DNA from: Thermoplasmatota archaeon
Lineage (GTDB): Archaea > Thermoplasmatota > JAKEGO01
Length of the DNA: 64,000 bases
NCBI GenBank assembly: GCA_028279595.1
Contig: JANQNK010000003.1
Location: 240,568-304,567, forward strand
Reading direction: 5' to 3'
Positions 1-64,000 of the stretch are shown piece after piece. Each line of letters opens with the position of its first letter. The stretch's first letter is position 1. The translations under genes were made by a program, and so were the position numbers. The notes under the pieces are model-generated. The model saw only the letters and a list, made by a program, of their open reading frames with translations. It did not search any database and was not told where the DNA came from.

Positions 1-3000
1 CGATGGCCTCCGAGAGGCCGGTCCGGTCCTCCTCGACCGCGAGCTGGCCGAGCCTCTTGCCCAGTATCTCGTCGACGGGCCTCCCCGTCAATATGGATGC
101 GGCGGCGTTCGCCGATGTGATCTTCCCGGAGCCGTCGATCGTGAGGATCGGATCGAGCGCGCTCTCGATGAGTCCGTCCCTTTCGGCCATTACCCTATCG
201 ATGTCGCCCTCGAGTTCTGTGGCCTTCGATCCGAGCTCCCTCTCGAGCTCCTTCCGCTCGGTAAGGTCCGCGGTCCGGTCCCTCAGGGTGGTTACCGCCG
301 TGTGGACACCGTCCTCCGTGCTCAGGACAGACCTCATCGAGGCCGGGATCGACCTCCCGTCGGCACCGATGACGTCCATGGAATAGTCCATCGCACCGTC
401 CGCGAGCAGGGAACCCATTATCTCGGGTATCGCAGCCCTTCCCTCCTCCGAGATCAGTTCGACGAGCGGCATCCCCCTCAGCTTCCCTGCCTTGTGGCCG
501 AAGAGCGACGCCGCGCCCTCGTTCACCTCGACGATGTCCCCCGGGGACCCCTCGTCAGTGACCGTGTGGACTATGACCGCGTCCGGTATCCCGTCCAGCA
601 GCCGTCGGTGATCGGCCTCGGCGGACCGTCGAGCCGAACGGGCCTCCTCGATATCGACCTCGGCCTGGACCGAACTCGATATGTCGCGGACGAATCCCAT
701 CACGGCGGGCCTTCCGTCGTGGAGCGTGGGGGCGAAGGACATCCTCAGAGGCACGTCCTTCCCGTCCTCGAGCAGTCCCGTGACCATGAATGAGGAACCC
801 TTCCCGCCGGCCTCACCGGCGGAGGAGAGTGCGTCCCTGACCCTCTCCCGGTCCTCGTCCGCGATAATGTCGGCGACCTCGGAGCCGATGAGGCCATCAC
901 GGTCCCTTCCCGTGATCACTGCGAGCTTGTCGTTGGCGTTGACGAAGACCCCTTCTAATGCCATGTAGGTGCCGTCCTCCGTGGCGTCCCCGACACCGTC
1001 GAACATGGTGCTGAACGCCTCGTTCTCGCTCGAGAGTGATGCCACAGTTCCGTATGTGAACCCCCTGTCCACTGCGATGGATGCGACATCGGACAGGTCG
1101 AGCGCGGTCGCCCTCTCCCGGCGTGTGAAATGATCGCCCTCCTTCCTGCAGAGGTAGATCGACCCGACAAGGTCCTCACCCTTCATCACGGGCATGACCA
1201 TGATGAAGCCGACCCCGGCACCGTTCAGGGTCGTCTCGAATTCGGTTGTGGACCCGTCGGCCGACAGGTCCTTGACCATGAGCTGTCCGAGGTTCACGAG
1301 TTCGGTGAGCTGGGCGATCGGCATATCGACGGCCGTGCCCGGCTCGATGTCGAGCGCACCATCTGGATAGATGCCGTACACCCTTGGCGATCCGTCCTCG
1401 ACAGTGAGGACGGCCGCATCGCAGTTGGTGAGCTCCACGAGATGCCCCATGGACCCGGAGATGATGGAATCGTTGTCCGCGGGGGTGATCACCGCCTTCT
1501 GCATCGACATGACCGCCCTCAGGACGCCGGTCCGGGTGTCGAGTTCCTCCGAACCCACGAGCCTGTTGAAGAATATGCCGACGTTCGTCTTCACCGCCGT
1601 CAGGAGCACGCCTTCCGGCGGTGCGCCTCCGGTCACGAGCACGCCGACCATGTCCTTCCCCGAGAAGATCGGCACGTGGGTAAGGTCCCCGTCGGCTATG
1701 TCCAGCCCCTCCTCTGGGGCCATCGTGACGGTGTCCCTAGTCTCCTTGAGCGTCTTGACGTTCAGGACGTCCTGATGAAGGACGGAGTACTTGTCTGTGG
1801 CTCCTTTGGGGAGGGATGAATGGGCGATCAGGTCGTACCGTTTCGTCTCCGGGTTCCTCATGTAGAACGCCTGCGGACCCTCACCCAGCCACTGGGCAGT
1901 CCAGCCGACGAGAGCGTTCCCCGCCTCGCCGGTGTCCGGAGCGGCGGCAAGCTTGAGCGCCAACTCCTGGAAAGAGCCCATCGCCTCCATCTGGGATGAC
2001 ATGGATGACTCCGTCTCGCTGGCCTTCGCCTCCAGCTTCGCGGTGTAACCCTCGATCTGCCTCTCCATCTCGATACGCCGCGTGACGTCCCTGGCGACTC
2101 CGATCAGGACGGTACCGGCAGGGGTAACACCCTGTCTCCTCAACCCCTCCACGACGGGATCGGCGACGACGGACTCGAACACCTCCAGCATCCTCTCCCC
2201 GTCGGGGGTCTTGACCGTTATGAAAGCCGGCGTATCGTCGCTCGCCGGCCTGTCCGTGAAGAGGGTCTTCGCGACCCTGTCCTCCTCCTCGGCTATGATG
2301 GTCGAAGCGCTGACCGGCGTGTCGTCCACGCCGAGCATGCTCTTTCCCGAAGGGGTCAGGTACTGGATGTCCCCCTTGGAGTCCCGGATGTAGACGATGT
2401 CAACAAGGGCATCCTCGACCGCGGACATGATGTCGGTCATCCCGGAGAGCTTCTGAAGGCTCTCCTCGATGGTCCCGGTGGCCTCGGCCTTCTCCTTCTC
2501 GGTGGTGCTCCTGAGCTCCTCGATCTCGCCCTCGAGCTTTCCCGCGTACTCCTTGAGCTTCTTCTGCAACTCCTTCTCGGGCGTGTGGTCGAGCAGGACT
2601 GCGGTGACGTTCTTCCCGGTCCTGTACGACGTGATCTGAACGGGGACCTTCTGCCCGCCGATCTCGTACTCCGCCACCGTGGAGAACCTTCCCTCCTTGA
2701 TGAAGTCCCTCAGGACCTTCCTGTCCAGGCCGAGGGCCTCGGTCAGGCGCATGCCCGTACCGTCGACGCCCGTAAGTTCGGTTGCGCTCTCGGGCCACAT
2801 GACGACCTCCTCCTCGTTGGCAATTATGAGGGCAAGGCCGCTCTGGGTCAGCGCGTCGCGATCGCGCATCAGGGACATCGCTTCGGACCGCGTCTTCTCG
2901 ATCCTGACCTCGAAGTCCGTTATGTCCGTGAATGTGAGTATCCTTCCGCCTTCCGTCCTGCCGACCCTCACCTCGTACTGCTTCCCGTCGTGCGAGAACT

Positions 3001-4336
3001 CGGCGCTATCAGTGCCCTCCTCGACGAGGAGCGGCGCGAGAGCCTTGGAGAGGTCTGCGATCTTCGATCCCCCCGACACCCCGAACGTCTCTCCGGCCGT
3101 CGAGGAGAACGATGTTATCGTTCCATCCACATCCACGAGCATGACGGGCGTCGGCATGCTCCCGATGGTCGCGGAGAGGTCGGCCATCTCCCGCTCTCCG
3201 GTGAGGTCGTACCAGACGAGGTGGAACAGCGCTCCTCCCTCCGACGTGGTGACCTCCAGCCTGTGAACGGTGCCGGCGAACGGCAGTTCCGCGGTCGCCC
3301 TGCCATCCTTCGCCGCGACCTCGAGGACGTCGAAGACCGCCTGTCTCGAGTCGCCCTCGAGGACCTCGAAGAGTGACCCATGCTTGACACCCACCAGCTT
3401 CTCGGCTGCGGGATTCATGAATGCGATCTCGCCTCCCGTCCGCAGTATCGCCATCGGGTACTCCGCCCTCTCGGCGAGTACCCTGTACGACTCCGAACTC
3501 GCCTTCACCCTCGCGTCACGGACCTCCTTCTCCAGGTATCCGCTGATGACGTCGGCGAGGAGCTCCATGGTGTTCTTCAGGGCCGGCGTGAACGAGTCCG
3601 GCTGGAAGGATCCGAATGTGACCGCTCCCTGGACCTGGCGTTCGACGATGAGGGGATAGGCTGCGTCGGCCTTCACGCCGTCCTCCATGTGGAGGCTGTC
3701 GATGGGAAAGAGGTTCTTCTCCTCCTCCAGGGACTGTCTGACGACCGGCTGCCTCGAAGACACCACACCGCTGAGGTGGGTGTAGTTCGGAGGTATGATC
3801 AATCCCGCGCGGCTCACCTGCTTGTCCCTTACCCAGCTGTGGATGACCGAGAACTGGTTGATGTCAGCGCTGTACGTGTAGGTGGTCACTGAATCGATGG
3901 CGAGGGAGGAGACCTCGTCGAGGACCTTTCCGAGGAACTCGTCCATGGACTTGGAGGAAAGGAGATACCGGAATATCGAGAGGTACTCCGATGTCATCGC
4001 GGACGCCGGTGTCCCGCTTATGATGACGACCGCCCCCTCCGTACCGTCCATCCCCTTGAACTCGGTCCATCTTGTGGACATGTCGACGGGGGTCATCCCC
4101 CTCCGCTCGATGGGGACCGACAGTTCCGCGACCCCCTGCTTCCGGAGCTCCTCCGCCACCGCGCGGAGGGTCTCCTCCCGGACCGCCTCGGGGAAGAGGA
4201 CCTCGAACGGCATGCCGAGCAGCTCCGCAGCGGTCCATCCGAGACCTCGGACCCGCTCGGTGCAGTACCAGACCGCTCCGTCCTTGTTCAGGATGATCAT
4301 GATGTCGGGTGTCGCTTCGAGGACTGCCTCGATCAT
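1..4336 (-). CDS. Multi-PAS/GAF sensory signal-transduction protein (C-terminus beyond left edge)
   Basis: Read by hand on the minus strand from ATG at 4336 (MIEAVLEATPDIMIILNKDGAVWYCTERVRGLGWTAAELLGMPFEVLFPE...). Sampled stretches (about 4336-3870, 3420-2400, 2200-1) are open in one frame with repeated PAS-like segments (IAFMNPAAEKLVGVKHGSLFEVLEGDSRQAVF; DALVDIVYIRDSKGDIQYLTPSGKSMLGVDD; DGIPDAVIVHTVTDEGSPGDIVEVNEGAASLFGHKAGKLRGM; ESALDPILTIDGSGKITSANAAASILTGRPVDEILGKRL) and a GAF-like segment. Not in the ORF track because there is no stop inside the window. Confidence 0.85.
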   Translation of the reverse strand, partial: MIEAVLEATPDIMIILNKDGAVWYCTERVRGLGWTAAELLGMPFEVLFPEAVREETLRAVAEELRKQGVAELSVPIERRGMTPVDMSTRWTEFKGMDGTEGAVVIISGTPASAMTSEYLSIFRYLLSSKSMDEFLGKVLDEVSSLAIDSVTTYTYSADINQFSVIHSWVRDKQVSRAGLIIPPNYTHLSGVVSSRQPVVRQSLEEEKNLFPIDSLHMEDGVKADAAYPLIVERQVQGAVTFGSFQPDSFTPALKNTMELLADVISGYLEKEVRDARVKASSESYRVLAERAEYPMAILRTGGEIAFMNPAAEKLVGVKHGSLFEVLEGDSRQAVFDVLEVAAKDGRATAELPFAGTVHRLEVTTSEGGALFHLVWYDLTGEREMADLSATIGSMPTPVMLVDVDGTITSFSSTAGETFGVSGGSKIADLSKALAPLLVEEGTDSAEFSHDGKQYEVRVGRTEGGRILTFTDITDFEVRIEKTRSEAMSLMRDRDALTQSGLALIIANEEEVVMWPESATELTGVDGTGMRLTEALGLDRKVLRDFIKEGRFSTVAEYEIGGQKVPVQITSYRTGKNVTAVLLDHTPEKELQKKLKEYAGKLEGEIEELRSTTEKEKAEATGTIEESLQKLSGMTDIMSAVEDALVDIVYIRDSKGDIQYLTPSGKSMLGVDDTPVSASTIIAEEEDRVAKTLFTDRPASDDTPAFITVKTPDGERMLEVFESVVADPVVEGLRRQGVTPAGTVLIGVARDVTRRIEMERQIEGYTAKLEAKASETESSMSSQMEAMGSFQELALKLAAAPDTGEAGNALVGWTAQWLGEGPQAFYMRNPETKRYDLIAHSSLPKGATDKYSVLHQDVLNVKTLKETRDTVTMAPEEGLDIADGDLTHVPIFSGKDMVGVLVTGGAPPEGVLLTAVKTNVGIFFNRLVGSEELDTRTGVLRAVMSMQKAVITPADNDSIISGSMGHLVELTNCDAAVLTVEDGSPRVYGIYPDGALDIEPGTAVDMPIAQLTELVNLGQLMVKDLSADGSTTEFETTLNGAGVGFIMVMPVMKGEDLVGSIYLCRKEGDHFTRRERATALDLSDVASIAVDRGFTYGTVASLSSENEAFSTMFDGVGDATEDGTYMALEGVFVNANDKLAVITGRDRDGLIGSEVADIIADEDRERVRDALSSAGEAGGKGSSFMVTGLLEDGKDVPLRMSFAPTLHDGRPAVMGFVRDISSSVQAEVDIEEARSARRSAEADHRRLLDGIPDAVIVHTVTDEGSPGDIVEVNEGAASLFGHKAGKLRGMPLVELISEEGRAAIPEIMGSLLADGAMDYSMDVIGADGRSIPASMRSVLSTEDGVHTAVTTLRDRTADLTERKELERELGSKATELEGDIDRVMAERDGLIESALDPILTIDGSGKITSANAAASILTGRPVDEILGKRLGQLAVEEDRTGLSEAI

Positions 4337-4432
4337 GCCCTTTTCGTACAAGCGTAATCCCCCTTGCGGGAACGCAATGGCGACGGCATTATAACTTACT
4401 TTTGGAACGTGGCGCCGGAACTCCTGGGAGCG

Positions 4433-4543
4433 TCAGAACCTGGCGATCATCCTCGACCCACACTTCTTGCATCTGGTCATGAACGAGATGTACTCCGTCC
4501 ATTTCGACCTCTGCCATTGATGGCCGCACCTCAGGCACTTCAC
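4433..4543 (-). CDS. Small zinc-ribbon protein (about 36 aa)
   Basis: GTG start after GGAGGT; reads VKCLRCGHQWQRSKWTEYISFMTRCKKCGSRMIARF*, i.e. CxxC-x18-CxxC. Below the ORF-track length cutoff. Confidence 0.6.
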   Translation of the reverse strand: MKCLRCGHQWQRSKWTEYISFMTRCKKCGSRMIARF

Positions 4544-4607
4544 CACGGTACCTCCGGTGTCCTTGGATGTCTGATGAGATAGATAAACCATTCACTGCGA
4601 GGGCCGA

Positions 4608-6029
4608 TCAACGGACGAAGGACTCGTGCATCCACCTGTTCTCGATCCTCGAGTAGTAGACGTAGGTCCCCGCGAGGATGTAGATTGCTATGCCCATGAG
4701 CATGAACTGGACCAGGTCCTGGTACTCGTCCCTGCCGAGCACTCCGTACAGCGCGGCAGCCATGCTGAGCGGCAGCGCGCCGAGGACGGTGAACAGTGCC
4801 AGGAACTTCGGCTCGAGGAGCATCTCCGCCGTCCGGAATCCCGTGAGGTAGGCCATGACCACACCCATGAAGACGGACCCTATCAGGACTATCGGAAGGG
4901 CGACGAACATCGCCATGGCGTCGACGAAGAGGAGCCCGATGCCCACGGCCATGAGGACCGAGACCAGTGCGGACATCATGAAGTGTAGCTTGAGCTTCGC
5001 CCTGATCACGTCCGCCGGGGAGATGGGCAGGACCTGGTAGCTGTTGAGGTAGTCCGAACCCGAGATCATGTAGTAGATGAGCATCCCGAAGAAGCCCATC
5101 GTCAGTGCGTAGAACTCCGGTCCGAAGGCGAGCTCGTCGGAGATCGTGTCGGACAGGATCTTGATCATGAACAGGGCGCCCATGGGCATGACGAAGGTGA
5201 ATGCGATCTTAGCCGTGCCGCCGGAGCGCTTCATGTCGAGGAACTCCTTCGCCACGAGGAGGCTGTCGAACCCTGTGAACGAGAACCGCTCCTCCGTCCT
5301 GTCGAGTATGCTCTCCGCCGTGTGCTCCTTGGACTCCCACTTCTCCTTGGAGAACGCGATGGCCATCGCGGAAAAGGCCATGATGGCCGAGAAGCTCATC
5401 ATGCCGAGGGCGAACGCCGTTCCGATATCGGCTCCGGAATACTTCAGGAGGTTGAGCCCGACCGGAGGCACTATCCACTTGACCGGGATGTCGGCCAGGA
5501 CCGCCAGGACCACGAGGGCGCCGAGGGAGCCGATGAGTGCCGACCCGAGCCCCTTTGACCTGATGTAGGCCATTGATATAGCGAAGGCGAGGGCGAATCC
5601 CAGGGTGAACGTCAGGAACATGCAGCCTGCGAGAACAGCGACCCCGATCACGGTGAAGTCCGTCATGGGAAGCGCCGCAGCCCCGAGGAGGCCTATAGAT
5701 ATCGGTGCCAGGATGATCGTGCTGTAGAAGAGGATGTCCTTCACGTAGATCAGGAAGTAGATCCTCTTCACCTCGATGGGGAGGTAGGGCTGTTGCGCCA
5801 CCAGGAGCTTGATGTCGCCGAAGCGCTTCTCGGCGATCTCCGGTGCCATGAAGGCGAACCCGCCGAGGATGAGCCCCGTCATCATGACGCTCATCTGGAG
5901 GAGGAGAACCATCTGCCTGACGTCCATCTCGGGGACGAGCGTTCCCTGGAGGACCCCGCCGAAGAAAACTCCGATGAGGATCAGCACGGGAAGGAGGATG
6001 AAGTTCTGGCCGCCAATGGCTATGTGCAT
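4608..6029 (-). CDS. ABC-2 type transporter permease, polytopic membrane protein
   Basis: Many hydrophobic segments; directly downstream of the ABC ATPase gene. N-terminus may start further upstream (LLRTLWKEEYR precedes the first ATG in frame). Confidence 0.8.
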   Translation of the reverse strand: MHIAIGGQNFILLPVLILIGVFFGGVLQGTLVPEMDVRQMVLLLQMSVMMTGLILGGFAFMAPEIAEKRFGDIKLLVAQQPYLPIEVKRIYFLIYVKDILFYSTIILAPISIGLLGAAALPMTDFTVIGVAVLAGCMFLTFTLGFALAFAISMAYIRSKGLGSALIGSLGALVVLAVLADIPVKWIVPPVGLNLLKYSGADIGTAFALGMMSFSAIMAFSAMAIAFSKEKWESKEHTAESILDRTEERFSFTGFDSLLVAKEFLDMKRSGGTAKIAFTFVMPMGALFMIKILSDTISDELAFGPEFYALTMGFFGMLIYYMISGSDYLNSYQVLPISPADVIRAKLKLHFMMSALVSVLMAVGIGLLFVDAMAMFVALPIVLIGSVFMGVVMAYLTGFRTAEMLLEPKFLALFTVLGALPLSMAAALYGVLGRDEYQDLVQFMLMGIAIYILAGTYVYYSRIENRWMHESFVR

Positions 6030-6075
6030 CCTGTACTCTTCCTTCCACAGTGTCCTCAGGAGCTCCGCCAGACCA

Positions 6076-6828
6076 TCACCCCTCGTAATCGAAACCGTCC
6101 ATGTAATACTGGTCCGCGCCGCCGACGAGCCTCATGAAGATCTGCTCGAGGTTCTCGTTCGGTCGGCTCCTGAGCTGGGACATCGTCCCCTCTCCGATCA
6201 TGACACCCCTGTTGATGATCGCAAGCCTGTCGCAGAGCTTCTCGGCGATCTCCAGGATATGGGTGTTCATGAAGATGGTGCCTCCCCTCTGGATGTAGTT
6301 GGCCAGGTAGGCCCGCACCTTCCTCTGGAAGATCGGGTCGAGGTTGATGAAGGGTTCGTCGAGGAAGACGAGCGAGGTCTCGGGCATCAGCGTCGCCGCG
6401 AGCATGACCTTCTGCCTCATCCCCTTTGACAGGTCCTTGCAGAGCGTCTCCCGCTTCTCCTCGATCTTGAAGAAGTCGATCCACTCGCCGATCTTACCCT
6501 CGAAGTTCTCCATTTCCCTTATGCGGGCGACGAAGTAGAGGTACTCCTCGACGGTGAGGAAGCTGGGAGGCGACTCCGTCTCCGGCATTATCGCGATCTC
6601 CTTCTTGACCTTGAAGGGGTCCTGCATGACGTTGAAGTTGAAGATGAACGCGTTCCCGGAGGTCGGGGCGATCTGGCTGGTGAGGATCTTCAGGAGCGTG
6701 GTCTTGCCCGCACCGTTCGGTCCGCACAGGCCGTAGAAGGAGCCCTGGGGGATCGACATGCTAACCCCGGAGAGGGCGGTGAAGTCCCCGAACTGCTTGA
6801 CGATGTTCTCCGCGACTATGACCTTCAT
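6076..6828 (-). CDS. ABC transporter ATP-binding protein
   Basis: Walker A GPNGAGKTTLL, signature LSKGMRQKVML, Walker B LVFLDEPF. Confidence 0.95.
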   Translation of the reverse strand: MKVIVAENIVKQFGDFTALSGVSMSIPQGSFYGLCGPNGAGKTTLLKILTSQIAPTSGNAFIFNFNVMQDPFKVKKEIAIMPETESPPSFLTVEEYLYFVARIREMENFEGKIGEWIDFFKIEEKRETLCKDLSKGMRQKVMLAATLMPETSLVFLDEPFINLDPIFQRKVRAYLANYIQRGGTIFMNTHILEIAEKLCDRLAIINRGVMIGEGTMSQLRSRPNENLEQIFMRLVGGADQYYMDGFDYEG

Positions 6829-6895
6829 GAGGGGACATCACGGGTACTTTATATAAAAATACTTTTAGAAACCCTTCCCGTTCTCCGAAGTCGGC

Positions 6896-7765
6896 TCATC
6901 CCTTCCCCTTTCGTTTCTGGGTACCTCTCTTCGATCTGGTCCCAGACGGGGGATACCTGGTCGTCGTCATCCCGGCCGACCTGTACACAAGGTAGAAGCC
7001 GATGATCGAGATGACGGACCCAGCCACCAGCTGCCAGATTGGCGGTACATCCCCATGGTCGAACAGGAGCATTGCGTTCCCGATCGACAGGACCACCGCT
7101 GAACACCCGATCCTCCGCCGAACCCTGTATGCTCGACGGGTGGCGGCCTTTCCCTCTTTCACGGCAACGATGATGATCGCGTGCAGGACGAGGATCGCGC
7201 TCAGCAGTTCTATGAGCTCCTCGGAGAGCACCGAGCCCCCCTCCGTGAGGTCCATCACCTCGCCCCCGGCCAGGATGATCAGTCCCAGGGTGAGTATGAT
7301 GGCGGCCGTCCTGTGTCTGACGACCGCACGCCACAGGAGGGGAAGGAAGAGCAGGAGGAACGGGATGGCGAACATGAGGGTACCGGCGAACGATTCCCTG
7401 AGCCACAGGTCCCAGTTGTTCTCCATGAAAAGCATCAGCACCGCGCTCACGAAGACCCCTGAAGGCACGATCTTCGGCATGAGCTCGTCAGCCCAGCCTG
7501 CCGGTGAGATGACGATCCCTTCCCGTCCACGCGCGTCCACCCACATTGGAACGCACAAGGCCACGATCAGGATGTAACAGATCCTCGTAACTATCTCGGG
7601 CGGCATGTACTCGCCCTCGATCCCCAGGTCGTTTAGCCCGGACACGTTGGCGGCGAGGGCGTAGACGAAGACCAGGAACAGGCTTACCGAGAGGTAGTAG
7701 ACGACTGACATCTCGGACGGTCCCAGCAGTGGTTTTCGCTTTGGCTCGGGCCTTCTCCTCGACAT
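6896..7765 (-). CDS. Polytopic membrane protein of unknown function
   Basis: Multiple TM segments; start trimmed to MSRRRPEPKRK at 7765. Stop at 6896. Confidence 0.7.
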   Translation of the reverse strand: MSRRRPEPKRKPLLGPSEMSVVYYLSVSLFLVFVYALAANVSGLNDLGIEGEYMPPEIVTRICYILIVALCVPMWVDARGREGIVISPAGWADELMPKIVPSGVFVSAVLMLFMENNWDLWLRESFAGTLMFAIPFLLLFLPLLWRAVVRHRTAAIILTLGLIILAGGEVMDLTEGGSVLSEELIELLSAILVLHAIIIVAVKEGKAATRRAYRVRRRIGCSAVVLSIGNAMLLFDHGDVPPIWQLVAGSVISIIGFYLVYRSAGMTTTRYPPSGTRSKRGTQKRKGKG

Positions 7766-7827
7766 GCTCCCCCGGAATCGTATGCATGGGGCAGTGAAAA
7801 GGTTATCCATCAGCCATTTCTAAACTA

Positions 7828-7835
7828 TTAAATAT
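7828..7835 (+). promoter_or_regulatory. Putative TATA box for giant surface gene 1
   Basis: TTAAATAT in an AT-rich patch; implies a leader of about 75 nt before ATG 7934. Confidence 0.5.
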
Positions 7836-7862
7836 CCAGGCGTCGATTGACATGTCGTTCCG

Positions 7863-7912
7863 GGACCCCGCCTGGGTGCGAGGTGCCCCAGGGCTATCGC
7901 CGTACGGGGTCC
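7863..7912 (+). promoter_or_regulatory. Leader stem-loop upstream of giant gene 1
   Basis: GGACCCCG (7863-7870) pairs with CGGGGTCC (7905-7912); nested CCTGGG (7871-7876) pairs with CCCAGG (7887-7892). SD-like GGTGA follows. Confidence 0.45.
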
Positions 7913-7933
7913 GGACCGATGCAGGTGACGAAA

Positions 7934-10900
7934 ATGAAGAGAGCGATAACTATCTGTCTGCTAGCGGTCGCATTCCTTGCGGTCGTTGCGATGTTCATGC
8001 CCGGAGCGGAGGCAGTGAACAGGACGTGGACCGGGTCCACGAACACTGCCTGGGCGAACGGCAACAACTGGAACCCGACAGGGGTTCCGTCGTCGTCCGA
8101 CCACGTGTTCATACCGAACGTTGCGAACGATCCGGTGATCTCCGTGGACGCCGAGACGAACAACCTCAGGCTCAATGCCTCGGCACACCTTTCCGTCGAT
8201 GGGGCGACCCTCGACGTGAACGGTGAGACGTACACGGTGTCGGGCTCGGAGATCGACCTCACCAACAACGCGACGATCGTACATTTCCGCGGGATCGTCC
8301 ATGCCTACGGAGCGGTGAACTGTTCGGATTCCACGACGACGGTCCACTGTCATGACAGCTTCTACATGCACAACAACTACATCTCCGGTCTCTCGACGAT
8401 CTATGCCGAGGGTTCCGGTTCGTATTACTTCTACCAGGGCGGGGCGACGAAGGATTACTACGACTTCGTCGTCAACGGCTCGTCGACCGATGCCAGGATG
8501 TCCGCCCCATGGTCGGTCGTAAAGAACAACCTGACTGTCGCCGACGGGGTCTTCGACCCGTACGCGCGGACGACCTTGATACGGGGCAACCTCATTGTGG
8601 ACGGCGAGCTCGAGATGTCCCGGGCGGCGGACGAGATAATCGTCAAGGGCGACATCCATTTCAACAACGGGAGCACGACCGACGTGTCCACTGGTGTCCT
8701 GTCCTGCTGGGGCGAGTGGTACATCAGGGACACAGCGGAGATGCAGTTCACTGGCAGCCACGAGAGCATCATGAACGGGTCGACGATGACATGGCACACG
8801 ATGGAGTGCCACAGTCCGGACAGTCACTTCAACATGCTCTCGATCGAAAAGACTGGGAACAACGTGGAACTCGCCGGAACGGAGCCCGTGAACGTCACTG
8901 ACGATCTCAGGATAGAAATGAGCGTCCAGAACCAGATATTCGACGTTTATCACGGAGGCCTTGTCGTCCATGGAGACGTCGCAGTGAACAGGGGAGGTTT
9001 CGAGTTCTGGGGCGTCGGCGTGGCGGACGTCATGGGAAATGTGACCGTGGCAACGGTCGGGAAGATCCGTTTCGAGAACGTGGGACGCCTGAACGTCGGT
9101 CGGAACCTCACCCTCAACGGAGACCTGTTCTTCAGCCACACCAACGGAGGCACGACCTCCGTGGATGGTATCACCTGGATCCAGAACGGCGGGCAGATCG
9201 TATACAATAGCCAGTTCGGCGAGTTCCTCGCCGGGGGTGCGATCTACCTCAACAACACATGCTCGATCGACATGTCCGCTGGCAATGCATACCTGAACCA
9301 GACCCTGAACAGCTTCTTCTATGTCAGGGACCTGGTCAACCTCAGGAACGACGACGCCCGCCTCAATATCGGACACATGTGGATAACTGGCGGCGGACAT
9401 GTGAATTGCCATGGTTACTCTCCCGAGATCGGAGTGAAGAACCACTGGTACGATTACGGGACGTTCACCCACGGTACGTCCACCGTGACCTTCACCGAGA
9501 CCTGGACATTCCTATACAACGAATTCGCCTTCTGGAACGTCGTCGTCGACAAGTTATGGAAGATGCAGCTGAGCGATGACACGACGATCAACGGGACGTT
9601 GGTGGTCGACGGCGGGACGCTGGACATCTACGACGAATCCCTCAGGGTCAACGGCAGCGGACCACTCAACTATGGAGGTACGGATTACACCGGTCTCGTC
9701 GTCCTCGACGGCGCGATCGAGATGGACGACGCAGCGGACTTCATAGAGGTCAACAGCGATGTCTACTGGGGTGCAGACTCGACGGCCATCATTACCAACG
9801 GAACCATCAACTGTACCGGCAACTGGACCTTCGCTTCCGGGTCGGATGTCAACCTGACCGGAAGGAACACCGTCAACCTCAACGGGAGTGTGAACCTGGT
9901 CTTCTCTGGAGACCTCGACCGTTACCTCTGGACCAATTCGACATCGTCGAGTTTCAACCACCTGAACATCACCGGATGGGGGACCATTTTCGGTGACGAG
10001 GTCGTCACATGGATCGACGGTACCGAGACGGTGGTGGTCGACGGCCACCTCAGCAAGTTCGGTAGAGGTGGCGACGTGATCATGGGCTCGTCGGCGTTCG
10101 AGGTCTGGGGGAACGTCAACATCTCCGAGGGTCTGATATGGCTCGACGGTCCGGGCTCCATCGACGTACACGGGGACCTGTTCGTCTACGATGACATCGG
10201 AGGAGTTTCCGATGACGGGACCTTGTGGTTAGGGGCGAACGCCACAAAGACCGGCGAAGGCACAGTCGATGTGGCCGGAAGGTTCTGGACCTCGGGCAGA
10301 GTTTCGTTCCGCGGGCTTGGCGGGAACCTCACGGTTGCCGAGTACCTCACCATTGCGTCAATGGGCGGCCTGGAGTTCGTCGGGACCGCCGGGAACATCT
10401 CGACCCATACGATCTACAAGGAAGGGGGAAGCGGATTCGCGATCTACTCCAACGATACCACGATCGACGTGCACGACCTCATAGTCAACACGAGCATGGT
10501 GGTCGGGAAGCGTAAGACCCCGACATTCCTGATCTCGGGCGACTTCGACTGGGCGGGTTCCCTGTGGATCGAGCCAGGCCACTCCGAGTTCAGGCTCGAT
10601 GGGACCGGGAGCCAGACAATGGACAGCGGGTTCACCTACTGGGGCGTCGTCATCGACAAGCCGTCCGGGGATGCGGACTGGGATGGTCACATCTTCGTGG
10701 AGAGCTACTTCGCGGTACACCGGGGCGGTTTCGAGCTGGACAACAAGGTGTTGAGGGTGTACGGCAATGGAACGACGGCGGACGGTTACTCCAGGGGGAC
10801 CGGTCTCTTCCGCGGGTTCATCGTCGAGGACGCCTACTTCAACATGACCACTGCCAATGCCAACCTGTGGGTACGGACGGTATATCTCTTCTCCGGAAGC

Positions 10901-13900
10901 AAGGGCAACTTCAGCGACGGTCAGATCCATTGCAACTACTACTGGTACGTCGAGGTCGGGTCGTTCATCAACATGACCGGGACGACGACATACTTCGACG
11001 GCGATCCGAGCAGTTTCCTCTATGTCTATTCCCCAGTGTTCAGCTTCTACCGCCTCATCATCGCGAAGGACAGCGTATACGCCATGACCATCGGGAGCAT
11101 CCACACTCAACTAGTGGTGGTGAAGGACAACCTCACGGTGAACATGGGCGGCTACGAGGACCCGGTGAACGTCAGGGGAGACCTGTTCGTGGGCGGTCAT
11201 CTCGAGGTCAGGGAAGGCGTGATGCACTTCTACGACGAGAGCAACACGAGGGTCAAGAGGGGCATGTACATCAATGGCGATGGTTCATCGAAGTTCGGTC
11301 ATGCGATCGGTGGCGCGAACCTCGACATAGGCGGGGAGCTCTCCATCGCGGGTTACGGTATGCACTTCAACGACACCGGAGGGAACGTGACAGTGGGCTG
11401 CACCACGTGGATCGATTCCGTCCTCGGCTTCAACGCCGAGAACGGGAACGTCACGACGTTCTCGACATACGAGATCGAGGTGAATGGTACTGGTATCCTT
11501 TACGTCGCATCCAACGAGACCTACATCTCCACCGACCTGGACATCAGCTATTCCGGGACGATCCGGGTCGAGGACGAGGCGAAGCCGAGGTTCACTGTGC
11601 GCGATGACTGGCACTCCGGCGGCGGGACCTTCCAGTCCGGCATGAGTGAGGTCTGGTTCGAGGGGGACCTCTACCAGTACATCTCACCCGAGCGGTTCTG
11701 GATCGTCGTGATCAATAAGACCGACTTCAACGCCTATCCATCCGGAGCGAACCTGACCATCAAGTCTTGCCTCTTCGTCCTCCAGGGGGTCTACGATGCA
11801 TGGTTGCACACGACCCACGTCAACATGTCATCGCCTGGATTCCTCTACAACGGGACCTACTACACAGGTTTCGTCAACTACGGCGGAGTCCTCAGGATGA
11901 CCAATACCCAGAGCGTCATGGACATCAACGGTCCAACGGTTTGGGGTCCGATGAGCCAGGACGACATCCAGGATGGGGAGATGTACTGCAACGGTTCCTG
12001 GAACTTCACGGCCGGTTCCCAGGCGAGCCTCGACAACATCACCGTGACGTTCGACGGGAACAACTACGACACGTACTTCAACTGGGTGACCGTCCAGTCC
12101 CACAGCACGATGAGCTACTTCACGGACCTCGTCCTGTCGAGGGATTCGGGACAGGGGGTCGCTCTCGATCATCCTTCGACAGTACCCCTTCTGGTGGAGG
12201 GGGATATCGTCTCAAGTGGCAATTTCGCAGTCCTCCATTCGACCATGAACGTCACTGGCAGCTGGAACCAGACTGCAGGGCTCCTCATGGTGAACACGGA
12301 ATTCTGGAACGTGGTCGGAACGACCCACCTGTTCATCGGCGGTGATCTGTACGTTCAATCCGGTGCTACCCTCTATTACCAATCCAATTACTTCAACAGC
12401 ACCATAGAATGTGCGGACCTGGTGATAAATGGAACTCTCACGGTCTCCTCGATGCTACACCAGAACTGGCTGAACGCGAGCGGGTCATCGGTCATCAGCG
12501 GGATCGCCAACATATTCGGTCTCGGAGCCTGGAACACAGGCGGAACACTGACCATCGCCACGGGAGCCTCAGTCTACGTTTCCGGAAACAGATACCACAT
12601 CAATGCATCACTATCCGTGATTCTGCAAAGCGGTACCAACACAAGGCTCTACTCCGACGGCGTACACCTGAGGGCGGGAGCCTATTTCTCCCTCTTCGGC
12701 ACGCTAGACTGCGATGGCTTTACCCCCGAGATACATGTCGGCGCCGACTGGTCGTCCAGTCCGGGAGCCACCTTCGATCCGGGAGAGAGCACGGTCTTCT
12801 TCGAGGGCACTGGTGTAAGCACTACCATCGACAACACCGAGAGGTTCCACAACATCCACGTCGACATCGTATCAAGGAACCTCACCCTCGTGACGGGCGA
12901 CATATCATGTCACGACCTGAACCTGACCTCGGGGACGATCGAGCTCGACGATCACAGCCTGACGGTCCGAAACGACTTCTTCGGTCACGATAGGTTCGAG
13001 ATGGACGGCGATATCTGGTTCAACGTCAGCGGCAACGTCAACTGGCACAACGGGAGTGTTGCTGATATCATCCGGGGCTCCTGCATCGTTTCCGAGGACC
13101 TCTTGATAGATAACGGAGCAGACGTAACCTACGGACCATCGTCACTCCTGAGGTTCAACAGCAGCAGAACGAGCCGATGGTTGAACAACGATCCAGGATC
13201 GGACTTCGGCGATGTCGAGATCAACAAATCGAGCCGTCTGTATGCCGTCCGGGGCTATACGATATACATGGACAGCCTCGCTGTCAACAACAAGGGATCC
13301 CAACTCCAGATACACCTGCAAACGCAACGCATCGTCGTTGATGGAGACCTTGAACTCATACGGGGAACACTCAACCCGCACACTAATTCGAATGTCACAG
13401 TGAACGGGACATTGACATGCCATAATCGATCATTCCTCGATCTCGAATGGACAACCCTCAATGCAGATACCCTCATCATCGATGGGAAGATGTACCTCAA
13501 TGGTACTTCAGGCGATGTCTGGGTCGGTGGCTCTGCATACATCCCGGGAAGCGAGATCATTTGGAACAGGGTCTCCGATATGATCGTCCTTGGTGATATG
13601 TGGGTCAACATCACGGGCATCGTGAACATGAGTGCCTCCTCCGGCTACCTCGAGATATTCGGGGACCTCAACATATACGGCCTCGTCGATCTGTCCAACG
13701 ATTACGCCACCCTGACCGTGCATGGAGACCTGCAGGTCTGGCCACTTGGCGGCGGGACACTCAGAGTAAGGGACAATGCGGAACCGGATATCTATCTGTA
13801 CGGTCACTTCAACGGCCTCGGACCGGCCTCTGTCTTCGAACCAGGCCATTCGGTATTCCATCTGATGGGCCCCAACTATCAGAGCCTCGAGGACCGGTTC

Positions 13901-16336
13901 GATTACTGGGGCGTCGTGGTCGAGAAGAACGGCTCATACGCGCGGTTCGAGGGGAACCCGGGAAACACCGCCCACATCCGATCGTTCCTTGTGATCGAGA
14001 CGGGAACGTTCAACCTGATGGACGCTTCTGTCATGGTCAATTCCAGCGGCAGCGGTCACTCGATATGGCCAGACTCCTTCGTGGGTTTCGCGAACTACGG
14101 TGGATACTTCGTCATGTCGAACGAGAACGGGTCCCTGGATGTCAATGGACCCGTCTACTGGGGCGATACCTCCACCGAATACATCACTGATGGCGACATC
14201 CACGTATCTGGCAATTGGCACATAGAGAGCGGAGCCCTCATGACCCTGACCGACAAGAACCATGTGCATTTCGATGGGAACGAGTCTGCGATGTACTACG
14301 GATACGCCAACGGCTCCCAGTTCCGGAACGTCACCGTCGAGAAGGACCCGACCCTTGCCCTGACCTTCGGGGGCGGGATCATGAACGTCACCCACACATT
14401 GACGATCGATTCGACGGCTGGTATCGACGTCTGGAACTCGACCCTCGAGGCATTCGGCATCGTCCACGACGATGGCGAGTTGAACGTCTCAGGACCTGAC
14501 GGAGAGCTGTACGTCTGGGACACCATCGCGATGGACAGTACCTCTACTCTGTCCATGAGCAACGATTCCTATGCCTACATCAAGGACTTCACGGGAATGG
14601 GCACGATCTGGCTCGGGAACAGGACGAACCTGACGATAGTGGACGATCTGTGGATGCCCACCGGAACCCTGAATCCAGGGAGGTCCGTCGTACACTTCAC
14701 GGGAGGAGCAGCCACGAGCATCGATATCGGTGGGTCCTTCCACGACCTCACCGCGGATAAATCCGGGATAACCCAGGTCGGTCTGAACGACGAGACCTTC
14801 ATCGAGGGCGACCTGACTATACTGATGGCCGCCTTCTACCCGCAGGCTCACAACATCCACATCGGCGGCGACTTCTACTGCTCACCCTCCGCGTGGTTCG
14901 CCCAGGCCTCATCCGATCCGGGAGAGGTGATATTCAATGGCATGAAGGTCCAGTACCTCAGGTCCGGCGGAACGAACTCCAACCACGACTTCCAGAACAT
15001 CACGGTCAAGGGAACCGGCACCGAGGTCCGTGTCGTCGATCACTCGATGTCGATAACTGACAGACTGACGATCGGGAGCGGGACCGAGTTCAGGTTCGCC
15101 GCTGACAACGAGACGTTCTACACCGGATCCGGCGGCGTGATCAATGATGGCGTGTTCAGGGTCATCTCAGACCACGGTCCCATCGATTTCGAGGTCTATG
15201 CAGGAAGCGACATCATCAACAACGGGTCGATGCACCTCGTGGATGCGTCATGGACAAGAGCAATTCATGTCTACTCCTCGTCACCGGGGACGCAGTGGAA
15301 CCTGATCGACAACACCGCCTCCAAATCGGTTCCGAACGTCTTCCACGCGAACGTCTCGGACTCCGACGCCACAGGTGGGAACACCATCTATGCTGGCAGC
15401 GGGTACAACCATGACGACGGGAACAACGACAACTGGGTGTTCAGCGCCCGCATCAACCTCTGGTTCCACGACAACGACGGATACTCGATGAACCTCACCG
15501 TTTACAGGTTCGACAGTCCGGTGACCATCTCCGGGACCACCGGAATCTGGGACTGGGCCGACGAGAACAGAACCGCCACGCTCCAGGATGAGTACGTCAT
15601 CACCACGAACGAGGAGAGGTACTACACCGAGGACACCACATCATGGACGGTGACGTCCGAGATCAACGCGGACGTATACTACTACCGACAATGGAGGCCG
15701 TCGATCACGCTCGACGGGACCGACACCAGTCACACGGTCGGAGCATACTACACCGCTCTAGGCGGTACTACCAGCCAATCCAGCCAACACACCTCATGGT
15801 CGAGGTGGGTCGACAACGGCACTGCGCTGAGCTTTGACAAGGACGCCTCCGGGACGCCGGCTAGACATACAAGCGAAGACTTCAGTGCGTCCCCGTGGGA
15901 CCCCGTTGGCTCTGCGTTCACGCGGACCGTTTCCTATTCAGGGAACGACGTGCCGGAGCTCTACAACGGATCGATGGACCCGTCCGGAGGGAACGTCACG
16001 ACCATGTTCAACTTCACGGTCGAGTACTGGGACGCGGACAACGACACGCCTTTGTTCGTCTATGTGAACATCGACGGGACGAACTACAGCATGGACAAGG
16101 TCGACTCAGGCGATAACGACTACACTGACGGCTGCGAATACTACTACGAGACCCTTCTGTCTGGCGGAGACCACGACTACTACTTCATCTGCAACGACTC
16201 GTATGCAACGAACCAGACATCTACAGAGAACACCGGTACGATCATTCCCGAGTTCGGGATCCTGCCAGTGATGATCTCGATGATGGCCGTTGGCGCAGCA
16301 ATATCCTGGAGGCGGAGGAGAAAGGGTCTCCGATGA
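7934..16336 (+). CDS. Giant secreted surface protein 1 (about 2800 aa), repetitive beta-rich, PEF-CTERM-like C-terminus
   Basis: Signal peptide MKRAITICLLAVAFLAVVAMFMPGAEA; N-terminal WTGSTNTAWANGNNWNPTGVPSSSDHVFIPN; six ~360-aa supermodules; C-terminal ...STENTGTIIPEFGILPVMISMMAVGAAISWRRRRKGLR. ORF track starts at 7847, but SD GGTGAC supports ATG 7934. Confidence 0.9.
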   Translation: MKRAITICLLAVAFLAVVAMFMPGAEAVNRTWTGSTNTAWANGNNWNPTGVPSSSDHVFIPNVANDPVISVDAETNNLRLNASAHLSVDGATLDVNGETYTVSGSEIDLTNNATIVHFRGIVHAYGAVNCSDSTTTVHCHDSFYMHNNYISGLSTIYAEGSGSYYFYQGGATKDYYDFVVNGSSTDARMSAPWSVVKNNLTVADGVFDPYARTTLIRGNLIVDGELEMSRAADEIIVKGDIHFNNGSTTDVSTGVLSCWGEWYIRDTAEMQFTGSHESIMNGSTMTWHTMECHSPDSHFNMLSIEKTGNNVELAGTEPVNVTDDLRIEMSVQNQIFDVYHGGLVVHGDVAVNRGGFEFWGVGVADVMGNVTVATVGKIRFENVGRLNVGRNLTLNGDLFFSHTNGGTTSVDGITWIQNGGQIVYNSQFGEFLAGGAIYLNNTCSIDMSAGNAYLNQTLNSFFYVRDLVNLRNDDARLNIGHMWITGGGHVNCHGYSPEIGVKNHWYDYGTFTHGTSTVTFTETWTFLYNEFAFWNVVVDKLWKMQLSDDTTINGTLVVDGGTLDIYDESLRVNGSGPLNYGGTDYTGLVVLDGAIEMDDAADFIEVNSDVYWGADSTAIITNGTINCTGNWTFASGSDVNLTGRNTVNLNGSVNLVFSGDLDRYLWTNSTSSSFNHLNITGWGTIFGDEVVTWIDGTETVVVDGHLSKFGRGGDVIMGSSAFEVWGNVNISEGLIWLDGPGSIDVHGDLFVYDDIGGVSDDGTLWLGANATKTGEGTVDVAGRFWTSGRVSFRGLGGNLTVAEYLTIASMGGLEFVGTAGNISTHTIYKEGGSGFAIYSNDTTIDVHDLIVNTSMVVGKRKTPTFLISGDFDWAGSLWIEPGHSEFRLDGTGSQTMDSGFTYWGVVIDKPSGDADWDGHIFVESYFAVHRGGFELDNKVLRVYGNGTTADGYSRGTGLFRGFIVEDAYFNMTTANANLWVRTVYLFSGSKGNFSDGQIHCNYYWYVEVGSFINMTGTTTYFDGDPSSFLYVYSPVFSFYRLIIAKDSVYAMTIGSIHTQLVVVKDNLTVNMGGYEDPVNVRGDLFVGGHLEVREGVMHFYDESNTRVKRGMYINGDGSSKFGHAIGGANLDIGGELSIAGYGMHFNDTGGNVTVGCTTWIDSVLGFNAENGNVTTFSTYEIEVNGTGILYVASNETYISTDLDISYSGTIRVEDEAKPRFTVRDDWHSGGGTFQSGMSEVWFEGDLYQYISPERFWIVVINKTDFNAYPSGANLTIKSCLFVLQGVYDAWLHTTHVNMSSPGFLYNGTYYTGFVNYGGVLRMTNTQSVMDINGPTVWGPMSQDDIQDGEMYCNGSWNFTAGSQASLDNITVTFDGNNYDTYFNWVTVQSHSTMSYFTDLVLSRDSGQGVALDHPSTVPLLVEGDIVSSGNFAVLHSTMNVTGSWNQTAGLLMVNTEFWNVVGTTHLFIGGDLYVQSGATLYYQSNYFNSTIECADLVINGTLTVSSMLHQNWLNASGSSVISGIANIFGLGAWNTGGTLTIATGASVYVSGNRYHINASLSVILQSGTNTRLYSDGVHLRAGAYFSLFGTLDCDGFTPEIHVGADWSSSPGATFDPGESTVFFEGTGVSTTIDNTERFHNIHVDIVSRNLTLVTGDISCHDLNLTSGTIELDDHSLTVRNDFFGHDRFEMDGDIWFNVSGNVNWHNGSVADIIRGSCIVSEDLLIDNGADVTYGPSSLLRFNSSRTSRWLNNDPGSDFGDVEINKSSRLYAVRGYTIYMDSLAVNNKGSQLQIHLQTQRIVVDGDLELIRGTLNPHTNSNVTVNGTLTCHNRSFLDLEWTTLNADTLIIDGKMYLNGTSGDVWVGGSAYIPGSEIIWNRVSDMIVLGDMWVNITGIVNMSASSGYLEIFGDLNIYGLVDLSNDYATLTVHGDLQVWPLGGGTLRVRDNAEPDIYLYGHFNGLGPASVFEPGHSVFHLMGPNYQSLEDRFDYWGVVVEKNGSYARFEGNPGNTAHIRSFLVIETGTFNLMDASVMVNSSGSGHSIWPDSFVGFANYGGYFVMSNENGSLDVNGPVYWGDTSTEYITDGDIHVSGNWHIESGALMTLTDKNHVHFDGNESAMYYGYANGSQFRNVTVEKDPTLALTFGGGIMNVTHTLTIDSTAGIDVWNSTLEAFGIVHDDGELNVSGPDGELYVWDTIAMDSTSTLSMSNDSYAYIKDFTGMGTIWLGNRTNLTIVDDLWMPTGTLNPGRSVVHFTGGAATSIDIGGSFHDLTADKSGITQVGLNDETFIEGDLTILMAAFYPQAHNIHIGGDFYCSPSAWFAQASSDPGEVIFNGMKVQYLRSGGTNSNHDFQNITVKGTGTEVRVVDHSMSITDRLTIGSGTEFRFAADNETFYTGSGGVINDGVFRVISDHGPIDFEVYAGSDIINNGSMHLVDASWTRAIHVYSSSPGTQWNLIDNTASKSVPNVFHANVSDSDATGGNTIYAGSGYNHDDGNNDNWVFSARINLWFHDNDGYSMNLTVYRFDSPVTISGTTGIWDWADENRTATLQDEYVITTNEERYYTEDTTSWTVTSEINADVYYYRQWRPSITLDGTDTSHTVGAYYTALGGTTSQSSQHTSWSRWVDNGTALSFDKDASGTPARHTSEDFSASPWDPVGSAFTRTVSYSGNDVPELYNGSMDPSGGNVTTMFNFTVEYWDADNDTPLFVYVNIDGTNYSMDKVDSGDNDYTDGCEYYYETLLSGGDHDYYFICNDSYATNQTSTENTGTIIPEFGILPVMISMMAVGAAISWRRRRKGLR
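8648..14176 (+). repeat. Higher-order protein-coding repeat, 6 anchors at 8648, 9755, 10874, 11930, 13031, 14147
   Basis: Recurrent motif (G/S)-D-V-Y-W-G-x-x-S-T-x(5-6)-G-x-I-x-C-x-G-x-W; spacings 1107, 1119, 1056, 1101 and 1116 nt, measured by hand. Confidence 0.75.
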
Positions 16337-16532
16337 GGTCGTGTCGGTCCCGAGCTCGTCCGTTCTGATCTCAACGAATCTGCTGCACCTATTTCGGGGT
16401 AAACCGCAGATCCGTCTGGATCGGACATGAGTTCGTCAGGCCAACGAGGTCTTAAGTGTCCGATCTCTCCCACCCGCCCATCGTGACCCGTGCAGGTGAG
16501 AGTCCATCGACGTTGTGTCCAGTCTATAACAG

Positions 16533-16540
16533 TTATATAA
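16533..16540 (+). promoter_or_regulatory. Putative TATA box for giant surface gene 2
   Basis: TTATATAA inside GTTATATAAC. Confidence 0.6.
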
Positions 16541-16570
16541 CTTCGAATCGATACCCATCCAGGTGACCGT

Positions 16571-16593
16571 CGGGTGGTCTGGGGTATCGCCCG
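16571..16593 (+). promoter_or_regulatory. Leader stem-loop upstream of giant gene 2
   Basis: CGGGTG (16571-16576) pairs with CGCCCG (16588-16593, one G-T wobble); alternative GACCG/CGGTC pairing. SD-like GGTGAT precedes ATG 16615. Confidence 0.4.
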
Positions 16594-16614
16594 GTCGGTT
16601 GAACGGGTGATGAT

Positions 16615-19600
16615 ATGAGGATGCTCAGAGCGATATTGTGCTTGATGCTTGTTCTAGCAGTCGTTGTAGTGCTGGCCCCTATGAGTGCTGAGGCAGAGAC
16701 CAAGGTCTGGACCGGTTCCACCAACACGGCCTGGGCCCAGGGGAACAACTGGAATCCGACGGGGGTGCCGGGTTCGACGGACGTGGTGTACATCCCGGAC
16801 GTGTCGAACGATCCGGTGGTCCAGGCAGACGCCACGGTCAAGATGGTCCAGATCAACGACTCGGCGGTGCTGACCATCGACGGGGCGACGTTCAATGTGA
16901 CCAACCGGATCATCATCAAGAGCGATGTGGCGGACGGCTCTCTCGAACTGTCGAACGACCTCAACGGTGTCAACGTCGAGAGCATATACAACTACGGGTC
17001 CATACTCGTCAATTCCGGGAGGACCCCGATGGTGAACCTCAGCCATCTCTATTCCTACAGTGGATCGACGATCAAGAGCGGGTTCTCGACCTTCACCTTC
17101 GTGGGAGCGGGTAACAACACTGCATACATGGACGTTATCGATCCACTCTACAACGTCATTATCGACGCGCCCACTGCAACTCTCATGATGAACGGGACCT
17201 ATGGCCTGGACGCCGATGGTCAATTTCGAATAATCGACGGCAAGCTGGACCCCACAGGGAAGGAGATGGTCGTCTCATATCTCTACTGTTACGATGAGAT
17301 AGAGATGGAGACCGGCGACTGGCTCCATGTGACAGGAGATGCCAACTTCTACAACGGCTCGTACCTGCACGGAGACAACGGGACCCTGACGATCGATGAC
17401 GACCTCTACATCGGCAGGGGCTCGACGATCGAGCTCGAGGGCTCCCACCATTTCAATATCACCGAGTTCCACTGGGGCTCGAACCTCAACCTCCATGAGG
17501 ATTCAGCCCAATTCAACGATGTGACGATCGACAAGGGATACGGACACGTCGCTCTGAACACCAACATGACGATCAACGGGACCCTCACCGTCTCTCGCGG
17601 GGTCTTCAAGGTTATCGATGTGGATTCCCTCTCGGTCAGGTATCTTGTTGTACATTCCAACGGCCACGTCCAGCAGTCACGGGATTCGAACGTCACGGTT
17701 ACGGAAGATGTCTCCCTCTACTCCGGGAGCAGATATGAGCTCGGTAACGGCACGAACGACTGGCACGGCGGAAGCCTCGCCATCGGGAGGGACATCGACA
17801 TCAGCGGTCGTCTCTGGCTCTTCGGGAGGGGTGGTGAGATCGTCCTTACCCGTCACATGCGAATATATGGTTCCGGAAACCTGACGTTCTATGGAGGGAA
17901 CCTCACGACCGTTGGTCCTTCCTCCGGTGCATACACGTACGGAGGCAGCGATACCTACATCCATTCCTCCAACACGACCATCACATTCGACACCTACACC
18001 CATTACGCCGGATGCAGATGGTGGGTCAACCGATCGGCAAGCCCGACCATCGTATTCAAGAGCTACATATACAACGCCGGAACGGTGACCGCCTACACTC
18101 CAGGCCTCAGCACGATCGTTGCCTATGGTAACTATGTCGCATCGAACCTGGACTCCGACATCCCCGTCCGGAACCTCGTCATAAACAAGACCTCAGGTCA
18201 CTTCAAGCCCTCGTACGGGCCTGGAACGTTGAACATCAGCGGATCCCTACTGCTCATCGACGGAGAGCTCGACATCAGGGGTGAGGAAGGTTACAACATA
18301 GTCGTCAACGGTTCGGATGGCATCATGCACGAAGGCCAAATGTATCGTGGGTTCGCCAACATCGGAGGGGAGCTGCTCATGGAGACCTGGAACGACTCGC
18401 TCGAGGTCTCGGGCGGTGTCTACTGGGGTCCAGACAGCGAGGCGACCGTTGACACAGGATGGATCCACTGCCGTGGGAACTGGACCTTCGCAGCCGGATC
18501 GAGCATCAACCTCACCGGCAATAACACGGTCCGTTTCTTCGGCGGGATGATGGGATACAGCTACCAGCTGTGGATGAACTCGTCGGCCTCAAGCTTCTGC
18601 AACGTGCTACATGGCATGGGGATGACGTCAAGCTTTGTCAATGGGACCGTACCGATGGTCATCGATAACAATTTGACCTTTACCAGCCTCAACGCCATGT
18701 TCGTCGAGGATGGCGCCGAACTGATCGTGTGGGGAGACGCCAACGTCACTTCGATCCTCTACGTGAACGAGGGAGGTGATGTCTACATCCACGGGAACCT
18801 CACTGTAGCAGGGGGACCAGGGCGACTCGACTTCGGCCTCAACTCCACCTCGGACTATGGGGGTTCTCTGCACGTAAACGGGTGGATGTCGGTCTGGAAT
18901 CCCGTCAACTTCTACATGGACGGCGGGAATCTCACCGTCGATGGGAACGCAACGATACATCGTACTGGATACATCATGTTCAAGACCCATGGTGGGAACA
19001 TGAGCGCGGGGAACATCTCCATCAATGATGGAGGTGCTTTAAGGATCTACACTACCAATACGACCATCGACACCGCCCAGTTGAGGAGCTACGGCGAACT
19101 CAACATCAGCAACAGTGTGAGACCTGTCCTGCGTATCAGCGGACGCTTCAACTGGTTGAACGGGGACTTCAGACTGGGCCGTTCCGAGGTCAGGGCCGTG
19201 GGGACCAGCGATCAGAGGTTCGAGGACAGTCACCCGTACTGGGGCCTCGTCATCGACAAGCCGTCCGGTAACCTTACATTCGAGGCACCGTTCCCGATCG
19301 TGGCCCAGTCGTACATCGGCGTCGCACAGGGTACTTTAGCGGTGGGTGGTTACACGATACAATGCGAGGGCGAGGGATCCTTCGGCACCGATGGTTACGT
19401 CATTGGAGTGAATCGGTACCCTGGATTCATAATGGACGGCGGGGTCCTGGACATGAACCACACATCGGGCGTCCTTGAGGTCGATCGGTTCCTCCGCTGG
19501 TTCGATGGGACTGCGAATGGTTCATCCGGAACGATCATCACTGACGCGAGCTGGACCGTATATGCTGGCGTCGACGCCGACATCCAGTGTCCAGTTGTCA

Positions 19601-22600
19601 TGACCTCCAATGATGTCTATGCACGTACCTTCACGATGCACAGCTCCGATTTCACGTTCAACGACCTGATAATCAACACATCCACAAGGATGACCCAGAC
19701 CAGTTACAGCAGTCATCCCATCCACGTGACGGGGGACCTGTGGATCAACAATACCGACAACTACGACGAGTTCAACATCACCAAGGGTTTGGTGGTGGAC
19801 GGCGACATCAACATCCGGATCGGATCATTGGTCCTCAGCAATGGCGCCGAGGTTACCGTGGGCGGCGACGTGGAGCAGCTCCCCGCCAGGTGGAACGGAT
19901 GGTTGCGTATATACAACGGTTCGATGGATATCGGCGGTTACTATCACTGCGACGGATGGGGTGTCGACGTGTCCTACCATGGCGGTTCGATGGACATCAC
20001 TGGCCCTCTATGGATCGACTCTCAGCTCCCGCCTGCTGGACCTGGATTCTATGTTGGACAGAAACCGGGGTACTCGTTCGATCTGACGGCGGAGTTCATC
20101 CGGATCAATGCTACCGGATACATGAACCTGTCCTCTGACAACACGAGGATAGTAAGTCAGGCAGATCTGATCAACCATGGTTCCCTCCGTTCATGGGGCG
20201 ATGCGATGCCGGATATCGTGACATACGATGACATAGAGGGATCGGGGACCTTCAATCTCGGGCACAGTTCGATATGGTACGAGGGCGACAACGCGTTCCA
20301 GGACGTCCGCGACCTTCCCTACTGGAACCTGGTGATCAACAAGACTTCGGGAGTGGCGCGATCACAGTCCGACATCTCCGTCGAGTCCTGCCTGTTCATC
20401 ATGAACGGGACCTACGACATGAACGGCTACAAGCTCTGGGTGAACAGCAGCGGGAACAGCTTCATATGGAACGGGACGCACTACAGCGGTTTCGTCAACT
20501 ATGGAGGCATCCTGTTCTACCAGACCTCCGACGAGGAGCTCCACGTGAACGGACCGGTCTCATGGGGACCTGGTGTGAACCAGACCTTCGACATGGGGAC
20601 GATCTACGTCAACGGCTCCTGGGAGTTCATGGCAGGGTCCCAGGTCAACCTCACGGGAACCCACCTCGTCTACTTCTGGGGTCGAAACTGGTTCGGACCG
20701 TATATCTCATGGGCGCCGATCTACTCGAACAGCACGACGAGTTGGTTCAACGACATCACAATCGACAGGGACTTCGGTTTTGGACAGTACACTTCGGAGA
20801 AGTCAACGGAAACCGTCGTCGTCAAAGGTGACATGGACCATGACGGTGGATTGTTCGAGATCTATGCGTCCACGATGTACGTGGTCGGGAATGTCGATAA
20901 CAGGGGCCAGTCGTTCTACGTGGAAGGGACCACGGTCTTTGGGAACGCATCCCTGACGGTCGATGGTGACTTCTACTCACAGTCCGGCTCCTCACTCAAT
21001 GTCTTCGGTAGTGCATCATATGCCTGGTCAAGGATGACCTGCAGCTATCTCTACGTGAACGGCTCACTCAATCTGAAGTCCTACTCATCGGTGCACGCTG
21101 GCGAGAACATCTGGATATCCGGCTCCATCGACTACGACCAAGCGGGCTTCCAGTGGGCCGAGGTGATATCCGACGGGAACATATACGTCAGTTCTCCTGG
21201 CAACGTCGACATGAGCGGTATCGGGAGGTCCCATCTCAACACGACATCGGGATTCATCGTGGTCTACAACGGAGCCACCCTCGACCTGAGGGGCAATGCC
21301 CAGGTGACCGCGTGGACCCATTTCCACCCATACGGGACCGTCATCTGCACCGGATGGTGGCCCGAGATCAATGTCGGCAACGCTTGGTATTCCGATACCT
21401 CCGGCGACTTCAGGCCCGGCTGGAGCCAGGTCACCTTCTTCAAGGCGGGGACGTCATACATCAAGGACACCGAGGACTTCGCAGACATAATCCTCAACAA
21501 GACCTCTGGACTCCTTTACCTCTACGATGGGGACCTGAACTGCACGGACCTGGACATCGAGAGTGGAACCTTCGACCTCAATGGATACAACCTGACGGTC
21601 ACTGACGACCTCACCGTCTGGGGGTCCCTCGAGATGGACCACGACGGATGGATAAACGTGACACACGAGGTCAACTGGATGAACGGGAGCACCGAGGATA
21701 TCACCAACGGAACGATCCAGTGCGACGGCCTGTGGTACATCGAGGACGGAGCCGACATGACCTTCGAGTACCCGGTACACGTCTACCTGAACGCGTCCAC
21801 GGACGTGATCGTGGACGATCCCGACTCGTACTTCGACAACCTCACGTTCAGGCTCATGGGTGGTGGATTGACCGCTTACATCAACGGGACCGAGGCATTG
21901 AACGCCACAAGCGTGCTCAAGATCGATGACAAGGTGACCGTCCGCCTCATCGGAGGGAGCATAGAGGCCACGCAACTCTTGCTCTACTACGCAAGCGAGT
22001 TGAACGTTTCGTCGCCGGATTCGACACTCCACGTTTGGGATTATCTGTACATGGACAGCTTTACCGAACTGATGCTGGACAACGGATCCTACGCGATGGT
22101 CCAGGACTTCTTCCCGGCTCAGGACATCTACGTGATGAACGGATCGAACCTGACCGTGGTCGACGACCTCATCGGCGGCAGGATCCTCTCAAGGGATGGC
22201 GATGTGTACATCGATGATGGTGCTTCGACCTCATTGAACACCAAGGGACGATTCCACAACCTGACGTTCGGCGGGGGAGCCTCGGTCTACGCGAGGATGT
22301 GGATAGGAGGTGACCTGCGGATACTGGGAGGAACTGTCTACCCGCAGGACAATGACGTCGGTATCCTCGGTGATTACTATTGTTCGAAGACGGCTGCATT
22401 CCGGCCGGCGAACGGGAGCAGGTTGGTGTTCAACGGCACAGGGAGACAGTTCATGGAGACCGGCGGTACGGACTCCAACCACGAACTCTGGGACCTGATA
22501 ATCAATCACACGACACTGATAGTCCAGAACGGTTCGCTCTCCGTCAAGAACAACATTACTGTCATGGACCTCTCCATGCTCTGGATAAAAGCGGACAACA

Positions 22601-23811
22601 TGACATTGTACACCGGTGAGGACGGCCTATGGAATGACGGCTCCTTCCTCTTCGAAGGCCCGAAAGGGAAGAACTCGATCGTGTTCTACGCCGGGACCAA
22701 TGTGACGACCGATGGCTACTTCGTCATCACGGGGAACCCGACCTACAGGACGATAGTCAGATCGTCATCTGCGGGCACCCAGTGGAATTTCAACGATTCG
22801 ACCCCCGAGCAGTCCTTGCCATCGTTCGATCGCATCCGGGTCCGGGATTCGGATGCCACCTCCGGAGACACCATCTACGCTGACGGGACGAGCGTCGATG
22901 CTGGCAACAATGACAACTGGGCCTTCGGGAAGCCGCTGACCCTGGACCTGTCGGGACTCGAGGGTCAATACGCGAACCTGACTGTCGAGCAACAGGGCCT
23001 TACGACCTACGTCTACCTTACGGACGGTATCACCGAGTCCTGGGCCGACAGCGGCACGACAGCGACTCTCGTGGAAGAGTACTCCGTTTCATCGACAGAG
23101 AGGTATTACACCGAGGACACCACATCATGGTCGATGTCCGGGAACGTCTCTGCGAGCGTGACCTTCTATAGACAGTGGAAGCCGACGATCACTCTTGACG
23201 GAACCGACGCGAGCCACACAGTGACGGCGTATTACACGGTCCTGGGTGGCAATTCGAGCCAATCGGGCCAGCACACCTCCTGGTCCAGGTGGGTGGACAA
23301 CGGTTCAGCACTGAGCTTCGACGAGTTCGCGACCGGTGATCCCGAAAGGCACACGGGCGAGGATTTCGACATCCCGCCATGGGATCCGTTGACATCCGCT
23401 CTGGTCTACACTCTCGACTACGCCGAGAACGAGGTCCCGGAGCTCCACAACGGGAACATGGACCCCGCTAGCGGGAACCTCTCGACGCTGTTCAACTTCA
23501 CCGTCGAGTACTGGGACTCGAACGATGACGCGCCATTGTTCGTCTACGTCAACATCGACGGCACCAACTACACGATGAACAAGACCGACCGGAGCGACCA
23601 CGACTACACCGACGGTTGCGAGTACCACTACGAGACCTACCTCTCCGGTGGCGACCACGACTACTACTTCATTGCGAACGACACGTATTCGACGAACCAG
23701 ACGGCGATGGAGAGCACTGGAACGGTCATTCCCGAATTCGGTCCGACCGTGGTCATCGTATCGATGATGGCCGTCGGCGTCGCCGTGATCTGGAGGCGTA
23801 GACGCCGGTAG
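16615..23811 (+). CDS. Giant secreted surface protein 2 (2398 aa), paralog of 7934-16336, PEF-CTERM-like
   Basis: Signal peptide MRMLRAILCLMLVLAVVVVLAPMSAEA; WTGSTNTAWAQGNNWNPTGVPGSTDVVYIPDVSNDP; C-terminus STGTVIPEFGPTVVIVSMMAVGVAVIWRRRRR; five supermodules. Confidence 0.93.
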   Translation: MRMLRAILCLMLVLAVVVVLAPMSAEAETKVWTGSTNTAWAQGNNWNPTGVPGSTDVVYIPDVSNDPVVQADATVKMVQINDSAVLTIDGATFNVTNRIIIKSDVADGSLELSNDLNGVNVESIYNYGSILVNSGRTPMVNLSHLYSYSGSTIKSGFSTFTFVGAGNNTAYMDVIDPLYNVIIDAPTATLMMNGTYGLDADGQFRIIDGKLDPTGKEMVVSYLYCYDEIEMETGDWLHVTGDANFYNGSYLHGDNGTLTIDDDLYIGRGSTIELEGSHHFNITEFHWGSNLNLHEDSAQFNDVTIDKGYGHVALNTNMTINGTLTVSRGVFKVIDVDSLSVRYLVVHSNGHVQQSRDSNVTVTEDVSLYSGSRYELGNGTNDWHGGSLAIGRDIDISGRLWLFGRGGEIVLTRHMRIYGSGNLTFYGGNLTTVGPSSGAYTYGGSDTYIHSSNTTITFDTYTHYAGCRWWVNRSASPTIVFKSYIYNAGTVTAYTPGLSTIVAYGNYVASNLDSDIPVRNLVINKTSGHFKPSYGPGTLNISGSLLLIDGELDIRGEEGYNIVVNGSDGIMHEGQMYRGFANIGGELLMETWNDSLEVSGGVYWGPDSEATVDTGWIHCRGNWTFAAGSSINLTGNNTVRFFGGMMGYSYQLWMNSSASSFCNVLHGMGMTSSFVNGTVPMVIDNNLTFTSLNAMFVEDGAELIVWGDANVTSILYVNEGGDVYIHGNLTVAGGPGRLDFGLNSTSDYGGSLHVNGWMSVWNPVNFYMDGGNLTVDGNATIHRTGYIMFKTHGGNMSAGNISINDGGALRIYTTNTTIDTAQLRSYGELNISNSVRPVLRISGRFNWLNGDFRLGRSEVRAVGTSDQRFEDSHPYWGLVIDKPSGNLTFEAPFPIVAQSYIGVAQGTLAVGGYTIQCEGEGSFGTDGYVIGVNRYPGFIMDGGVLDMNHTSGVLEVDRFLRWFDGTANGSSGTIITDASWTVYAGVDADIQCPVVMTSNDVYARTFTMHSSDFTFNDLIINTSTRMTQTSYSSHPIHVTGDLWINNTDNYDEFNITKGLVVDGDINIRIGSLVLSNGAEVTVGGDVEQLPARWNGWLRIYNGSMDIGGYYHCDGWGVDVSYHGGSMDITGPLWIDSQLPPAGPGFYVGQKPGYSFDLTAEFIRINATGYMNLSSDNTRIVSQADLINHGSLRSWGDAMPDIVTYDDIEGSGTFNLGHSSIWYEGDNAFQDVRDLPYWNLVINKTSGVARSQSDISVESCLFIMNGTYDMNGYKLWVNSSGNSFIWNGTHYSGFVNYGGILFYQTSDEELHVNGPVSWGPGVNQTFDMGTIYVNGSWEFMAGSQVNLTGTHLVYFWGRNWFGPYISWAPIYSNSTTSWFNDITIDRDFGFGQYTSEKSTETVVVKGDMDHDGGLFEIYASTMYVVGNVDNRGQSFYVEGTTVFGNASLTVDGDFYSQSGSSLNVFGSASYAWSRMTCSYLYVNGSLNLKSYSSVHAGENIWISGSIDYDQAGFQWAEVISDGNIYVSSPGNVDMSGIGRSHLNTTSGFIVVYNGATLDLRGNAQVTAWTHFHPYGTVICTGWWPEINVGNAWYSDTSGDFRPGWSQVTFFKAGTSYIKDTEDFADIILNKTSGLLYLYDGDLNCTDLDIESGTFDLNGYNLTVTDDLTVWGSLEMDHDGWINVTHEVNWMNGSTEDITNGTIQCDGLWYIEDGADMTFEYPVHVYLNASTDVIVDDPDSYFDNLTFRLMGGGLTAYINGTEALNATSVLKIDDKVTVRLIGGSIEATQLLLYYASELNVSSPDSTLHVWDYLYMDSFTELMLDNGSYAMVQDFFPAQDIYVMNGSNLTVVDDLIGGRILSRDGDVYIDDGASTSLNTKGRFHNLTFGGGASVYARMWIGGDLRILGGTVYPQDNDVGILGDYYCSKTAAFRPANGSRLVFNGTGRQFMETGGTDSNHELWDLIINHTTLIVQNGSLSVKNNITVMDLSMLWIKADNMTLYTGEDGLWNDGSFLFEGPKGKNSIVFYAGTNVTTDGYFVITGNPTYRTIVRSSSAGTQWNFNDSTPEQSLPSFDRIRVRDSDATSGDTIYADGTSVDAGNNDNWAFGKPLTLDLSGLEGQYANLTVEQQGLTTYVYLTDGITESWADSGTTATLVEEYSVSSTERYYTEDTTSWSMSGNVSASVTFYRQWKPTITLDGTDASHTVTAYYTVLGGNSSQSGQHTSWSRWVDNGSALSFDEFATGDPERHTGEDFDIPPWDPLTSALVYTLDYAENEVPELHNGNMDPASGNLSTLFNFTVEYWDSNDDAPLFVYVNIDGTNYTMNKTDRSDHDYTDGCEYHYETYLSGGDHDYYFIANDTYSTNQTAMESTGTVIPEFGPTVVIVSMMAVGVAVIWRRRRR
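17335..21693 (+). repeat. Higher-order repeat, 5 anchors at 17335, 18412, 19486, 20551, 21664
   Basis: Same anchor motif as giant gene 1; spacings 1077, 1074, 1065 and 1113 nt. Confidence 0.7.
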
Positions 23812-23896
23812 ACCAGTACCGATACGGTCAAAATGACCCAGGACCCCGATCCGGAGGAATTACACCTGTCCAGTCATGTCAAGTACTTGCAGTAAG

Positions 23897-23904
23897 CATA
23901 AATA
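23897..23904 (+). promoter_or_regulatory. Putative TATA box for giant surface gene 3
   Basis: CATAAATA in an AT-rich patch. Confidence 0.45.
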
Positions 23905-23931
23905 CAGCCAGGTCGATATCTCAAGACGACT

Positions 23932-23958
23932 GGACCCGGGGCGACTGAACGTGGGTCC
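23932..23958 (+). promoter_or_regulatory. Leader stem-loop upstream of giant gene 3
   Basis: GGACCC (23932-23937) pairs perfectly with GGGTCC (23953-23958), 15-nt loop; SD GGGTGAT precedes the start codon region. Confidence 0.45.
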
Positions 23959-23966
23959 TGTCATGA

Positions 23967-26900
23967 ATGGGTGATCAGATGCGTGGATGGAGACATTTTG
24001 GATTCGTATTGATAGTGATAGCGGCCCTCACAGTATTGGCCCTGCCAGCGGTCGAGGGCGAGATCAAGGATTGGACCGGCACGACGAACTCGAACTGGGG
24101 GACCGCCTCCAACTGGGACCCCTCCGGGGTTCCGACGTCGTCGGACAACATCTACATCGACGACCAGACGAACGATCCGGTCATTCAGACTGATGCTGTG
24201 GCATATGGCATCTACATAAATGGGTCCGGGATCCTGGACATCGACGGTGCGACCCTGAACGGCAGTTACATACAGGTAGAGGACGGGGGCACGCTCGACC
24301 TGACCAACGACGCGACGATCGTCAACCTTCGTCAGAGCCTTCACCTCTACGGGAAGCTCGATTGCGGAGCTTCCAACACACCCGAGATCAACCTCAGGCG
24401 CATCTACATGACCTCCACGTCATCGACCAGTCCAGGCTGGTCGACGGTTACCTTTGTCGGAGGAAACCCTGGAAGTGTCTTCAACAACGGATACGAGGAG
24501 CTGTGGGACGTTGTGATCGACGAGGACACCGCGGTCAATGTCACCAGTGGAGACCTCATCATATTGAACGACTTCACTATAACCAATGGCTCCTTCGACC
24601 CTAACGGTCATCTCGTGGAGGTCGGGGATAACCTCCGATGCTTCGACAGGATAGTCATGAACGATCTCGACGACAACATATCGATCGATGGCAGGTCATA
24701 CTTCTATTCTGGATCGAACCTCTCCGGCGACGATGGTGTACTCCATCTGAAGGATTGGACTACGTTCGAGATCGGCTCGAAGGCGAACTTCACAGGGAAA
24801 CATATGCTACTGTCCACAGGAGCGGGGGATATATACTACGACATCTGGAGCCCCGATGTCAGGTTCAACAATGTCACGACCAACAAATCGAGCTCCTTCG
24901 TGGCCGTTAGAGGGTACCTGTGGGTCCACGAGACGATCACGGTCGAGTATGGGTATTTCTATGTTCTCTACGGAGGCAATCCTTACAATGTTACGACGAC
25001 CAATCTGACGATCCAGGACAATGGGATCTTCTATCTCTACCAGTGGGCCACTGTGAACGTGACGAACGACATCGACATTCTCGACGGAGGAGAGATCATC
25101 CTCGGTCGGAGCACAACATGGGGCGGGACGTTGAACGCGAACAATGACATCTTTAGCTTCGGGGATATCACCTTCCAGACCGGTGGCGGCAATCTCAACG
25201 TGGGTGATGACCTGTTCATCTACTCAACAGCGAACGTCACCATGCACGCGGGAAATATCACGGGAACGACGGACACCATCCTTTATCTCTATGGCGATCT
25301 CTACATCAATACCAACGATACCACGGTCTACTTCCACAATTGGTACATCTACGGTTCCAGCCAGATGTGGGTGGCAAACCAGGCGACCCCGGAGCTCCAG
25401 TGGTCCGGCATGATCTACGAGCAGGGATCGCCGAACGTGTGGCATCCCGGTCACAGCACGTTCATGGCGGTCGGTGTCAACTTCCCTGCTATCGACGCGA
25501 GGTTCTCATATTACGGTGTCGGCGTCAATCTGACGTCCGGCTTCATGGCACCGGGATACGACGATATCCTGTACATCGATAGCCATCTGGTCATCATCAA
25601 CGGTGCGTTCCGGATGAATGATAGGACAGTTCGTATCAACGGGTCCGGGTCCTACATGTACGATGGCATGGAATACACGGGATTCGCGAACATCGGCGGC
25701 GAGCTGACCATGGAGAGCGACGACGAGTACCTGATGTCATATGGTCACGGCGGCGTCTACTGGGGCCCTGACAGCACCTCGGACGTCGATGCCGGTTCCA
25801 TCAACTGCTCCGGCGATTGGGTGTTCGCAGCGGGTTCGGACGCAAACCTCAGGGGTACGAACATGGTAAGACAGCAGGACCTCGGGGTCGAGTCCACCTA
25901 TTGGATCAACTCCTCGGACAGCAGCTTCCAGAACGTCACCATCAATTCGATATTCGCCGCCTCGCATCTGAACGGGACGGAGACCATGGTGGTCAAGGGC
26001 GATCTCACGATAAACGGACTTACCGCCTTCGTGGTCGACGGCAACGATCTCGAGGTCCAGGGTGACCTCAACGGGACCGGCGGGAATCTGTGGGTCCTCG
26101 GAACTGACAATTCGGTCGAGGTCCAGGGGGATGCGTACATGATGGGTAGTTCCCTGAACCTGGGTCAGGCCTCCTCCTCGAGCGAGGGTGGGACCGTCGA
26201 GATCGATGGATATCTCTCGATCGACGAGGGTCTCAACTTCGAGGAGGGAGAGGGCGAGGTCACAGTAGGCGAGACACTGTTCGTATCATCGACCGGGGTC
26301 GTCTCCTTCGATGGTACGAAAGGGACGCTCACAGCAGGGAGCATGATCTTGAACAGTTCGAGCGACGTCAACCTCACCGGTTCAGGTGAATACGTGATCA
26401 ACGTCCTGGGCGACCTGAGGATAAACGGAGTCCTCAACATGACCAACGATAACGCAATCCTGAGGGTCGGCGGTGACCTGATCCTCCCCGATGGCCATCT
26501 GGACTGCGGCCCCAAGTACGAGCCCGAGATATTCATTGGCGGCGACTTCGACTGGCTGTTCGGAGGTCTTAACTTCACCGCGGGTCACAGCACCGTGTTC
26601 ATCGATGGATCCGGCGACCAGAAGATTGACAACGACTTCCGCTTCTACGGTCTGGTCGTGAACAAGACCGGCGGTGAGATGTACTTCGAATGGAGCCATC
26701 CCGGCGATCGGGACATCCCGAAGTTCGAGTCCTTCTTCTTCATCGAGGCGGGCACCTTCAACATGAGGAACACGAGCATCAGGGTCTGCGGCAACGGGTC
26801 CGGTTACCAGGGAGTCGCACTCTACACCGGGTTCGTGAACCTGGGCGGCCACTTCGTAATGCAGAATGGATCGTCCACCCTAGAGGCTTTCGAGGACATC

Positions 26901-29081
26901 CTCTGGGGTTCCACTGCGACCGGGAACGTGACCAACGGGACAATCGTCGCCCATGACAACTGGATCGTCCAGGGCAACGGATACATGGAGCTCGGCGGCG
27001 ACAATCTGGTCTTCCACAAGGGTGGCGATACTTCCCTGTTCAATTTCGTCGGCGAAGCCATCTTCAACAACTTCACGATGCGGAAGTGGTCGGACAACTA
27101 CGAGACCTTGATCGTCGGTGAGGGCGGGATGAACGTCACGAATCTACTGAACATCTATGGCGATTCCAACATGGAGGTCAGATCGAAGCTGGAAGCTACC
27201 TACATCGACCTGTATGGTAACTCCCTCCTCAACATGTCTTTCAACGTCAGCGAGCTGCGCGTCTGGGAGACGATCGAAACGAGCTCGGGTGCGGAGGTCC
27301 GCGTGGGAGACAACGCATATGCGATGACCCGGAACATCACTGGAAGCGGGGACATATACCTTGGAACGAACACGAACCTGACGCTACGTCAGAACATGTG
27401 GATGAATCCGACCACAACACTGTATCCCGGAATGTCCACTGTCTATTTCGGAGGCAAGAACACCACACAGGTACGACTATACAACGGTGGCTTCTACAAT
27501 GTGATCGTCGCCAAATACCGGATCGGGAACAGGGCCGTCCTCATGTATACTGCTTCGGATTACTACATCGACGGGAACCTGACCCTGAGGAACGGTACCT
27601 TCTACTCAAATGGACGGATCTTCCACCTTAAGGGCAACTTTGATAACAACGGATGGTGCAGGTTCGATCCATCCCCGAGCGGATACTTCGTCTTCGACGG
27701 TGGTGGTACTCAGTACATCCAGACGGGCGGGGACTTCGGTAATGTCGGATTCGAGGACCTGAGGGTGGAGTCGTCGACCCAGGTTATCGTCCAGAACTAC
27801 TCGATGAGGATCGATGGAATACTCCTGATAGAGGGCGGTTCGGCGTACCAGTTCAAGTCAGAGGATGGTACGCTCACTCTAGGAGACCGCGGAATGTTCA
27901 ATGATGGAACGTTCCATGTATGGCCCTCCTCCGGTAAGGGAAAGTTCGTCGTGACGGCCGGAACGACCGTGACGAACAATGCGACGATGTACCTCGTGGG
28001 AAACACCGAACAAGCGCCACTTCGCATCAGGTCCTCCTCGGACGGGACTCAATGGAACCTCGAGGACAACACCGCATCAGATCAACAACCTCACGTTCAG
28101 CGTGCCCTTGTCAAGGATTCCGACGCCAGCGGCGGGAACACAATCTATACATGGATGTACTGCGTGGACCAGGGCAATAACGAAAACTGGGTGTTCTCCC
28201 ATCCGTTGACGATATACATCACCGGGCTCGAGGGACACGACGTCAATCTCACCTGGACCCAGAGGAACTCCACCGGTTCGGCACCGATTTCCTTTTCGGT
28301 CCTCGTGTTCTCGGACAACGACACCACCGCATCTATCGAGGACCTCTATACTGTATCATCCACCGAACGGTACTACACCGAGGATACGACGTCATGGGAC
28401 GTGACTGATAACACGACCGTCTATGTCAACTTCTACAGACAGTGGAAACCGACGATCACCCTTGATGGCACCGATGCATCTCACACCGTATCCGCATACT
28501 ACACGGCTCTCGGTGGGAACACCAGCCAGAGCGGACAGCACACGTCCTGGTCGAGGTGGTGCGACAACGGTTCCAGACTATCGTTCAGCAAGGACGCCAC
28601 CGGATCTCCGCCGAGCCACACCAGCGAGGACTTCACAAGGGACCCATGGGACCCGCTAACGTCGGCACTCGTGAAGACCGTCTACTACGAAGGGAACGTC
28701 AAACCGGAGCTGAAGAACGGCACCATGGACCCGTCCGGCGGCAACCTGACGACGGTATTCAACTTCACCGTGGAGTATTGGGATGACAACAACGATATCC
28801 CGCTGTTCGTCTACGTGAACATAGACGGCACGAACTACTCGATGGAGAAGGTCCAGAAGGGCGACCACGATTACACCGACGGTTGCGAATACTACTACGA
28901 GACCAAGCTGTCCGGCGGCGACCACGACTACTACTTCATCTGCAACGACTCTTACGAGACGACCCAGACCTCGTCCGAATCCACGGGCACGATAGTTCCG
29001 GAGTTCGGGATGCTGACGGTATTGATCTCGGTCATGATGGTCGGCGTCGCTGTCATGTGGAGGCGCCGTAGAAGACATTGA
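23967..29081 (+). CDS. Giant secreted surface protein 3 (1704 aa), paralog, PEF-CTERM-like
   Basis: Signal peptide; DWTGTTNSNWGTASNWDPSGVPTSSDNIYIDDQTNDP; C-terminus STGTIVPEFGMLTVLISVMMVGVAVMWRRRRRH; three supermodules. ATG at 23979 (MRGWRHFGF) follows GGGTGATCAG and may be the true start. Confidence 0.92.
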   Translation: MGDQMRGWRHFGFVLIVIAALTVLALPAVEGEIKDWTGTTNSNWGTASNWDPSGVPTSSDNIYIDDQTNDPVIQTDAVAYGIYINGSGILDIDGATLNGSYIQVEDGGTLDLTNDATIVNLRQSLHLYGKLDCGASNTPEINLRRIYMTSTSSTSPGWSTVTFVGGNPGSVFNNGYEELWDVVIDEDTAVNVTSGDLIILNDFTITNGSFDPNGHLVEVGDNLRCFDRIVMNDLDDNISIDGRSYFYSGSNLSGDDGVLHLKDWTTFEIGSKANFTGKHMLLSTGAGDIYYDIWSPDVRFNNVTTNKSSSFVAVRGYLWVHETITVEYGYFYVLYGGNPYNVTTTNLTIQDNGIFYLYQWATVNVTNDIDILDGGEIILGRSTTWGGTLNANNDIFSFGDITFQTGGGNLNVGDDLFIYSTANVTMHAGNITGTTDTILYLYGDLYINTNDTTVYFHNWYIYGSSQMWVANQATPELQWSGMIYEQGSPNVWHPGHSTFMAVGVNFPAIDARFSYYGVGVNLTSGFMAPGYDDILYIDSHLVIINGAFRMNDRTVRINGSGSYMYDGMEYTGFANIGGELTMESDDEYLMSYGHGGVYWGPDSTSDVDAGSINCSGDWVFAAGSDANLRGTNMVRQQDLGVESTYWINSSDSSFQNVTINSIFAASHLNGTETMVVKGDLTINGLTAFVVDGNDLEVQGDLNGTGGNLWVLGTDNSVEVQGDAYMMGSSLNLGQASSSSEGGTVEIDGYLSIDEGLNFEEGEGEVTVGETLFVSSTGVVSFDGTKGTLTAGSMILNSSSDVNLTGSGEYVINVLGDLRINGVLNMTNDNAILRVGGDLILPDGHLDCGPKYEPEIFIGGDFDWLFGGLNFTAGHSTVFIDGSGDQKIDNDFRFYGLVVNKTGGEMYFEWSHPGDRDIPKFESFFFIEAGTFNMRNTSIRVCGNGSGYQGVALYTGFVNLGGHFVMQNGSSTLEAFEDILWGSTATGNVTNGTIVAHDNWIVQGNGYMELGGDNLVFHKGGDTSLFNFVGEAIFNNFTMRKWSDNYETLIVGEGGMNVTNLLNIYGDSNMEVRSKLEATYIDLYGNSLLNMSFNVSELRVWETIETSSGAEVRVGDNAYAMTRNITGSGDIYLGTNTNLTLRQNMWMNPTTTLYPGMSTVYFGGKNTTQVRLYNGGFYNVIVAKYRIGNRAVLMYTASDYYIDGNLTLRNGTFYSNGRIFHLKGNFDNNGWCRFDPSPSGYFVFDGGGTQYIQTGGDFGNVGFEDLRVESSTQVIVQNYSMRIDGILLIEGGSAYQFKSEDGTLTLGDRGMFNDGTFHVWPSSGKGKFVVTAGTTVTNNATMYLVGNTEQAPLRIRSSSDGTQWNLEDNTASDQQPHVQRALVKDSDASGGNTIYTWMYCVDQGNNENWVFSHPLTIYITGLEGHDVNLTWTQRNSTGSAPISFSVLVFSDNDTTASIEDLYTVSSTERYYTEDTTSWDVTDNTTVYVNFYRQWKPTITLDGTDASHTVSAYYTALGGNTSQSGQHTSWSRWCDNGSRLSFSKDATGSPPSHTSEDFTRDPWDPLTSALVKTVYYEGNVKPELKNGTMDPSGGNLTTVFNFTVEYWDDNNDIPLFVYVNIDGTNYSMEKVQKGDHDYTDGCEYYYETKLSGGDHDYYFICNDSYETTQTSSESTGTIVPEFGMLTVLISVMMVGVAVMWRRRRRH
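24690..26921 (+). repeat. Higher-order repeat, 3 anchors at 24690, 25749, 26892
   Basis: Same anchor motif; spacings 1059 and 1143 nt. Confidence 0.65.
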
Positions 29082-29178
29082 TTTCCGACCGATCAGCGTC
29101 CGTGATCATACGTACGAGCTGCACATTTCAGTGGACACCATTATTAACGCTAATCACACTCACCGTATTGGTGTTAGA

Positions 29179-30756
29179 ATGAAGGCGGTGGTTCTTGGTA
29201 GTCTTGTTGTCCTTGCTGTTGTGTCCATAATGATCATACCCACCGTTTCGGGAGACCAGGGTGACATCCTGTGGGATGAGACCTTCGGCGGTACCGATGA
29301 GGACCGGGGCAGGTACGCCACGGAAACATCAGACGGCGGTTTCATCATGACCGGCGAGTCGAAATCATACGGTTCCGGGAACAGGGACCTTTGGCTCCTC
29401 AAGACGGACGAGAACGGGTCCGAGGAGTGGAACGAGACCTTCGGCGGTTCAGGTGAGGACCTCGGCTTCGTTGTGCAAGAGACCTCGGATGGAGAGTTCG
29501 TGGTCTGTGGCTTCACGAGCCCTGGCACCAATAGGAACCAGCGGGATCTCTGGATAGTCAAGACGTTCGCTAACGGGACATTGAACTGGAGCCGGACCTA
29601 CGGAGGGACCTCGCAGGAAGAGGGCCGTTTCCTCATAGAGACCGATGACGGTGGGCTGATTTTCACCGGATTCACCGGTTCATACGGTTCGGGAGGCTTG
29701 GACATCTGGGTGATCAAGACCTACGCCAACGGAACGGAGCAATGGAACGAGACCTACGGCTGGCAGTACCGCGACGAGGGCCACTCCATCCGTCCTACGA
29801 GTGACGGTGGATACATATTGGGTGGCAGGGGTGCACCCCCAAGCGGCGGGGGCGGCCAGGACCTCGTACTAATGAAGATCGACGACGAGGGAACCCTCGA
29901 TTGGACCGAAACATGGGGGGGCTCCGGAATGGACGAGGCCTGGGACGCTCAGGAGATCGAAGGAGGGGACATCCTCGTTTCCGGCAGGACGTTCTCGTAC
30001 GGTCAGGGAAATGGAGACCTGTATCTGATCAAGACCGACGGCAACGGATCCGAGGAGTTCGAGAAGACCTACGGCGGCTCGAAGGAGGACCTCGGCAAGC
30101 TCTTCACCGAAACCCCGGATGGAAATTACGCCATTATCGGCAGAACCCGTTCGTACGTTTCAGGAGGATCCAGCGACATAGACATCTGGCTCCTCGTCGT
30201 TGACAGCGATGGGGTCGAGATCGTGAACGAGACCTATGCCGGGAACGGATGGGACGAGGCCAGGAGCATTCTCATGACCTCAGACGGCAACTACATCATT
30301 GCTGGTTCCTACGGCGATACAGACAGGGACGAGACCCATTTCTGGCTCCTGAAGCTCGAGGGGCCTCCCCCGAACGTCGCTCCAGAACTCGTGAACGGGG
30401 ACCACGATCCCAAGAACGGGAACACCTACACATGGTACAACTTCACGGTCACATACAGGGACGCCAACAACGACACGCCTGCATTCGTCTACGCCAACAT
30501 CGACGGGACGAACCATTCCATGGACAAGGTGAACTCGACCGACGACGATTTCGTTGGCGGTGTGGACTATCATTACAGGACCCGGCTGACCGCCGGCGAC
30601 CACGACTACTATTTCGTGACGGACGACGGTGTCCATACCAACTCCACCACTGTAAGGACCACAGGGACGGTGATCCCTGAGTTCGGGTCCCTTGCAGTAA
30701 TGATCTCCGTGACCATGTTCGCCATGGTCCTCATCTGGGCCAGACGGAGACGGTAA
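29179..30756 (+). CDS. Secreted seven-repeat beta-propeller-like surface protein with PEF-CTERM-like tail
   Basis: Seven repeats of the type W-x-E-T-(F/Y)-G-G-x(n)-T-x-D-G-G-(F/Y)-I-x-x-G-x(n)-D-L-W-L-L-K-T; C-terminal NFTVTYRDANNDTPAFVYANIDGTNHSMDKV...GDHDYYF...TGTVIPEFGSLAVMISVTMFAMVLIWARRRR. Start trimmed to MKAVVLGSLVVLAVVSI. Confidence 0.85.
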   Translation: MKAVVLGSLVVLAVVSIMIIPTVSGDQGDILWDETFGGTDEDRGRYATETSDGGFIMTGESKSYGSGNRDLWLLKTDENGSEEWNETFGGSGEDLGFVVQETSDGEFVVCGFTSPGTNRNQRDLWIVKTFANGTLNWSRTYGGTSQEEGRFLIETDDGGLIFTGFTGSYGSGGLDIWVIKTYANGTEQWNETYGWQYRDEGHSIRPTSDGGYILGGRGAPPSGGGGQDLVLMKIDDEGTLDWTETWGGSGMDEAWDAQEIEGGDILVSGRTFSYGQGNGDLYLIKTDGNGSEEFEKTYGGSKEDLGKLFTETPDGNYAIIGRTRSYVSGGSSDIDIWLLVVDSDGVEIVNETYAGNGWDEARSILMTSDGNYIIAGSYGDTDRDETHFWLLKLEGPPPNVAPELVNGDHDPKNGNTYTWYNFTVTYRDANNDTPAFVYANIDGTNHSMDKVNSTDDDFVGGVDYHYRTRLTAGDHDYYFVTDDGVHTNSTTVRTTGTVIPEFGSLAVMISVTMFAMVLIWARRRR

Positions 30757-30792
30757 GGGGAAGGGATCCCAGCATCGCCCGGTCCGATGCCT

Positions 30793-30807
30793 TCCCGCCC
30801 TGCGGGA
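30793..30807 (+). terminator. Putative stem-loop downstream of 29179-30756
   Basis: TCCCGC-CCT-GCGGGA perfect hairpin; no clear T-tract. Confidence 0.3.
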
Positions 30808-30931
30808 CCGATGCCGTCGGGTGATGGCGGACAGCCGCGAATTCCCTTGTGATCCATTCGGCTCCCCGTCGATGCATTTATATAATTCCGCAAGGATTCG
30901 AACATTGCTTTTGCGAAGAGGTTGACCTCGA

Positions 30932-31555
30932 ATGATGGAAGCGGTTATCTCGCTGAAGACCCCGGATACATGGGTCAGCAACCTGGCGAAGAAGTTCGAT
31001 ATCCACATCAAGGTCCTCGATTGCATTCCCGACGATGGGAAGATGAGGGACCTCGCTGAGATCGCCCTCAACCGGAACGAGCTCGATCCGATCATCGAGG
31101 AGATCAAGGGGATGGAGAACGTCCTTTCAGTGGACGTCGAGCAGGTCGAGCGGGACCGGGCCTGGGTCGTCGTGCACACGAACGAGTGCCTTGGTTGCTG
31201 TCTGCTCCGGGACCACGATTGCTTCCTGATAATCGCCGAGACAGGGAAGGAGGGCGAGATACTGTGGAAGCTCGTCTTCACCGAGAAGCGCCACCTCCAG
31301 GAGCTCGTGTGGGACCTGAAGGAGACGGGCATCGAGGTCAAGATACACAAGATAAGCAAGTTCACGGAGAAGGAGTCGCTCACCGAGAGGCAGGAGATGA
31401 TGATACGACAGGCCCTCGCCCTCGGCTACTACGACTTCCCGAAGAGGATCGGGATCAGGGAGCTGGCGGAGAAGTTCGATGTCTCCACCGCGACCCTGAG
31501 CGAGACCCTGAGGAGGGGTCAGAAGAAGATCCTCGAGGACTACTTCCAGAAGTGA
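30932..31555 (+). CDS. Bat-type HTH (HTH_10-like) transcriptional regulator with a Cys-rich central segment
   Basis: C-terminal RQEMMIRQALALGYYDFPKRIGIRELAEKFDVSTATLSETLRRGQKKILEDYF; preceded by a TATA-like TTTATATAA. Confidence 0.85.
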   Translation: MMEAVISLKTPDTWVSNLAKKFDIHIKVLDCIPDDGKMRDLAEIALNRNELDPIIEEIKGMENVLSVDVEQVERDRAWVVVHTNECLGCCLLRDHDCFLIIAETGKEGEILWKLVFTEKRHLQELVWDLKETGIEVKIHKISKFTEKESLTERQEMMIRQALALGYYDFPKRIGIRELAEKFDVSTATLSETLRRGQKKILEDYFQK

Positions 31556-31598
31556 GGGCCGGACTGACGATCATTCAGCCACAAGGGACAGTGAAACG

Positions 31599-31943
31599 AT
31601 GTTGAGGACGAAATCGGTGTACGAGGGACTGTCGGACGAGGACGGCATGCGAGTGCTGGTGATGAGGGAGTGGCCCCGCAATATCGAGCGGGACCAGATC
31701 GACGAGTGGATCGTCGAGCTCTCTCCCAGCGAGGAGCTCGACATGGAGTGGAACAACCGGAAGATCGAGTGGGAGGAGTACGTCGAGCGTTACAAGGCAG
31801 AGGTCGCCGACCAGGTCACCCACATGAAGTTCCTGAAGGAGCTCTCCCAGAGGAAGGACGTGACCCTCCTCTGCTGGGAGGGGATGGAGGACCGGTGCCA
31901 CCGCAAGATCCTCAAGGAGCTCATCGAGGCCATCGACGCCTGA
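31599..31943 (+). CDS. DUF488-family protein
   Basis: MLRTKSVYEGLSDEDGMRVLVMREWPRN...KFLKELSQRKDVTLLCWEGMEDRCHRKILKELI. Confidence 0.8.
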   Translation: MLRTKSVYEGLSDEDGMRVLVMREWPRNIERDQIDEWIVELSPSEELDMEWNNRKIEWEEYVERYKAEVADQVTHMKFLKELSQRKDVTLLCWEGMEDRCHRKILKELIEAIDA

Positions 31944-32050
31944 ATCCGATCCAATTCCTTTTCCTGACCACGGCCACCCCATACCGTCTAACGTCGGTCC
32001 ATTAACCATTTCGGGGCAACGGCCTTAAAGGGTAGCGGGGTTCCCAGACC

Positions 32051-32353
32051 ATGGTGACAGAAGCAGCGGTCGTGCAGGCCATGAAGAAGGCCACGGAACC
32101 TGCAACCGGGATAACCCTGTTCGATCTGGGTTTCATAGACGATGTCCGGATCGAGGAGGACACGGTGTTCATCATCGTCGTCCCCCACTGCAACTGTCCG
32201 TTCATGCCCATACTTCTCGAGGACCTCTACAGGGTCACCTCGGACGTTCCCGGCGTGGAGAGCGTCGAAATCGAGGTGAACTGGGAGGCCAAGTGGCACC
32301 AGGGCAGGATGACCGTTGAGGGCAAGAAGCACCTCGGCATCGTTGCCAAGTGA
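32051..32353 (+). CDS. MIP18/DUF59-family (iron-sulfur cluster assembly-like) protein
   Basis: MKKATEPATGITLFDLGFIDDVRIEEDTVFIIVVPHCNCPFMPILLEDLYRVTSDVPGVESVEIEV. Confidence 0.75.
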   Translation: MVTEAAVVQAMKKATEPATGITLFDLGFIDDVRIEEDTVFIIVVPHCNCPFMPILLEDLYRVTSDVPGVESVEIEVNWEAKWHQGRMTVEGKKHLGIVAK

Positions 32354-32443
32354 ACCATTGGCGTCGGATCTGATACTTGAATTCCATTCTACACAGCGTG
32401 AGCCCTTTCCTACATGAAGGCCTGACCACCGACCCGCAGGTGC

Positions 32444-35400
32444 CTACCGTTTCCTACCACCGATCGGGATGTAACCCAGGAACACCGCTATCAGGAACAC
32501 GATCACCAGCACCGCGGCCATCGGGATGACAAGACCGGCAAGGCCCTCGTCTTCGCTCTTCTCCTTCGGGACAACGACGTTGATGACCGTATCCGCGGTC
32601 TCCCCATGGTCGTCCGCGATGATCCGGACCGTGTAGACGCCGGGCTTGATGGGTCTGACCGTGACCATCACCGATGTGTCGTCCTCCGGGTCCAGTGTGA
32701 CCTCGACGTCGTCAAGGGTCACGTCCAGTCCCGCCGGGTCGTGCACCGTTGAAAGGGATATGGTAGATTCGTAATTGCCCATGTTCCCCACCTTCACGTA
32801 GAAGGTCATGGTCTTCCGGGCCCTGTCCGAGTTCTTTCCGTCCACGGATATCGTCGGCGAGTAGTACGGGTCCTCCTGGTTGTCGATCGTGATGATGATC
32901 ATGTCGGAGTCGGTCGCTCCCTCGAAGTCGGTCGCCCGGACCCGAAGGTTGTACTCGGCGTCCGAGAGCTCGAGCGTATCGAGGGTGTAGGAGTAGATGT
33001 CATCACCCTCGTAGTCCATCTCCTCGACGACCTCTCCGACGAGGAGCTCGACCGTGTCGATGGTCCTGTCGTCTGTGACCTTCGCCGTGACCTCGACGAG
33101 GCCATCGACCTTCCCCGACGACGGGGTCTGTATCTTGACCTTCGGGTCCTCGTTGACGTTGTCGATCTCCACCGACCATGATCTGAATGCCACATTCCCG
33201 AGGGTGTCCTTCGCCCTGACGTCGATGGTGTGAGGCCCCTCCATCAGGGACCTGGTATCCCATGGGATGCGCCACGTGTCCCCGTCCTGCTCCATGTCCT
33301 CCCATGTTGAGACGAGGTAGGCGGAGACCTCATCGATGTTCGGGTCGATGGTCCTTACCTTGACGGTGATATTGCCCTCGACGGAGTCGCCCTCCTTCGG
33401 GTTGTTTACCCGTATCTCGGGCTCCGTGTTGTCCACCTCGATATTGACGTACGTCTCGTTCACGGATCCGTTCGTGTCGGTGACGCGGAACTCGAGCCTG
33501 ACCGTGCCGTCGTCGGCCTCGGTCGTATCGATATCGCCTCTCCAGATGGAGTTCTTGGAACCGCCCTGGCTCTTCCATAGGTCCATCCAGTCCCCGCCGT
33601 CGATGGACGCCTCGACGTTTTCGATGCCGAAGTCGTCCTTCACCGTCACCTGGACCTCCATGTCCCCGCCGAACACACCGTCCAGCGGTTCGTCGATCCA
33701 TATGTACGGAAGGTGATTGACGTTGTTCGTCTCCCTCTCGATGGTCTCCTCGGTAACGTGTCCGACCATGTCGATGGCCCTGAACGTGATGGTGTGATCC
33801 CCGTCGGACACCGACCCGGAGTTCCAGACCGCCTGCCATCGATCGTAGTTCTGCTGTTCCAGGTCGTCCCATCCTCCGCCATCTATGCTGTACTCGACGG
33901 CGACGATGGTGTCGTCGACGACGTCGGCCTTCAATTTCACATATCCCGTCAATGTGCCTGAGGGGACGATGGTATCGAGTGTGGGATACTTGCTGTCCTT
34001 TATGAATGAGAATGACTCGGTGACCTCGTTGTCAACGGTGTCGTTGGCCCTGATCTTGACCAGGTAGCTTCCGTCATCCCTCGGGTCCCAATCGTAGTAG
34101 AACTCGTCGTCGATATGGTCCATGGTCTTCCAGCTTGTCGAGCCGATCCTGATCTGGACCTGGGCCAGGTTGTCGTCGTCCACGGTCAGGGTTATGTTGA
34201 TGCTCTCCTCGAAGGCGGTGCCGTTCACAGGAGTGACGTCCTCGAGGACCGGCGCTGTCGTGTCCAGCAGGACGCTGCCCGACTTCTGCCGGGTGCTCCC
34301 GTCGCTGTCCTCCGCCCTGATCGTGAATCCGACGTTCCCGTTGAGGCCGGACGTGTCCCATTCGTATCTGTACTTGTTCTCGCTGGTTCCGTTCTCCATC
34401 TCGATCCAGCTACCGTCATCGGGCCTGAACAGCACGGAGTCGATGCCCCTGTCGTCGATGACCTCGACCCTGACCGTTACGCCGACCCCGTACAGGTCGT
34501 CGTCCGGTTCGATGATCGTTATCACTGGAAGGTCGTTCACATTGTCGACGGAGACGTCAATGGAACCGTAACCCTCGTTCCCGGCGACGTCGCGGCATCT
34601 GACCTTGAGGGTCATCTCGCCGTCGGCCGCCTCGGTCGAATCCCAGTCGTAAGTGTAATTGGACCCATTGACGGACATCTTCGACCATCCGCCCTCGGCC
34701 TTGAAATGCACCGTGTCAATGTCGGACTCGTCGATGTCCGCCTTCACGACCACGGTCCCGGCGACCGTGTCGTCCTGGTCCGGATCGAGTATGTCGACCA
34801 CTGGCCACGTGTTGTCGAAATCGAGGTCCCACGACGTCTGGTTCGTGTTCCCGGCGTCGTCGGAAGCCCTCACGGATACCGTATGCTCCCCGTCGAGATA
34901 GGTCGACGTATCGATGTATGCGTAGTAGGGGTCGTCCATGAACATGTTGCCCCAGTCCCCGTCGTCGACCCGGAACCACACCTCGTCGATCCTCTCATCG
35001 GCGATGCTGGCCCTTATCTTGATCGTCTCCTTGACGGTCCCGTTGGGACCGAGCGGTACGATCTCCGGGGGAGTGTTGTCCACGGTCACGTTGATCGTCA
35101 TGGTCTCGGTCTGGTCCTGCGTGTCGTGGACACGGACGTGGATGTCGTGTATCCCGTCCTCGACCGATGTGGACGACCAGTCCGCCACCCATGAATCGTC
35201 GTCCTCCATCATGTCGGTCCATGAGGCATCATCGTCGATCCTGTAGTCCACCTTCGATATGCCTTCGTCGTCCGTCGCATTGGCGGCTATGCGGACAGTA
35301 CCGAAGACCAGCGCACCGTTCGCGGGTTCCAGGATCTCGACTGCCGGAGGGCTGTCGACGTTGTTGACGTAGACCGTCAGGTCGTCCATGCCCCCGTTCC

Positions 35401-38400
35401 CAAGGCTGTCGATGACGCTCAGCTCGATGTCGACATCGCCGTCCTCGACCTCCTGGGTGTTCCAGTCGGTCTCCCAGGTCCCCGAGGTGCTGTTACCGGA
35501 GGTCAGGTTCAATGAGGTCCAGTCGCCGCCGACCGAATACTCCACCGAGTCGACCCCCGAGACGTCGGATACATCGACCGAGATCGTGATGGTCCCGTTG
35601 ACCTCCTCGTCCTCCACCGGTGTGACGAACTCCGCGTCTGGGGGTGTGTTGTCCACCGTGACGTTCCGGTAGGCATCCCCTCGATTCCCTGCATGGTCGA
35701 ACGCCCTCACCTGGATGACGTGGTCGCCGTCTGCGACCGTCTTCGTGTCCCAGTCCTCGTGCCCGTCCGAGGACATCCAAGATCCGCCTGCGATCCTGAT
35801 ATCGGAGGACTCCACGCCGCTTGTGTCGTCATCCGTTGTGAAATCGATCGGCGTCATGTCGGCCACGTGCTGCCCCTCGTCGGGAGCCACGAAGGTCACT
35901 TCGGGCGGTGTGTTGTCAACTGTGAAGTCGACATCCACATAGGTGACGTTGTCCGTCGAATTGGTCGAACGGACCTCGATGGTGTAGTTGCCGTCCGAGA
36001 AAGATGTGGAGTTGAAGGTCGCGTTCCAGACGCCATCCCCTTCGGACCCCTCCTTGAGCTGCATGTCGGACCACGCGCCGTCGTCCACGCGCCATTCGAC
36101 GCTCACTATGCCGTCGGAGTCCCTCGCATGGACGAGGACCTCCTTTTCGCCGGCTATGAAGTCGCCCTCCTCCGGAGCGAGGATCTCCGTGACCCTCGAG
36201 ACATTGACGAATCCAGCGAACACGATGTCATCGATGTAGAGACCCTCTCCGTCATCGTCATCGCCGTCGTGCATCACATGGAATGCGATGGTCACGTTGA
36301 ATCCTTCGTAATCGTTGAGCGGGACCACGGCAGTGTCCCAGCGACCCTCAATCCCGCGGAGCGTCGTGAGCCGTTCCCATGACTCGCCATCGTCGGTCGT
36401 GATGTTGAGCTCGGCCGAGTCGCCCTCCATGTCGAAGTAGTATCTGAACCTCATGACTCCCTGCTTGATCGAGAGGAGGGAGATGTCCCTCGAGAGAGAC
36501 GCGTCACCCGATCCGGTGCTGTAGTTACCGGTGGAGTCGCTGCCGTACCTCCATGAGTGCGTACCGCTCCTTGACCTCTCGTCCGATATGTCCCAGATGG
36601 ACTCCGACGTCCATCCCGTGTCGGCCTCGCAGTCGTCGTCCAGGAGGACCTTCAGGACCGAGATCACGCCGTCGAGCACATTGTTCTCCATGGCCGTCTC
36701 GTTGCTGACCTGTTCTACCGCCATCGAGACGTTGAACGTCCCGTTCATGCTGGGTATGTGGTCGATCGCGACCTCCTCGAACCCGCCGGCAGCGAGGGTC
36801 ACAGTAGTGGAGTTCACCTCGTCACCGTCTATCTCGAGTACGACGTCGAACATCTCGCTGCCCGTACCGAGGTTGTGTACGATGGCCGTGAAGGTGGCCG
36901 TGACGTTCCTTTCCACGTACCTGTCGAAGGTGAGATCGACGATGGCGCCATCGTGGTCCACCTCGTCCCGGACCAGGGACCTCACGAGCTGTCGTCCGAA
37001 GCGTGTGTTGTCATCCTCGTCCAGGTTGTCGTTCGCGAACAGTCCGATATCGGAGGTGGCGAATATGGTCCCTTCACCGAATCCCGTGATGACACCCTGG
37101 AGGATGCTGTCATCCTCGGGGTAGTCCCAGAACAGCGGAGGCCCCGATACCTGGGCATGAGGCCTCTTCAGATAGAGGGCCTCGACCCCCTCGGTCGACT
37201 CGTGCTCCTCGATGTTGGTCGTACGGCCCTCACGGCCCGGCCACGACCCCCACGAGATGTTGAGTCCGCTGCCCAAGAGGTTCGCTGGTTCGAGCAGGTC
37301 CGTCACGATGAACAGGCCCTTTCCGGTCCTCACGAAGTCATGGACGGCCGAGATCTCCTCGTCCTCCATGTTGGCCGTCCTGAGAAGCATCAGCTCGTCA
37401 AGGTGGGCGATGTCCTCGTACCTCAGCTCCGTATCGATCTCCTCGAAGTCGAAACCAAGGTCCATTAGATATGAAATGAAGTCGCCATGGTCCGTCATGT
37501 TCCCGTGGAACGTGTGGATCCCCAAAGTCCCAGTCCCATAGAACACGTCCATGTTGGTCCAGGTGGCGTCGTTCCCGGGGGTGTCATCGCCTGCCTCGAC
37601 AGAGCCGACGACCCTGAAGTATCCCTCGTCCTCGATGGAGACGTCGAAGGTGAGGTTCTCCCACTCGCGGGAGTCGAGCGATGAGACGTTCCTGACGATC
37701 GTGGTGCCCGCGACGTCGATGGAGACGTTGATGTCCGACATCTCGTCGATCCCGAGATTGATGAGAGTGATGTCGACCTCGAAGGACTCGTTAGGCCTGA
37801 CGATATCGGGCGCCGAGATCCTGGCCACACCGAGATCCTCCGACTTGAGGGTCCTGCTCAGCCAGGACGCTGAATTGATCGGGAAGAGGGCGTTGTCCTC
37901 CTCGTCGAGGTCGCCGTCCCTGAGGAAGTCGTCGTCCGTGACCACGACCATCCGACCCTCGCCGTACTCGACGGCAGCGGATATGTTCGCTCCGTTCGAC
38001 GAGTTGAACAGGAGATCGCTGTCTCCGATCTCCAGGGACGCATCCGGCGACCTGAAGTAGAGCGACGATATCCCATCGGTGACGGGATGGTCCTCGATGG
38101 TGTGCGCCGTATCGTTCTGTTTGCCCGGAACCGTGGACCAGTTCAATCCCATGGGCCCGGTGAGCATCCCGTACGACTCCGGATCGTCATCTGCAAGCAT
38201 CAGGACGCCGCCGCCGAGGCGGACGTAGTCCTGGAGCTCGAGGATGTACGATACTGACAAAACGCCAGGACCCGGGATGATGACCAACCGGGACCTCAGC
38301 ATCTCGGCAAGGTCCATACCGTACTCCGACCCGTTCGATATCCTGTAGCCGTCGTCCGCCAGGAGCGAAAGGAGGTCGCCGTGGTCCGACGCGTCCCCGT

Positions 38401-41005
38401 TGACGTCGTCGATGAGGATACGGCCCTTGTCCGTGTATATGGTGATGGTGAAGTTGAGCTCGTTGTTGTCCTCGGCGTCCTCGCCGGAGACGGGTTCCGC
38501 CCAGACCGACAGCTCGTAGTCGCCGGCCTCATCGGTGCTCCATTCGAGCTCGACCTGCTCCGTGTCGCCGGAGTCGATGTCCACGGTCGTCGAGTCCTCG
38601 GTCAGGCCGTCGAGGATCAGCTTAACCTCGACGTCAGTCTCGTCCCTCAATCCGAGGTTCTCGAGCGTTGCAGTGACCGTGACCTCCTCCCCGACCTCGG
38701 CCCTCTCCGGGGCCGAAACGTCGGTGACGGCGATATCATGTTCGGTCCCGCCCACCTCGATCTCGAACTCGTCGGTCCATGTGTGGCCCGGAATGTCCTC
38801 AAAATCGAGCTGGAACGTCAGGTTCTCGCCCACGGGGGCCGACGATGAGAGCTTGAAGTCGTAGTCACCAAGGCTCCATGCGGTCTGTCCCGCCCCCACG
38901 TTCCCGTAGCCCTCCTCGGCGTCGGTGATGTTTACGTACGGTGAGGTCGTGCTGAGGGTCCCCTGGAGGCCCGTGGCCGTCTGGCTTCCGATGTTCCTGA
39001 CCTGGAGGTTCAGCTCGATGGTCTCCCCGGGATTGACGATCCCGTCGCCGTTCCCGCTGCTGGAACCAAGGCTGTCGTCGTCCACCAGATGGTCGTTGTA
39101 GATGATGTTCGGCACCGGCAGGACGCTGATCGTGTGCGACACCTTCGACGCCCGTACGCCGTTGGTCCAGGCCTTTGCCTCGACATCGAAATCGGTTGCG
39201 AGGTTGACTGTCGGTGCATCGGAATCGAACTCCACCTTGACCTCGCACTCCTGATAGAAGTCGATGTCCTCGGTGTGTATCAGGGTGCCCTCGAAGGTCC
39301 AGTACCCGTCCGAGCTCGTGGGATTGGTGTTGGATGACGAGTAATCGACCCCGCCGTCGGCCGTGACCTTGATGTTGGTCGGCTTGCTCCAATCGTCGGG
39401 TATCGTCACCCTGAACGTGGTCTCGTCGTTCTCGATGGTGTAGGGGGTCCTCGTGACCGGGAGGGTGGCCTCGAACGTGACCTCCTTCGTTCCGGTATCG
39501 ACCTCGTCAGGGCCGTCGACGTCGGTCCTCGTGAGGTCCTCGGCGCGCTTCACGGCGCCGTAGCCGTCGACCTGTCCGTATCCCCAGGCCCTGTCCCACT
39601 TCTCGCTGTACTGGGGCCTGTCAGTGCCAGCCCTGTCCTGTGCGGTATCGGCCAGGATCTGCTTGAGGTCCAGTTCGTATCTCGGAGCGCCCGGCCTAAG
39701 GCTCGGGTTCGCCTGAAGCATGAGAGCGATCAATCCGCCCACCGACGGTGTGGACATGCTGGTGCCCGAACTTGCAGCGAGAAGGACGGCGCTCCATGAG
39801 ACCGCCGAAGTCACACCTGTACCCACTGCCGTGACGTGAGGTTTCATCTCGTCGTAGACGTCCGAATCCCCATCGTCGCCCCGCGGGCCACGGGCGGAGA
39901 ACCCGGATATGGTGTCGTCCCCCCTGGTTATCGTGTTGTGATCGTCATGCGAACCGACGTTGATGCACCTGTCCGCAGCACCCGGCATCGCGAGGCCGTT
40001 GTTGTTCGGTCCGTTGTTTCCTGCCGCGACCGTACAAACGATCCCTACCTCGACGGCGTCGTTCACTGCCTGCGATGTCTGGTCGTTCCCGTTGGACGCT
40101 CCCCCGCCGAAGCTCATGCTGAGGACCGGAACGCCGTCGTTGGCCGGACCGTCGTTCTCCCAGTCGGTCTCGTTGTTGTCGATGCACCAGTCTATGGCGG
40201 CCAGGACGCCCGCGAGGTTCAGATTGGTGAGCGAACCGACCCTGATATCGATCAGCCTGGACTCTGGCGCCGGACCCTGATGGTCCGTGCCGGTCCCTAT
40301 CGCATCGCCGGCCACGTGCGTCCCGTGGCCCGAATCGGACGCCTCGGGGTTGACGCCAGCCCCGCCGATAAGGACACCGGTGACCGCGTCCGCCCCCGCG
40401 ATGAGCTTGGGGTCGAAGGTCAGCGGATTGTCATCCATGTCGTCGACCATCGTGTGGCCGACCGGTATCTGGTCGTTCACTCCTGAGTCCATGATGGCGA
40501 CGTTGATCCCGTCGCCCTTATAGCCGAGCTCCCAAGCGGTGTATGGGCTGAACTCGGCCGACTCCCTGACCTTGATGTTCGGGATAGCCATGTCGAGCAT
40601 GTACTCCATCTCTGGAGGGACCTCGAGCAGGAGCAGCCCCTTGAGCCTGACCAGGGTCGGGAGGTCATCGCTGTCGACGTTCTCGAGGACGATGGTCTCG
40701 AAGTTGTGAGCGGCGTAGACGACCTCGAATCCCCGTTCCTCGAGCCATTCCACGTCCCCTTCGGTGGGGATGTGGTCCACGGCCGCGAGGACGAGGTCGA
40801 AGACCTCACGCTGGCCGAGATAGGCCCTGTCCAGGAGGTCGTCGATGCCGTTCCCGTTCTCGTCGCGGTAATACCCCGACCACCAGCCGTCCGGACGGTC
40901 GCCGAGGGTGGGTGCACCCTTGACCTCCTCCGACGTGGCGAGTACGGGGATTAGGCTAGATACCATAAGCATGAATACTACCAGTGCTGTCGTCCTCATC
41001 GTCAT
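32444..41005 (-). CDS. Giant secreted subtilisin-like (S8) protease with CARDB-like, Rossmann-like and 12 Ig-like repeats, C-terminal TM
   Basis: Catalytic motifs VAIMDSGVND, SGHGTHVAG, GTSMSTPSVGG; repeated VxILxPxxGxxVxGxVxVxAxxxDxxxIxxVxxxxDxGxWxxM units; C-terminal GLVIPMAAVLVIVFLIAVFLGYIPIGGRKR. Start trimmed from TTG 41032 to ATG 41005. Confidence 0.92.
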   Translation of the reverse strand: MTMRTTALVVFMLMVSSLIPVLATSEEVKGAPTLGDRPDGWWSGYYRDENGNGIDDLLDRAYLGQREVFDLVLAAVDHIPTEGDVEWLEERGFEVVYAAHNFETIVLENVDSDDLPTLVRLKGLLLLEVPPEMEYMLDMAIPNIKVRESAEFSPYTAWELGYKGDGINVAIMDSGVNDQIPVGHTMVDDMDDNPLTFDPKLIAGADAVTGVLIGGAGVNPEASDSGHGTHVAGDAIGTGTDHQGPAPESRLIDIRVGSLTNLNLAGVLAAIDWCIDNNETDWENDGPANDGVPVLSMSFGGGASNGNDQTSQAVNDAVEVGIVCTVAAGNNGPNNNGLAMPGAADRCINVGSHDDHNTITRGDDTISGFSARGPRGDDGDSDVYDEMKPHVTAVGTGVTSAVSWSAVLLAASSGTSMSTPSVGGLIALMLQANPSLRPGAPRYELDLKQILADTAQDRAGTDRPQYSEKWDRAWGYGQVDGYGAVKRAEDLTRTDVDGPDEVDTGTKEVTFEATLPVTRTPYTIENDETTFRVTIPDDWSKPTNIKVTADGGVDYSSSNTNPTSSDGYWTFEGTLIHTEDIDFYQECEVKVEFDSDAPTVNLATDFDVEAKAWTNGVRASKVSHTISVLPVPNIIYNDHLVDDDSLGSSSGNGDGIVNPGETIELNLQVRNIGSQTATGLQGTLSTTSPYVNITDAEEGYGNVGAGQTAWSLGDYDFKLSSSAPVGENLTFQLDFEDIPGHTWTDEFEIEVGGTEHDIAVTDVSAPERAEVGEEVTVTATLENLGLRDETDVEVKLILDGLTEDSTTVDIDSGDTEQVELEWSTDEAGDYELSVWAEPVSGEDAEDNNELNFTITIYTDKGRILIDDVNGDASDHGDLLSLLADDGYRISNGSEYGMDLAEMLRSRLVIIPGPGVLSVSYILELQDYVRLGGGVLMLADDDPESYGMLTGPMGLNWSTVPGKQNDTAHTIEDHPVTDGISSLYFRSPDASLEIGDSDLLFNSSNGANISAAVEYGEGRMVVVTDDDFLRDGDLDEEDNALFPINSASWLSRTLKSEDLGVARISAPDIVRPNESFEVDITLINLGIDEMSDINVSIDVAGTTIVRNVSSLDSREWENLTFDVSIEDEGYFRVVGSVEAGDDTPGNDATWTNMDVFYGTGTLGIHTFHGNMTDHGDFISYLMDLGFDFEEIDTELRYEDIAHLDELMLLRTANMEDEEISAVHDFVRTGKGLFIVTDLLEPANLLGSGLNISWGSWPGREGRTTNIEEHESTEGVEALYLKRPHAQVSGPPLFWDYPEDDSILQGVITGFGEGTIFATSDIGLFANDNLDEDDNTRFGRQLVRSLVRDEVDHDGAIVDLTFDRYVERNVTATFTAIVHNLGTGSEMFDVVLEIDGDEVNSTTVTLAAGGFEEVAIDHIPSMNGTFNVSMAVEQVSNETAMENNVLDGVISVLKVLLDDDCEADTGWTSESIWDISDERSRSGTHSWRYGSDSTGNYSTGSGDASLSRDISLLSIKQGVMRFRYYFDMEGDSAELNITTDDGESWERLTTLRGIEGRWDTAVVPLNDYEGFNVTIAFHVMHDGDDDDGEGLYIDDIVFAGFVNVSRVTEILAPEEGDFIAGEKEVLVHARDSDGIVSVEWRVDDGAWSDMQLKEGSEGDGVWNATFNSTSFSDGNYTIEVRSTNSTDNVTYVDVDFTVDNTPPEVTFVAPDEGQHVADMTPIDFTTDDDTSGVESSDIRIAGGSWMSSDGHEDWDTKTVADGDHVIQVRAFDHAGNRGDAYRNVTVDNTPPDAEFVTPVEDEEVNGTITISVDVSDVSGVDSVEYSVGGDWTSLNLTSGNSTSGTWETDWNTQEVEDGDVDIELSVIDSLGNGGMDDLTVYVNNVDSPPAVEILEPANGALVFGTVRIAANATDDEGISKVDYRIDDDASWTDMMEDDDSWVADWSSTSVEDGIHDIHVRVHDTQDQTETMTINVTVDNTPPEIVPLGPNGTVKETIKIRASIADERIDEVWFRVDDGDWGNMFMDDPYYAYIDTSTYLDGEHTVSVRASDDAGNTNQTSWDLDFDNTWPVVDILDPDQDDTVAGTVVVKADIDESDIDTVHFKAEGGWSKMSVNGSNYTYDWDSTEAADGEMTLKVRCRDVAGNEGYGSIDVSVDNVNDLPVITIIEPDDDLYGVGVTVRVEVIDDRGIDSVLFRPDDGSWIEMENGTSENKYRYEWDTSGLNGNVGFTIRAEDSDGSTRQKSGSVLLDTTAPVLEDVTPVNGTAFEESINITLTVDDDNLAQVQIRIGSTSWKTMDHIDDEFYYDWDPRDDGSYLVKIRANDTVDNEVTESFSFIKDSKYPTLDTIVPSGTLTGYVKLKADVVDDTIVAVEYSIDGGGWDDLEQQNYDRWQAVWNSGSVSDGDHTITFRAIDMVGHVTEETIERETNNVNHLPYIWIDEPLDGVFGGDMEVQVTVKDDFGIENVEASIDGGDWMDLWKSQGGSKNSIWRGDIDTTEADDGTVRLEFRVTDTNGSVNETYVNIEVDNTEPEIRVNNPKEGDSVEGNITVKVRTIDPNIDEVSAYLVSTWEDMEQDGDTWRIPWDTRSLMEGPHTIDVRAKDTLGNVAFRSWSVEIDNVNEDPKVKIQTPSSGKVDGLVEVTAKVTDDRTIDTVELLVGEVVEEMDYEGDDIYSYTLDTLELSDAEYNLRVRATDFEGATDSDMIIITIDNQEDPYYSPTISVDGKNSDRARKTMTFYVKVGNMGNYESTISLSTVHDPAGLDVTLDDVEVTLDPEDDTSVMVTVRPIKPGVYTVRIIADDHGETADTVINVVVPKEKSEDEGLAGLVIPMAAVLVIVFLIAVFLGYIPIGGRKR

Positions 41006-41187
41006 CACACCGCTTACTGACATCCATTCCAAACACAGTTATAAATATATCTGTATCCCCGTAACTGTTATATTAGACCCGAAGGGCCAGGCATCGCGGA
41101 CGGGTGTCGGACAATGTTATCACCGTCAAGTCCAGAACCCTGTCTGCGGGAAGGGTCAAATTAAAGTAGGAGCCCTGACATAGATAC

Positions 41188-44100
41188 GTGATGACATTAG
41201 CACGTACTCTCTCGATTTTGCTTGTCCTCACATTATGCCTCATAGCGATCGGCTCGTCAACGGCGTCCCACTGGAACGGCACCCGGGGAGGCCCCGACCG
41301 CAATTCAGCGTACGATTCGGACCTATCCACCCCGCTTGGGATCGAATGGTCCTTCGAGGGGAACGGGGAGCTCAGGACCCCGCTGGTCAGCGGCGATTCC
41401 GCACTGTTCTCGTCCCTCGTAAGGAAGGTCTACGCTGTCGACATCACCAACGGCAGCCAGATATGGGAGTCCGGTGTCGATTCCTACTCCGTGAAACAGC
41501 AGGAGATAATCGGCGACAGGCTCTACGTCAAGGCCGGTAACAGGATACTCAACATCAGCATCGAGAACGGGAGCCGTACGATGTTCACCGTACCAGGTGG
41601 ACCGAGCTCGGCTCCGATCGCGTTCGGCCCGTACCTGATGCTGGTCAATTCCACACATCTCCTCGCATACAGGAACGACACTCTCGACTGGGGTGTGGGA
41701 TTCACGGGGTCCCCGTCGCTCCCCGCGACAGACGGCGATCACATCTTCCTGCGTGCGGGCACGGACCTGTATCGCGTCGACATCGGCGGAGCACAGACAT
41801 CGGTCACCCTGGCGGGAAGTGGTGGTTCCCCCACGGTCGCGAACAACAGGGTGTACATAGGCACCGACACGATGATCTACGAGTTCAGGACGAACCTGGT
41901 GGAGAACAGGTCGATCAACGCGTCCTACAACAAGAAGGCCCTCGCCGTCACCGATTCCCTGGTCGCGGTCTCGGGTTCGAACATCATCTCCTACTCGATG
42001 GCCAACTTCAGCCAGGAATGGTCCGTGACCCTCGATTACGAGATCACGACGCCACCGATAGTGTTCATCGACCACATTGCGGTGGGCACCGAGTGCGGCG
42101 TCTCCGTCGTGACGGTGGACGGCACCCACGTCCAGGACCTGGACATCGATGACGAGGTTCTCGGATGCATAGCTCCGCTGGACGACGGTATCCTCGCCGC
42201 GACCGACGGCGGATACCTCTTCAAGTTCTCCCGCGACCAGGACGGCGATACCGTCGCGGACGTGGTGGACGACTTTCCCACCGAACCCACCCAGTGGATC
42301 GATTCCGACGGGGACGGATACGGCGACAACCAGACCGGCGTCATGCCCGATCTGTTCCTTGAGGAGCCGACGCAGTGGAACGACACCGATGGTGACGGCT
42401 ACGGGGACAATCCGGAAGGCGTCGATCCCGACGACCTCCCGCTCGAGCCGACCCAGTGGAACGACACGGACGGCGACGGGCACGGCGACAACCAGACCGG
42501 ATTCGAGCCGGACAGGTTCATAGACGAGCCGACCCAGTGGTCGGACATCGACAATGACGGTTACGGCGACAACGCCAGCGGGGTCGATCCAGACGTCTTC
42601 CCGACGGTGGGGACCCAGTGGAACGACACCGATGGGGACGGTTACGGCGACAACAGGATCGGCGTGGATCCCGACCTTTTCCCTCTGGAACCATCCCAGT
42701 GGGCCGATGTCGACGGCGACGGATACGGCGACAACGCTTCCGGGGTGAACCCCGACATGCTTCCATCGAGCCCGACCCAGTGGAACGACTCCGACGGCGA
42801 CGGCTACGGCGACAACATGAACGGACTGGACCCCGACCTGTTCCAGGACGATCCGACCCAGTGGTTCGACGACGACGGGGACGGTTACGGCGACAACACC
42901 ACCGGGAACGAACCGGACAAATTCCCTGGCGTTCCCTCGCAGTGGAACGACACCGACGGGGACGGATTCGGCGACAATCAGGACGGGGTGTCCGCCGACA
43001 GGTTCATCCAGGACCCGACACAGTGGTTCGACCGCGATACCGACGGATACGGTGACAATCCCAACGGCACGGATTTCGATGCATTCCCTGACGACCCTAC
43101 CCAGTGGAACGACACCGATGAGGACGGATACGGCGACGAGCCGGACGGCCTGCATCCCGATGCCTTCCCCTATGACCCGAACGAGTGGAACGACACGGAC
43201 GGCGACGGTGTAGGCGACAACACGGACCTCTATCCGTTCGATGCGGACAACGACGGGACCGTGGACGAAATGGACGCCTTCCCGCTCGATGCCGCAGCGG
43301 CAAAGGACACGGACGGAGACGGTCACCCGGACGAGTGGAACCCCGGACACAATACGTCCACCTCGACCACTGGACTGACCCTGGACGCCTTCCCGAGGAA
43401 GGCCAGCCAGTGGTACGACAGGGACGGCGACGGATATGGAGACAACCCAACGGGAGCCCAGCCCGATGCATTCCCCGACGACCCCGTTGACTGGGTCGAC
43501 TCCGACGGGGACCTCGTCGGCGACAACACCGACCCATTCCCGGACGACGCCACCGAGTGGGAGGACACCGACGGCGACGGGATCGGGAACAACGCCGACC
43601 TGTATCCGAAGGACAGGGACAACGACGGCCACCCGGACCGGAAGGACGACTTCCCGGACGACCCTGACGAATGGGCCGATTCCGACGGGGACGGCATCGG
43701 GGACAAGTCCGACATCATACCCATGCACAATACCCATTTCGCCTACCTCATCACTGCCATAGTCCTCGCGATAATACCGATCATCGGAGCAGTGGCGTAC
43801 AGGAGGAGGCAGGAGGAGAGGCGGAAGAGGATCAAGGCCGGCATCAAGGCCGTCTCGGCGGGCCGGACCAGCATCGCCAGCAAGGGCGAGCGCAGGCGCG
43901 TCGGCGGGTACGTAAGCGAGGCAAAGAAGGCCGTTGCGACCGGTGAGCTCGAGAGGGCGGACAAGATGCTCAGGAAGGGCGAGGCGGAGTCGCATCGCGC
44001 CCGGTACATCGAGGAGATGTACAAAAGGTACCGCGGACACCTGGACCACCTGCACAGGACCATGGTGGCAAAGGGAATGGCGACGACCGAGGTCTCCAAG

Positions 44101-44778
44101 CTGGTCAAGGAGTCGCGGACAGGACCACTTCCGAAGAGGGTCGATTCCCTGATGAAGGGAGTGTCCGAGGCCACGAAGGCGCTGCAGGCACACGAGACCG
44201 CCACCATGCTGACCAACGAGCTGAAGGGCGCAGCCAGGGAGCTCGAGGACCGCGGATACGCGGTCGGCGGGCTCAAGTCCGAGAGCGCAATGGTCGCGGC
44301 CCTGATCGAGGAGGGCAACTACCGCCGGACGTTCAAGCTCATCATGCCCATTATCGGGCACATCAGGTACCTGCAGGGGCTTCCGAGGGGTTCGGAGAGG
44401 CCCAAGGACGAGGTCGACAAGCTCATCAACACCAGGAACGTACTTACCGGAGGCGATCCTGAGGCGATCATCAGGCTGTTCAAGGAGTCGATGGGAAAGG
44501 TCAAGACCGACACCTGGGACGACCTCATAACTGTGAAGGGTCCAGAACCATGGGGCATCGACATCGCTAACGCCTCCAAGGCCGTCACACCGACCGCCAT
44601 GGACGACGCCGCGGTCAACCTCGCGCTCCACAACCTGAAGTACATCTACGTGTTCTCGGGGATCGGGTTCACCCCTGACGCGCTCGCGAGGTCCATGGAG
44701 ATGCGGATCGTCAGGCCGATGAGCGTCAACGAGGCGATGTACCTGATATGGTCCACGGCACCTCCGGTCCAGGAGTGA
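41188..44778 (+). CDS. Surface protein: PQQ-like beta-propeller, TSP3/Ca-binding-like repeats, one TM, cytosolic coiled-coil region
   Basis: Signal peptide; KVYAVDITNGSQIWE propeller repeats; TQWNDTDGDGYGDN repeats; TM YLITAIVLAIIPIIGAVAYRRRQEERRKR; helical C-terminal region. Confidence 0.9.
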   Translation: MMTLARTLSILLVLTLCLIAIGSSTASHWNGTRGGPDRNSAYDSDLSTPLGIEWSFEGNGELRTPLVSGDSALFSSLVRKVYAVDITNGSQIWESGVDSYSVKQQEIIGDRLYVKAGNRILNISIENGSRTMFTVPGGPSSAPIAFGPYLMLVNSTHLLAYRNDTLDWGVGFTGSPSLPATDGDHIFLRAGTDLYRVDIGGAQTSVTLAGSGGSPTVANNRVYIGTDTMIYEFRTNLVENRSINASYNKKALAVTDSLVAVSGSNIISYSMANFSQEWSVTLDYEITTPPIVFIDHIAVGTECGVSVVTVDGTHVQDLDIDDEVLGCIAPLDDGILAATDGGYLFKFSRDQDGDTVADVVDDFPTEPTQWIDSDGDGYGDNQTGVMPDLFLEEPTQWNDTDGDGYGDNPEGVDPDDLPLEPTQWNDTDGDGHGDNQTGFEPDRFIDEPTQWSDIDNDGYGDNASGVDPDVFPTVGTQWNDTDGDGYGDNRIGVDPDLFPLEPSQWADVDGDGYGDNASGVNPDMLPSSPTQWNDSDGDGYGDNMNGLDPDLFQDDPTQWFDDDGDGYGDNTTGNEPDKFPGVPSQWNDTDGDGFGDNQDGVSADRFIQDPTQWFDRDTDGYGDNPNGTDFDAFPDDPTQWNDTDEDGYGDEPDGLHPDAFPYDPNEWNDTDGDGVGDNTDLYPFDADNDGTVDEMDAFPLDAAAAKDTDGDGHPDEWNPGHNTSTSTTGLTLDAFPRKASQWYDRDGDGYGDNPTGAQPDAFPDDPVDWVDSDGDLVGDNTDPFPDDATEWEDTDGDGIGNNADLYPKDRDNDGHPDRKDDFPDDPDEWADSDGDGIGDKSDIIPMHNTHFAYLITAIVLAIIPIIGAVAYRRRQEERRKRIKAGIKAVSAGRTSIASKGERRRVGGYVSEAKKAVATGELERADKMLRKGEAESHRARYIEEMYKRYRGHLDHLHRTMVAKGMATTEVSKLVKESRTGPLPKRVDSLMKGVSEATKALQAHETATMLTNELKGAARELEDRGYAVGGLKSESAMVAALIEEGNYRRTFKLIMPIIGHIRYLQGLPRGSERPKDEVDKLINTRNVLTGGDPEAIIRLFKESMGKVKTDTWDDLITVKGPEPWGIDIANASKAVTPTAMDDAAVNLALHNLKYIYVFSGIGFTPDALARSMEMRIVRPMSVNEAMYLIWSTAPPVQE
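42289..43179 (+). repeat. 11 tandem repeats of exactly 81 nt (27 aa)
   Basis: (T/S)QW-x-D-x-D-x-DG-(Y/H/F)-GDN-x-x-G-x-x-x-D-x-(F/L)-x-x-x-(P/G) with no indels between 42289 and 43179; partial/divergent copies continue to about 43730. Confidence 0.93.
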
Positions 44779-44892
44779 GCGGCAAGACGGGCGGTCCGAA
44801 TAATACCATCATATTCCACCCGATGCTTGGAATAATTCATAACCCAGCTTGAATTTCTTATTATGGAATGTAACATGGTAGAGACAAATGTA

Positions 44893-44899
44893 TTATATA
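44893..44899 (+). promoter_or_regulatory. Putative TATA box; implies a leaderless transcript for 44919
   Basis: TTATATA centred about 23 nt upstream of the ATG. Confidence 0.55.
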
Positions 44900-44918
44900 C
44901 AAATATAGTAAAGCGGCT

Positions 44919-47900
44919 ATGAAAGCTAGGGTTTGGCCAGTGCTATTATTTCTGATCGGATTGTTATTAATCCCGGCCCCCTCGGCCAGCGGGGACGCGG
45001 GGGATTTCACCCACTTCGTGCTAGGCGAGGAGATGACCGCAACCTGGTGCGGTTTCTGTCCCACCGCGGCCGAACAGTTGTCCGACATCTACTACAACGA
45101 CAGCTACGAGTTCTACTACGTAGCCCTTATCACGGACGTCAATGACAAGGCCGACGACAGGACTGGCGACTATCCGACCTTCCAGGGCTATCCGACCGTC
45201 TACTTCGACGGCGGATTCCGCGAGCGGACGGGAGCCCAGGACGACAAGTCCGCTTATCAACAGGACATCGAGGACTCTGGCGAGAGGGTCGATACGCCGG
45301 TTGCGATCGAGCTCAATATGTCCTACCTCGGCGACAGCGAAATATACGTCAAGGTACGCCTTCGATGGGACGAGGACGGAACGATCGTCAACACTGACCT
45401 CCAGGTGTTCCTCAGGGTATACATCACGGAGATAACGTCGAGGTACTACAATGCCGACGACAAGCCCTACCACTTCGGCTTCCTCGATTACGCGTTCGAG
45501 GAGGGGGTCGACCTCGATCCACACGAGTGGTGGGAGAGCGAGACGACATGGGTCGGCGCCGACCACGAGGATGCCAACGGAGACGATTTCGGGGACATCG
45601 ATTACAGCAACATTGCACTCGTGGCTGCGGTCTTCAATGACGAGAGCAGCGACACCGACGACTACAGCCTAAACTGCACCGCGGCCATCGCACCCCACCT
45701 GACCATAACGGACCCGTTCGATAACACGACCCAGAATGGAGACTTCGACCTCAAGGTCGAAGCCACGCCCCATTATACGGAGGCCGACCCTGCATCGATA
45801 TCCAAGATCGAGTACTCGTTCGGCGAGGATGGATGGACCGACCTCGACGAGGCCGTCGGGGACGAATGGAGCACATCGGTGGACACCACATCGCTCGAGA
45901 ACGGATGGCACACCCTCCACGTACGTGCGACCGATTCGAAGAACACGACGATGGAGACCAACGTCAGCTTCGAGCTCGATGGCGAGGACACCTTCGCTCC
46001 TGTCGTGGAGTTCGTGTCCCCCGACGATGGAGGGACGATGTCGGGTGATGTCGAGATAATCGCGGAGATCACAGATCATTCAAACTTCACGGCCGAGTTC
46101 AGGGTAGGCTCGGGCGGATGGACCGAGCTGGACCATCTCTCGGATGACACCTACAAGGCAACATGGGATTCCACCGAGGTCACCGACGGGGATCAGACGA
46201 TCACGATCCTCGCGATGGATGAGCACGACAACGACGGGTTCCATCACCTCGACATCGTTGTCGACAACCTGAATGTCGAGATGACCTCCCCCAGATCGGG
46301 GACCGAGGTGGAGAACATAGTGGACATCGCCGCCACCGCCGTCAACACAGCCGAGATCGATTACGCTGAGCTTCTGATCGACGGTGAGGACATCGAGGAA
46401 TTGGAGGTGGACGGTAGCGACATCGCAGGAGAATGGAACTCGCGGTCCGTGGACAATGGCGAGCACTCCTTGACGGTCATCGTGTATGACACGATCGGGA
46501 ACGAGGCTGCCGATACCGTGACGGTCGACGTGGACAACGACGTCAACGACGAGGAACCCCCCGAACTGATCGTTGACTCCCCTTCGGAGGGCGAGGAGAT
46601 AGGCTCGACCTACAGGCTCGAAGCCACGGCCAACGACGAGAACGGCATCGACCGAGTGGAGTTCAGGTTCGTCGACGGGGATTGGACCGAGATGGACCAT
46701 GGCGACGGGGACGATTATTCCCACGACCTCAATACCAGGGAGATGGAGAACGGGGACTATGTGCTCGAGTTCCGCGCCCAGGACAGCTCGGCGAACAAGG
46801 CCACGGTCTCTTTGAACGTCACCGTCCATAACGAGGTGGACGAGGAGGCCCCGGAAATCGAACCCCGCAATCCGATAGAGGGTGACCTGGTCTCCCTCGA
46901 TGACACATTCCAGGTGGTGCTGCACGCCGTTGACGACAGCGAAATGGCCATTGTAGAGTCCAGGCTGGACTCCGGGGACTGGCGGGAGATGGAGTACGAC
47001 GAGGACCTGTCAGCGGAATATGATACGGATACCTATTCATTCACATATGATGGCACTCACAACGAGTTCAACGATCTGGAGGATGGTACCCACACCATCG
47101 CGTTCCGAGCCTCGGACGGTTCGGATAACACGGCAGAGGAGGAGGTCGAGTTCACGACCGATTCCACTCCGCCCGTGATAACCCTTGACCTCCCCTCGTT
47201 CATCAGCGGCGAGGTCGAGATGGGTTACGTGCTGGATGACATGTCCGACATATCAAGCCTTGAGGTGGGGATCGCCGGGGACGTACTCGATTCCATAGAC
47301 CATCCCGATGGTGAAGGCACCCTGGTGCTGGACCTCTCGGAGGTGGAGGATGGGCAGGTCGATCTCTGGGCGATCGCGGTCGACATGGCGGGAAACGAGG
47401 GTACCGGCGAACACGAGGCCACGGTCGATAATACCGCTCCATCCTTGTCGTTGTCTAGTCCCGGGGACGGAGCGTCCTTAGCGGGCGATATCGACATCGA
47501 GGTCGAGGTGGTCGATGACAATCCAGATGGTGTCACATGGCGCATGGACCTCGGTCCATGGTCCGACATGAATGGTAGTTCCGGGACATATTCGGTCAGG
47601 ATCCCTGTTGAGGATGTGGACGACGGATGGCACGACATCGATGTCGCTGCCGAGGACAGGGCCGGGAATGTCGACGAGCTTGCCTTCGAGGTCTTCACCG
47701 ACAACAGCGCTCCGATGCTGAAGAGCATCGAACATTACCCGGACATCCCCTACGTCGACGACGATGTCTTCTTCGAGGCCGAGGTGGAGGATGTTTCCGG
47801 AGTCGAGACCGTTCTCCTTTGGTACGAGATATGCCAGGGTTCGATCTGCATGCAGGCGGACGAGGTCGAAATGACCCTCGACGGCGGTGTCTACATGAGC

Positions 47901-49016
47901 TCGATCGCCTTCGACGACCACGGCAACGTCACTTTCAGGATCAAGGCCGAGGACGCCCTCGGCAACCGGGACACGCTTCTCGAGGACACGTTCGACGTGA
48001 TCGAGGAGGACATCGAGGACCCGGGTGAGGTCGATCCGCCCGAGGAGATAGCTGGGCCGGCCAGTGCAATGCTGCATTCCCTTTCGGAGGACGAGGTCGT
48101 GAGCGGTGTCCTGGCCCTCGAGGGGGGCGCCTACGATTCGACCAAGGTCGAGATCAGGTTCGATGACGGCGAGTGGATGGATGTGGGAACGCGTACGGTC
48201 CATCGCACCGAGAGGATGCCCGATTTCACACTGAGCACGATCGACAATCAAACCATCACTCTCGGGGACCTCGAGGGTCGCGTCGTGATCCTCGACTTCA
48301 TGGCAACCTGGTGCGGCGCATGCAAGGAGATCGCGATGAGCCTGGACGAGATCCAGGACATCTACGGCACTGGCGTGGCGATCATATCGGTGGACGTCGA
48401 CACCAGCCAGGACGAGCGCGACGCCGTCCCTGCCTATCTCGACGAGCACGGCCACGACTGGCCATTCGCCTTCGACGAGAACGGCCTGTCCGACAGGTTC
48501 GGTGTCGACCCCCTTCCTCACGTCGTGATCGGGACTCCCGACGGGTACATCAGCAGCCAGATCGTAGGGTCCGTGGACGTGGAGCGCCTCCAGCTCGAGA
48601 TCGGAATGGCCCTGACCGAGAGGGAGTGGTCATACTACTTCGACACCAGGATGCTCTCCAACGGTGAACACACGATCACGGTCAGGACGGATGACGAATC
48701 CGAAACCGTCAGCTTCTACGTGGACAACGGTGCTGTCTCCGATCCGGACGAAGACGACGACGGTTTCATCGGATCACCGATGTTCTGGCTCTTCCTCATT
48801 GCATTAGTGATCATCATCGCACTCGTTGCTGCCAGGCCTAAGGGTCGGAAGGCAGTCCACGTCGAGGCGCAGGTATTGAGCCCGCCAGTGAGGCCGTGCC
48901 GCAGATGCGGTGGCCCTCTGAGCCACGTCCCCCAGTACGACCGCTGGTACTGTTACAGCTGTCAAGCGTACGGTGATATCGAACCCAATGATGACAGTTT
49001 CATAGAGATGAGGTGA
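44919..49016 (+). CDS. Secreted/membrane protein with N-terminal thioredoxin-like domain (CGFC), Ig-like repeats, TlpA/redoxin-like domain (CGAC), TM and C-terminal zinc ribbon
   Basis: EEMTATWCGFCPTAAEQL; repeated Ig-like units; MPDFTLSTIDNQTITLGDLEGRVVILDFMATWCGACKEIAMSLDEIQDIYG; TM MFWLFLIALVIIIALVAA; RPCRRCGGPLSHVPQYDRWYCYSCQAYG. Confidence 0.92.
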   Translation: MKARVWPVLLFLIGLLLIPAPSASGDAGDFTHFVLGEEMTATWCGFCPTAAEQLSDIYYNDSYEFYYVALITDVNDKADDRTGDYPTFQGYPTVYFDGGFRERTGAQDDKSAYQQDIEDSGERVDTPVAIELNMSYLGDSEIYVKVRLRWDEDGTIVNTDLQVFLRVYITEITSRYYNADDKPYHFGFLDYAFEEGVDLDPHEWWESETTWVGADHEDANGDDFGDIDYSNIALVAAVFNDESSDTDDYSLNCTAAIAPHLTITDPFDNTTQNGDFDLKVEATPHYTEADPASISKIEYSFGEDGWTDLDEAVGDEWSTSVDTTSLENGWHTLHVRATDSKNTTMETNVSFELDGEDTFAPVVEFVSPDDGGTMSGDVEIIAEITDHSNFTAEFRVGSGGWTELDHLSDDTYKATWDSTEVTDGDQTITILAMDEHDNDGFHHLDIVVDNLNVEMTSPRSGTEVENIVDIAATAVNTAEIDYAELLIDGEDIEELEVDGSDIAGEWNSRSVDNGEHSLTVIVYDTIGNEAADTVTVDVDNDVNDEEPPELIVDSPSEGEEIGSTYRLEATANDENGIDRVEFRFVDGDWTEMDHGDGDDYSHDLNTREMENGDYVLEFRAQDSSANKATVSLNVTVHNEVDEEAPEIEPRNPIEGDLVSLDDTFQVVLHAVDDSEMAIVESRLDSGDWREMEYDEDLSAEYDTDTYSFTYDGTHNEFNDLEDGTHTIAFRASDGSDNTAEEEVEFTTDSTPPVITLDLPSFISGEVEMGYVLDDMSDISSLEVGIAGDVLDSIDHPDGEGTLVLDLSEVEDGQVDLWAIAVDMAGNEGTGEHEATVDNTAPSLSLSSPGDGASLAGDIDIEVEVVDDNPDGVTWRMDLGPWSDMNGSSGTYSVRIPVEDVDDGWHDIDVAAEDRAGNVDELAFEVFTDNSAPMLKSIEHYPDIPYVDDDVFFEAEVEDVSGVETVLLWYEICQGSICMQADEVEMTLDGGVYMSSIAFDDHGNVTFRIKAEDALGNRDTLLEDTFDVIEEDIEDPGEVDPPEEIAGPASAMLHSLSEDEVVSGVLALEGGAYDSTKVEIRFDDGEWMDVGTRTVHRTERMPDFTLSTIDNQTITLGDLEGRVVILDFMATWCGACKEIAMSLDEIQDIYGTGVAIISVDVDTSQDERDAVPAYLDEHGHDWPFAFDENGLSDRFGVDPLPHVVIGTPDGYISSQIVGSVDVERLQLEIGMALTEREWSYYFDTRMLSNGEHTITVRTDDESETVSFYVDNGAVSDPDEDDDGFIGSPMFWLFLIALVIIIALVAARPKGRKAVHVEAQVLSPPVRPCRRCGGPLSHVPQYDRWYCYSCQAYGDIEPNDDSFIEMR

Positions 49017-49023
49017 AGGAACC

Positions 49024-49539
49024 ATGAATACCAGGATCGGAATGACTGCAGGCCTCGCCGTGTTCGCGATGGCCTTGGTGATGATAGCGCTCGTCCCGTC
49101 GGGATCGGCGCAGGCGGATTTCGAGGACGTCTCGCACAGCCCTTCGGCGGCGATAACGTCCGACGATCAGGTCGAGGTCACAGTCGAGCTCGACAGCACG
49201 GACAATGTCTCAGCCGTCAACATACAGGTGTGCATAATCGAACCGAACTACAACTGCTATCAATGGGATGATATGGACCAGGACGACGAGACGTTCACAT
49301 ACACGATCTCTGCTCATGACGGCGGTTCTTTGATGGGCTACAAGATCGAGATCGAGTATGACGACGGCACTGACGACGAATACTCCCCGTCCGAGGACAC
49401 ATATCACGAGTACGAGATCGAGGAGGACGGGTCCTCCGGCGGCGGCGACGACGGGGATGACACCCCATTCCTCGGCGCCCCCTTGATCGCGGCAGGTGTC
49501 GTGGTGGCCGCGGTGGCCCACAAAGGGCGAAGACGCTGA
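49024..49539 (+). CDS. Small secreted protein with one Ig-like domain (two Cys) and C-terminal TM tail
   Basis: Signal peptide MNTRIGMTAGLAVFAMALVMIALVPSGSAQA; VNIQVCIIEPNYNCYQW; Gly/Asp-rich linker then TPFLGAPLIAAGVVVAAVAHKGRRR. Starts 7 nt after the previous stop. Confidence 0.8.
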   Translation: MNTRIGMTAGLAVFAMALVMIALVPSGSAQADFEDVSHSPSAAITSDDQVEVTVELDSTDNVSAVNIQVCIIEPNYNCYQWDDMDQDDETFTYTISAHDGGSLMGYKIEIEYDDGTDDEYSPSEDTYHEYEIEEDGSSGGGDDGDDTPFLGAPLIAAGVVVAAVAHKGRRR

Positions 49540-49645
49540 GAAGGGGCAAGCTTCCCGTTCCGGAACCCTTGGGATAAAATCGAAGTGTTCATGCCCAGTT
49601 CGGACTGGGAGTAAACTGATTGGTCATCTGGTCAGTGAAAGCGCC

Positions 49646-50401
49646 CTACCTGATATAGCCGACGTCGTCACCGCCGCCGCTCTCGAGGAGCTCGGCCAGG
49701 TCCTTGATCTGCGTCGTTATGCGCTCGACCTCCACGGCCTTCCTGCTGAGGTCCTCGAGGTCGATCTCCAGACCGAGGATCGAGGTCAGGATCTCGAGTA
49801 TCGCGCGCGAGCTCGACGGGTCCGCGATGTAACCGTGCGTCTCCCCCATGAGGCAGAGTCCACGGATGGAATGGAGGGCTCCGAGGCCCAGCAGCAATCC
49901 GCTCGCCCCGACGATCCCGCTTCCCGGCTCCCCCTCGCCGAACACGATGTCGTACTTCTCCAGGTCGCCTATCATCGCTGGGGTGTTGACGGCGCCGAAA
50001 ACCCTCGGGGATTCGACGAAGTGACCTACCTGGTATCCGCCCAGCGTGTAGATATCCTTCACTCCGAGGGAAACCGCTATCTCGATCATGTGGCTGGAAA
50101 GGGTGTACTGTCCGATGTGGTTGACGGCCTGGAAGTCGCCCGAGAGGAAGACCAGGTCCCCGCCCTCGCGCCTGTGGTAGTACAGCTTGTGGGAGACTAG
50201 ATATGCCAGTCCCTCTTCGTCCACGATGACCTGGGCCGGCAGATGGCTGGAATATATCGTCGCGAAATGGACGGCGCCCAGGACCTCGATCATGTGCTCC
50301 ACGGCTATCTTGCCGACGTTCCCGACGCCGGGCAACCCCTCGATGAGGATCGGGTCCACGAGCTGCGGCTTCTCGGTATACTTCACCGTCACCTGTTCCA
50401 T
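49646..50401 (-). CDS. PAC2-family proteasome assembly chaperone-like protein
   Basis: LVDPILIEGLPGVGNVGKIAVEHMIEVLGA...YTLGGYQVGHFVESPRVFGAVN; ORF track starts at 50422, SD-like AAGGTGGT supports ATG at 50404 or 50401. Confidence 0.85.
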   Translation of the reverse strand: MEQVTVKYTEKPQLVDPILIEGLPGVGNVGKIAVEHMIEVLGAVHFATIYSSHLPAQVIVDEEGLAYLVSHKLYYHRREGGDLVFLSGDFQAVNHIGQYTLSSHMIEIAVSLGVKDIYTLGGYQVGHFVESPRVFGAVNTPAMIGDLEKYDIVFGEGEPGSGIVGASGLLLGLGALHSIRGLCLMGETHGYIADPSSSRAILEILTSILGLEIDLEDLSRKAVEVERITTQIKDLAELLESGGGDDVGYIR

Positions 50402-50411
50402 CATACCACCT

Positions 50412-51317
50412 TCAGATATCATCGCTGATGAGTTTCATGAGCGCCTTCTGCGCGTGGAGCCTGTTCTCCGCCTCCGGATAGACGGCCGACCTCGGCCCGT
50501 CGATGACGGAGCTCGAGACCTCCTCACCCCTGTGTGCGGGGAGGCAGTGCAGGAAGATCGCGTCATCCTGCGCCATGTCCATGATCCTGTCGTCGACCTG
50601 GTATCTCTTGAAAGCCTTCAATCGCGTCGCCTTCTCCTCCTCGGAGCCCATGGAGACCCAGGTGTCCGTGTAGACCGCGTCCGCGTCGGCGGCCGCGCCG
50701 TCCGCGTCGGTCGTCAGCTCCATGACGGTGCCGTACTCCCTGGCTAGCTCCTCAGCCCTCTGGATGACGACCACCGGGGGTCTGTAGTTCTTCGGCGTCG
50801 CCACGGCGATGTCGAGGCCTATGTACGGGGCGCCGAGCATCAACGAGTTGCAGACGTTGTTGCCGTCGCCGAGATATGCGAGCTTCCTTCCCTTCAGGTC
50901 GCCCTTTGAATCGAGTATCGTCAGGAAGTCCGCCAGTGCCTGACACGGATGCTCCGCGTCGTCCAGGGCGTTGATCACCGGGATGCTGGAGTTGGCGGCC
51001 AGCTCGACCGTCGCCTGGTTCCTGAAGCCACGGTAGGCTATCATGTCGATGTATCCCGAAAGCACGTTGGCAACGTCCTTGATCGGTTCCCTGACACCCA
51101 TCTGGATCTCCTGCGGGGACAGGTATATCGGGGTACCCCCGAGCTGCCTCACGGCCATCTCGAAGGAGACCCTCGTCCTGAGCGAGGGCTTCTCGAACAG
51201 GAGGCCGAGGACCTTCCCGTCCATGACGTCCATCCTCTTGTGCCTGATCTCCTGGGCCGTCGAGAGCACCTCTCCGATCCTCTCGCCCACGTCCGTGATA
51301 GAGACTACGTGCTTCAT
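50412..51317 (-). CDS. argF: Ornithine carbamoyltransferase
   Basis: FEKPSLRTRVSFEMAVRQLGG, DDAEHPCQALADFLTI, HCLPAHRGEEVSSSV. Confidence 0.93.
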   Translation of the reverse strand: MKHVVSITDVGERIGEVLSTAQEIRHKRMDVMDGKVLGLLFEKPSLRTRVSFEMAVRQLGGTPIYLSPQEIQMGVREPIKDVANVLSGYIDMIAYRGFRNQATVELAANSSIPVINALDDAEHPCQALADFLTILDSKGDLKGRKLAYLGDGNNVCNSLMLGAPYIGLDIAVATPKNYRPPVVVIQRAEELAREYGTVMELTTDADGAAADADAVYTDTWVSMGSEEEKATRLKAFKRYQVDDRIMDMAQDDAIFLHCLPAHRGEEVSSSVIDGPRSAVYPEAENRLHAQKALMKLISDDI

Positions 51318-51383
51318 CGGGTCTCCAAACGGGTAGTCCTATATCTATGTTTAGGGTCACTTGCCTATCCCGTACAACTCCCC

Positions 51384-51469
51384 GATCGAGGACACTACCT
51401 CGATCCCTGATGTTTCCGCTCGTCAGGGTCGTTCTCCCCTGACAACGCGTCTCACCGATGCTGGATCGG
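51384..51469. promoter_or_regulatory. Three consecutive inverted repeats between divergent argF and glyA
   Basis: GATCGAGG-ACACTA-CCTCGATC (51384-51405); GTCAGGG-8nt-CCCTGAC (51422-51443); CCGAT-GCTGG-ATCGG (51455-51469). Confidence 0.45.
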
Positions 51470-51523
51470 ATCGGCACCCCCGCTGGAGCAAACTTTATAA
51501 CGGGAGGCCTGGATTGACGCCCG

Positions 51524-52837
51524 GTGAATCCCGTGACCCGTAAGGATGACGCCGATTACATCGTCGAGAACGTGAAGGAGCATACGGACTATTTCAGGGA
51601 CTCCCTGGCGATGATCGCCTCGGAGAACATCATCAGCCCGATGGCCAGGGAGATGATGGTATCTGACTTCTGCGACAGGTATGCCGAGGGGCTGCCCGGC
51701 GCAAGGTACTACCAGGGCAATGAATTCGTCGACAAGGTCGAGGTCCATGCGACGCAACTGGCCAAGGAGCTCTTCCAGGTCCCGTATGCCGACACCAGGC
51801 CTATATCCGGGACCGTGGCGAACCTCGGCGTACTGTTCGCCCTCACGAAGCCCACTGACGTGATAACGGTTCCGAACGTCTCCGACGGCGCGCACATCAG
51901 CACTGCTAGGTTCGGCGCCGTGGGGGTCCGCGGCCTCGAGCCCGTCCCGTACCCGTTCGACGTCGAGAACATGAACATCGATGTGGACGGGGCCATCAAG
52001 GTCATAAAGGAGGTCAAGCCGAAGCTTGCCCTCTTCGGGATGTCCGTCTACCTGTTCCCGTCCCCCATCACCGAGATGATCGACGCTCTCAGGGAGGTCG
52101 ACGCCATGGTCTGGTACGACGCTGCACACGTCCTCGGACTCATCGCCGGAAAGCACTTCCAGGACCCGTTCAGAGAAGGCGTCGACGTGATGACGGGGTC
52201 GACCCACAAGACCCTGCCAGGCCCCCAGCACGGGATCATCCTCGCTGACCCGAAGACCGAGCGAATGTCCGAGGAGAAGTTCCTGAGGAAGCTCAACTAC
52301 GGTGTCTTCCCGGGCGTCCTCAGCAACCATCACCTTCACACCATGGCCTCCCTCGGGATCTCCCTCGCGGAGCATCTCGAGTACGGCGAGGAGTACGCGG
52401 GCCAGATAATCAGGAACGCCCAGGCCCTGGGCCAGGCAATGCACGAGAGGGGCTTCAACGTGCTCTGCGAGCACCTCGGCTTCACCGAATCCCACACGAT
52501 CGCAGTGGACGTCAAGGAGCACGGCGGTGGGACGCCCCTCGTCGAGGCGCTCGAGAGCGCCAACATAGTCACGAACAAGAACCTCCTGCCCTGGGACCCG
52601 ACCGACGCCGCCATGAACCCGAGCGGCATCAGGCTGGGGGCGCAGGAGCTGACCCGCATTGGCATGAAGGAGTCCGAGATGGATGCCGTCGCCGAGCTGT
52701 TCAAGAGGATCTGCATAGACAAGGAGGATCCGGATTCCGTCCGTCCGGACGTAGTGGAGCTGAAGAGCGGGTTCCAGGACATCCACTACTGCTTCGGGGG
52801 CGGAAAAGCATATAAATACCATCGCATTGTAGAGTGA
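51524..52837 (+). CDS. glyA: Serine hydroxymethyltransferase
   Basis: GTG start; IASENIISPMAREMM, AEGLPGARYYQGNEFVD, DVMTGSTHKTLPGPQHGII. Confidence 0.95.
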   Translation: MNPVTRKDDADYIVENVKEHTDYFRDSLAMIASENIISPMAREMMVSDFCDRYAEGLPGARYYQGNEFVDKVEVHATQLAKELFQVPYADTRPISGTVANLGVLFALTKPTDVITVPNVSDGAHISTARFGAVGVRGLEPVPYPFDVENMNIDVDGAIKVIKEVKPKLALFGMSVYLFPSPITEMIDALREVDAMVWYDAAHVLGLIAGKHFQDPFREGVDVMTGSTHKTLPGPQHGIILADPKTERMSEEKFLRKLNYGVFPGVLSNHHLHTMASLGISLAEHLEYGEEYAGQIIRNAQALGQAMHERGFNVLCEHLGFTESHTIAVDVKEHGGGTPLVEALESANIVTNKNLLPWDPTDAAMNPSGIRLGAQELTRIGMKESEMDAVAELFKRICIDKEDPDSVRPDVVELKSGFQDIHYCFGGGKAYKYHRIVE

Positions 52838-52843
52838 ATTCCC

Positions 52844-53722
52844 ATGGATGAAGAAGAGGCGCGCGGAGAGATCGAGGACCTGAAGCGCAAGAGGCGCAAG
52901 GCCGAGAAGGAGATGCTGAAGCACATGGACAGGCGGAACCAGCTGAACCAGGAGGCCAAGCGCTGGAGCGGCATCAGGGACGAGTACAACGCAAAGGTAA
53001 GGGAACTTCTTCATCAGGCATCGGCCCACAAGGCACAGAGGGACGACGCCAACCGCGACGTGAGGGAGGCGAAGGAGGTCAGGCACACCTACAACATCAA
53101 GGTGAAGGAGCTCGACCAGGACATCCGCGCCCTCAAGCGCGAACTCCTCCCGAAGGACGCCGAATCCCTTGCCAAGCTCAAGAAGGAGCAGCGCGGACTC
53201 GAGTTCAAGCAGATGACATCCGTCCTTTCCCCCGACAAGGAGAAGGACCTCATCAACGCCCTGACGTCCGTGACGGCCAGGATCCGCGAGATCGAGAAGG
53301 TCGTCGAGGAGAACGATGAGATCCGGACGATGAAGGAGGAGCTCATCGAGGCCAAGGAGAAGGCCGAGGAGGCGCACCGCAAGGTCAGCGTCCTCGCCGA
53401 CGCCGCCCAGGTCGAGCACGACCAGATGATCGAGCTCTACTCCAAGATCGACGAGCTCAGGGAGATCGCCGACAACGCCCAGGAGAAGTTCGTCGAGGCC
53501 AAGACCCAGGCGGACGATGAGCACGGCATCTACGTGACCTTCCTCCAGCAGATGAAGGACTACGAGAAGATGGTCTCCGGCCTGTGGCGCAAGGACCGCG
53601 ATGACAAGAAGCGGACCGAGGAGGAGAAGGACAAGGAAGCGGAGGAGGCGGTGTTCGACAAGCTCAAGAAGGGCGAGAAGCTCAGCACCGACGACCTCAT
53701 GCTCCTGCAGAAGAGCGGGTGA
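52844..53722 (+). CDS. COG1340-like archaeal coiled-coil protein
   Basis: MDEEEARGEIEDLKRKRRKAEKEMLKHMDRRNQLNQEAKRW...; extended charged heptad pattern. Confidence 0.8.
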   Translation: MDEEEARGEIEDLKRKRRKAEKEMLKHMDRRNQLNQEAKRWSGIRDEYNAKVRELLHQASAHKAQRDDANRDVREAKEVRHTYNIKVKELDQDIRALKRELLPKDAESLAKLKKEQRGLEFKQMTSVLSPDKEKDLINALTSVTARIREIEKVVEENDEIRTMKEELIEAKEKAEEAHRKVSVLADAAQVEHDQMIELYSKIDELREIADNAQEKFVEAKTQADDEHGIYVTFLQQMKDYEKMVSGLWRKDRDDKKRTEEEKDKEAEEAVFDKLKKGEKLSTDDLMLLQKSG

Positions 53723-54954
53723 GGATGGACACCAGACATCAGGTGCTGCTGGATTCCGCCTCCCGAGAGGGAGTGAAGCCAGGCCTCGACCGCATACGGA
53801 TTCTCACGGAAGGCATCGACGTACCTCCGGTCATCCACATCGCGGGGACCAACGGTAAGGGTTCCACTGCGATAATGGCCGAGGCGATCCTTCAGGAGCA
53901 CGGACTCACCGTCGGGACATATACCCAGCCCCACATCGTGTCACCGACCGAGAGGATACGGATCGACGGCCACGACATCACGGAGGAGGGCCTCGGGGCG
54001 GTTCTCGACGCCTTGACGCCGAGGATCGACGCAATGGCCGACAGGCCGACATATTTCGAACTCTTCACGGCAGCTGCGATGCTGGCCTTCTCGAAGGCCG
54101 GCGTCGACGTGGCCATACTCGAGACGGGGATGGGGGGTCGGCTCGATGCGACGAACCTCTTCCCCAAGAGGGTGGCATGCATCACGAGGGTGGCGCTGGA
54201 CCACACCGAGGTCCTCGGCCAGACCATCGGCGAGATAGCCGCCGAGAAGGCCGCTATAATAACCGCTGACGTCGATGTCGTGACGGGGGCGTCGGGAGAT
54301 TCCCTCGACATCATCGCCGGAGTGGCAAGGGCGGCCGGTGCTCGCATGCGGGTCCTCGGCCACGAGTTGATCGTCGATTTCCACGGCACCGAGTTCACGG
54401 TGATCACGGACAGGGCCAGGTACGAGGCCCTCCACACGTCCATGCCTGGCGCCCATCAGGCCGAGAACGCCGCCCTCGCCATCGCATGTTCCGAGGCATT
54501 CTACGGACCGCTGGATGGGATGAAGGTCCGCACCGCGCTCGGATCGGCATGGCTGCCAGGGCGCTTCCAGGGCATCGACCATCATCACAGGAAGATCATA
54601 TTCGATGTCGCGCACAACCCCGACGCCGCTGCCGCGGTCACCGACACCCTCAAGGCCGAAGGGAAGGAGCCCGAGGCGACGGTGTTCGCGGCGATGACCG
54701 AAAAGGACATCCCCGGGGTTCTGTCCGCACTTCCGAGGAACGATTATATCCTGACGACCGTCGGGACCCAGCGTTCTGCCGGCCGGCCGCAGCTGGAGGA
54801 AGCCGCAGGGAAGGTGGGGATCGGAGCGGAATGGGTGGCTGAACCCGAGGAGGCCCTCGAACGCGCGATCGAGAGGACGGAAGAGGGCGATACCATCCTC
54901 GTAACGGGCTCCGGATACCTCGTGGGGAGGATGCTAACCTCTCTCGACGAATAA
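53719..54954 (+). CDS. folC: Folylpolyglutamate/dihydrofolate synthase family protein
   Basis: VIHIAGTNGKGSTAIMAEAIL, TYTQPHIVSPTERIRIDG, FDVAHNPDAAAAV. Confidence 0.9.
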   Translation: MRMDTRHQVLLDSASREGVKPGLDRIRILTEGIDVPPVIHIAGTNGKGSTAIMAEAILQEHGLTVGTYTQPHIVSPTERIRIDGHDITEEGLGAVLDALTPRIDAMADRPTYFELFTAAAMLAFSKAGVDVAILETGMGGRLDATNLFPKRVACITRVALDHTEVLGQTIGEIAAEKAAIITADVDVVTGASGDSLDIIAGVARAAGARMRVLGHELIVDFHGTEFTVITDRARYEALHTSMPGAHQAENAALAIACSEAFYGPLDGMKVRTALGSAWLPGRFQGIDHHHRKIIFDVAHNPDAAAAVTDTLKAEGKEPEATVFAAMTEKDIPGVLSALPRNDYILTTVGTQRSAGRPQLEEAAGKVGIGAEWVAEPEEALERAIERTEEGDTILVTGSGYLVGRMLTSLDE

Positions 54955-55017
54955 TGTGATCTCCGACACCTCTTAGGATAATAAAGATCCTTGGTAAACC
55001 CGGTCGTCCCGATTTCG

Positions 55018-55902
55018 CTAATCGATCCGGAACCCTTTTCGGATCCTGTGCCGTCTCGAGTTCGGGTCGTCATGCTTGTCGGCGGGCTCCAGCGGGTATC
55101 CCTCCTCCCCCTTGCCAGTTATCTCGGCCATCAAACCCTCCTCTTCGCACTCGACACCCAGCTTGGTGAAGACCCTGACCACGTTCCTGACGTCCCTCTC
55201 GAGGAACTCCATGGCGTTCGGGTGTTCCAGGACGACCGCCTGGCCCATGTCGATGATGACCGGCCTCTCATCCCTCACCAGGACGTTGTACTCGCTCATG
55301 TCGGCGTGGACGAGTTTGGCTTTCCTGTACAGGGTCCGGATCTGGTCGACAAGGTCGTGGTAGAATGCGTGCGGGTCCTCGGGTGGTGCGTCCTTCATCA
55401 TGGGGGCTATCTCATCGCCGTTGGTTATAAGCTCCATCACCAGGACGTTACGCCTCACATGGAAGACGTGAGGGACGTTGATCCTTGCGGCCTCGGAGCG
55501 CAGGAAGTTCTTGAACTCCTTCTGGCTCCACGTGTAGATGATGTTCCTGAGGTCCCTCTTGACCTTGTCGAACCTGGGGTCACCGTCGATGTACCTCGCC
55601 AGGGTCCGGAACTCGGCGTTGGATATCCTGTATATCTTGACGGCGGCCCAGCCGGTGTCCTCCACACCTGGATGGGTGTCCGAGGTCTTCGCCGTGAAGA
55701 CCACGGCCTCCTTGCCGGTGGAGATCGGGAATTCAACCGTCTCGAGGACCCCGTCGGAGAAGAGCTTGTTGACGACGGTCAGCGTCGAACGGTCGAAGAC
55801 CTCGGCCTCCACCCTCCTGGCCCCGCCGTCTCCGTCCCTGCTTCGGAGTATCCCGGTCTTGGTCTCGATGCGCTCGAGGTCCTGGTCCCGCACAGGGACC
55901 AC
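55018..55902 (-). CDS. rio1: RIO1-type serine/threonine kinase
   Basis: STGKEAVVFTAKT, LVHADMSEYNVLVRDERPVIIDMGQAV. Confidence 0.93.
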   Translation of the reverse strand: MVPVRDQDLERIETKTGILRSRDGDGGARRVEAEVFDRSTLTVVNKLFSDGVLETVEFPISTGKEAVVFTAKTSDTHPGVEDTGWAAVKIYRISNAEFRTLARYIDGDPRFDKVKRDLRNIIYTWSQKEFKNFLRSEAARINVPHVFHVRRNVLVMELITNGDEIAPMMKDAPPEDPHAFYHDLVDQIRTLYRKAKLVHADMSEYNVLVRDERPVIIDMGQAVVLEHPNAMEFLERDVRNVVRVFTKLGVECEEEGLMAEITGKGEEGYPLEPADKHDDPNSRRHRIRKGFRID

Positions 55903-55905
55903 CCG

Positions 55906-56238
55906 TCAGAACTTCTGCAGATCGCGGGGAAGCTTCCCCGACCTCTGCAGGTACGAGGCCTGTGTGTGGGTGTACCTCCACAGGACGTCGGCCTTCTCGT
56001 CCTGGAAGTCCCAGGGCTTGACGATCAAAAGGTCTCCCTCCCGGATCCACATGCGCCTCTTCATCTTCCCTGGTATCCGGGCGAGCCTGGCCTTCCCATC
56101 CTCGCAGATGGCATTGACGTGCGATGCGCCCAGGAGCCTGTCAGCTATGGCATAGATCTCGCTCCTGTTCCGCTTCGGCACGCGGACCCGGACGAAGTCC
56201 TCCTCGCCGTCCTGGTCCCTGTTCCTCTTGTAGGCCAT
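55906..56238 (-). CDS. eif1A: Translation initiation factor aIF1A
   Basis: VRVPKRNRSEIYAIADRLLGASHVNAICEDGKARLARIPGKMKRRMWIREGDLLIVKPWDFQ. Confidence 0.93.
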   Translation of the reverse strand: MAYKRNRDQDGEEDFVRVRVPKRNRSEIYAIADRLLGASHVNAICEDGKARLARIPGKMKRRMWIREGDLLIVKPWDFQDEKADVLWRYTHTQASYLQRSGKLPRDLQKF

Positions 56239-56297
56239 TGCCCCTGTAAGAAGGTGGGCTTCTTATAACAGTTTGGGTAGAGGTGACTGGCCAGGTG

Positions 56298-57296
56298 TCA
56301 GATGTCCCACATTATGGAATGTATCCCGACCGCCTGGTCGACGATCCTCCGTCCGACCCCGTTGTCGTAGCCCTCGTTGAGCCTCATCGGGACCGACCTC
56401 TCCTCGTCGATGGCTATGATGTTCCCTACGACCTCCGAGAGAGCGCCCAGATCGTACCCTCCTTCAAGGAAGTACGCGATGCCACGGGAGCCTCCGCGGG
56501 CGAAGTCGTGCAGCCGCTGTACCAGGGCCATGTAGCCCTCTGACGTCAATCCCATGTTGGCCAGCTGGTCGGCGTAATGAGCATCCACGCCGATGCTCAC
56601 GAGAACGAAGGATGGATCGTACTTCTCCAGGATCGGCAATATCAGCCGGTCCATCCCGTACATGAACGTCTTGTCACCCGTCCCTGCGGGGAGGGGAACG
56701 TTTATCGTATAACCCTCGCCGACACCGGTACCGACCTCCTTGATGTGGCCGGTGCCAGGAAAGATACCGTACTGATGGGTCGAGATGTAGAGCACGTCCT
56801 CCCTCGAGCGGAAGATGTCAGCAGTGCCATTCCCGTGGTGGACGTCGAGGTCGATGATCGCTACCCTCTTGGAACTCTCCAGGGCCCTCTCGGCCGCCAC
56901 CGCCACGTTGTTCAGGTAGCAGAACCCGCCTCCGAACATCGTCCCTGCGTGATGGCCCGGGGGCCGGACCAGGGCGAAGGCCGCTGAGTTCTCCGTCGCG
57001 ACGTCGACCGCCAACGAGCCCGCCCCCGCGGCAAGCCGTGCGATGGCGAGCGTGTCACCCGTCATGTACGTGTCGGGGTCGTAGTATCCCTCGCCCGTGT
57101 TCTCCAGGTCCCTCAGGTGGTCCTTGTGGTGGACCTTGAGCAGGAGGTCCTCGTCCACGGGCTTCGGTTCGTGCATCGGAGGGTCCAGTTCGGACCGCGC
57201 CAGCGAGCCCAGGACCACGCTGAGGCGCTCCGCCCTCTCCGGGTGTCCAGCGTACTGCCGGTGGTCCATGAAGCGGGGGTGGAATACTATGTCCAT
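56298..57296 (-). CDS. Histone deacetylase/acetoin-utilization-family deacetylase
   Basis: RPPGHHAGTMFGGGFCYLNNVAVAAERAL, IIDLDVHHGNGTADIF; start trimmed to MDIVFHPRFMDHRQYAGHPERAERL. Confidence 0.93.
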   Translation of the reverse strand: MDIVFHPRFMDHRQYAGHPERAERLSVVLGSLARSELDPPMHEPKPVDEDLLLKVHHKDHLRDLENTGEGYYDPDTYMTGDTLAIARLAAGAGSLAVDVATENSAAFALVRPPGHHAGTMFGGGFCYLNNVAVAAERALESSKRVAIIDLDVHHGNGTADIFRSREDVLYISTHQYGIFPGTGHIKEVGTGVGEGYTINVPLPAGTGDKTFMYGMDRLILPILEKYDPSFVLVSIGVDAHYADQLANMGLTSEGYMALVQRLHDFARGGSRGIAYFLEGGYDLGALSEVVGNIIAIDEERSVPMRLNEGYDNGVGRRIVDQAVGIHSIMWDI

Positions 57297-57392
57297 TGGA
57301 AGACCCAAAGCATTTCTGAAGATAAATAGTTTGTCTGGCGTGCGTCGTAGTGGAAGAACGATGCACATCCAGTCACAAATACCTCGGTAGGA

Positions 57393-58046
57393 TCATTTCT
57401 TCTTCTTCTTGCCAGCAGGAACGTTCCAGGTCGCTCCGTCATCGGTGACGACCTCGTGCTTGATCGAGTCCGGGCCGTGGTAACCGTCCTCGGCGTCGAA
57501 CCTCATCTGCTCCTCCTTCTGCCACTCCAGCCCGTGGGAGCGCTCCACCCAGTGGTCCTTGGACCTCTTCTTCCGAATCGGCTCCTCCGGCCTAGGCGTC
57601 GGGTCGGTGCGTCTCACATCCCGGGGCCTTTCCCTGGTCCTCGAACCGTCGTCGGGGGTCATGAACCATCCCGTGTCCCTCTGGGAAGGCTCCTCGGGCG
57701 GCTCGGGCCGGGCCGGCTCCTCCGCCCTATCGACCGGGGGCGGGAACCTGTTGTCGATGCCGTTGTCGAGGACGACCTCGACCCTTGCCCCGGAAGCGTC
57801 CCGCACGGTCTGAAGATGAGCATGGGGGATCTCCTTCTTCTCCTCCTTCTTCGGTGCCGCCACGTCGATGGGCAGGACCTCCAGGTCGTCCAGCCAGTCG
57901 GTGACACCCCCCTTCTTCTCGGGCTCCCGTTTCGGCTCCGGCTTGGGCGGGTCGAGTGGCTTGGCCACTCCCGTCGGTGCTCCGCACCCAGGACACTCCC
58001 TGTCGTATCTGGTGTACCTTGCCCCGCATTCGTCGCAGAACGTCAT
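57393..58046 (-). CDS. Zinc-ribbon protein with disordered charged region
   Basis: MTFCDECGARYTRYDRECPGCGAPTGVAKP (CxxC...CxxC) then Pro/Glu/Arg-rich sequence. Confidence 0.7.
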   Translation of the reverse strand: MTFCDECGARYTRYDRECPGCGAPTGVAKPLDPPKPEPKREPEKKGGVTDWLDDLEVLPIDVAAPKKEEKKEIPHAHLQTVRDASGARVEVVLDNGIDNRFPPPVDRAEEPARPEPPEEPSQRDTGWFMTPDDGSRTRERPRDVRRTDPTPRPEEPIRKKRSKDHWVERSHGLEWQKEEQMRFDAEDGYHGPDSIKHEVVTDDGATWNVPAGKKKKK

Positions 58047-58113
58047 GGTCCTCCTAGACGGTAACGCCACGGAGGTATTTTAAGAATTCTGTGACTCGAC
58101 CAAGATCCGATCG

Positions 58114-58647
58114 TCATCCCAACGAGAGGATATGCTTGATCGAGAGTGGGACCACGAGGGCCGCGCAGACCAGCGGTATGATGTTCATACCTATGGTATA
58201 ACTGATCTTCACGGAACCGCCGAAGAACGGGTCGGTCTCATCCACTCCGTATTCCTCGTTGTAGTCCGCAACATGGACGTAGTACATCCCGTGCAGTATG
58301 ATGATGAAGATGGCCAAGGCCGCTGCACCTCCGCCCATGTAGCCCACCGATCGGCCGAATCCAGCATTGTTCAAAGCGTTACCGATCACTGCCAGGGCGG
58401 CGAGGATCGTCATGACGATGTAGGCGTATCCGATCCACATGACGTCGTTCCCGAGGTTGCTCAGGACATCGTCGTTGGATTCCGAACCCTTCAGAACGGA
58501 CAGTTCCGACATGTGTGCGGTACCCCCGCTGCCATAGAAGTCATAGGAAGCTGTCATCCATGGTAGCATCGGGATCATTGATAGACCGATGACACTGAAC
58601 AGCAGCATGAAGAAGGCGGCCCTGGACTCACCGTAGTACCCTACCAT
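58114..58647 (-). CDS. Small polytopic membrane protein (4 TM)
   Basis: Four hydrophobic segments; start overlaps the end of the upstream gene at 58641. Confidence 0.7.
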   Translation of the reverse strand: MVGYYGESRAAFFMLLFSVIGLSMIPMLPWMTASYDFYGSGGTAHMSELSVLKGSESNDDVLSNLGNDVMWIGYAYIVMTILAALAVIGNALNNAGFGRSVGYMGGGAAALAIFIIILHGMYYVHVADYNEEYGVDETDPFFGGSVKISYTIGMNIIPLVCAALVVPLSIKHILSLG

Positions 58648-60080
58648 CGGTCACCCTCCTGCCCTCTGTCATATTCCATCCTTCCATCGTATCGATCGTC
58701 ATATCGGCCCCGGCGATCGGGATGCCGATCGTGTCGGGGTTCGGGCACCCGCTCTCGCGCCTTCGGCCTCTCCCTGACGCGTTCGATCCTTCCAGAGGAC
58801 GAGTGGATGAGCACCATGCCGAGGACGATCATCACGGATCCCATGAGAGCTATCACGGAGCCCGCCTGGGAGTAGTTGCCGTACCCATGGTCAGGGGGAT
58901 CCTCCGCCCCCGCCTTCGTCAGCTCGATGGCAAGGCCGTCCCCGATGAAGGTGGTCCCAGAATAGATAACCACACCGGCTGCCACAATGACCATCGCCCC
59001 CATGATGACCCCGAACAGTGGAGAGAGCTCCGGTTTGCTGCCTTCTAGGTAGGCCCCGTAACCGACCATGGCAGCACCGATCCCTGTTGCAGCGATGAGG
59101 CCCGTTATCCCCATCCATATCCTCCGCTCCATCACCTTTGCATCAGTGCCGTTGATGTCGTCCGCTTCGATGTCATCATCACTCTGGGATGAGACCTCGA
59201 GCTTGTAATCCCATGAGGCTTCGCTCGTCCCACCATCATCATCTTCCTCCCAAACAGTTATCCACGGAAGGAGGAAGGAGCTAAGAAGCCCGATCACAGC
59301 CAGGACAAGGACCAACGTACCGATCTTCGGCACATGTCCGAAGGAGAATCCCCCGCCCCCACCCCGGGGCGTTCGAGGAGGTCCCCCTCCATCGTCGACC
59401 GGTGGTGGACCACGACGCTCCTCGTATCGTTCAGGACCGTATGGTGGTCTTTCGTCATGATATCTGTCACTGTATCGGTCGAAAGGATCGCGTCCCCTAG
59501 GCGGACCGCCCCACTCGACATCCTCCTCCTTCACGGGGGAGCGACGCGGTGGTCCTCGGCCCTCATATTGATCCTCCGGTTCGAACTCCATGTCGGGTTC
59601 GCTCTCGAACTCGACGGCCGGTCGGCGGCGCGGTCTCCCGGGCTCGCTCCATTCGGGACCGTCATCGTCATATCCGAACTCGGGTGGCATCGGACCATCG
59701 GATGGTCCATCGTCGAACGAGACCTCCTGCGGCCTCTGGGTCTCGGGGAACTCCTCGAAATCGTCCCTGAACTCCGGAGGGATGTCGGACGGCGCTTCGG
59801 TGGCGGGCTCAGGGGTCTTCGGAGCTTCGAAAGGATCCGGGTCTCGTGACGGTTCTCTCTTCACGGGTGGTTCCGGACGGACAGGTTCCGGCCGAGGCAT
59901 CCGTTCAGCATAGTTCACCCGCTCGTCGAGCCAGTCGTCCCCCGTCATCTCGTGTTCCGGACCCGTTGGCGACTCCCGTTCCCGTCTCTTCGGCATTGCT
60001 GCAGCGATGGGGTTGCCGCATCCTGGACATGTCTCGTCGAATTTGCTGTGCTTTGCCCCACATCGATTGCAGTACGGCAT
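58641..60080 (-). CDS. Zinc-ribbon, disordered-linker membrane protein
   Basis: MPYCNRCGAKHSKFDETCPGCGNPI; long P/E/R/D-rich linker; multiple TM segments. Confidence 0.75.
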   Translation of the reverse strand: MPYCNRCGAKHSKFDETCPGCGNPIAAAMPKRRERESPTGPEHEMTGDDWLDERVNYAERMPRPEPVRPEPPVKREPSRDPDPFEAPKTPEPATEAPSDIPPEFRDDFEEFPETQRPQEVSFDDGPSDGPMPPEFGYDDDGPEWSEPGRPRRRPAVEFESEPDMEFEPEDQYEGRGPPRRSPVKEEDVEWGGPPRGRDPFDRYSDRYHDERPPYGPERYEERRGPPPVDDGGGPPRTPRGGGGGFSFGHVPKIGTLVLVLAVIGLLSSFLLPWITVWEEDDDGGTSEASWDYKLEVSSQSDDDIEADDINGTDAKVMERRIWMGITGLIAATGIGAAMVGYGAYLEGSKPELSPLFGVIMGAMVIVAAGVVIYSGTTFIGDGLAIELTKAGAEDPPDHGYGNYSQAGSVIALMGSVMIVLGMVLIHSSSGRIERVRERPKARERVPEPRHDRHPDRRGRYDDRYDGRMEYDRGQEGDRW

Positions 60081-60259
60081 GGTCCCTCGCTGCCGATATC
60101 GGACGCTCACTATTTCAACGTTCTGGAATCATCTCCAGTTCGAAATCGATATTCTCTTAAACCCCCTCTCCGATTGATGCGCGAGGCCTGAGAGGCAATG
60201 GACGACTCAGATGGTGACCAACGGGGCGCTGCAAGATTCTTCGACCGGAGGCTTACGGA

Positions 60260-60859
60260 ATGAGGGTCAGTGAGAGGAAGGACGGTCCGCGGAACATCAA
60301 GGAGATGCTCACCGAGATGAAGGACATCTCCGAATCCATCGTGGACCTCGGTTATTCGGCGGTCATATTCAACAGCGAGGACATGGCGAAGGAGGTGAAG
60401 GTCCTCGAGGACACGATGGACGAGCTCCTCAACGAGATGCGCGTCACCGCGATCCTCGCGGCCCGGACCCAGGAGGACGCGGAACAGATGGCCGCCACGC
60501 TCCAGGTCGCGGCCGCCGCCGAGAAGATATCCGACGCCGCCGGCGACATCGTCCGGCTCCTCGAGATAGACATCGAGAAGCGTCCGTTCCTTTCGAGCAT
60601 CCTCGCCGGGGCGGACGAGAAGATCAGGTCCGTGGCCATCTCGCAGGGTTCCGATCTGTCGGGAAGGGTGGTCGGCGACCTCGAGGTCGAGTCGGAGACC
60701 GGCGTCAGGATCATCGCCATCAAGCGCAGGAAACGTTGGATATACGAGGTCGACGGCGACACCAGGATGAAGGCCGGCGACTACCTCGTGGTCCGCGGCG
60801 TCGAGGACGGTTTCGACCGCCTGAGGGACGTCGCCCAGGGGGTGAGCCCTTGGAGCTGA
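60260..60859 (+). CDS. PhoU-like plus TrkA_C (RCK_C-like) regulatory protein
   Basis: PhoU-like helices LTEMKDISESIVDLGYSAVIFNSEDMAKEVKVLEDTMDEL; TrkA_C-like LSGRVVGDLEVESETGVRIIAIKRRKRWIYEVDGDTRMKAGDYLVVRG. Confidence 0.85.
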   Translation: MRVSERKDGPRNIKEMLTEMKDISESIVDLGYSAVIFNSEDMAKEVKVLEDTMDELLNEMRVTAILAARTQEDAEQMAATLQVAAAAEKISDAAGDIVRLLEIDIEKRPFLSSILAGADEKIRSVAISQGSDLSGRVVGDLEVESETGVRIIAIKRRKRWIYEVDGDTRMKAGDYLVVRGVEDGFDRLRDVAQGVSPWS

Positions 60860-61431
60860 AGGGTTCCGTCGAGGACCAGGTCGTAGCACTGAAGAACACG
60901 ACCGAACTGATGATCGATCTTGCCTATTCCGCCCTGCTCTACGAGAGCCGCGAGCTCGCCGAGGAGGTCGTCGAGCTCGAGGAGGACGTCGACGTCGCAC
61001 ACATGGCGATAATCGAGGAGGCACTCCATTCCGTCGAGCGCGGAGGCTCCCCCGAGGCGGTCATGGCCGTGGCCAGGCTCGCCGTCAGCATGGAGATGAT
61101 CGCGGACGCCGCAAGGGACCTGGCGGAGGTGGTCCTCGATGACGTGGAGCTCCATCCTGTCGTCAGGATGAGCATAACCGACTCGGACACCGGGATATCC
61201 CGAGTTAGGGTGTCTGAAAGCTCAGTGCTCGCAGGGCGGACACTCGGCGACCTGCATCTTTCGACCGAGACGGGAATGTGGGTGTTCGCCGTCAAGAGAG
61301 GCAGGTCCTGGACCTACGGGCCGGACGAGTTCCAGGGCATCGAACCCGGAGACATCCTTATCGCCAGGGGCCCCCAGGACTCCTGTGACGATCTGCGCTC
61401 CATCGCCGCCGGGGAAATGGACCTGGAATAG
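60850..61431 (+). CDS. Second PhoU-like plus TrkA_C protein, translationally coupled
   Basis: TTG start at 60850 after GGTGAG; LELKGSVEDQVVALKNTTELMIDLAYSALLYESRELAEEVVELEEDVD...TLGDLHLSTETGMWVFAVKRGRSWTYGPDEFQGIEPGDILIARG. ORF-track start 60736 lies inside the upstream gene. Confidence 0.8.
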   Translation: MELKGSVEDQVVALKNTTELMIDLAYSALLYESRELAEEVVELEEDVDVAHMAIIEEALHSVERGGSPEAVMAVARLAVSMEMIADAARDLAEVVLDDVELHPVVRMSITDSDTGISRVRVSESSVLAGRTLGDLHLSTETGMWVFAVKRGRSWTYGPDEFQGIEPGDILIARGPQDSCDDLRSIAAGEMDLE

Positions 61432-61580
61432 ACCTCCCGGAGCAAGTGAGATCGCTCACGGATTCTTGAAATTGGCCAATATACAGCCCACCTCGAGGGA
61501 TGTCGGTCATCCGAGCGTCATCCAGGTACCGCTCTTGAATCTAGATGGAACCAAGACGGGTTTTCAGGAATAGACGCTCG

Positions 61581-61599
61581 CCCCCGTTTTAATCGGGGG
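61581..61599. terminator. Perfect hairpin between convergent genes, possible bidirectional terminator
   Basis: CCCCCG-TTTTAAT-CGGGGG between the PhoU/TrkA_C operon (+) and rpl10e (-). Confidence 0.4.
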
Positions 61600-61657
61600 A
61601 CCGACACGTCTCACCCACTGCGATATGGGATCGTTGAGAATGGAAGGTACTCGACGC

Positions 61658-62173
61658 TCACTGGTTCCAGGTACCGGTCTTGACGTCGATGCGCCAGGGG
61701 CTCGGCACCTTCATGCCGGCCTTCCTGAGGGCGCCCTTCGCGTGAACGATGTCCCGCTCGTCGACCCTGATCATCATGAGCGCCTGGTTCCTCTGGACCC
61801 TGGCAGCGGTGCTGACCGCCTTGCCGAAGGCTCGCCTCATCCCGTCGGAGACACGATCGGCCCCTGCGCCGACCGCCTGCTTGTTCTCCCTGAGGACGTG
61901 GTGCGGGAAGACAAGGACCTTGAAGTGGTAGTTCTGGACACCGACATGCTTGTGGAGGTACCTGTTGGCGGCGACACGAGCTGCTTCGAGGGACGTATGC
62001 CTGACCTGGCACCCTTCCTTGAGTACGAGGTAGGTCTCATGCTCGAACTTGCCCTTGACGTTGCCCAGGTCGAACTGCATTATCCTCGAACCTGGAATGC
62101 CACCCATGTACTTCCTTTGGGTGTAGGCGGGCCCGGTGATCCGCCTGTACATCTTCGCCGGTTTCCGCGACAT
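61658..62173 (-). CDS. rpl10e: 50S ribosomal protein L10e
   Basis: MSRKPAKMYRRITGPAYTQRKYMGGIPGSRIMQFDLGN...NKQAVGAGADRVSDGMRRAFGKAV. Confidence 0.95.
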   Translation of the reverse strand: MSRKPAKMYRRITGPAYTQRKYMGGIPGSRIMQFDLGNVKGKFEHETYLVLKEGCQVRHTSLEAARVAANRYLHKHVGVQNYHFKVLVFPHHVLRENKQAVGAGADRVSDGMRRAFGKAVSTAARVQRNQALMMIRVDERDIVHAKGALRKAGMKVPSPWRIDVKTGTWNQ

Positions 62174-62256
62174 GGGGCGCTGTAAAGGGTCATTATTTAT
62201 ATCATTTGCGCTTTTTTACACGGCGTAAGTAGTAAGGTTTATATCCTTTTACGGGA

Positions 62257-62287
62257 ATAGCTCGATAACCTGCTCAGTCAGAGCTAT
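62257..62287 (+). promoter_or_regulatory. Leader stem-loop upstream of 62323
   Basis: ATAGCTC (62257-62263) pairs with GAGCTAT (62281-62287); TATA-like GGTTTATATCC at about 62237-62246. Confidence 0.35.
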
Positions 62288-62322
62288 CGCTATATCTCTG
62301 ATTGGTCAAGGGGTGAAATGAC

Positions 62323-64000
62323 ATGAAAGGAACCTATATGTGGTTGATAGGCGCCCTCGTCGGGGTGCTTGTGCTTGTAATGCTGGGCTCAACGGCCCAG
62401 GCTGGAGATGTTTTCTTGGACGACTGGGAGGACGGAGACATGTCCCTCCCGGACGATCTGGATGGCAACTCCGGAGACAAAGACGGATGGTATACCACCG
62501 ACTCGTTGACCTGGTACTACGATTCGGGTTGGGGTATGAACGATGACGGCTACACCTCGTATGACACCCAGGACCCGTACGAGGGAGACTACTGCGTTCT
62601 TGGTCAGCTCTACGGGTATGGCGACAACAATACCCTTTATATGTACATCGACCTGACCAACTCCGTAGAGTACGATTACACGCCGGGAGACGATGTTTGG
62701 ATATCATTCTGGTACACGTTCACCGAGTACCGCCCATCCTTCTCGTACCCGACGACCTCGCTCTACATGTACATCTACGACGCCGATGACGATTCGTACA
62801 CGACGGTCTGGACCGGCGACGTCACGAACACCGACTACTATCCCGTGCCTGGCTCGGGAGAGGACATCTGGAAGCACGTGGACGTCGACATCTCGGACTA
62901 CATAACGACGACCACCGGCGAGTACACGGAGATCTACATCTGCCAGAAGACAACCACCACTGGCTACGTTTATCCGTACAGGAACTACGCCAAGCTCGAC
63001 TACATCGAGTTCGACATCAAGGACTATCCTGACTTCGCGGTCGACAACATCACCGCGACACCCGACTATGCCGAGATGGGCACTGACGCCTTCGTCAAGG
63101 CAGCGGTCAGGAACGACGGTCACACCCAGTACACCCTCGACATCAGTGTCGAAATGAACGTCGCTGATTCGGACGGGACCGTGCTGGACACCCAGACGGC
63201 CACCATCACCGAGGACCTCGATGTGAACGAGTGGGTGTGGGTCTACTTCAACGTCAGCGAGTCCACCACCAACGGCTTCGAGGTATTCAACATCACCGTC
63301 GAGATCGACATGGGCACTGACGTCGACTCGTACGACGATATGAAGATGGCCCAGATCACGAGATACTGGGTCAAATGGTGGGAGAGCTACGAAACGGGCG
63401 ACATGGAGGCGCCATTGCCAGCAGAACATGGCTGGTGGGTCACCGATCCCCTCGGAGACAACGGCGGCGGCTACCAGGACGGCGGCGCCGGCCTGACCTC
63501 CGATTCGCAGTACTCCTCACCGACCGGTTGGGACAGGGCCTACGACGGCGATTACGCCATGATCGAGAGGGTCGCCAGGTACGAGAATCCCGCAGTCCTC
63601 GATGTTTCCGCATATGTCTCCTTCAACATGACAGGATGGGACAATGTCGGCATCGGGTTCTACTACGATATCTACCTGACCAGTTCCACGTATTACCAAC
63701 CCTACTACTTCGCTGAGGTGCTCGCCAGCGACGACGGCGGATCCTCATGGGTCTCGCTGGACACCGATTTCAAGAAGGACCTCACCGTCAACAACTGGGA
63801 GCCCAAGTCCTACGACATCTCGGGCAACCCGAACATCGACATGACGGACAACGTCACCCTCAGGTTCCGGTGGCGCTGCACGTACTCGTATCGGGCCTAT
63901 CCGTACTACTACTTCAAGTTCGATGCGCTCACCCTGACCGGTGATCCCCTCGACAAGGATGTCGCGATGAGGGGCATTGGAATCCCGGGCAACACTGTCA
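62323..64000 (+). CDS. Secreted tyrosine-rich protein with CARDB-like domain (3' end beyond window)
   Basis: Read by hand: MKGTYMWLIGALVGVLVLVMLGSTAQAGDVFLDDWEDGDMSLPDDLDGNSGDKDGWYTTDSLTWYYDSGWG...DFAVDNITATPDYAEMGTDAFVKAAVRNDGHTQYTLDISVEMNVADSDG.... Absent from the ORF track because no stop occurs before 64000. Confidence 0.8.
   Translation, partial: MKGTYMWLIGALVGVLVLVMLGSTAQAGDVFLDDWEDGDMSLPDDLDGNSGDKDGWYTTDSLTWYYDSGWGMNDDGYTSYDTQDPYEGDYCVLGQLYGYGDNNTLYMYIDLTNSVEYDYTPGDDVWISFWYTFTEYRPSFSYPTTSLYMYIYDADDDSYTTVWTGDVTNTDYYPVPGSGEDIWKHVDVDISDYITTTTGEYTEIYICQKTTTTGYVYPYRNYAKLDYIEFDIKDYPDFAVDNITATPDYAEMGTDAFVKAAVRNDGHTQYTLDISVEMNVADSDGTVLDTQTATITEDLDVNEWVWVYFNVSESTTNGFEVFNITVEIDMGTDVDSYDDMKMAQITRYWVKWWESYETGDMEAPLPAEHGWWVTDPLGDNGGGYQDGGAGLTSDSQYSSPTGWDRAYDGDYAMIERVARYENPAVLDVSAYVSFNMTGWDNVGIGFYYDIYLTSSTYYQPYYFAEVLASDDGGSSWVSLDTDFKKDLTVNNWEPKSYDISGNPNIDMTDNVTLRFRWRCTYSYRAYPYYYFKFDALTLTGDPLDKDVAMRGIGIPGNTV

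Follow-up and report, generated by a model that had tools for sequence, protein, structure and literature searches.

Giant predicted surface solenoids of an uncultured Thermoplasmatota lineage carry position-specific supermodules

The window analysed here, a 64,000-nt stretch from an uncultured Thermoplasmatota archaeon whose 2.29-Mb genome comprises 21 contigs (estimated completeness 86%), carries three giant genes in tandem, followed by a shorter gene with a similar tail (Table 1). AT-rich, TATA-like stretches are present in the gap before each giant gene and, on the evidence of these gaps, the three may be expressed separately. Nucleotide identity among the three genes is about 45–66% depending on the region, reaching 79% only in a short Ig-like domain; misassembly as the origin of the copies was ruled out, the genes being too different. 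Adjoining them on the minus strand is a gene for a 2,862-aa S8 subtilase (32444–41032) that has CARDB domains as well as 12 Ig-like repeats of the Big_7 type, and the plus strand at 44919–49016 encodes a 1,365-aa protein that combines five Big_7 repeats with a thioredoxin/AhpC-like domain. Outside the window, the giants' Ig-like domain recurs in an 8,224-aa open frame (G000:C1:16644–41315, minus strand) that starts with a signal-like N-terminus, contains 147 sequons and finishes in a Pro/Glu-rich end.

Table 1 Giant genes, their modules and terminal cassettes (window coordinates)
Feature	Coordinates	Strand	Description and basis
Giant gene 1	7934–16336	+	2,800-aa ORF, uninterrupted; signal peptide, N-terminal cap, half module, six supermodules, C-terminal cassette
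Gene 1 half module (back part), before module 1	8171–8575	+	Profile positions 207–342, E 6.8e-10
Gene 1 m1, divergent	8573–9679	+	Not clearly m1 class; profile E 1.5e-54 though left out of profile; tree
Gene 1 m2	9680–10798	+	Tree, profile
Gene 1 m3	10799–11854	+	Tree, profile
Gene 1 m4	11855–12955	+	Tree, profile
Gene 1 m5	12956–14071	+	Tree, profile
Gene 1 m6	14072–15211	+	Tree, profile
Gene 1 C-terminal cassette	15212–16333	+	Helix cap, ~170-aa domain, Ig-like domain, PEFG, transmembrane helix, Arg-rich end
Giant gene 2	16615–23811	+	2,398-aa ORF, uninterrupted; five supermodules (m1–m4, apparently fused m5/m6)
Gene 2 m1	17260–18336	+	Tree, profile
Gene 2 m2	18337–19410	+	Tree, profile
Gene 2 m3	19411–20475	+	Tree, profile
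Gene 2 m4	20476–21588	+	Tree, profile
Gene 2 last module	21589–22695	+	First ~60–80 aa like m5/gene 1 m1, remainder m6; class scan, AU test
Gene 2 C-terminal cassette	22696–23808	+	Alignment, identity among three giants
Giant gene 3	23967–29081	+	1,704-aa ORF, uninterrupted; three supermodules (m1, apparently fused m2/m5, m6)
Gene 3 half module (back part), before module 1	24198–24626	+	Profile positions 201–345, E 4.3e-18
Gene 3 m1	24615–25673	+	Tree, profile
Gene 3 middle module	25674–26816	+	m2-like front, mostly m5-like back; class scan, half trees, AU test
Gene 3 last module, m6 class	26817–27965	+	Tree support for m6 class 100/100
Gene 3 C-terminal cassette	27966–29078	+	Modelled C-terminal helix, residues 733–751 of modelled stretch, low confidence there
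541-aa neighbour	29131–30756	+	Ig-like domain and PEFG tail as in giants, supermodules absent; tail identity 55%

A first-pass annotation had placed 14 anchors by hand and had described a ~360-aa supermodule in six, five and three copies. All 14 anchors lie in frame 0, at the claimed positions and on the claimed motif, and both their spacing (1,056–1,143 nt) and the 6/5/3 counts are confirmed. In a phase test, 90-aa windows were matched only elsewhere within their own protein, with shuffled proteins as the control: 98% of matches scoring at least 80 (n = 47) and 100% of those scoring at least 100 (n = 29) lay no more than 0.06 from a whole-number module offset, as did 15% of all windows in shuffled proteins. 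Pairwise module z-scores against shuffles ranged from 2 to 83 and were mostly above 8. A profile built from modules 2–5, with modules 1 and the last modules left out, recovered the held-out modules 1 at E 1e-36 to 1e-54 and, at E 1e-14 to 1e-26, the leading part of each last module, and covers four genes end to end: the three giants and that of a relative. The in-phase window matches and the held-out profile matches thus both bear out the periodicity.

Plain ungapped autocorrelation of the giant proteins gave no peak at a lag of ~360, because the modules contain indels. It did contain coil-scale lags of 6–8, 15 and 21–22, as would be expected were the ~360-aa period a mere by-product of generic ~23-aa solenoid coil repeats; yet strong within-protein matches sit at integer supermodule offsets only, with none clustering at coil offsets, and the module profile tiles the giants end to end. 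The phase test and the tiling have already refuted this by-product reading, to which we give next to no credence. Two corrections to the earlier module map emerged. In genes 1 and 3 and in the relative, module 1 is directly preceded by a half module (profile positions ~201–345) that had been missed, and the last unit of the giants continues for another ~75 aa, reaching into a C-terminal cap. Across the 14 modules, only one Gly and one Phe column are invariant.

AlphaFold2 models were built, from alignments made in this analysis, for a two-module stretch and for a last module with its cassette. The two-module model is an all-beta solenoid (mean pLDDT 84.6, pTM 0.74) with ~8-aa strand spacing, in which paired long strands at residues 301–335 recur at 662–694, a step of ~360 residues. 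In the other model, most of the last module is likewise an all-beta solenoid, predicted fairly confidently; the cassette after it has low confidence, and a helix forms the C-terminus. Modelling, proposed earlier as a check on the supermodule, thus returned an all-beta solenoid, and the giants are probably long beta-solenoids of the parallel beta-helix type.

Neither model matched a PDB entry at E ≤ 1e-3 in Foldseek. The weak top matches were beta-helix autotransporters and adhesins for the two-module model, and a xanthanase, then Ag43 and EspP, for the other; when the module profile was searched against PDB sequences, the two matches obtained were both at chance level. Autotransporter passengers (Ag43, EspP, Hap) are likewise long all-beta surface solenoids, a likeness limited to weak Foldseek matches, but the giants have no outer-membrane beta-barrel, end in an Ig-like domain and one transmembrane helix, and repeat a ~360-aa supermodule three to six times. 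No Pfam model spans the supermodule, and only partial G8 domains (PF10162) were matched, at 21.3, 30.6 and 23.1 bits in proteins 1–3 against a gathering cut-off of 22.9. Proteins 2 and 3 clear this cut-off and protein 1 narrowly misses it; the giants differ from G8-domain proteins in matching only parts of the model.

The family is also borne by the Thermoplasmatota MAG PL23a_bin.42 (G002), which shares its order with the source genome and whose sample, judging from the isolate naming in PMC9868349, appears to be coral skeleton. Its contig C16 encodes the N-terminus, m1 and m2 before running off the contig end, and aligns to gene 1 residues 2–935; its contig C50 encodes m3–m6 and the C-terminus and aligns to residues 942–2797, seven residues beyond C16. 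The two ends have eight bases in common at the join (CGATGTGC), and the best reading, short of proof, is that the two contigs carry the parts of a single six-module gene of ~2,795 aa. Comparing copy number across related genomes, as had been suggested, thus yielded a relative with the six-module layout, apparently in a single split gene.

At E ≤ 1e-8, the supermodule is present in 2 of 392 Thermoplasmatota genomes, the source genome and G002, and at E ≤ 0.01 among 41 relatives there was a single extra match, short and weak. G001, a 73% complete genome of the same family as the source, had zero supermodule matches, which may be due to its incompleteness. A scan of a genome-contig collection with the three-protein alignment found no match; with the C-terminal cassette, PL23a_bin.42 was the sole match. 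The Ig-like domain, unlike the supermodule, is common across Thermoplasmatota. A literature search found no description of this giant supermodule protein family. The family is real and lineage-restricted, and its giant solenoid surface proteins belong to a broadly known kind. The computations show the modules, their phasing, the positional tree and the all-beta model; glycosylation, anchoring, length, direction of change and function we infer below.

We built a maximum-likelihood tree of 20 modules, 14 from the three giants and 6 from the relative; a full-gene tree cannot be rooted here. Module position (m1 to m6), rather than gene of origin, defined the groups, with bootstraps of 100 for m1 (gene 1's m1 excluded), m4 and m6, 97 for m5, 93 for m3 and 81 for m2. 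AU tests rejected one-gene module clades (6e-6 for gene 1, 3e-68 for gene 3), and the relative's m1–m6 correspond nearly one to one with the position classes. Because modules cluster by position, their multiplication preceded gene copying and the split of these families, so the module array is older than the gene copies. Gene 1's first module falls outside the group formed by the first modules of genes 2 and 3 and the relative; it sits on a long branch of uncertain origin and was possibly swapped for another module.

Module identity is 30–39% between same-position paralogs of one genome and 30–42% to the relative, so that sharing a genome brings the paralogs no nearer to one another than to the relative, and four-fold synonymous sites look saturated everywhere, in modules and C-terminal cassette alike. 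Given this divergence and saturation, recent gain or loss is unsupported. The cassette is better conserved than the modules (61–62% identity among the three giants, 52–54% to the relative); recent gene conversion there was ruled out, its four-fold sites being as saturated as those in the modules. The grouping by position, together with these identities and the saturation, marks the change as old and not ongoing.

The six-module layout is probably ancestral. In a class scan, the first 60–80 residues of gene 2's last module resemble m5 and gene 1's m1, and the rest resembles m6; the AU test rejected placing the front with m6 (p 0.03) and the back with m5 (p 4e-8). The middle module of gene 3 has an m2-like front and a mostly m5-like back, one back window being nearer m2, and its AU tests were borderline (p 0.049 and 0.054); the cut points in both genes were picked after inspecting the data. 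There is moderate support for two independent in-register deletions, of one module in gene 2 and of three in gene 3, with chimeric modules at the joins. As separate deletions from a six-module ancestor are the simplest reading, gene 3 would not be gene 2 minus two modules.

The direction of change rests on a gene tree that has no possible root here, which leaves some room for module number having risen stepwise from three to five to six. Both mosaics count against such a rise, since duplicating an ancestral module would yield none: gene 3's middle module joins an m2-specific front to a mostly m5-like back, and gene 2's last module joins an m5/gene-1-m1-like front to an m6 rear. The relative, moreover, retains m1–m6 nearly one to one, and we regard stepwise gain as improbable. 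Under the preferred deletion history, the length differences described earlier hold as net differences of one and two whole modules, whereas homology suggests losses of one and three; evolution of length by whole modules likewise stands as loss, in an old rather than ongoing change.

The three proteins contain 89, 88 and 54 sequons, against 38, 30 and 24 in shuffles (z 9.9, 12.6 and 7.0), an excess of 2.2–2.9 times over the shuffled expectation, and the source genome encodes STT3 (E 4e-21); sequon enrichment and an STT3/AglB gene, the two features by which an N-glycosylated archaeal surface protein is judged, are thus both found. The tails of all three giants consist of PEFG, ~20 hydrophobic residues and an Arg cluster. 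An Ig-like domain with a PEFG tail occurs on five source-genome proteins: the giants, the 541-aa neighbour and a 252-aa protein on C18. Archaeosortase A (TIGR04125) is present in the genome (141 bits, cut-off 75), and a second, ArtC-like archaeosortase-like protein (L046, G000:C14:105384–106079, minus strand) scores 51 bits, under the ArtC cut-off of 100.

With known archaeosortase substrates (PGF-CTERM, PEFG-CTERM) the giants share the motif, transmembrane helix and Arg cluster, in a genome with archaeosortase A, but their tails fall below the cut-off of every curated sorting-signal model in NCBIfam, including PEFG-CTERM (8.6 and 11.1 bits, cut-off 25) and Loki-CTERM (15.1 and 13.7 bits, cut-off 19.9). 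Tail processing by the genome's archaeosortases is thus a guess. Taken from sequence, the signal peptide, sequon excess, tail, archaeosortase A and STT3 point to glycosylated, anchored stalks. Together with the all-beta solenoid model, the signal peptides, sequon excess and tail architecture back the original proposal of a surface-stalk family; its other half, a filament in the sense of a polymer, is without evidence.

The reading we favour, with more confidence than doubt, is of N-glycosylated, anchored solenoid stalks descended from a six-module gene with later in-register losses. Each giant would be exported and held by a membrane or lipid anchor, and would form a long beta-solenoid of ~360-aa supermodules, its N-terminal tip closed by a W-rich G8-like cap and its base formed by the Ig-like domain and the PEFG–transmembrane–Arg tail, possibly processed by an archaeosortase-type enzyme. 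Supermodule number would determine the reach of the stalk. With coils of ~24 aa, each adding 0.48 nm, and assuming a straight continuous helix, the model-based estimates are roughly 48, 40 and 26 nm for genes 1–3. The stalks would likely serve in adhesion or form a surface coat at differing heights. The ancestral six-module gene would predate the family split within the order and then have been copied; genes 2 and 3 would afterwards have lost one and three modules, leaving chimeric modules and keeping the solenoid phase.

Rather than standing as separate stalks, the giants might pack side by side as the structural subunits of a coat such as an S-layer. They are large, sequon-rich, anchored and in tandem copies, and RsaA is among the weak fold matches, but only at E 0.5–6, and three very unequal lengths with 30–39% module identity would be odd for a lattice of one or two subunits; we consider this unlikely, if worth keeping in view. 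Carbohydrate-active solenoids, that is, beta-helix enzymes that cleave polysaccharide as lyases or hydrolases, are far less probable still: the weak fold matches do include such lyases (PL6 lyases, a fucoidan lyase), but Pfam and NCBIfam gave no enzyme match, one hit standing at chance level (E 0.11), and zero acidic or basic residues are invariant across the 14 modules.

What is unusual in the anchored-stalk family is the positional conservation of modules combined with in-register loss. We suggest, tentatively and with more doubt than belief, that these are graded-length stalk paralogs whose reach was set by in-register deletion of whole supermodules, every supermodule retaining its place-specific identity across deep time, with position, not just number, under selection. 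An uncultured archaeal order thereby gains a lineage-restricted giant surface protein family with a readable module history, in which position-specific module identity can outlive gene duplication and solenoid length may change through phase-keeping deletion. Stalk length and anchoring become testable predictions in a poorly known part of Thermoplasmatota.
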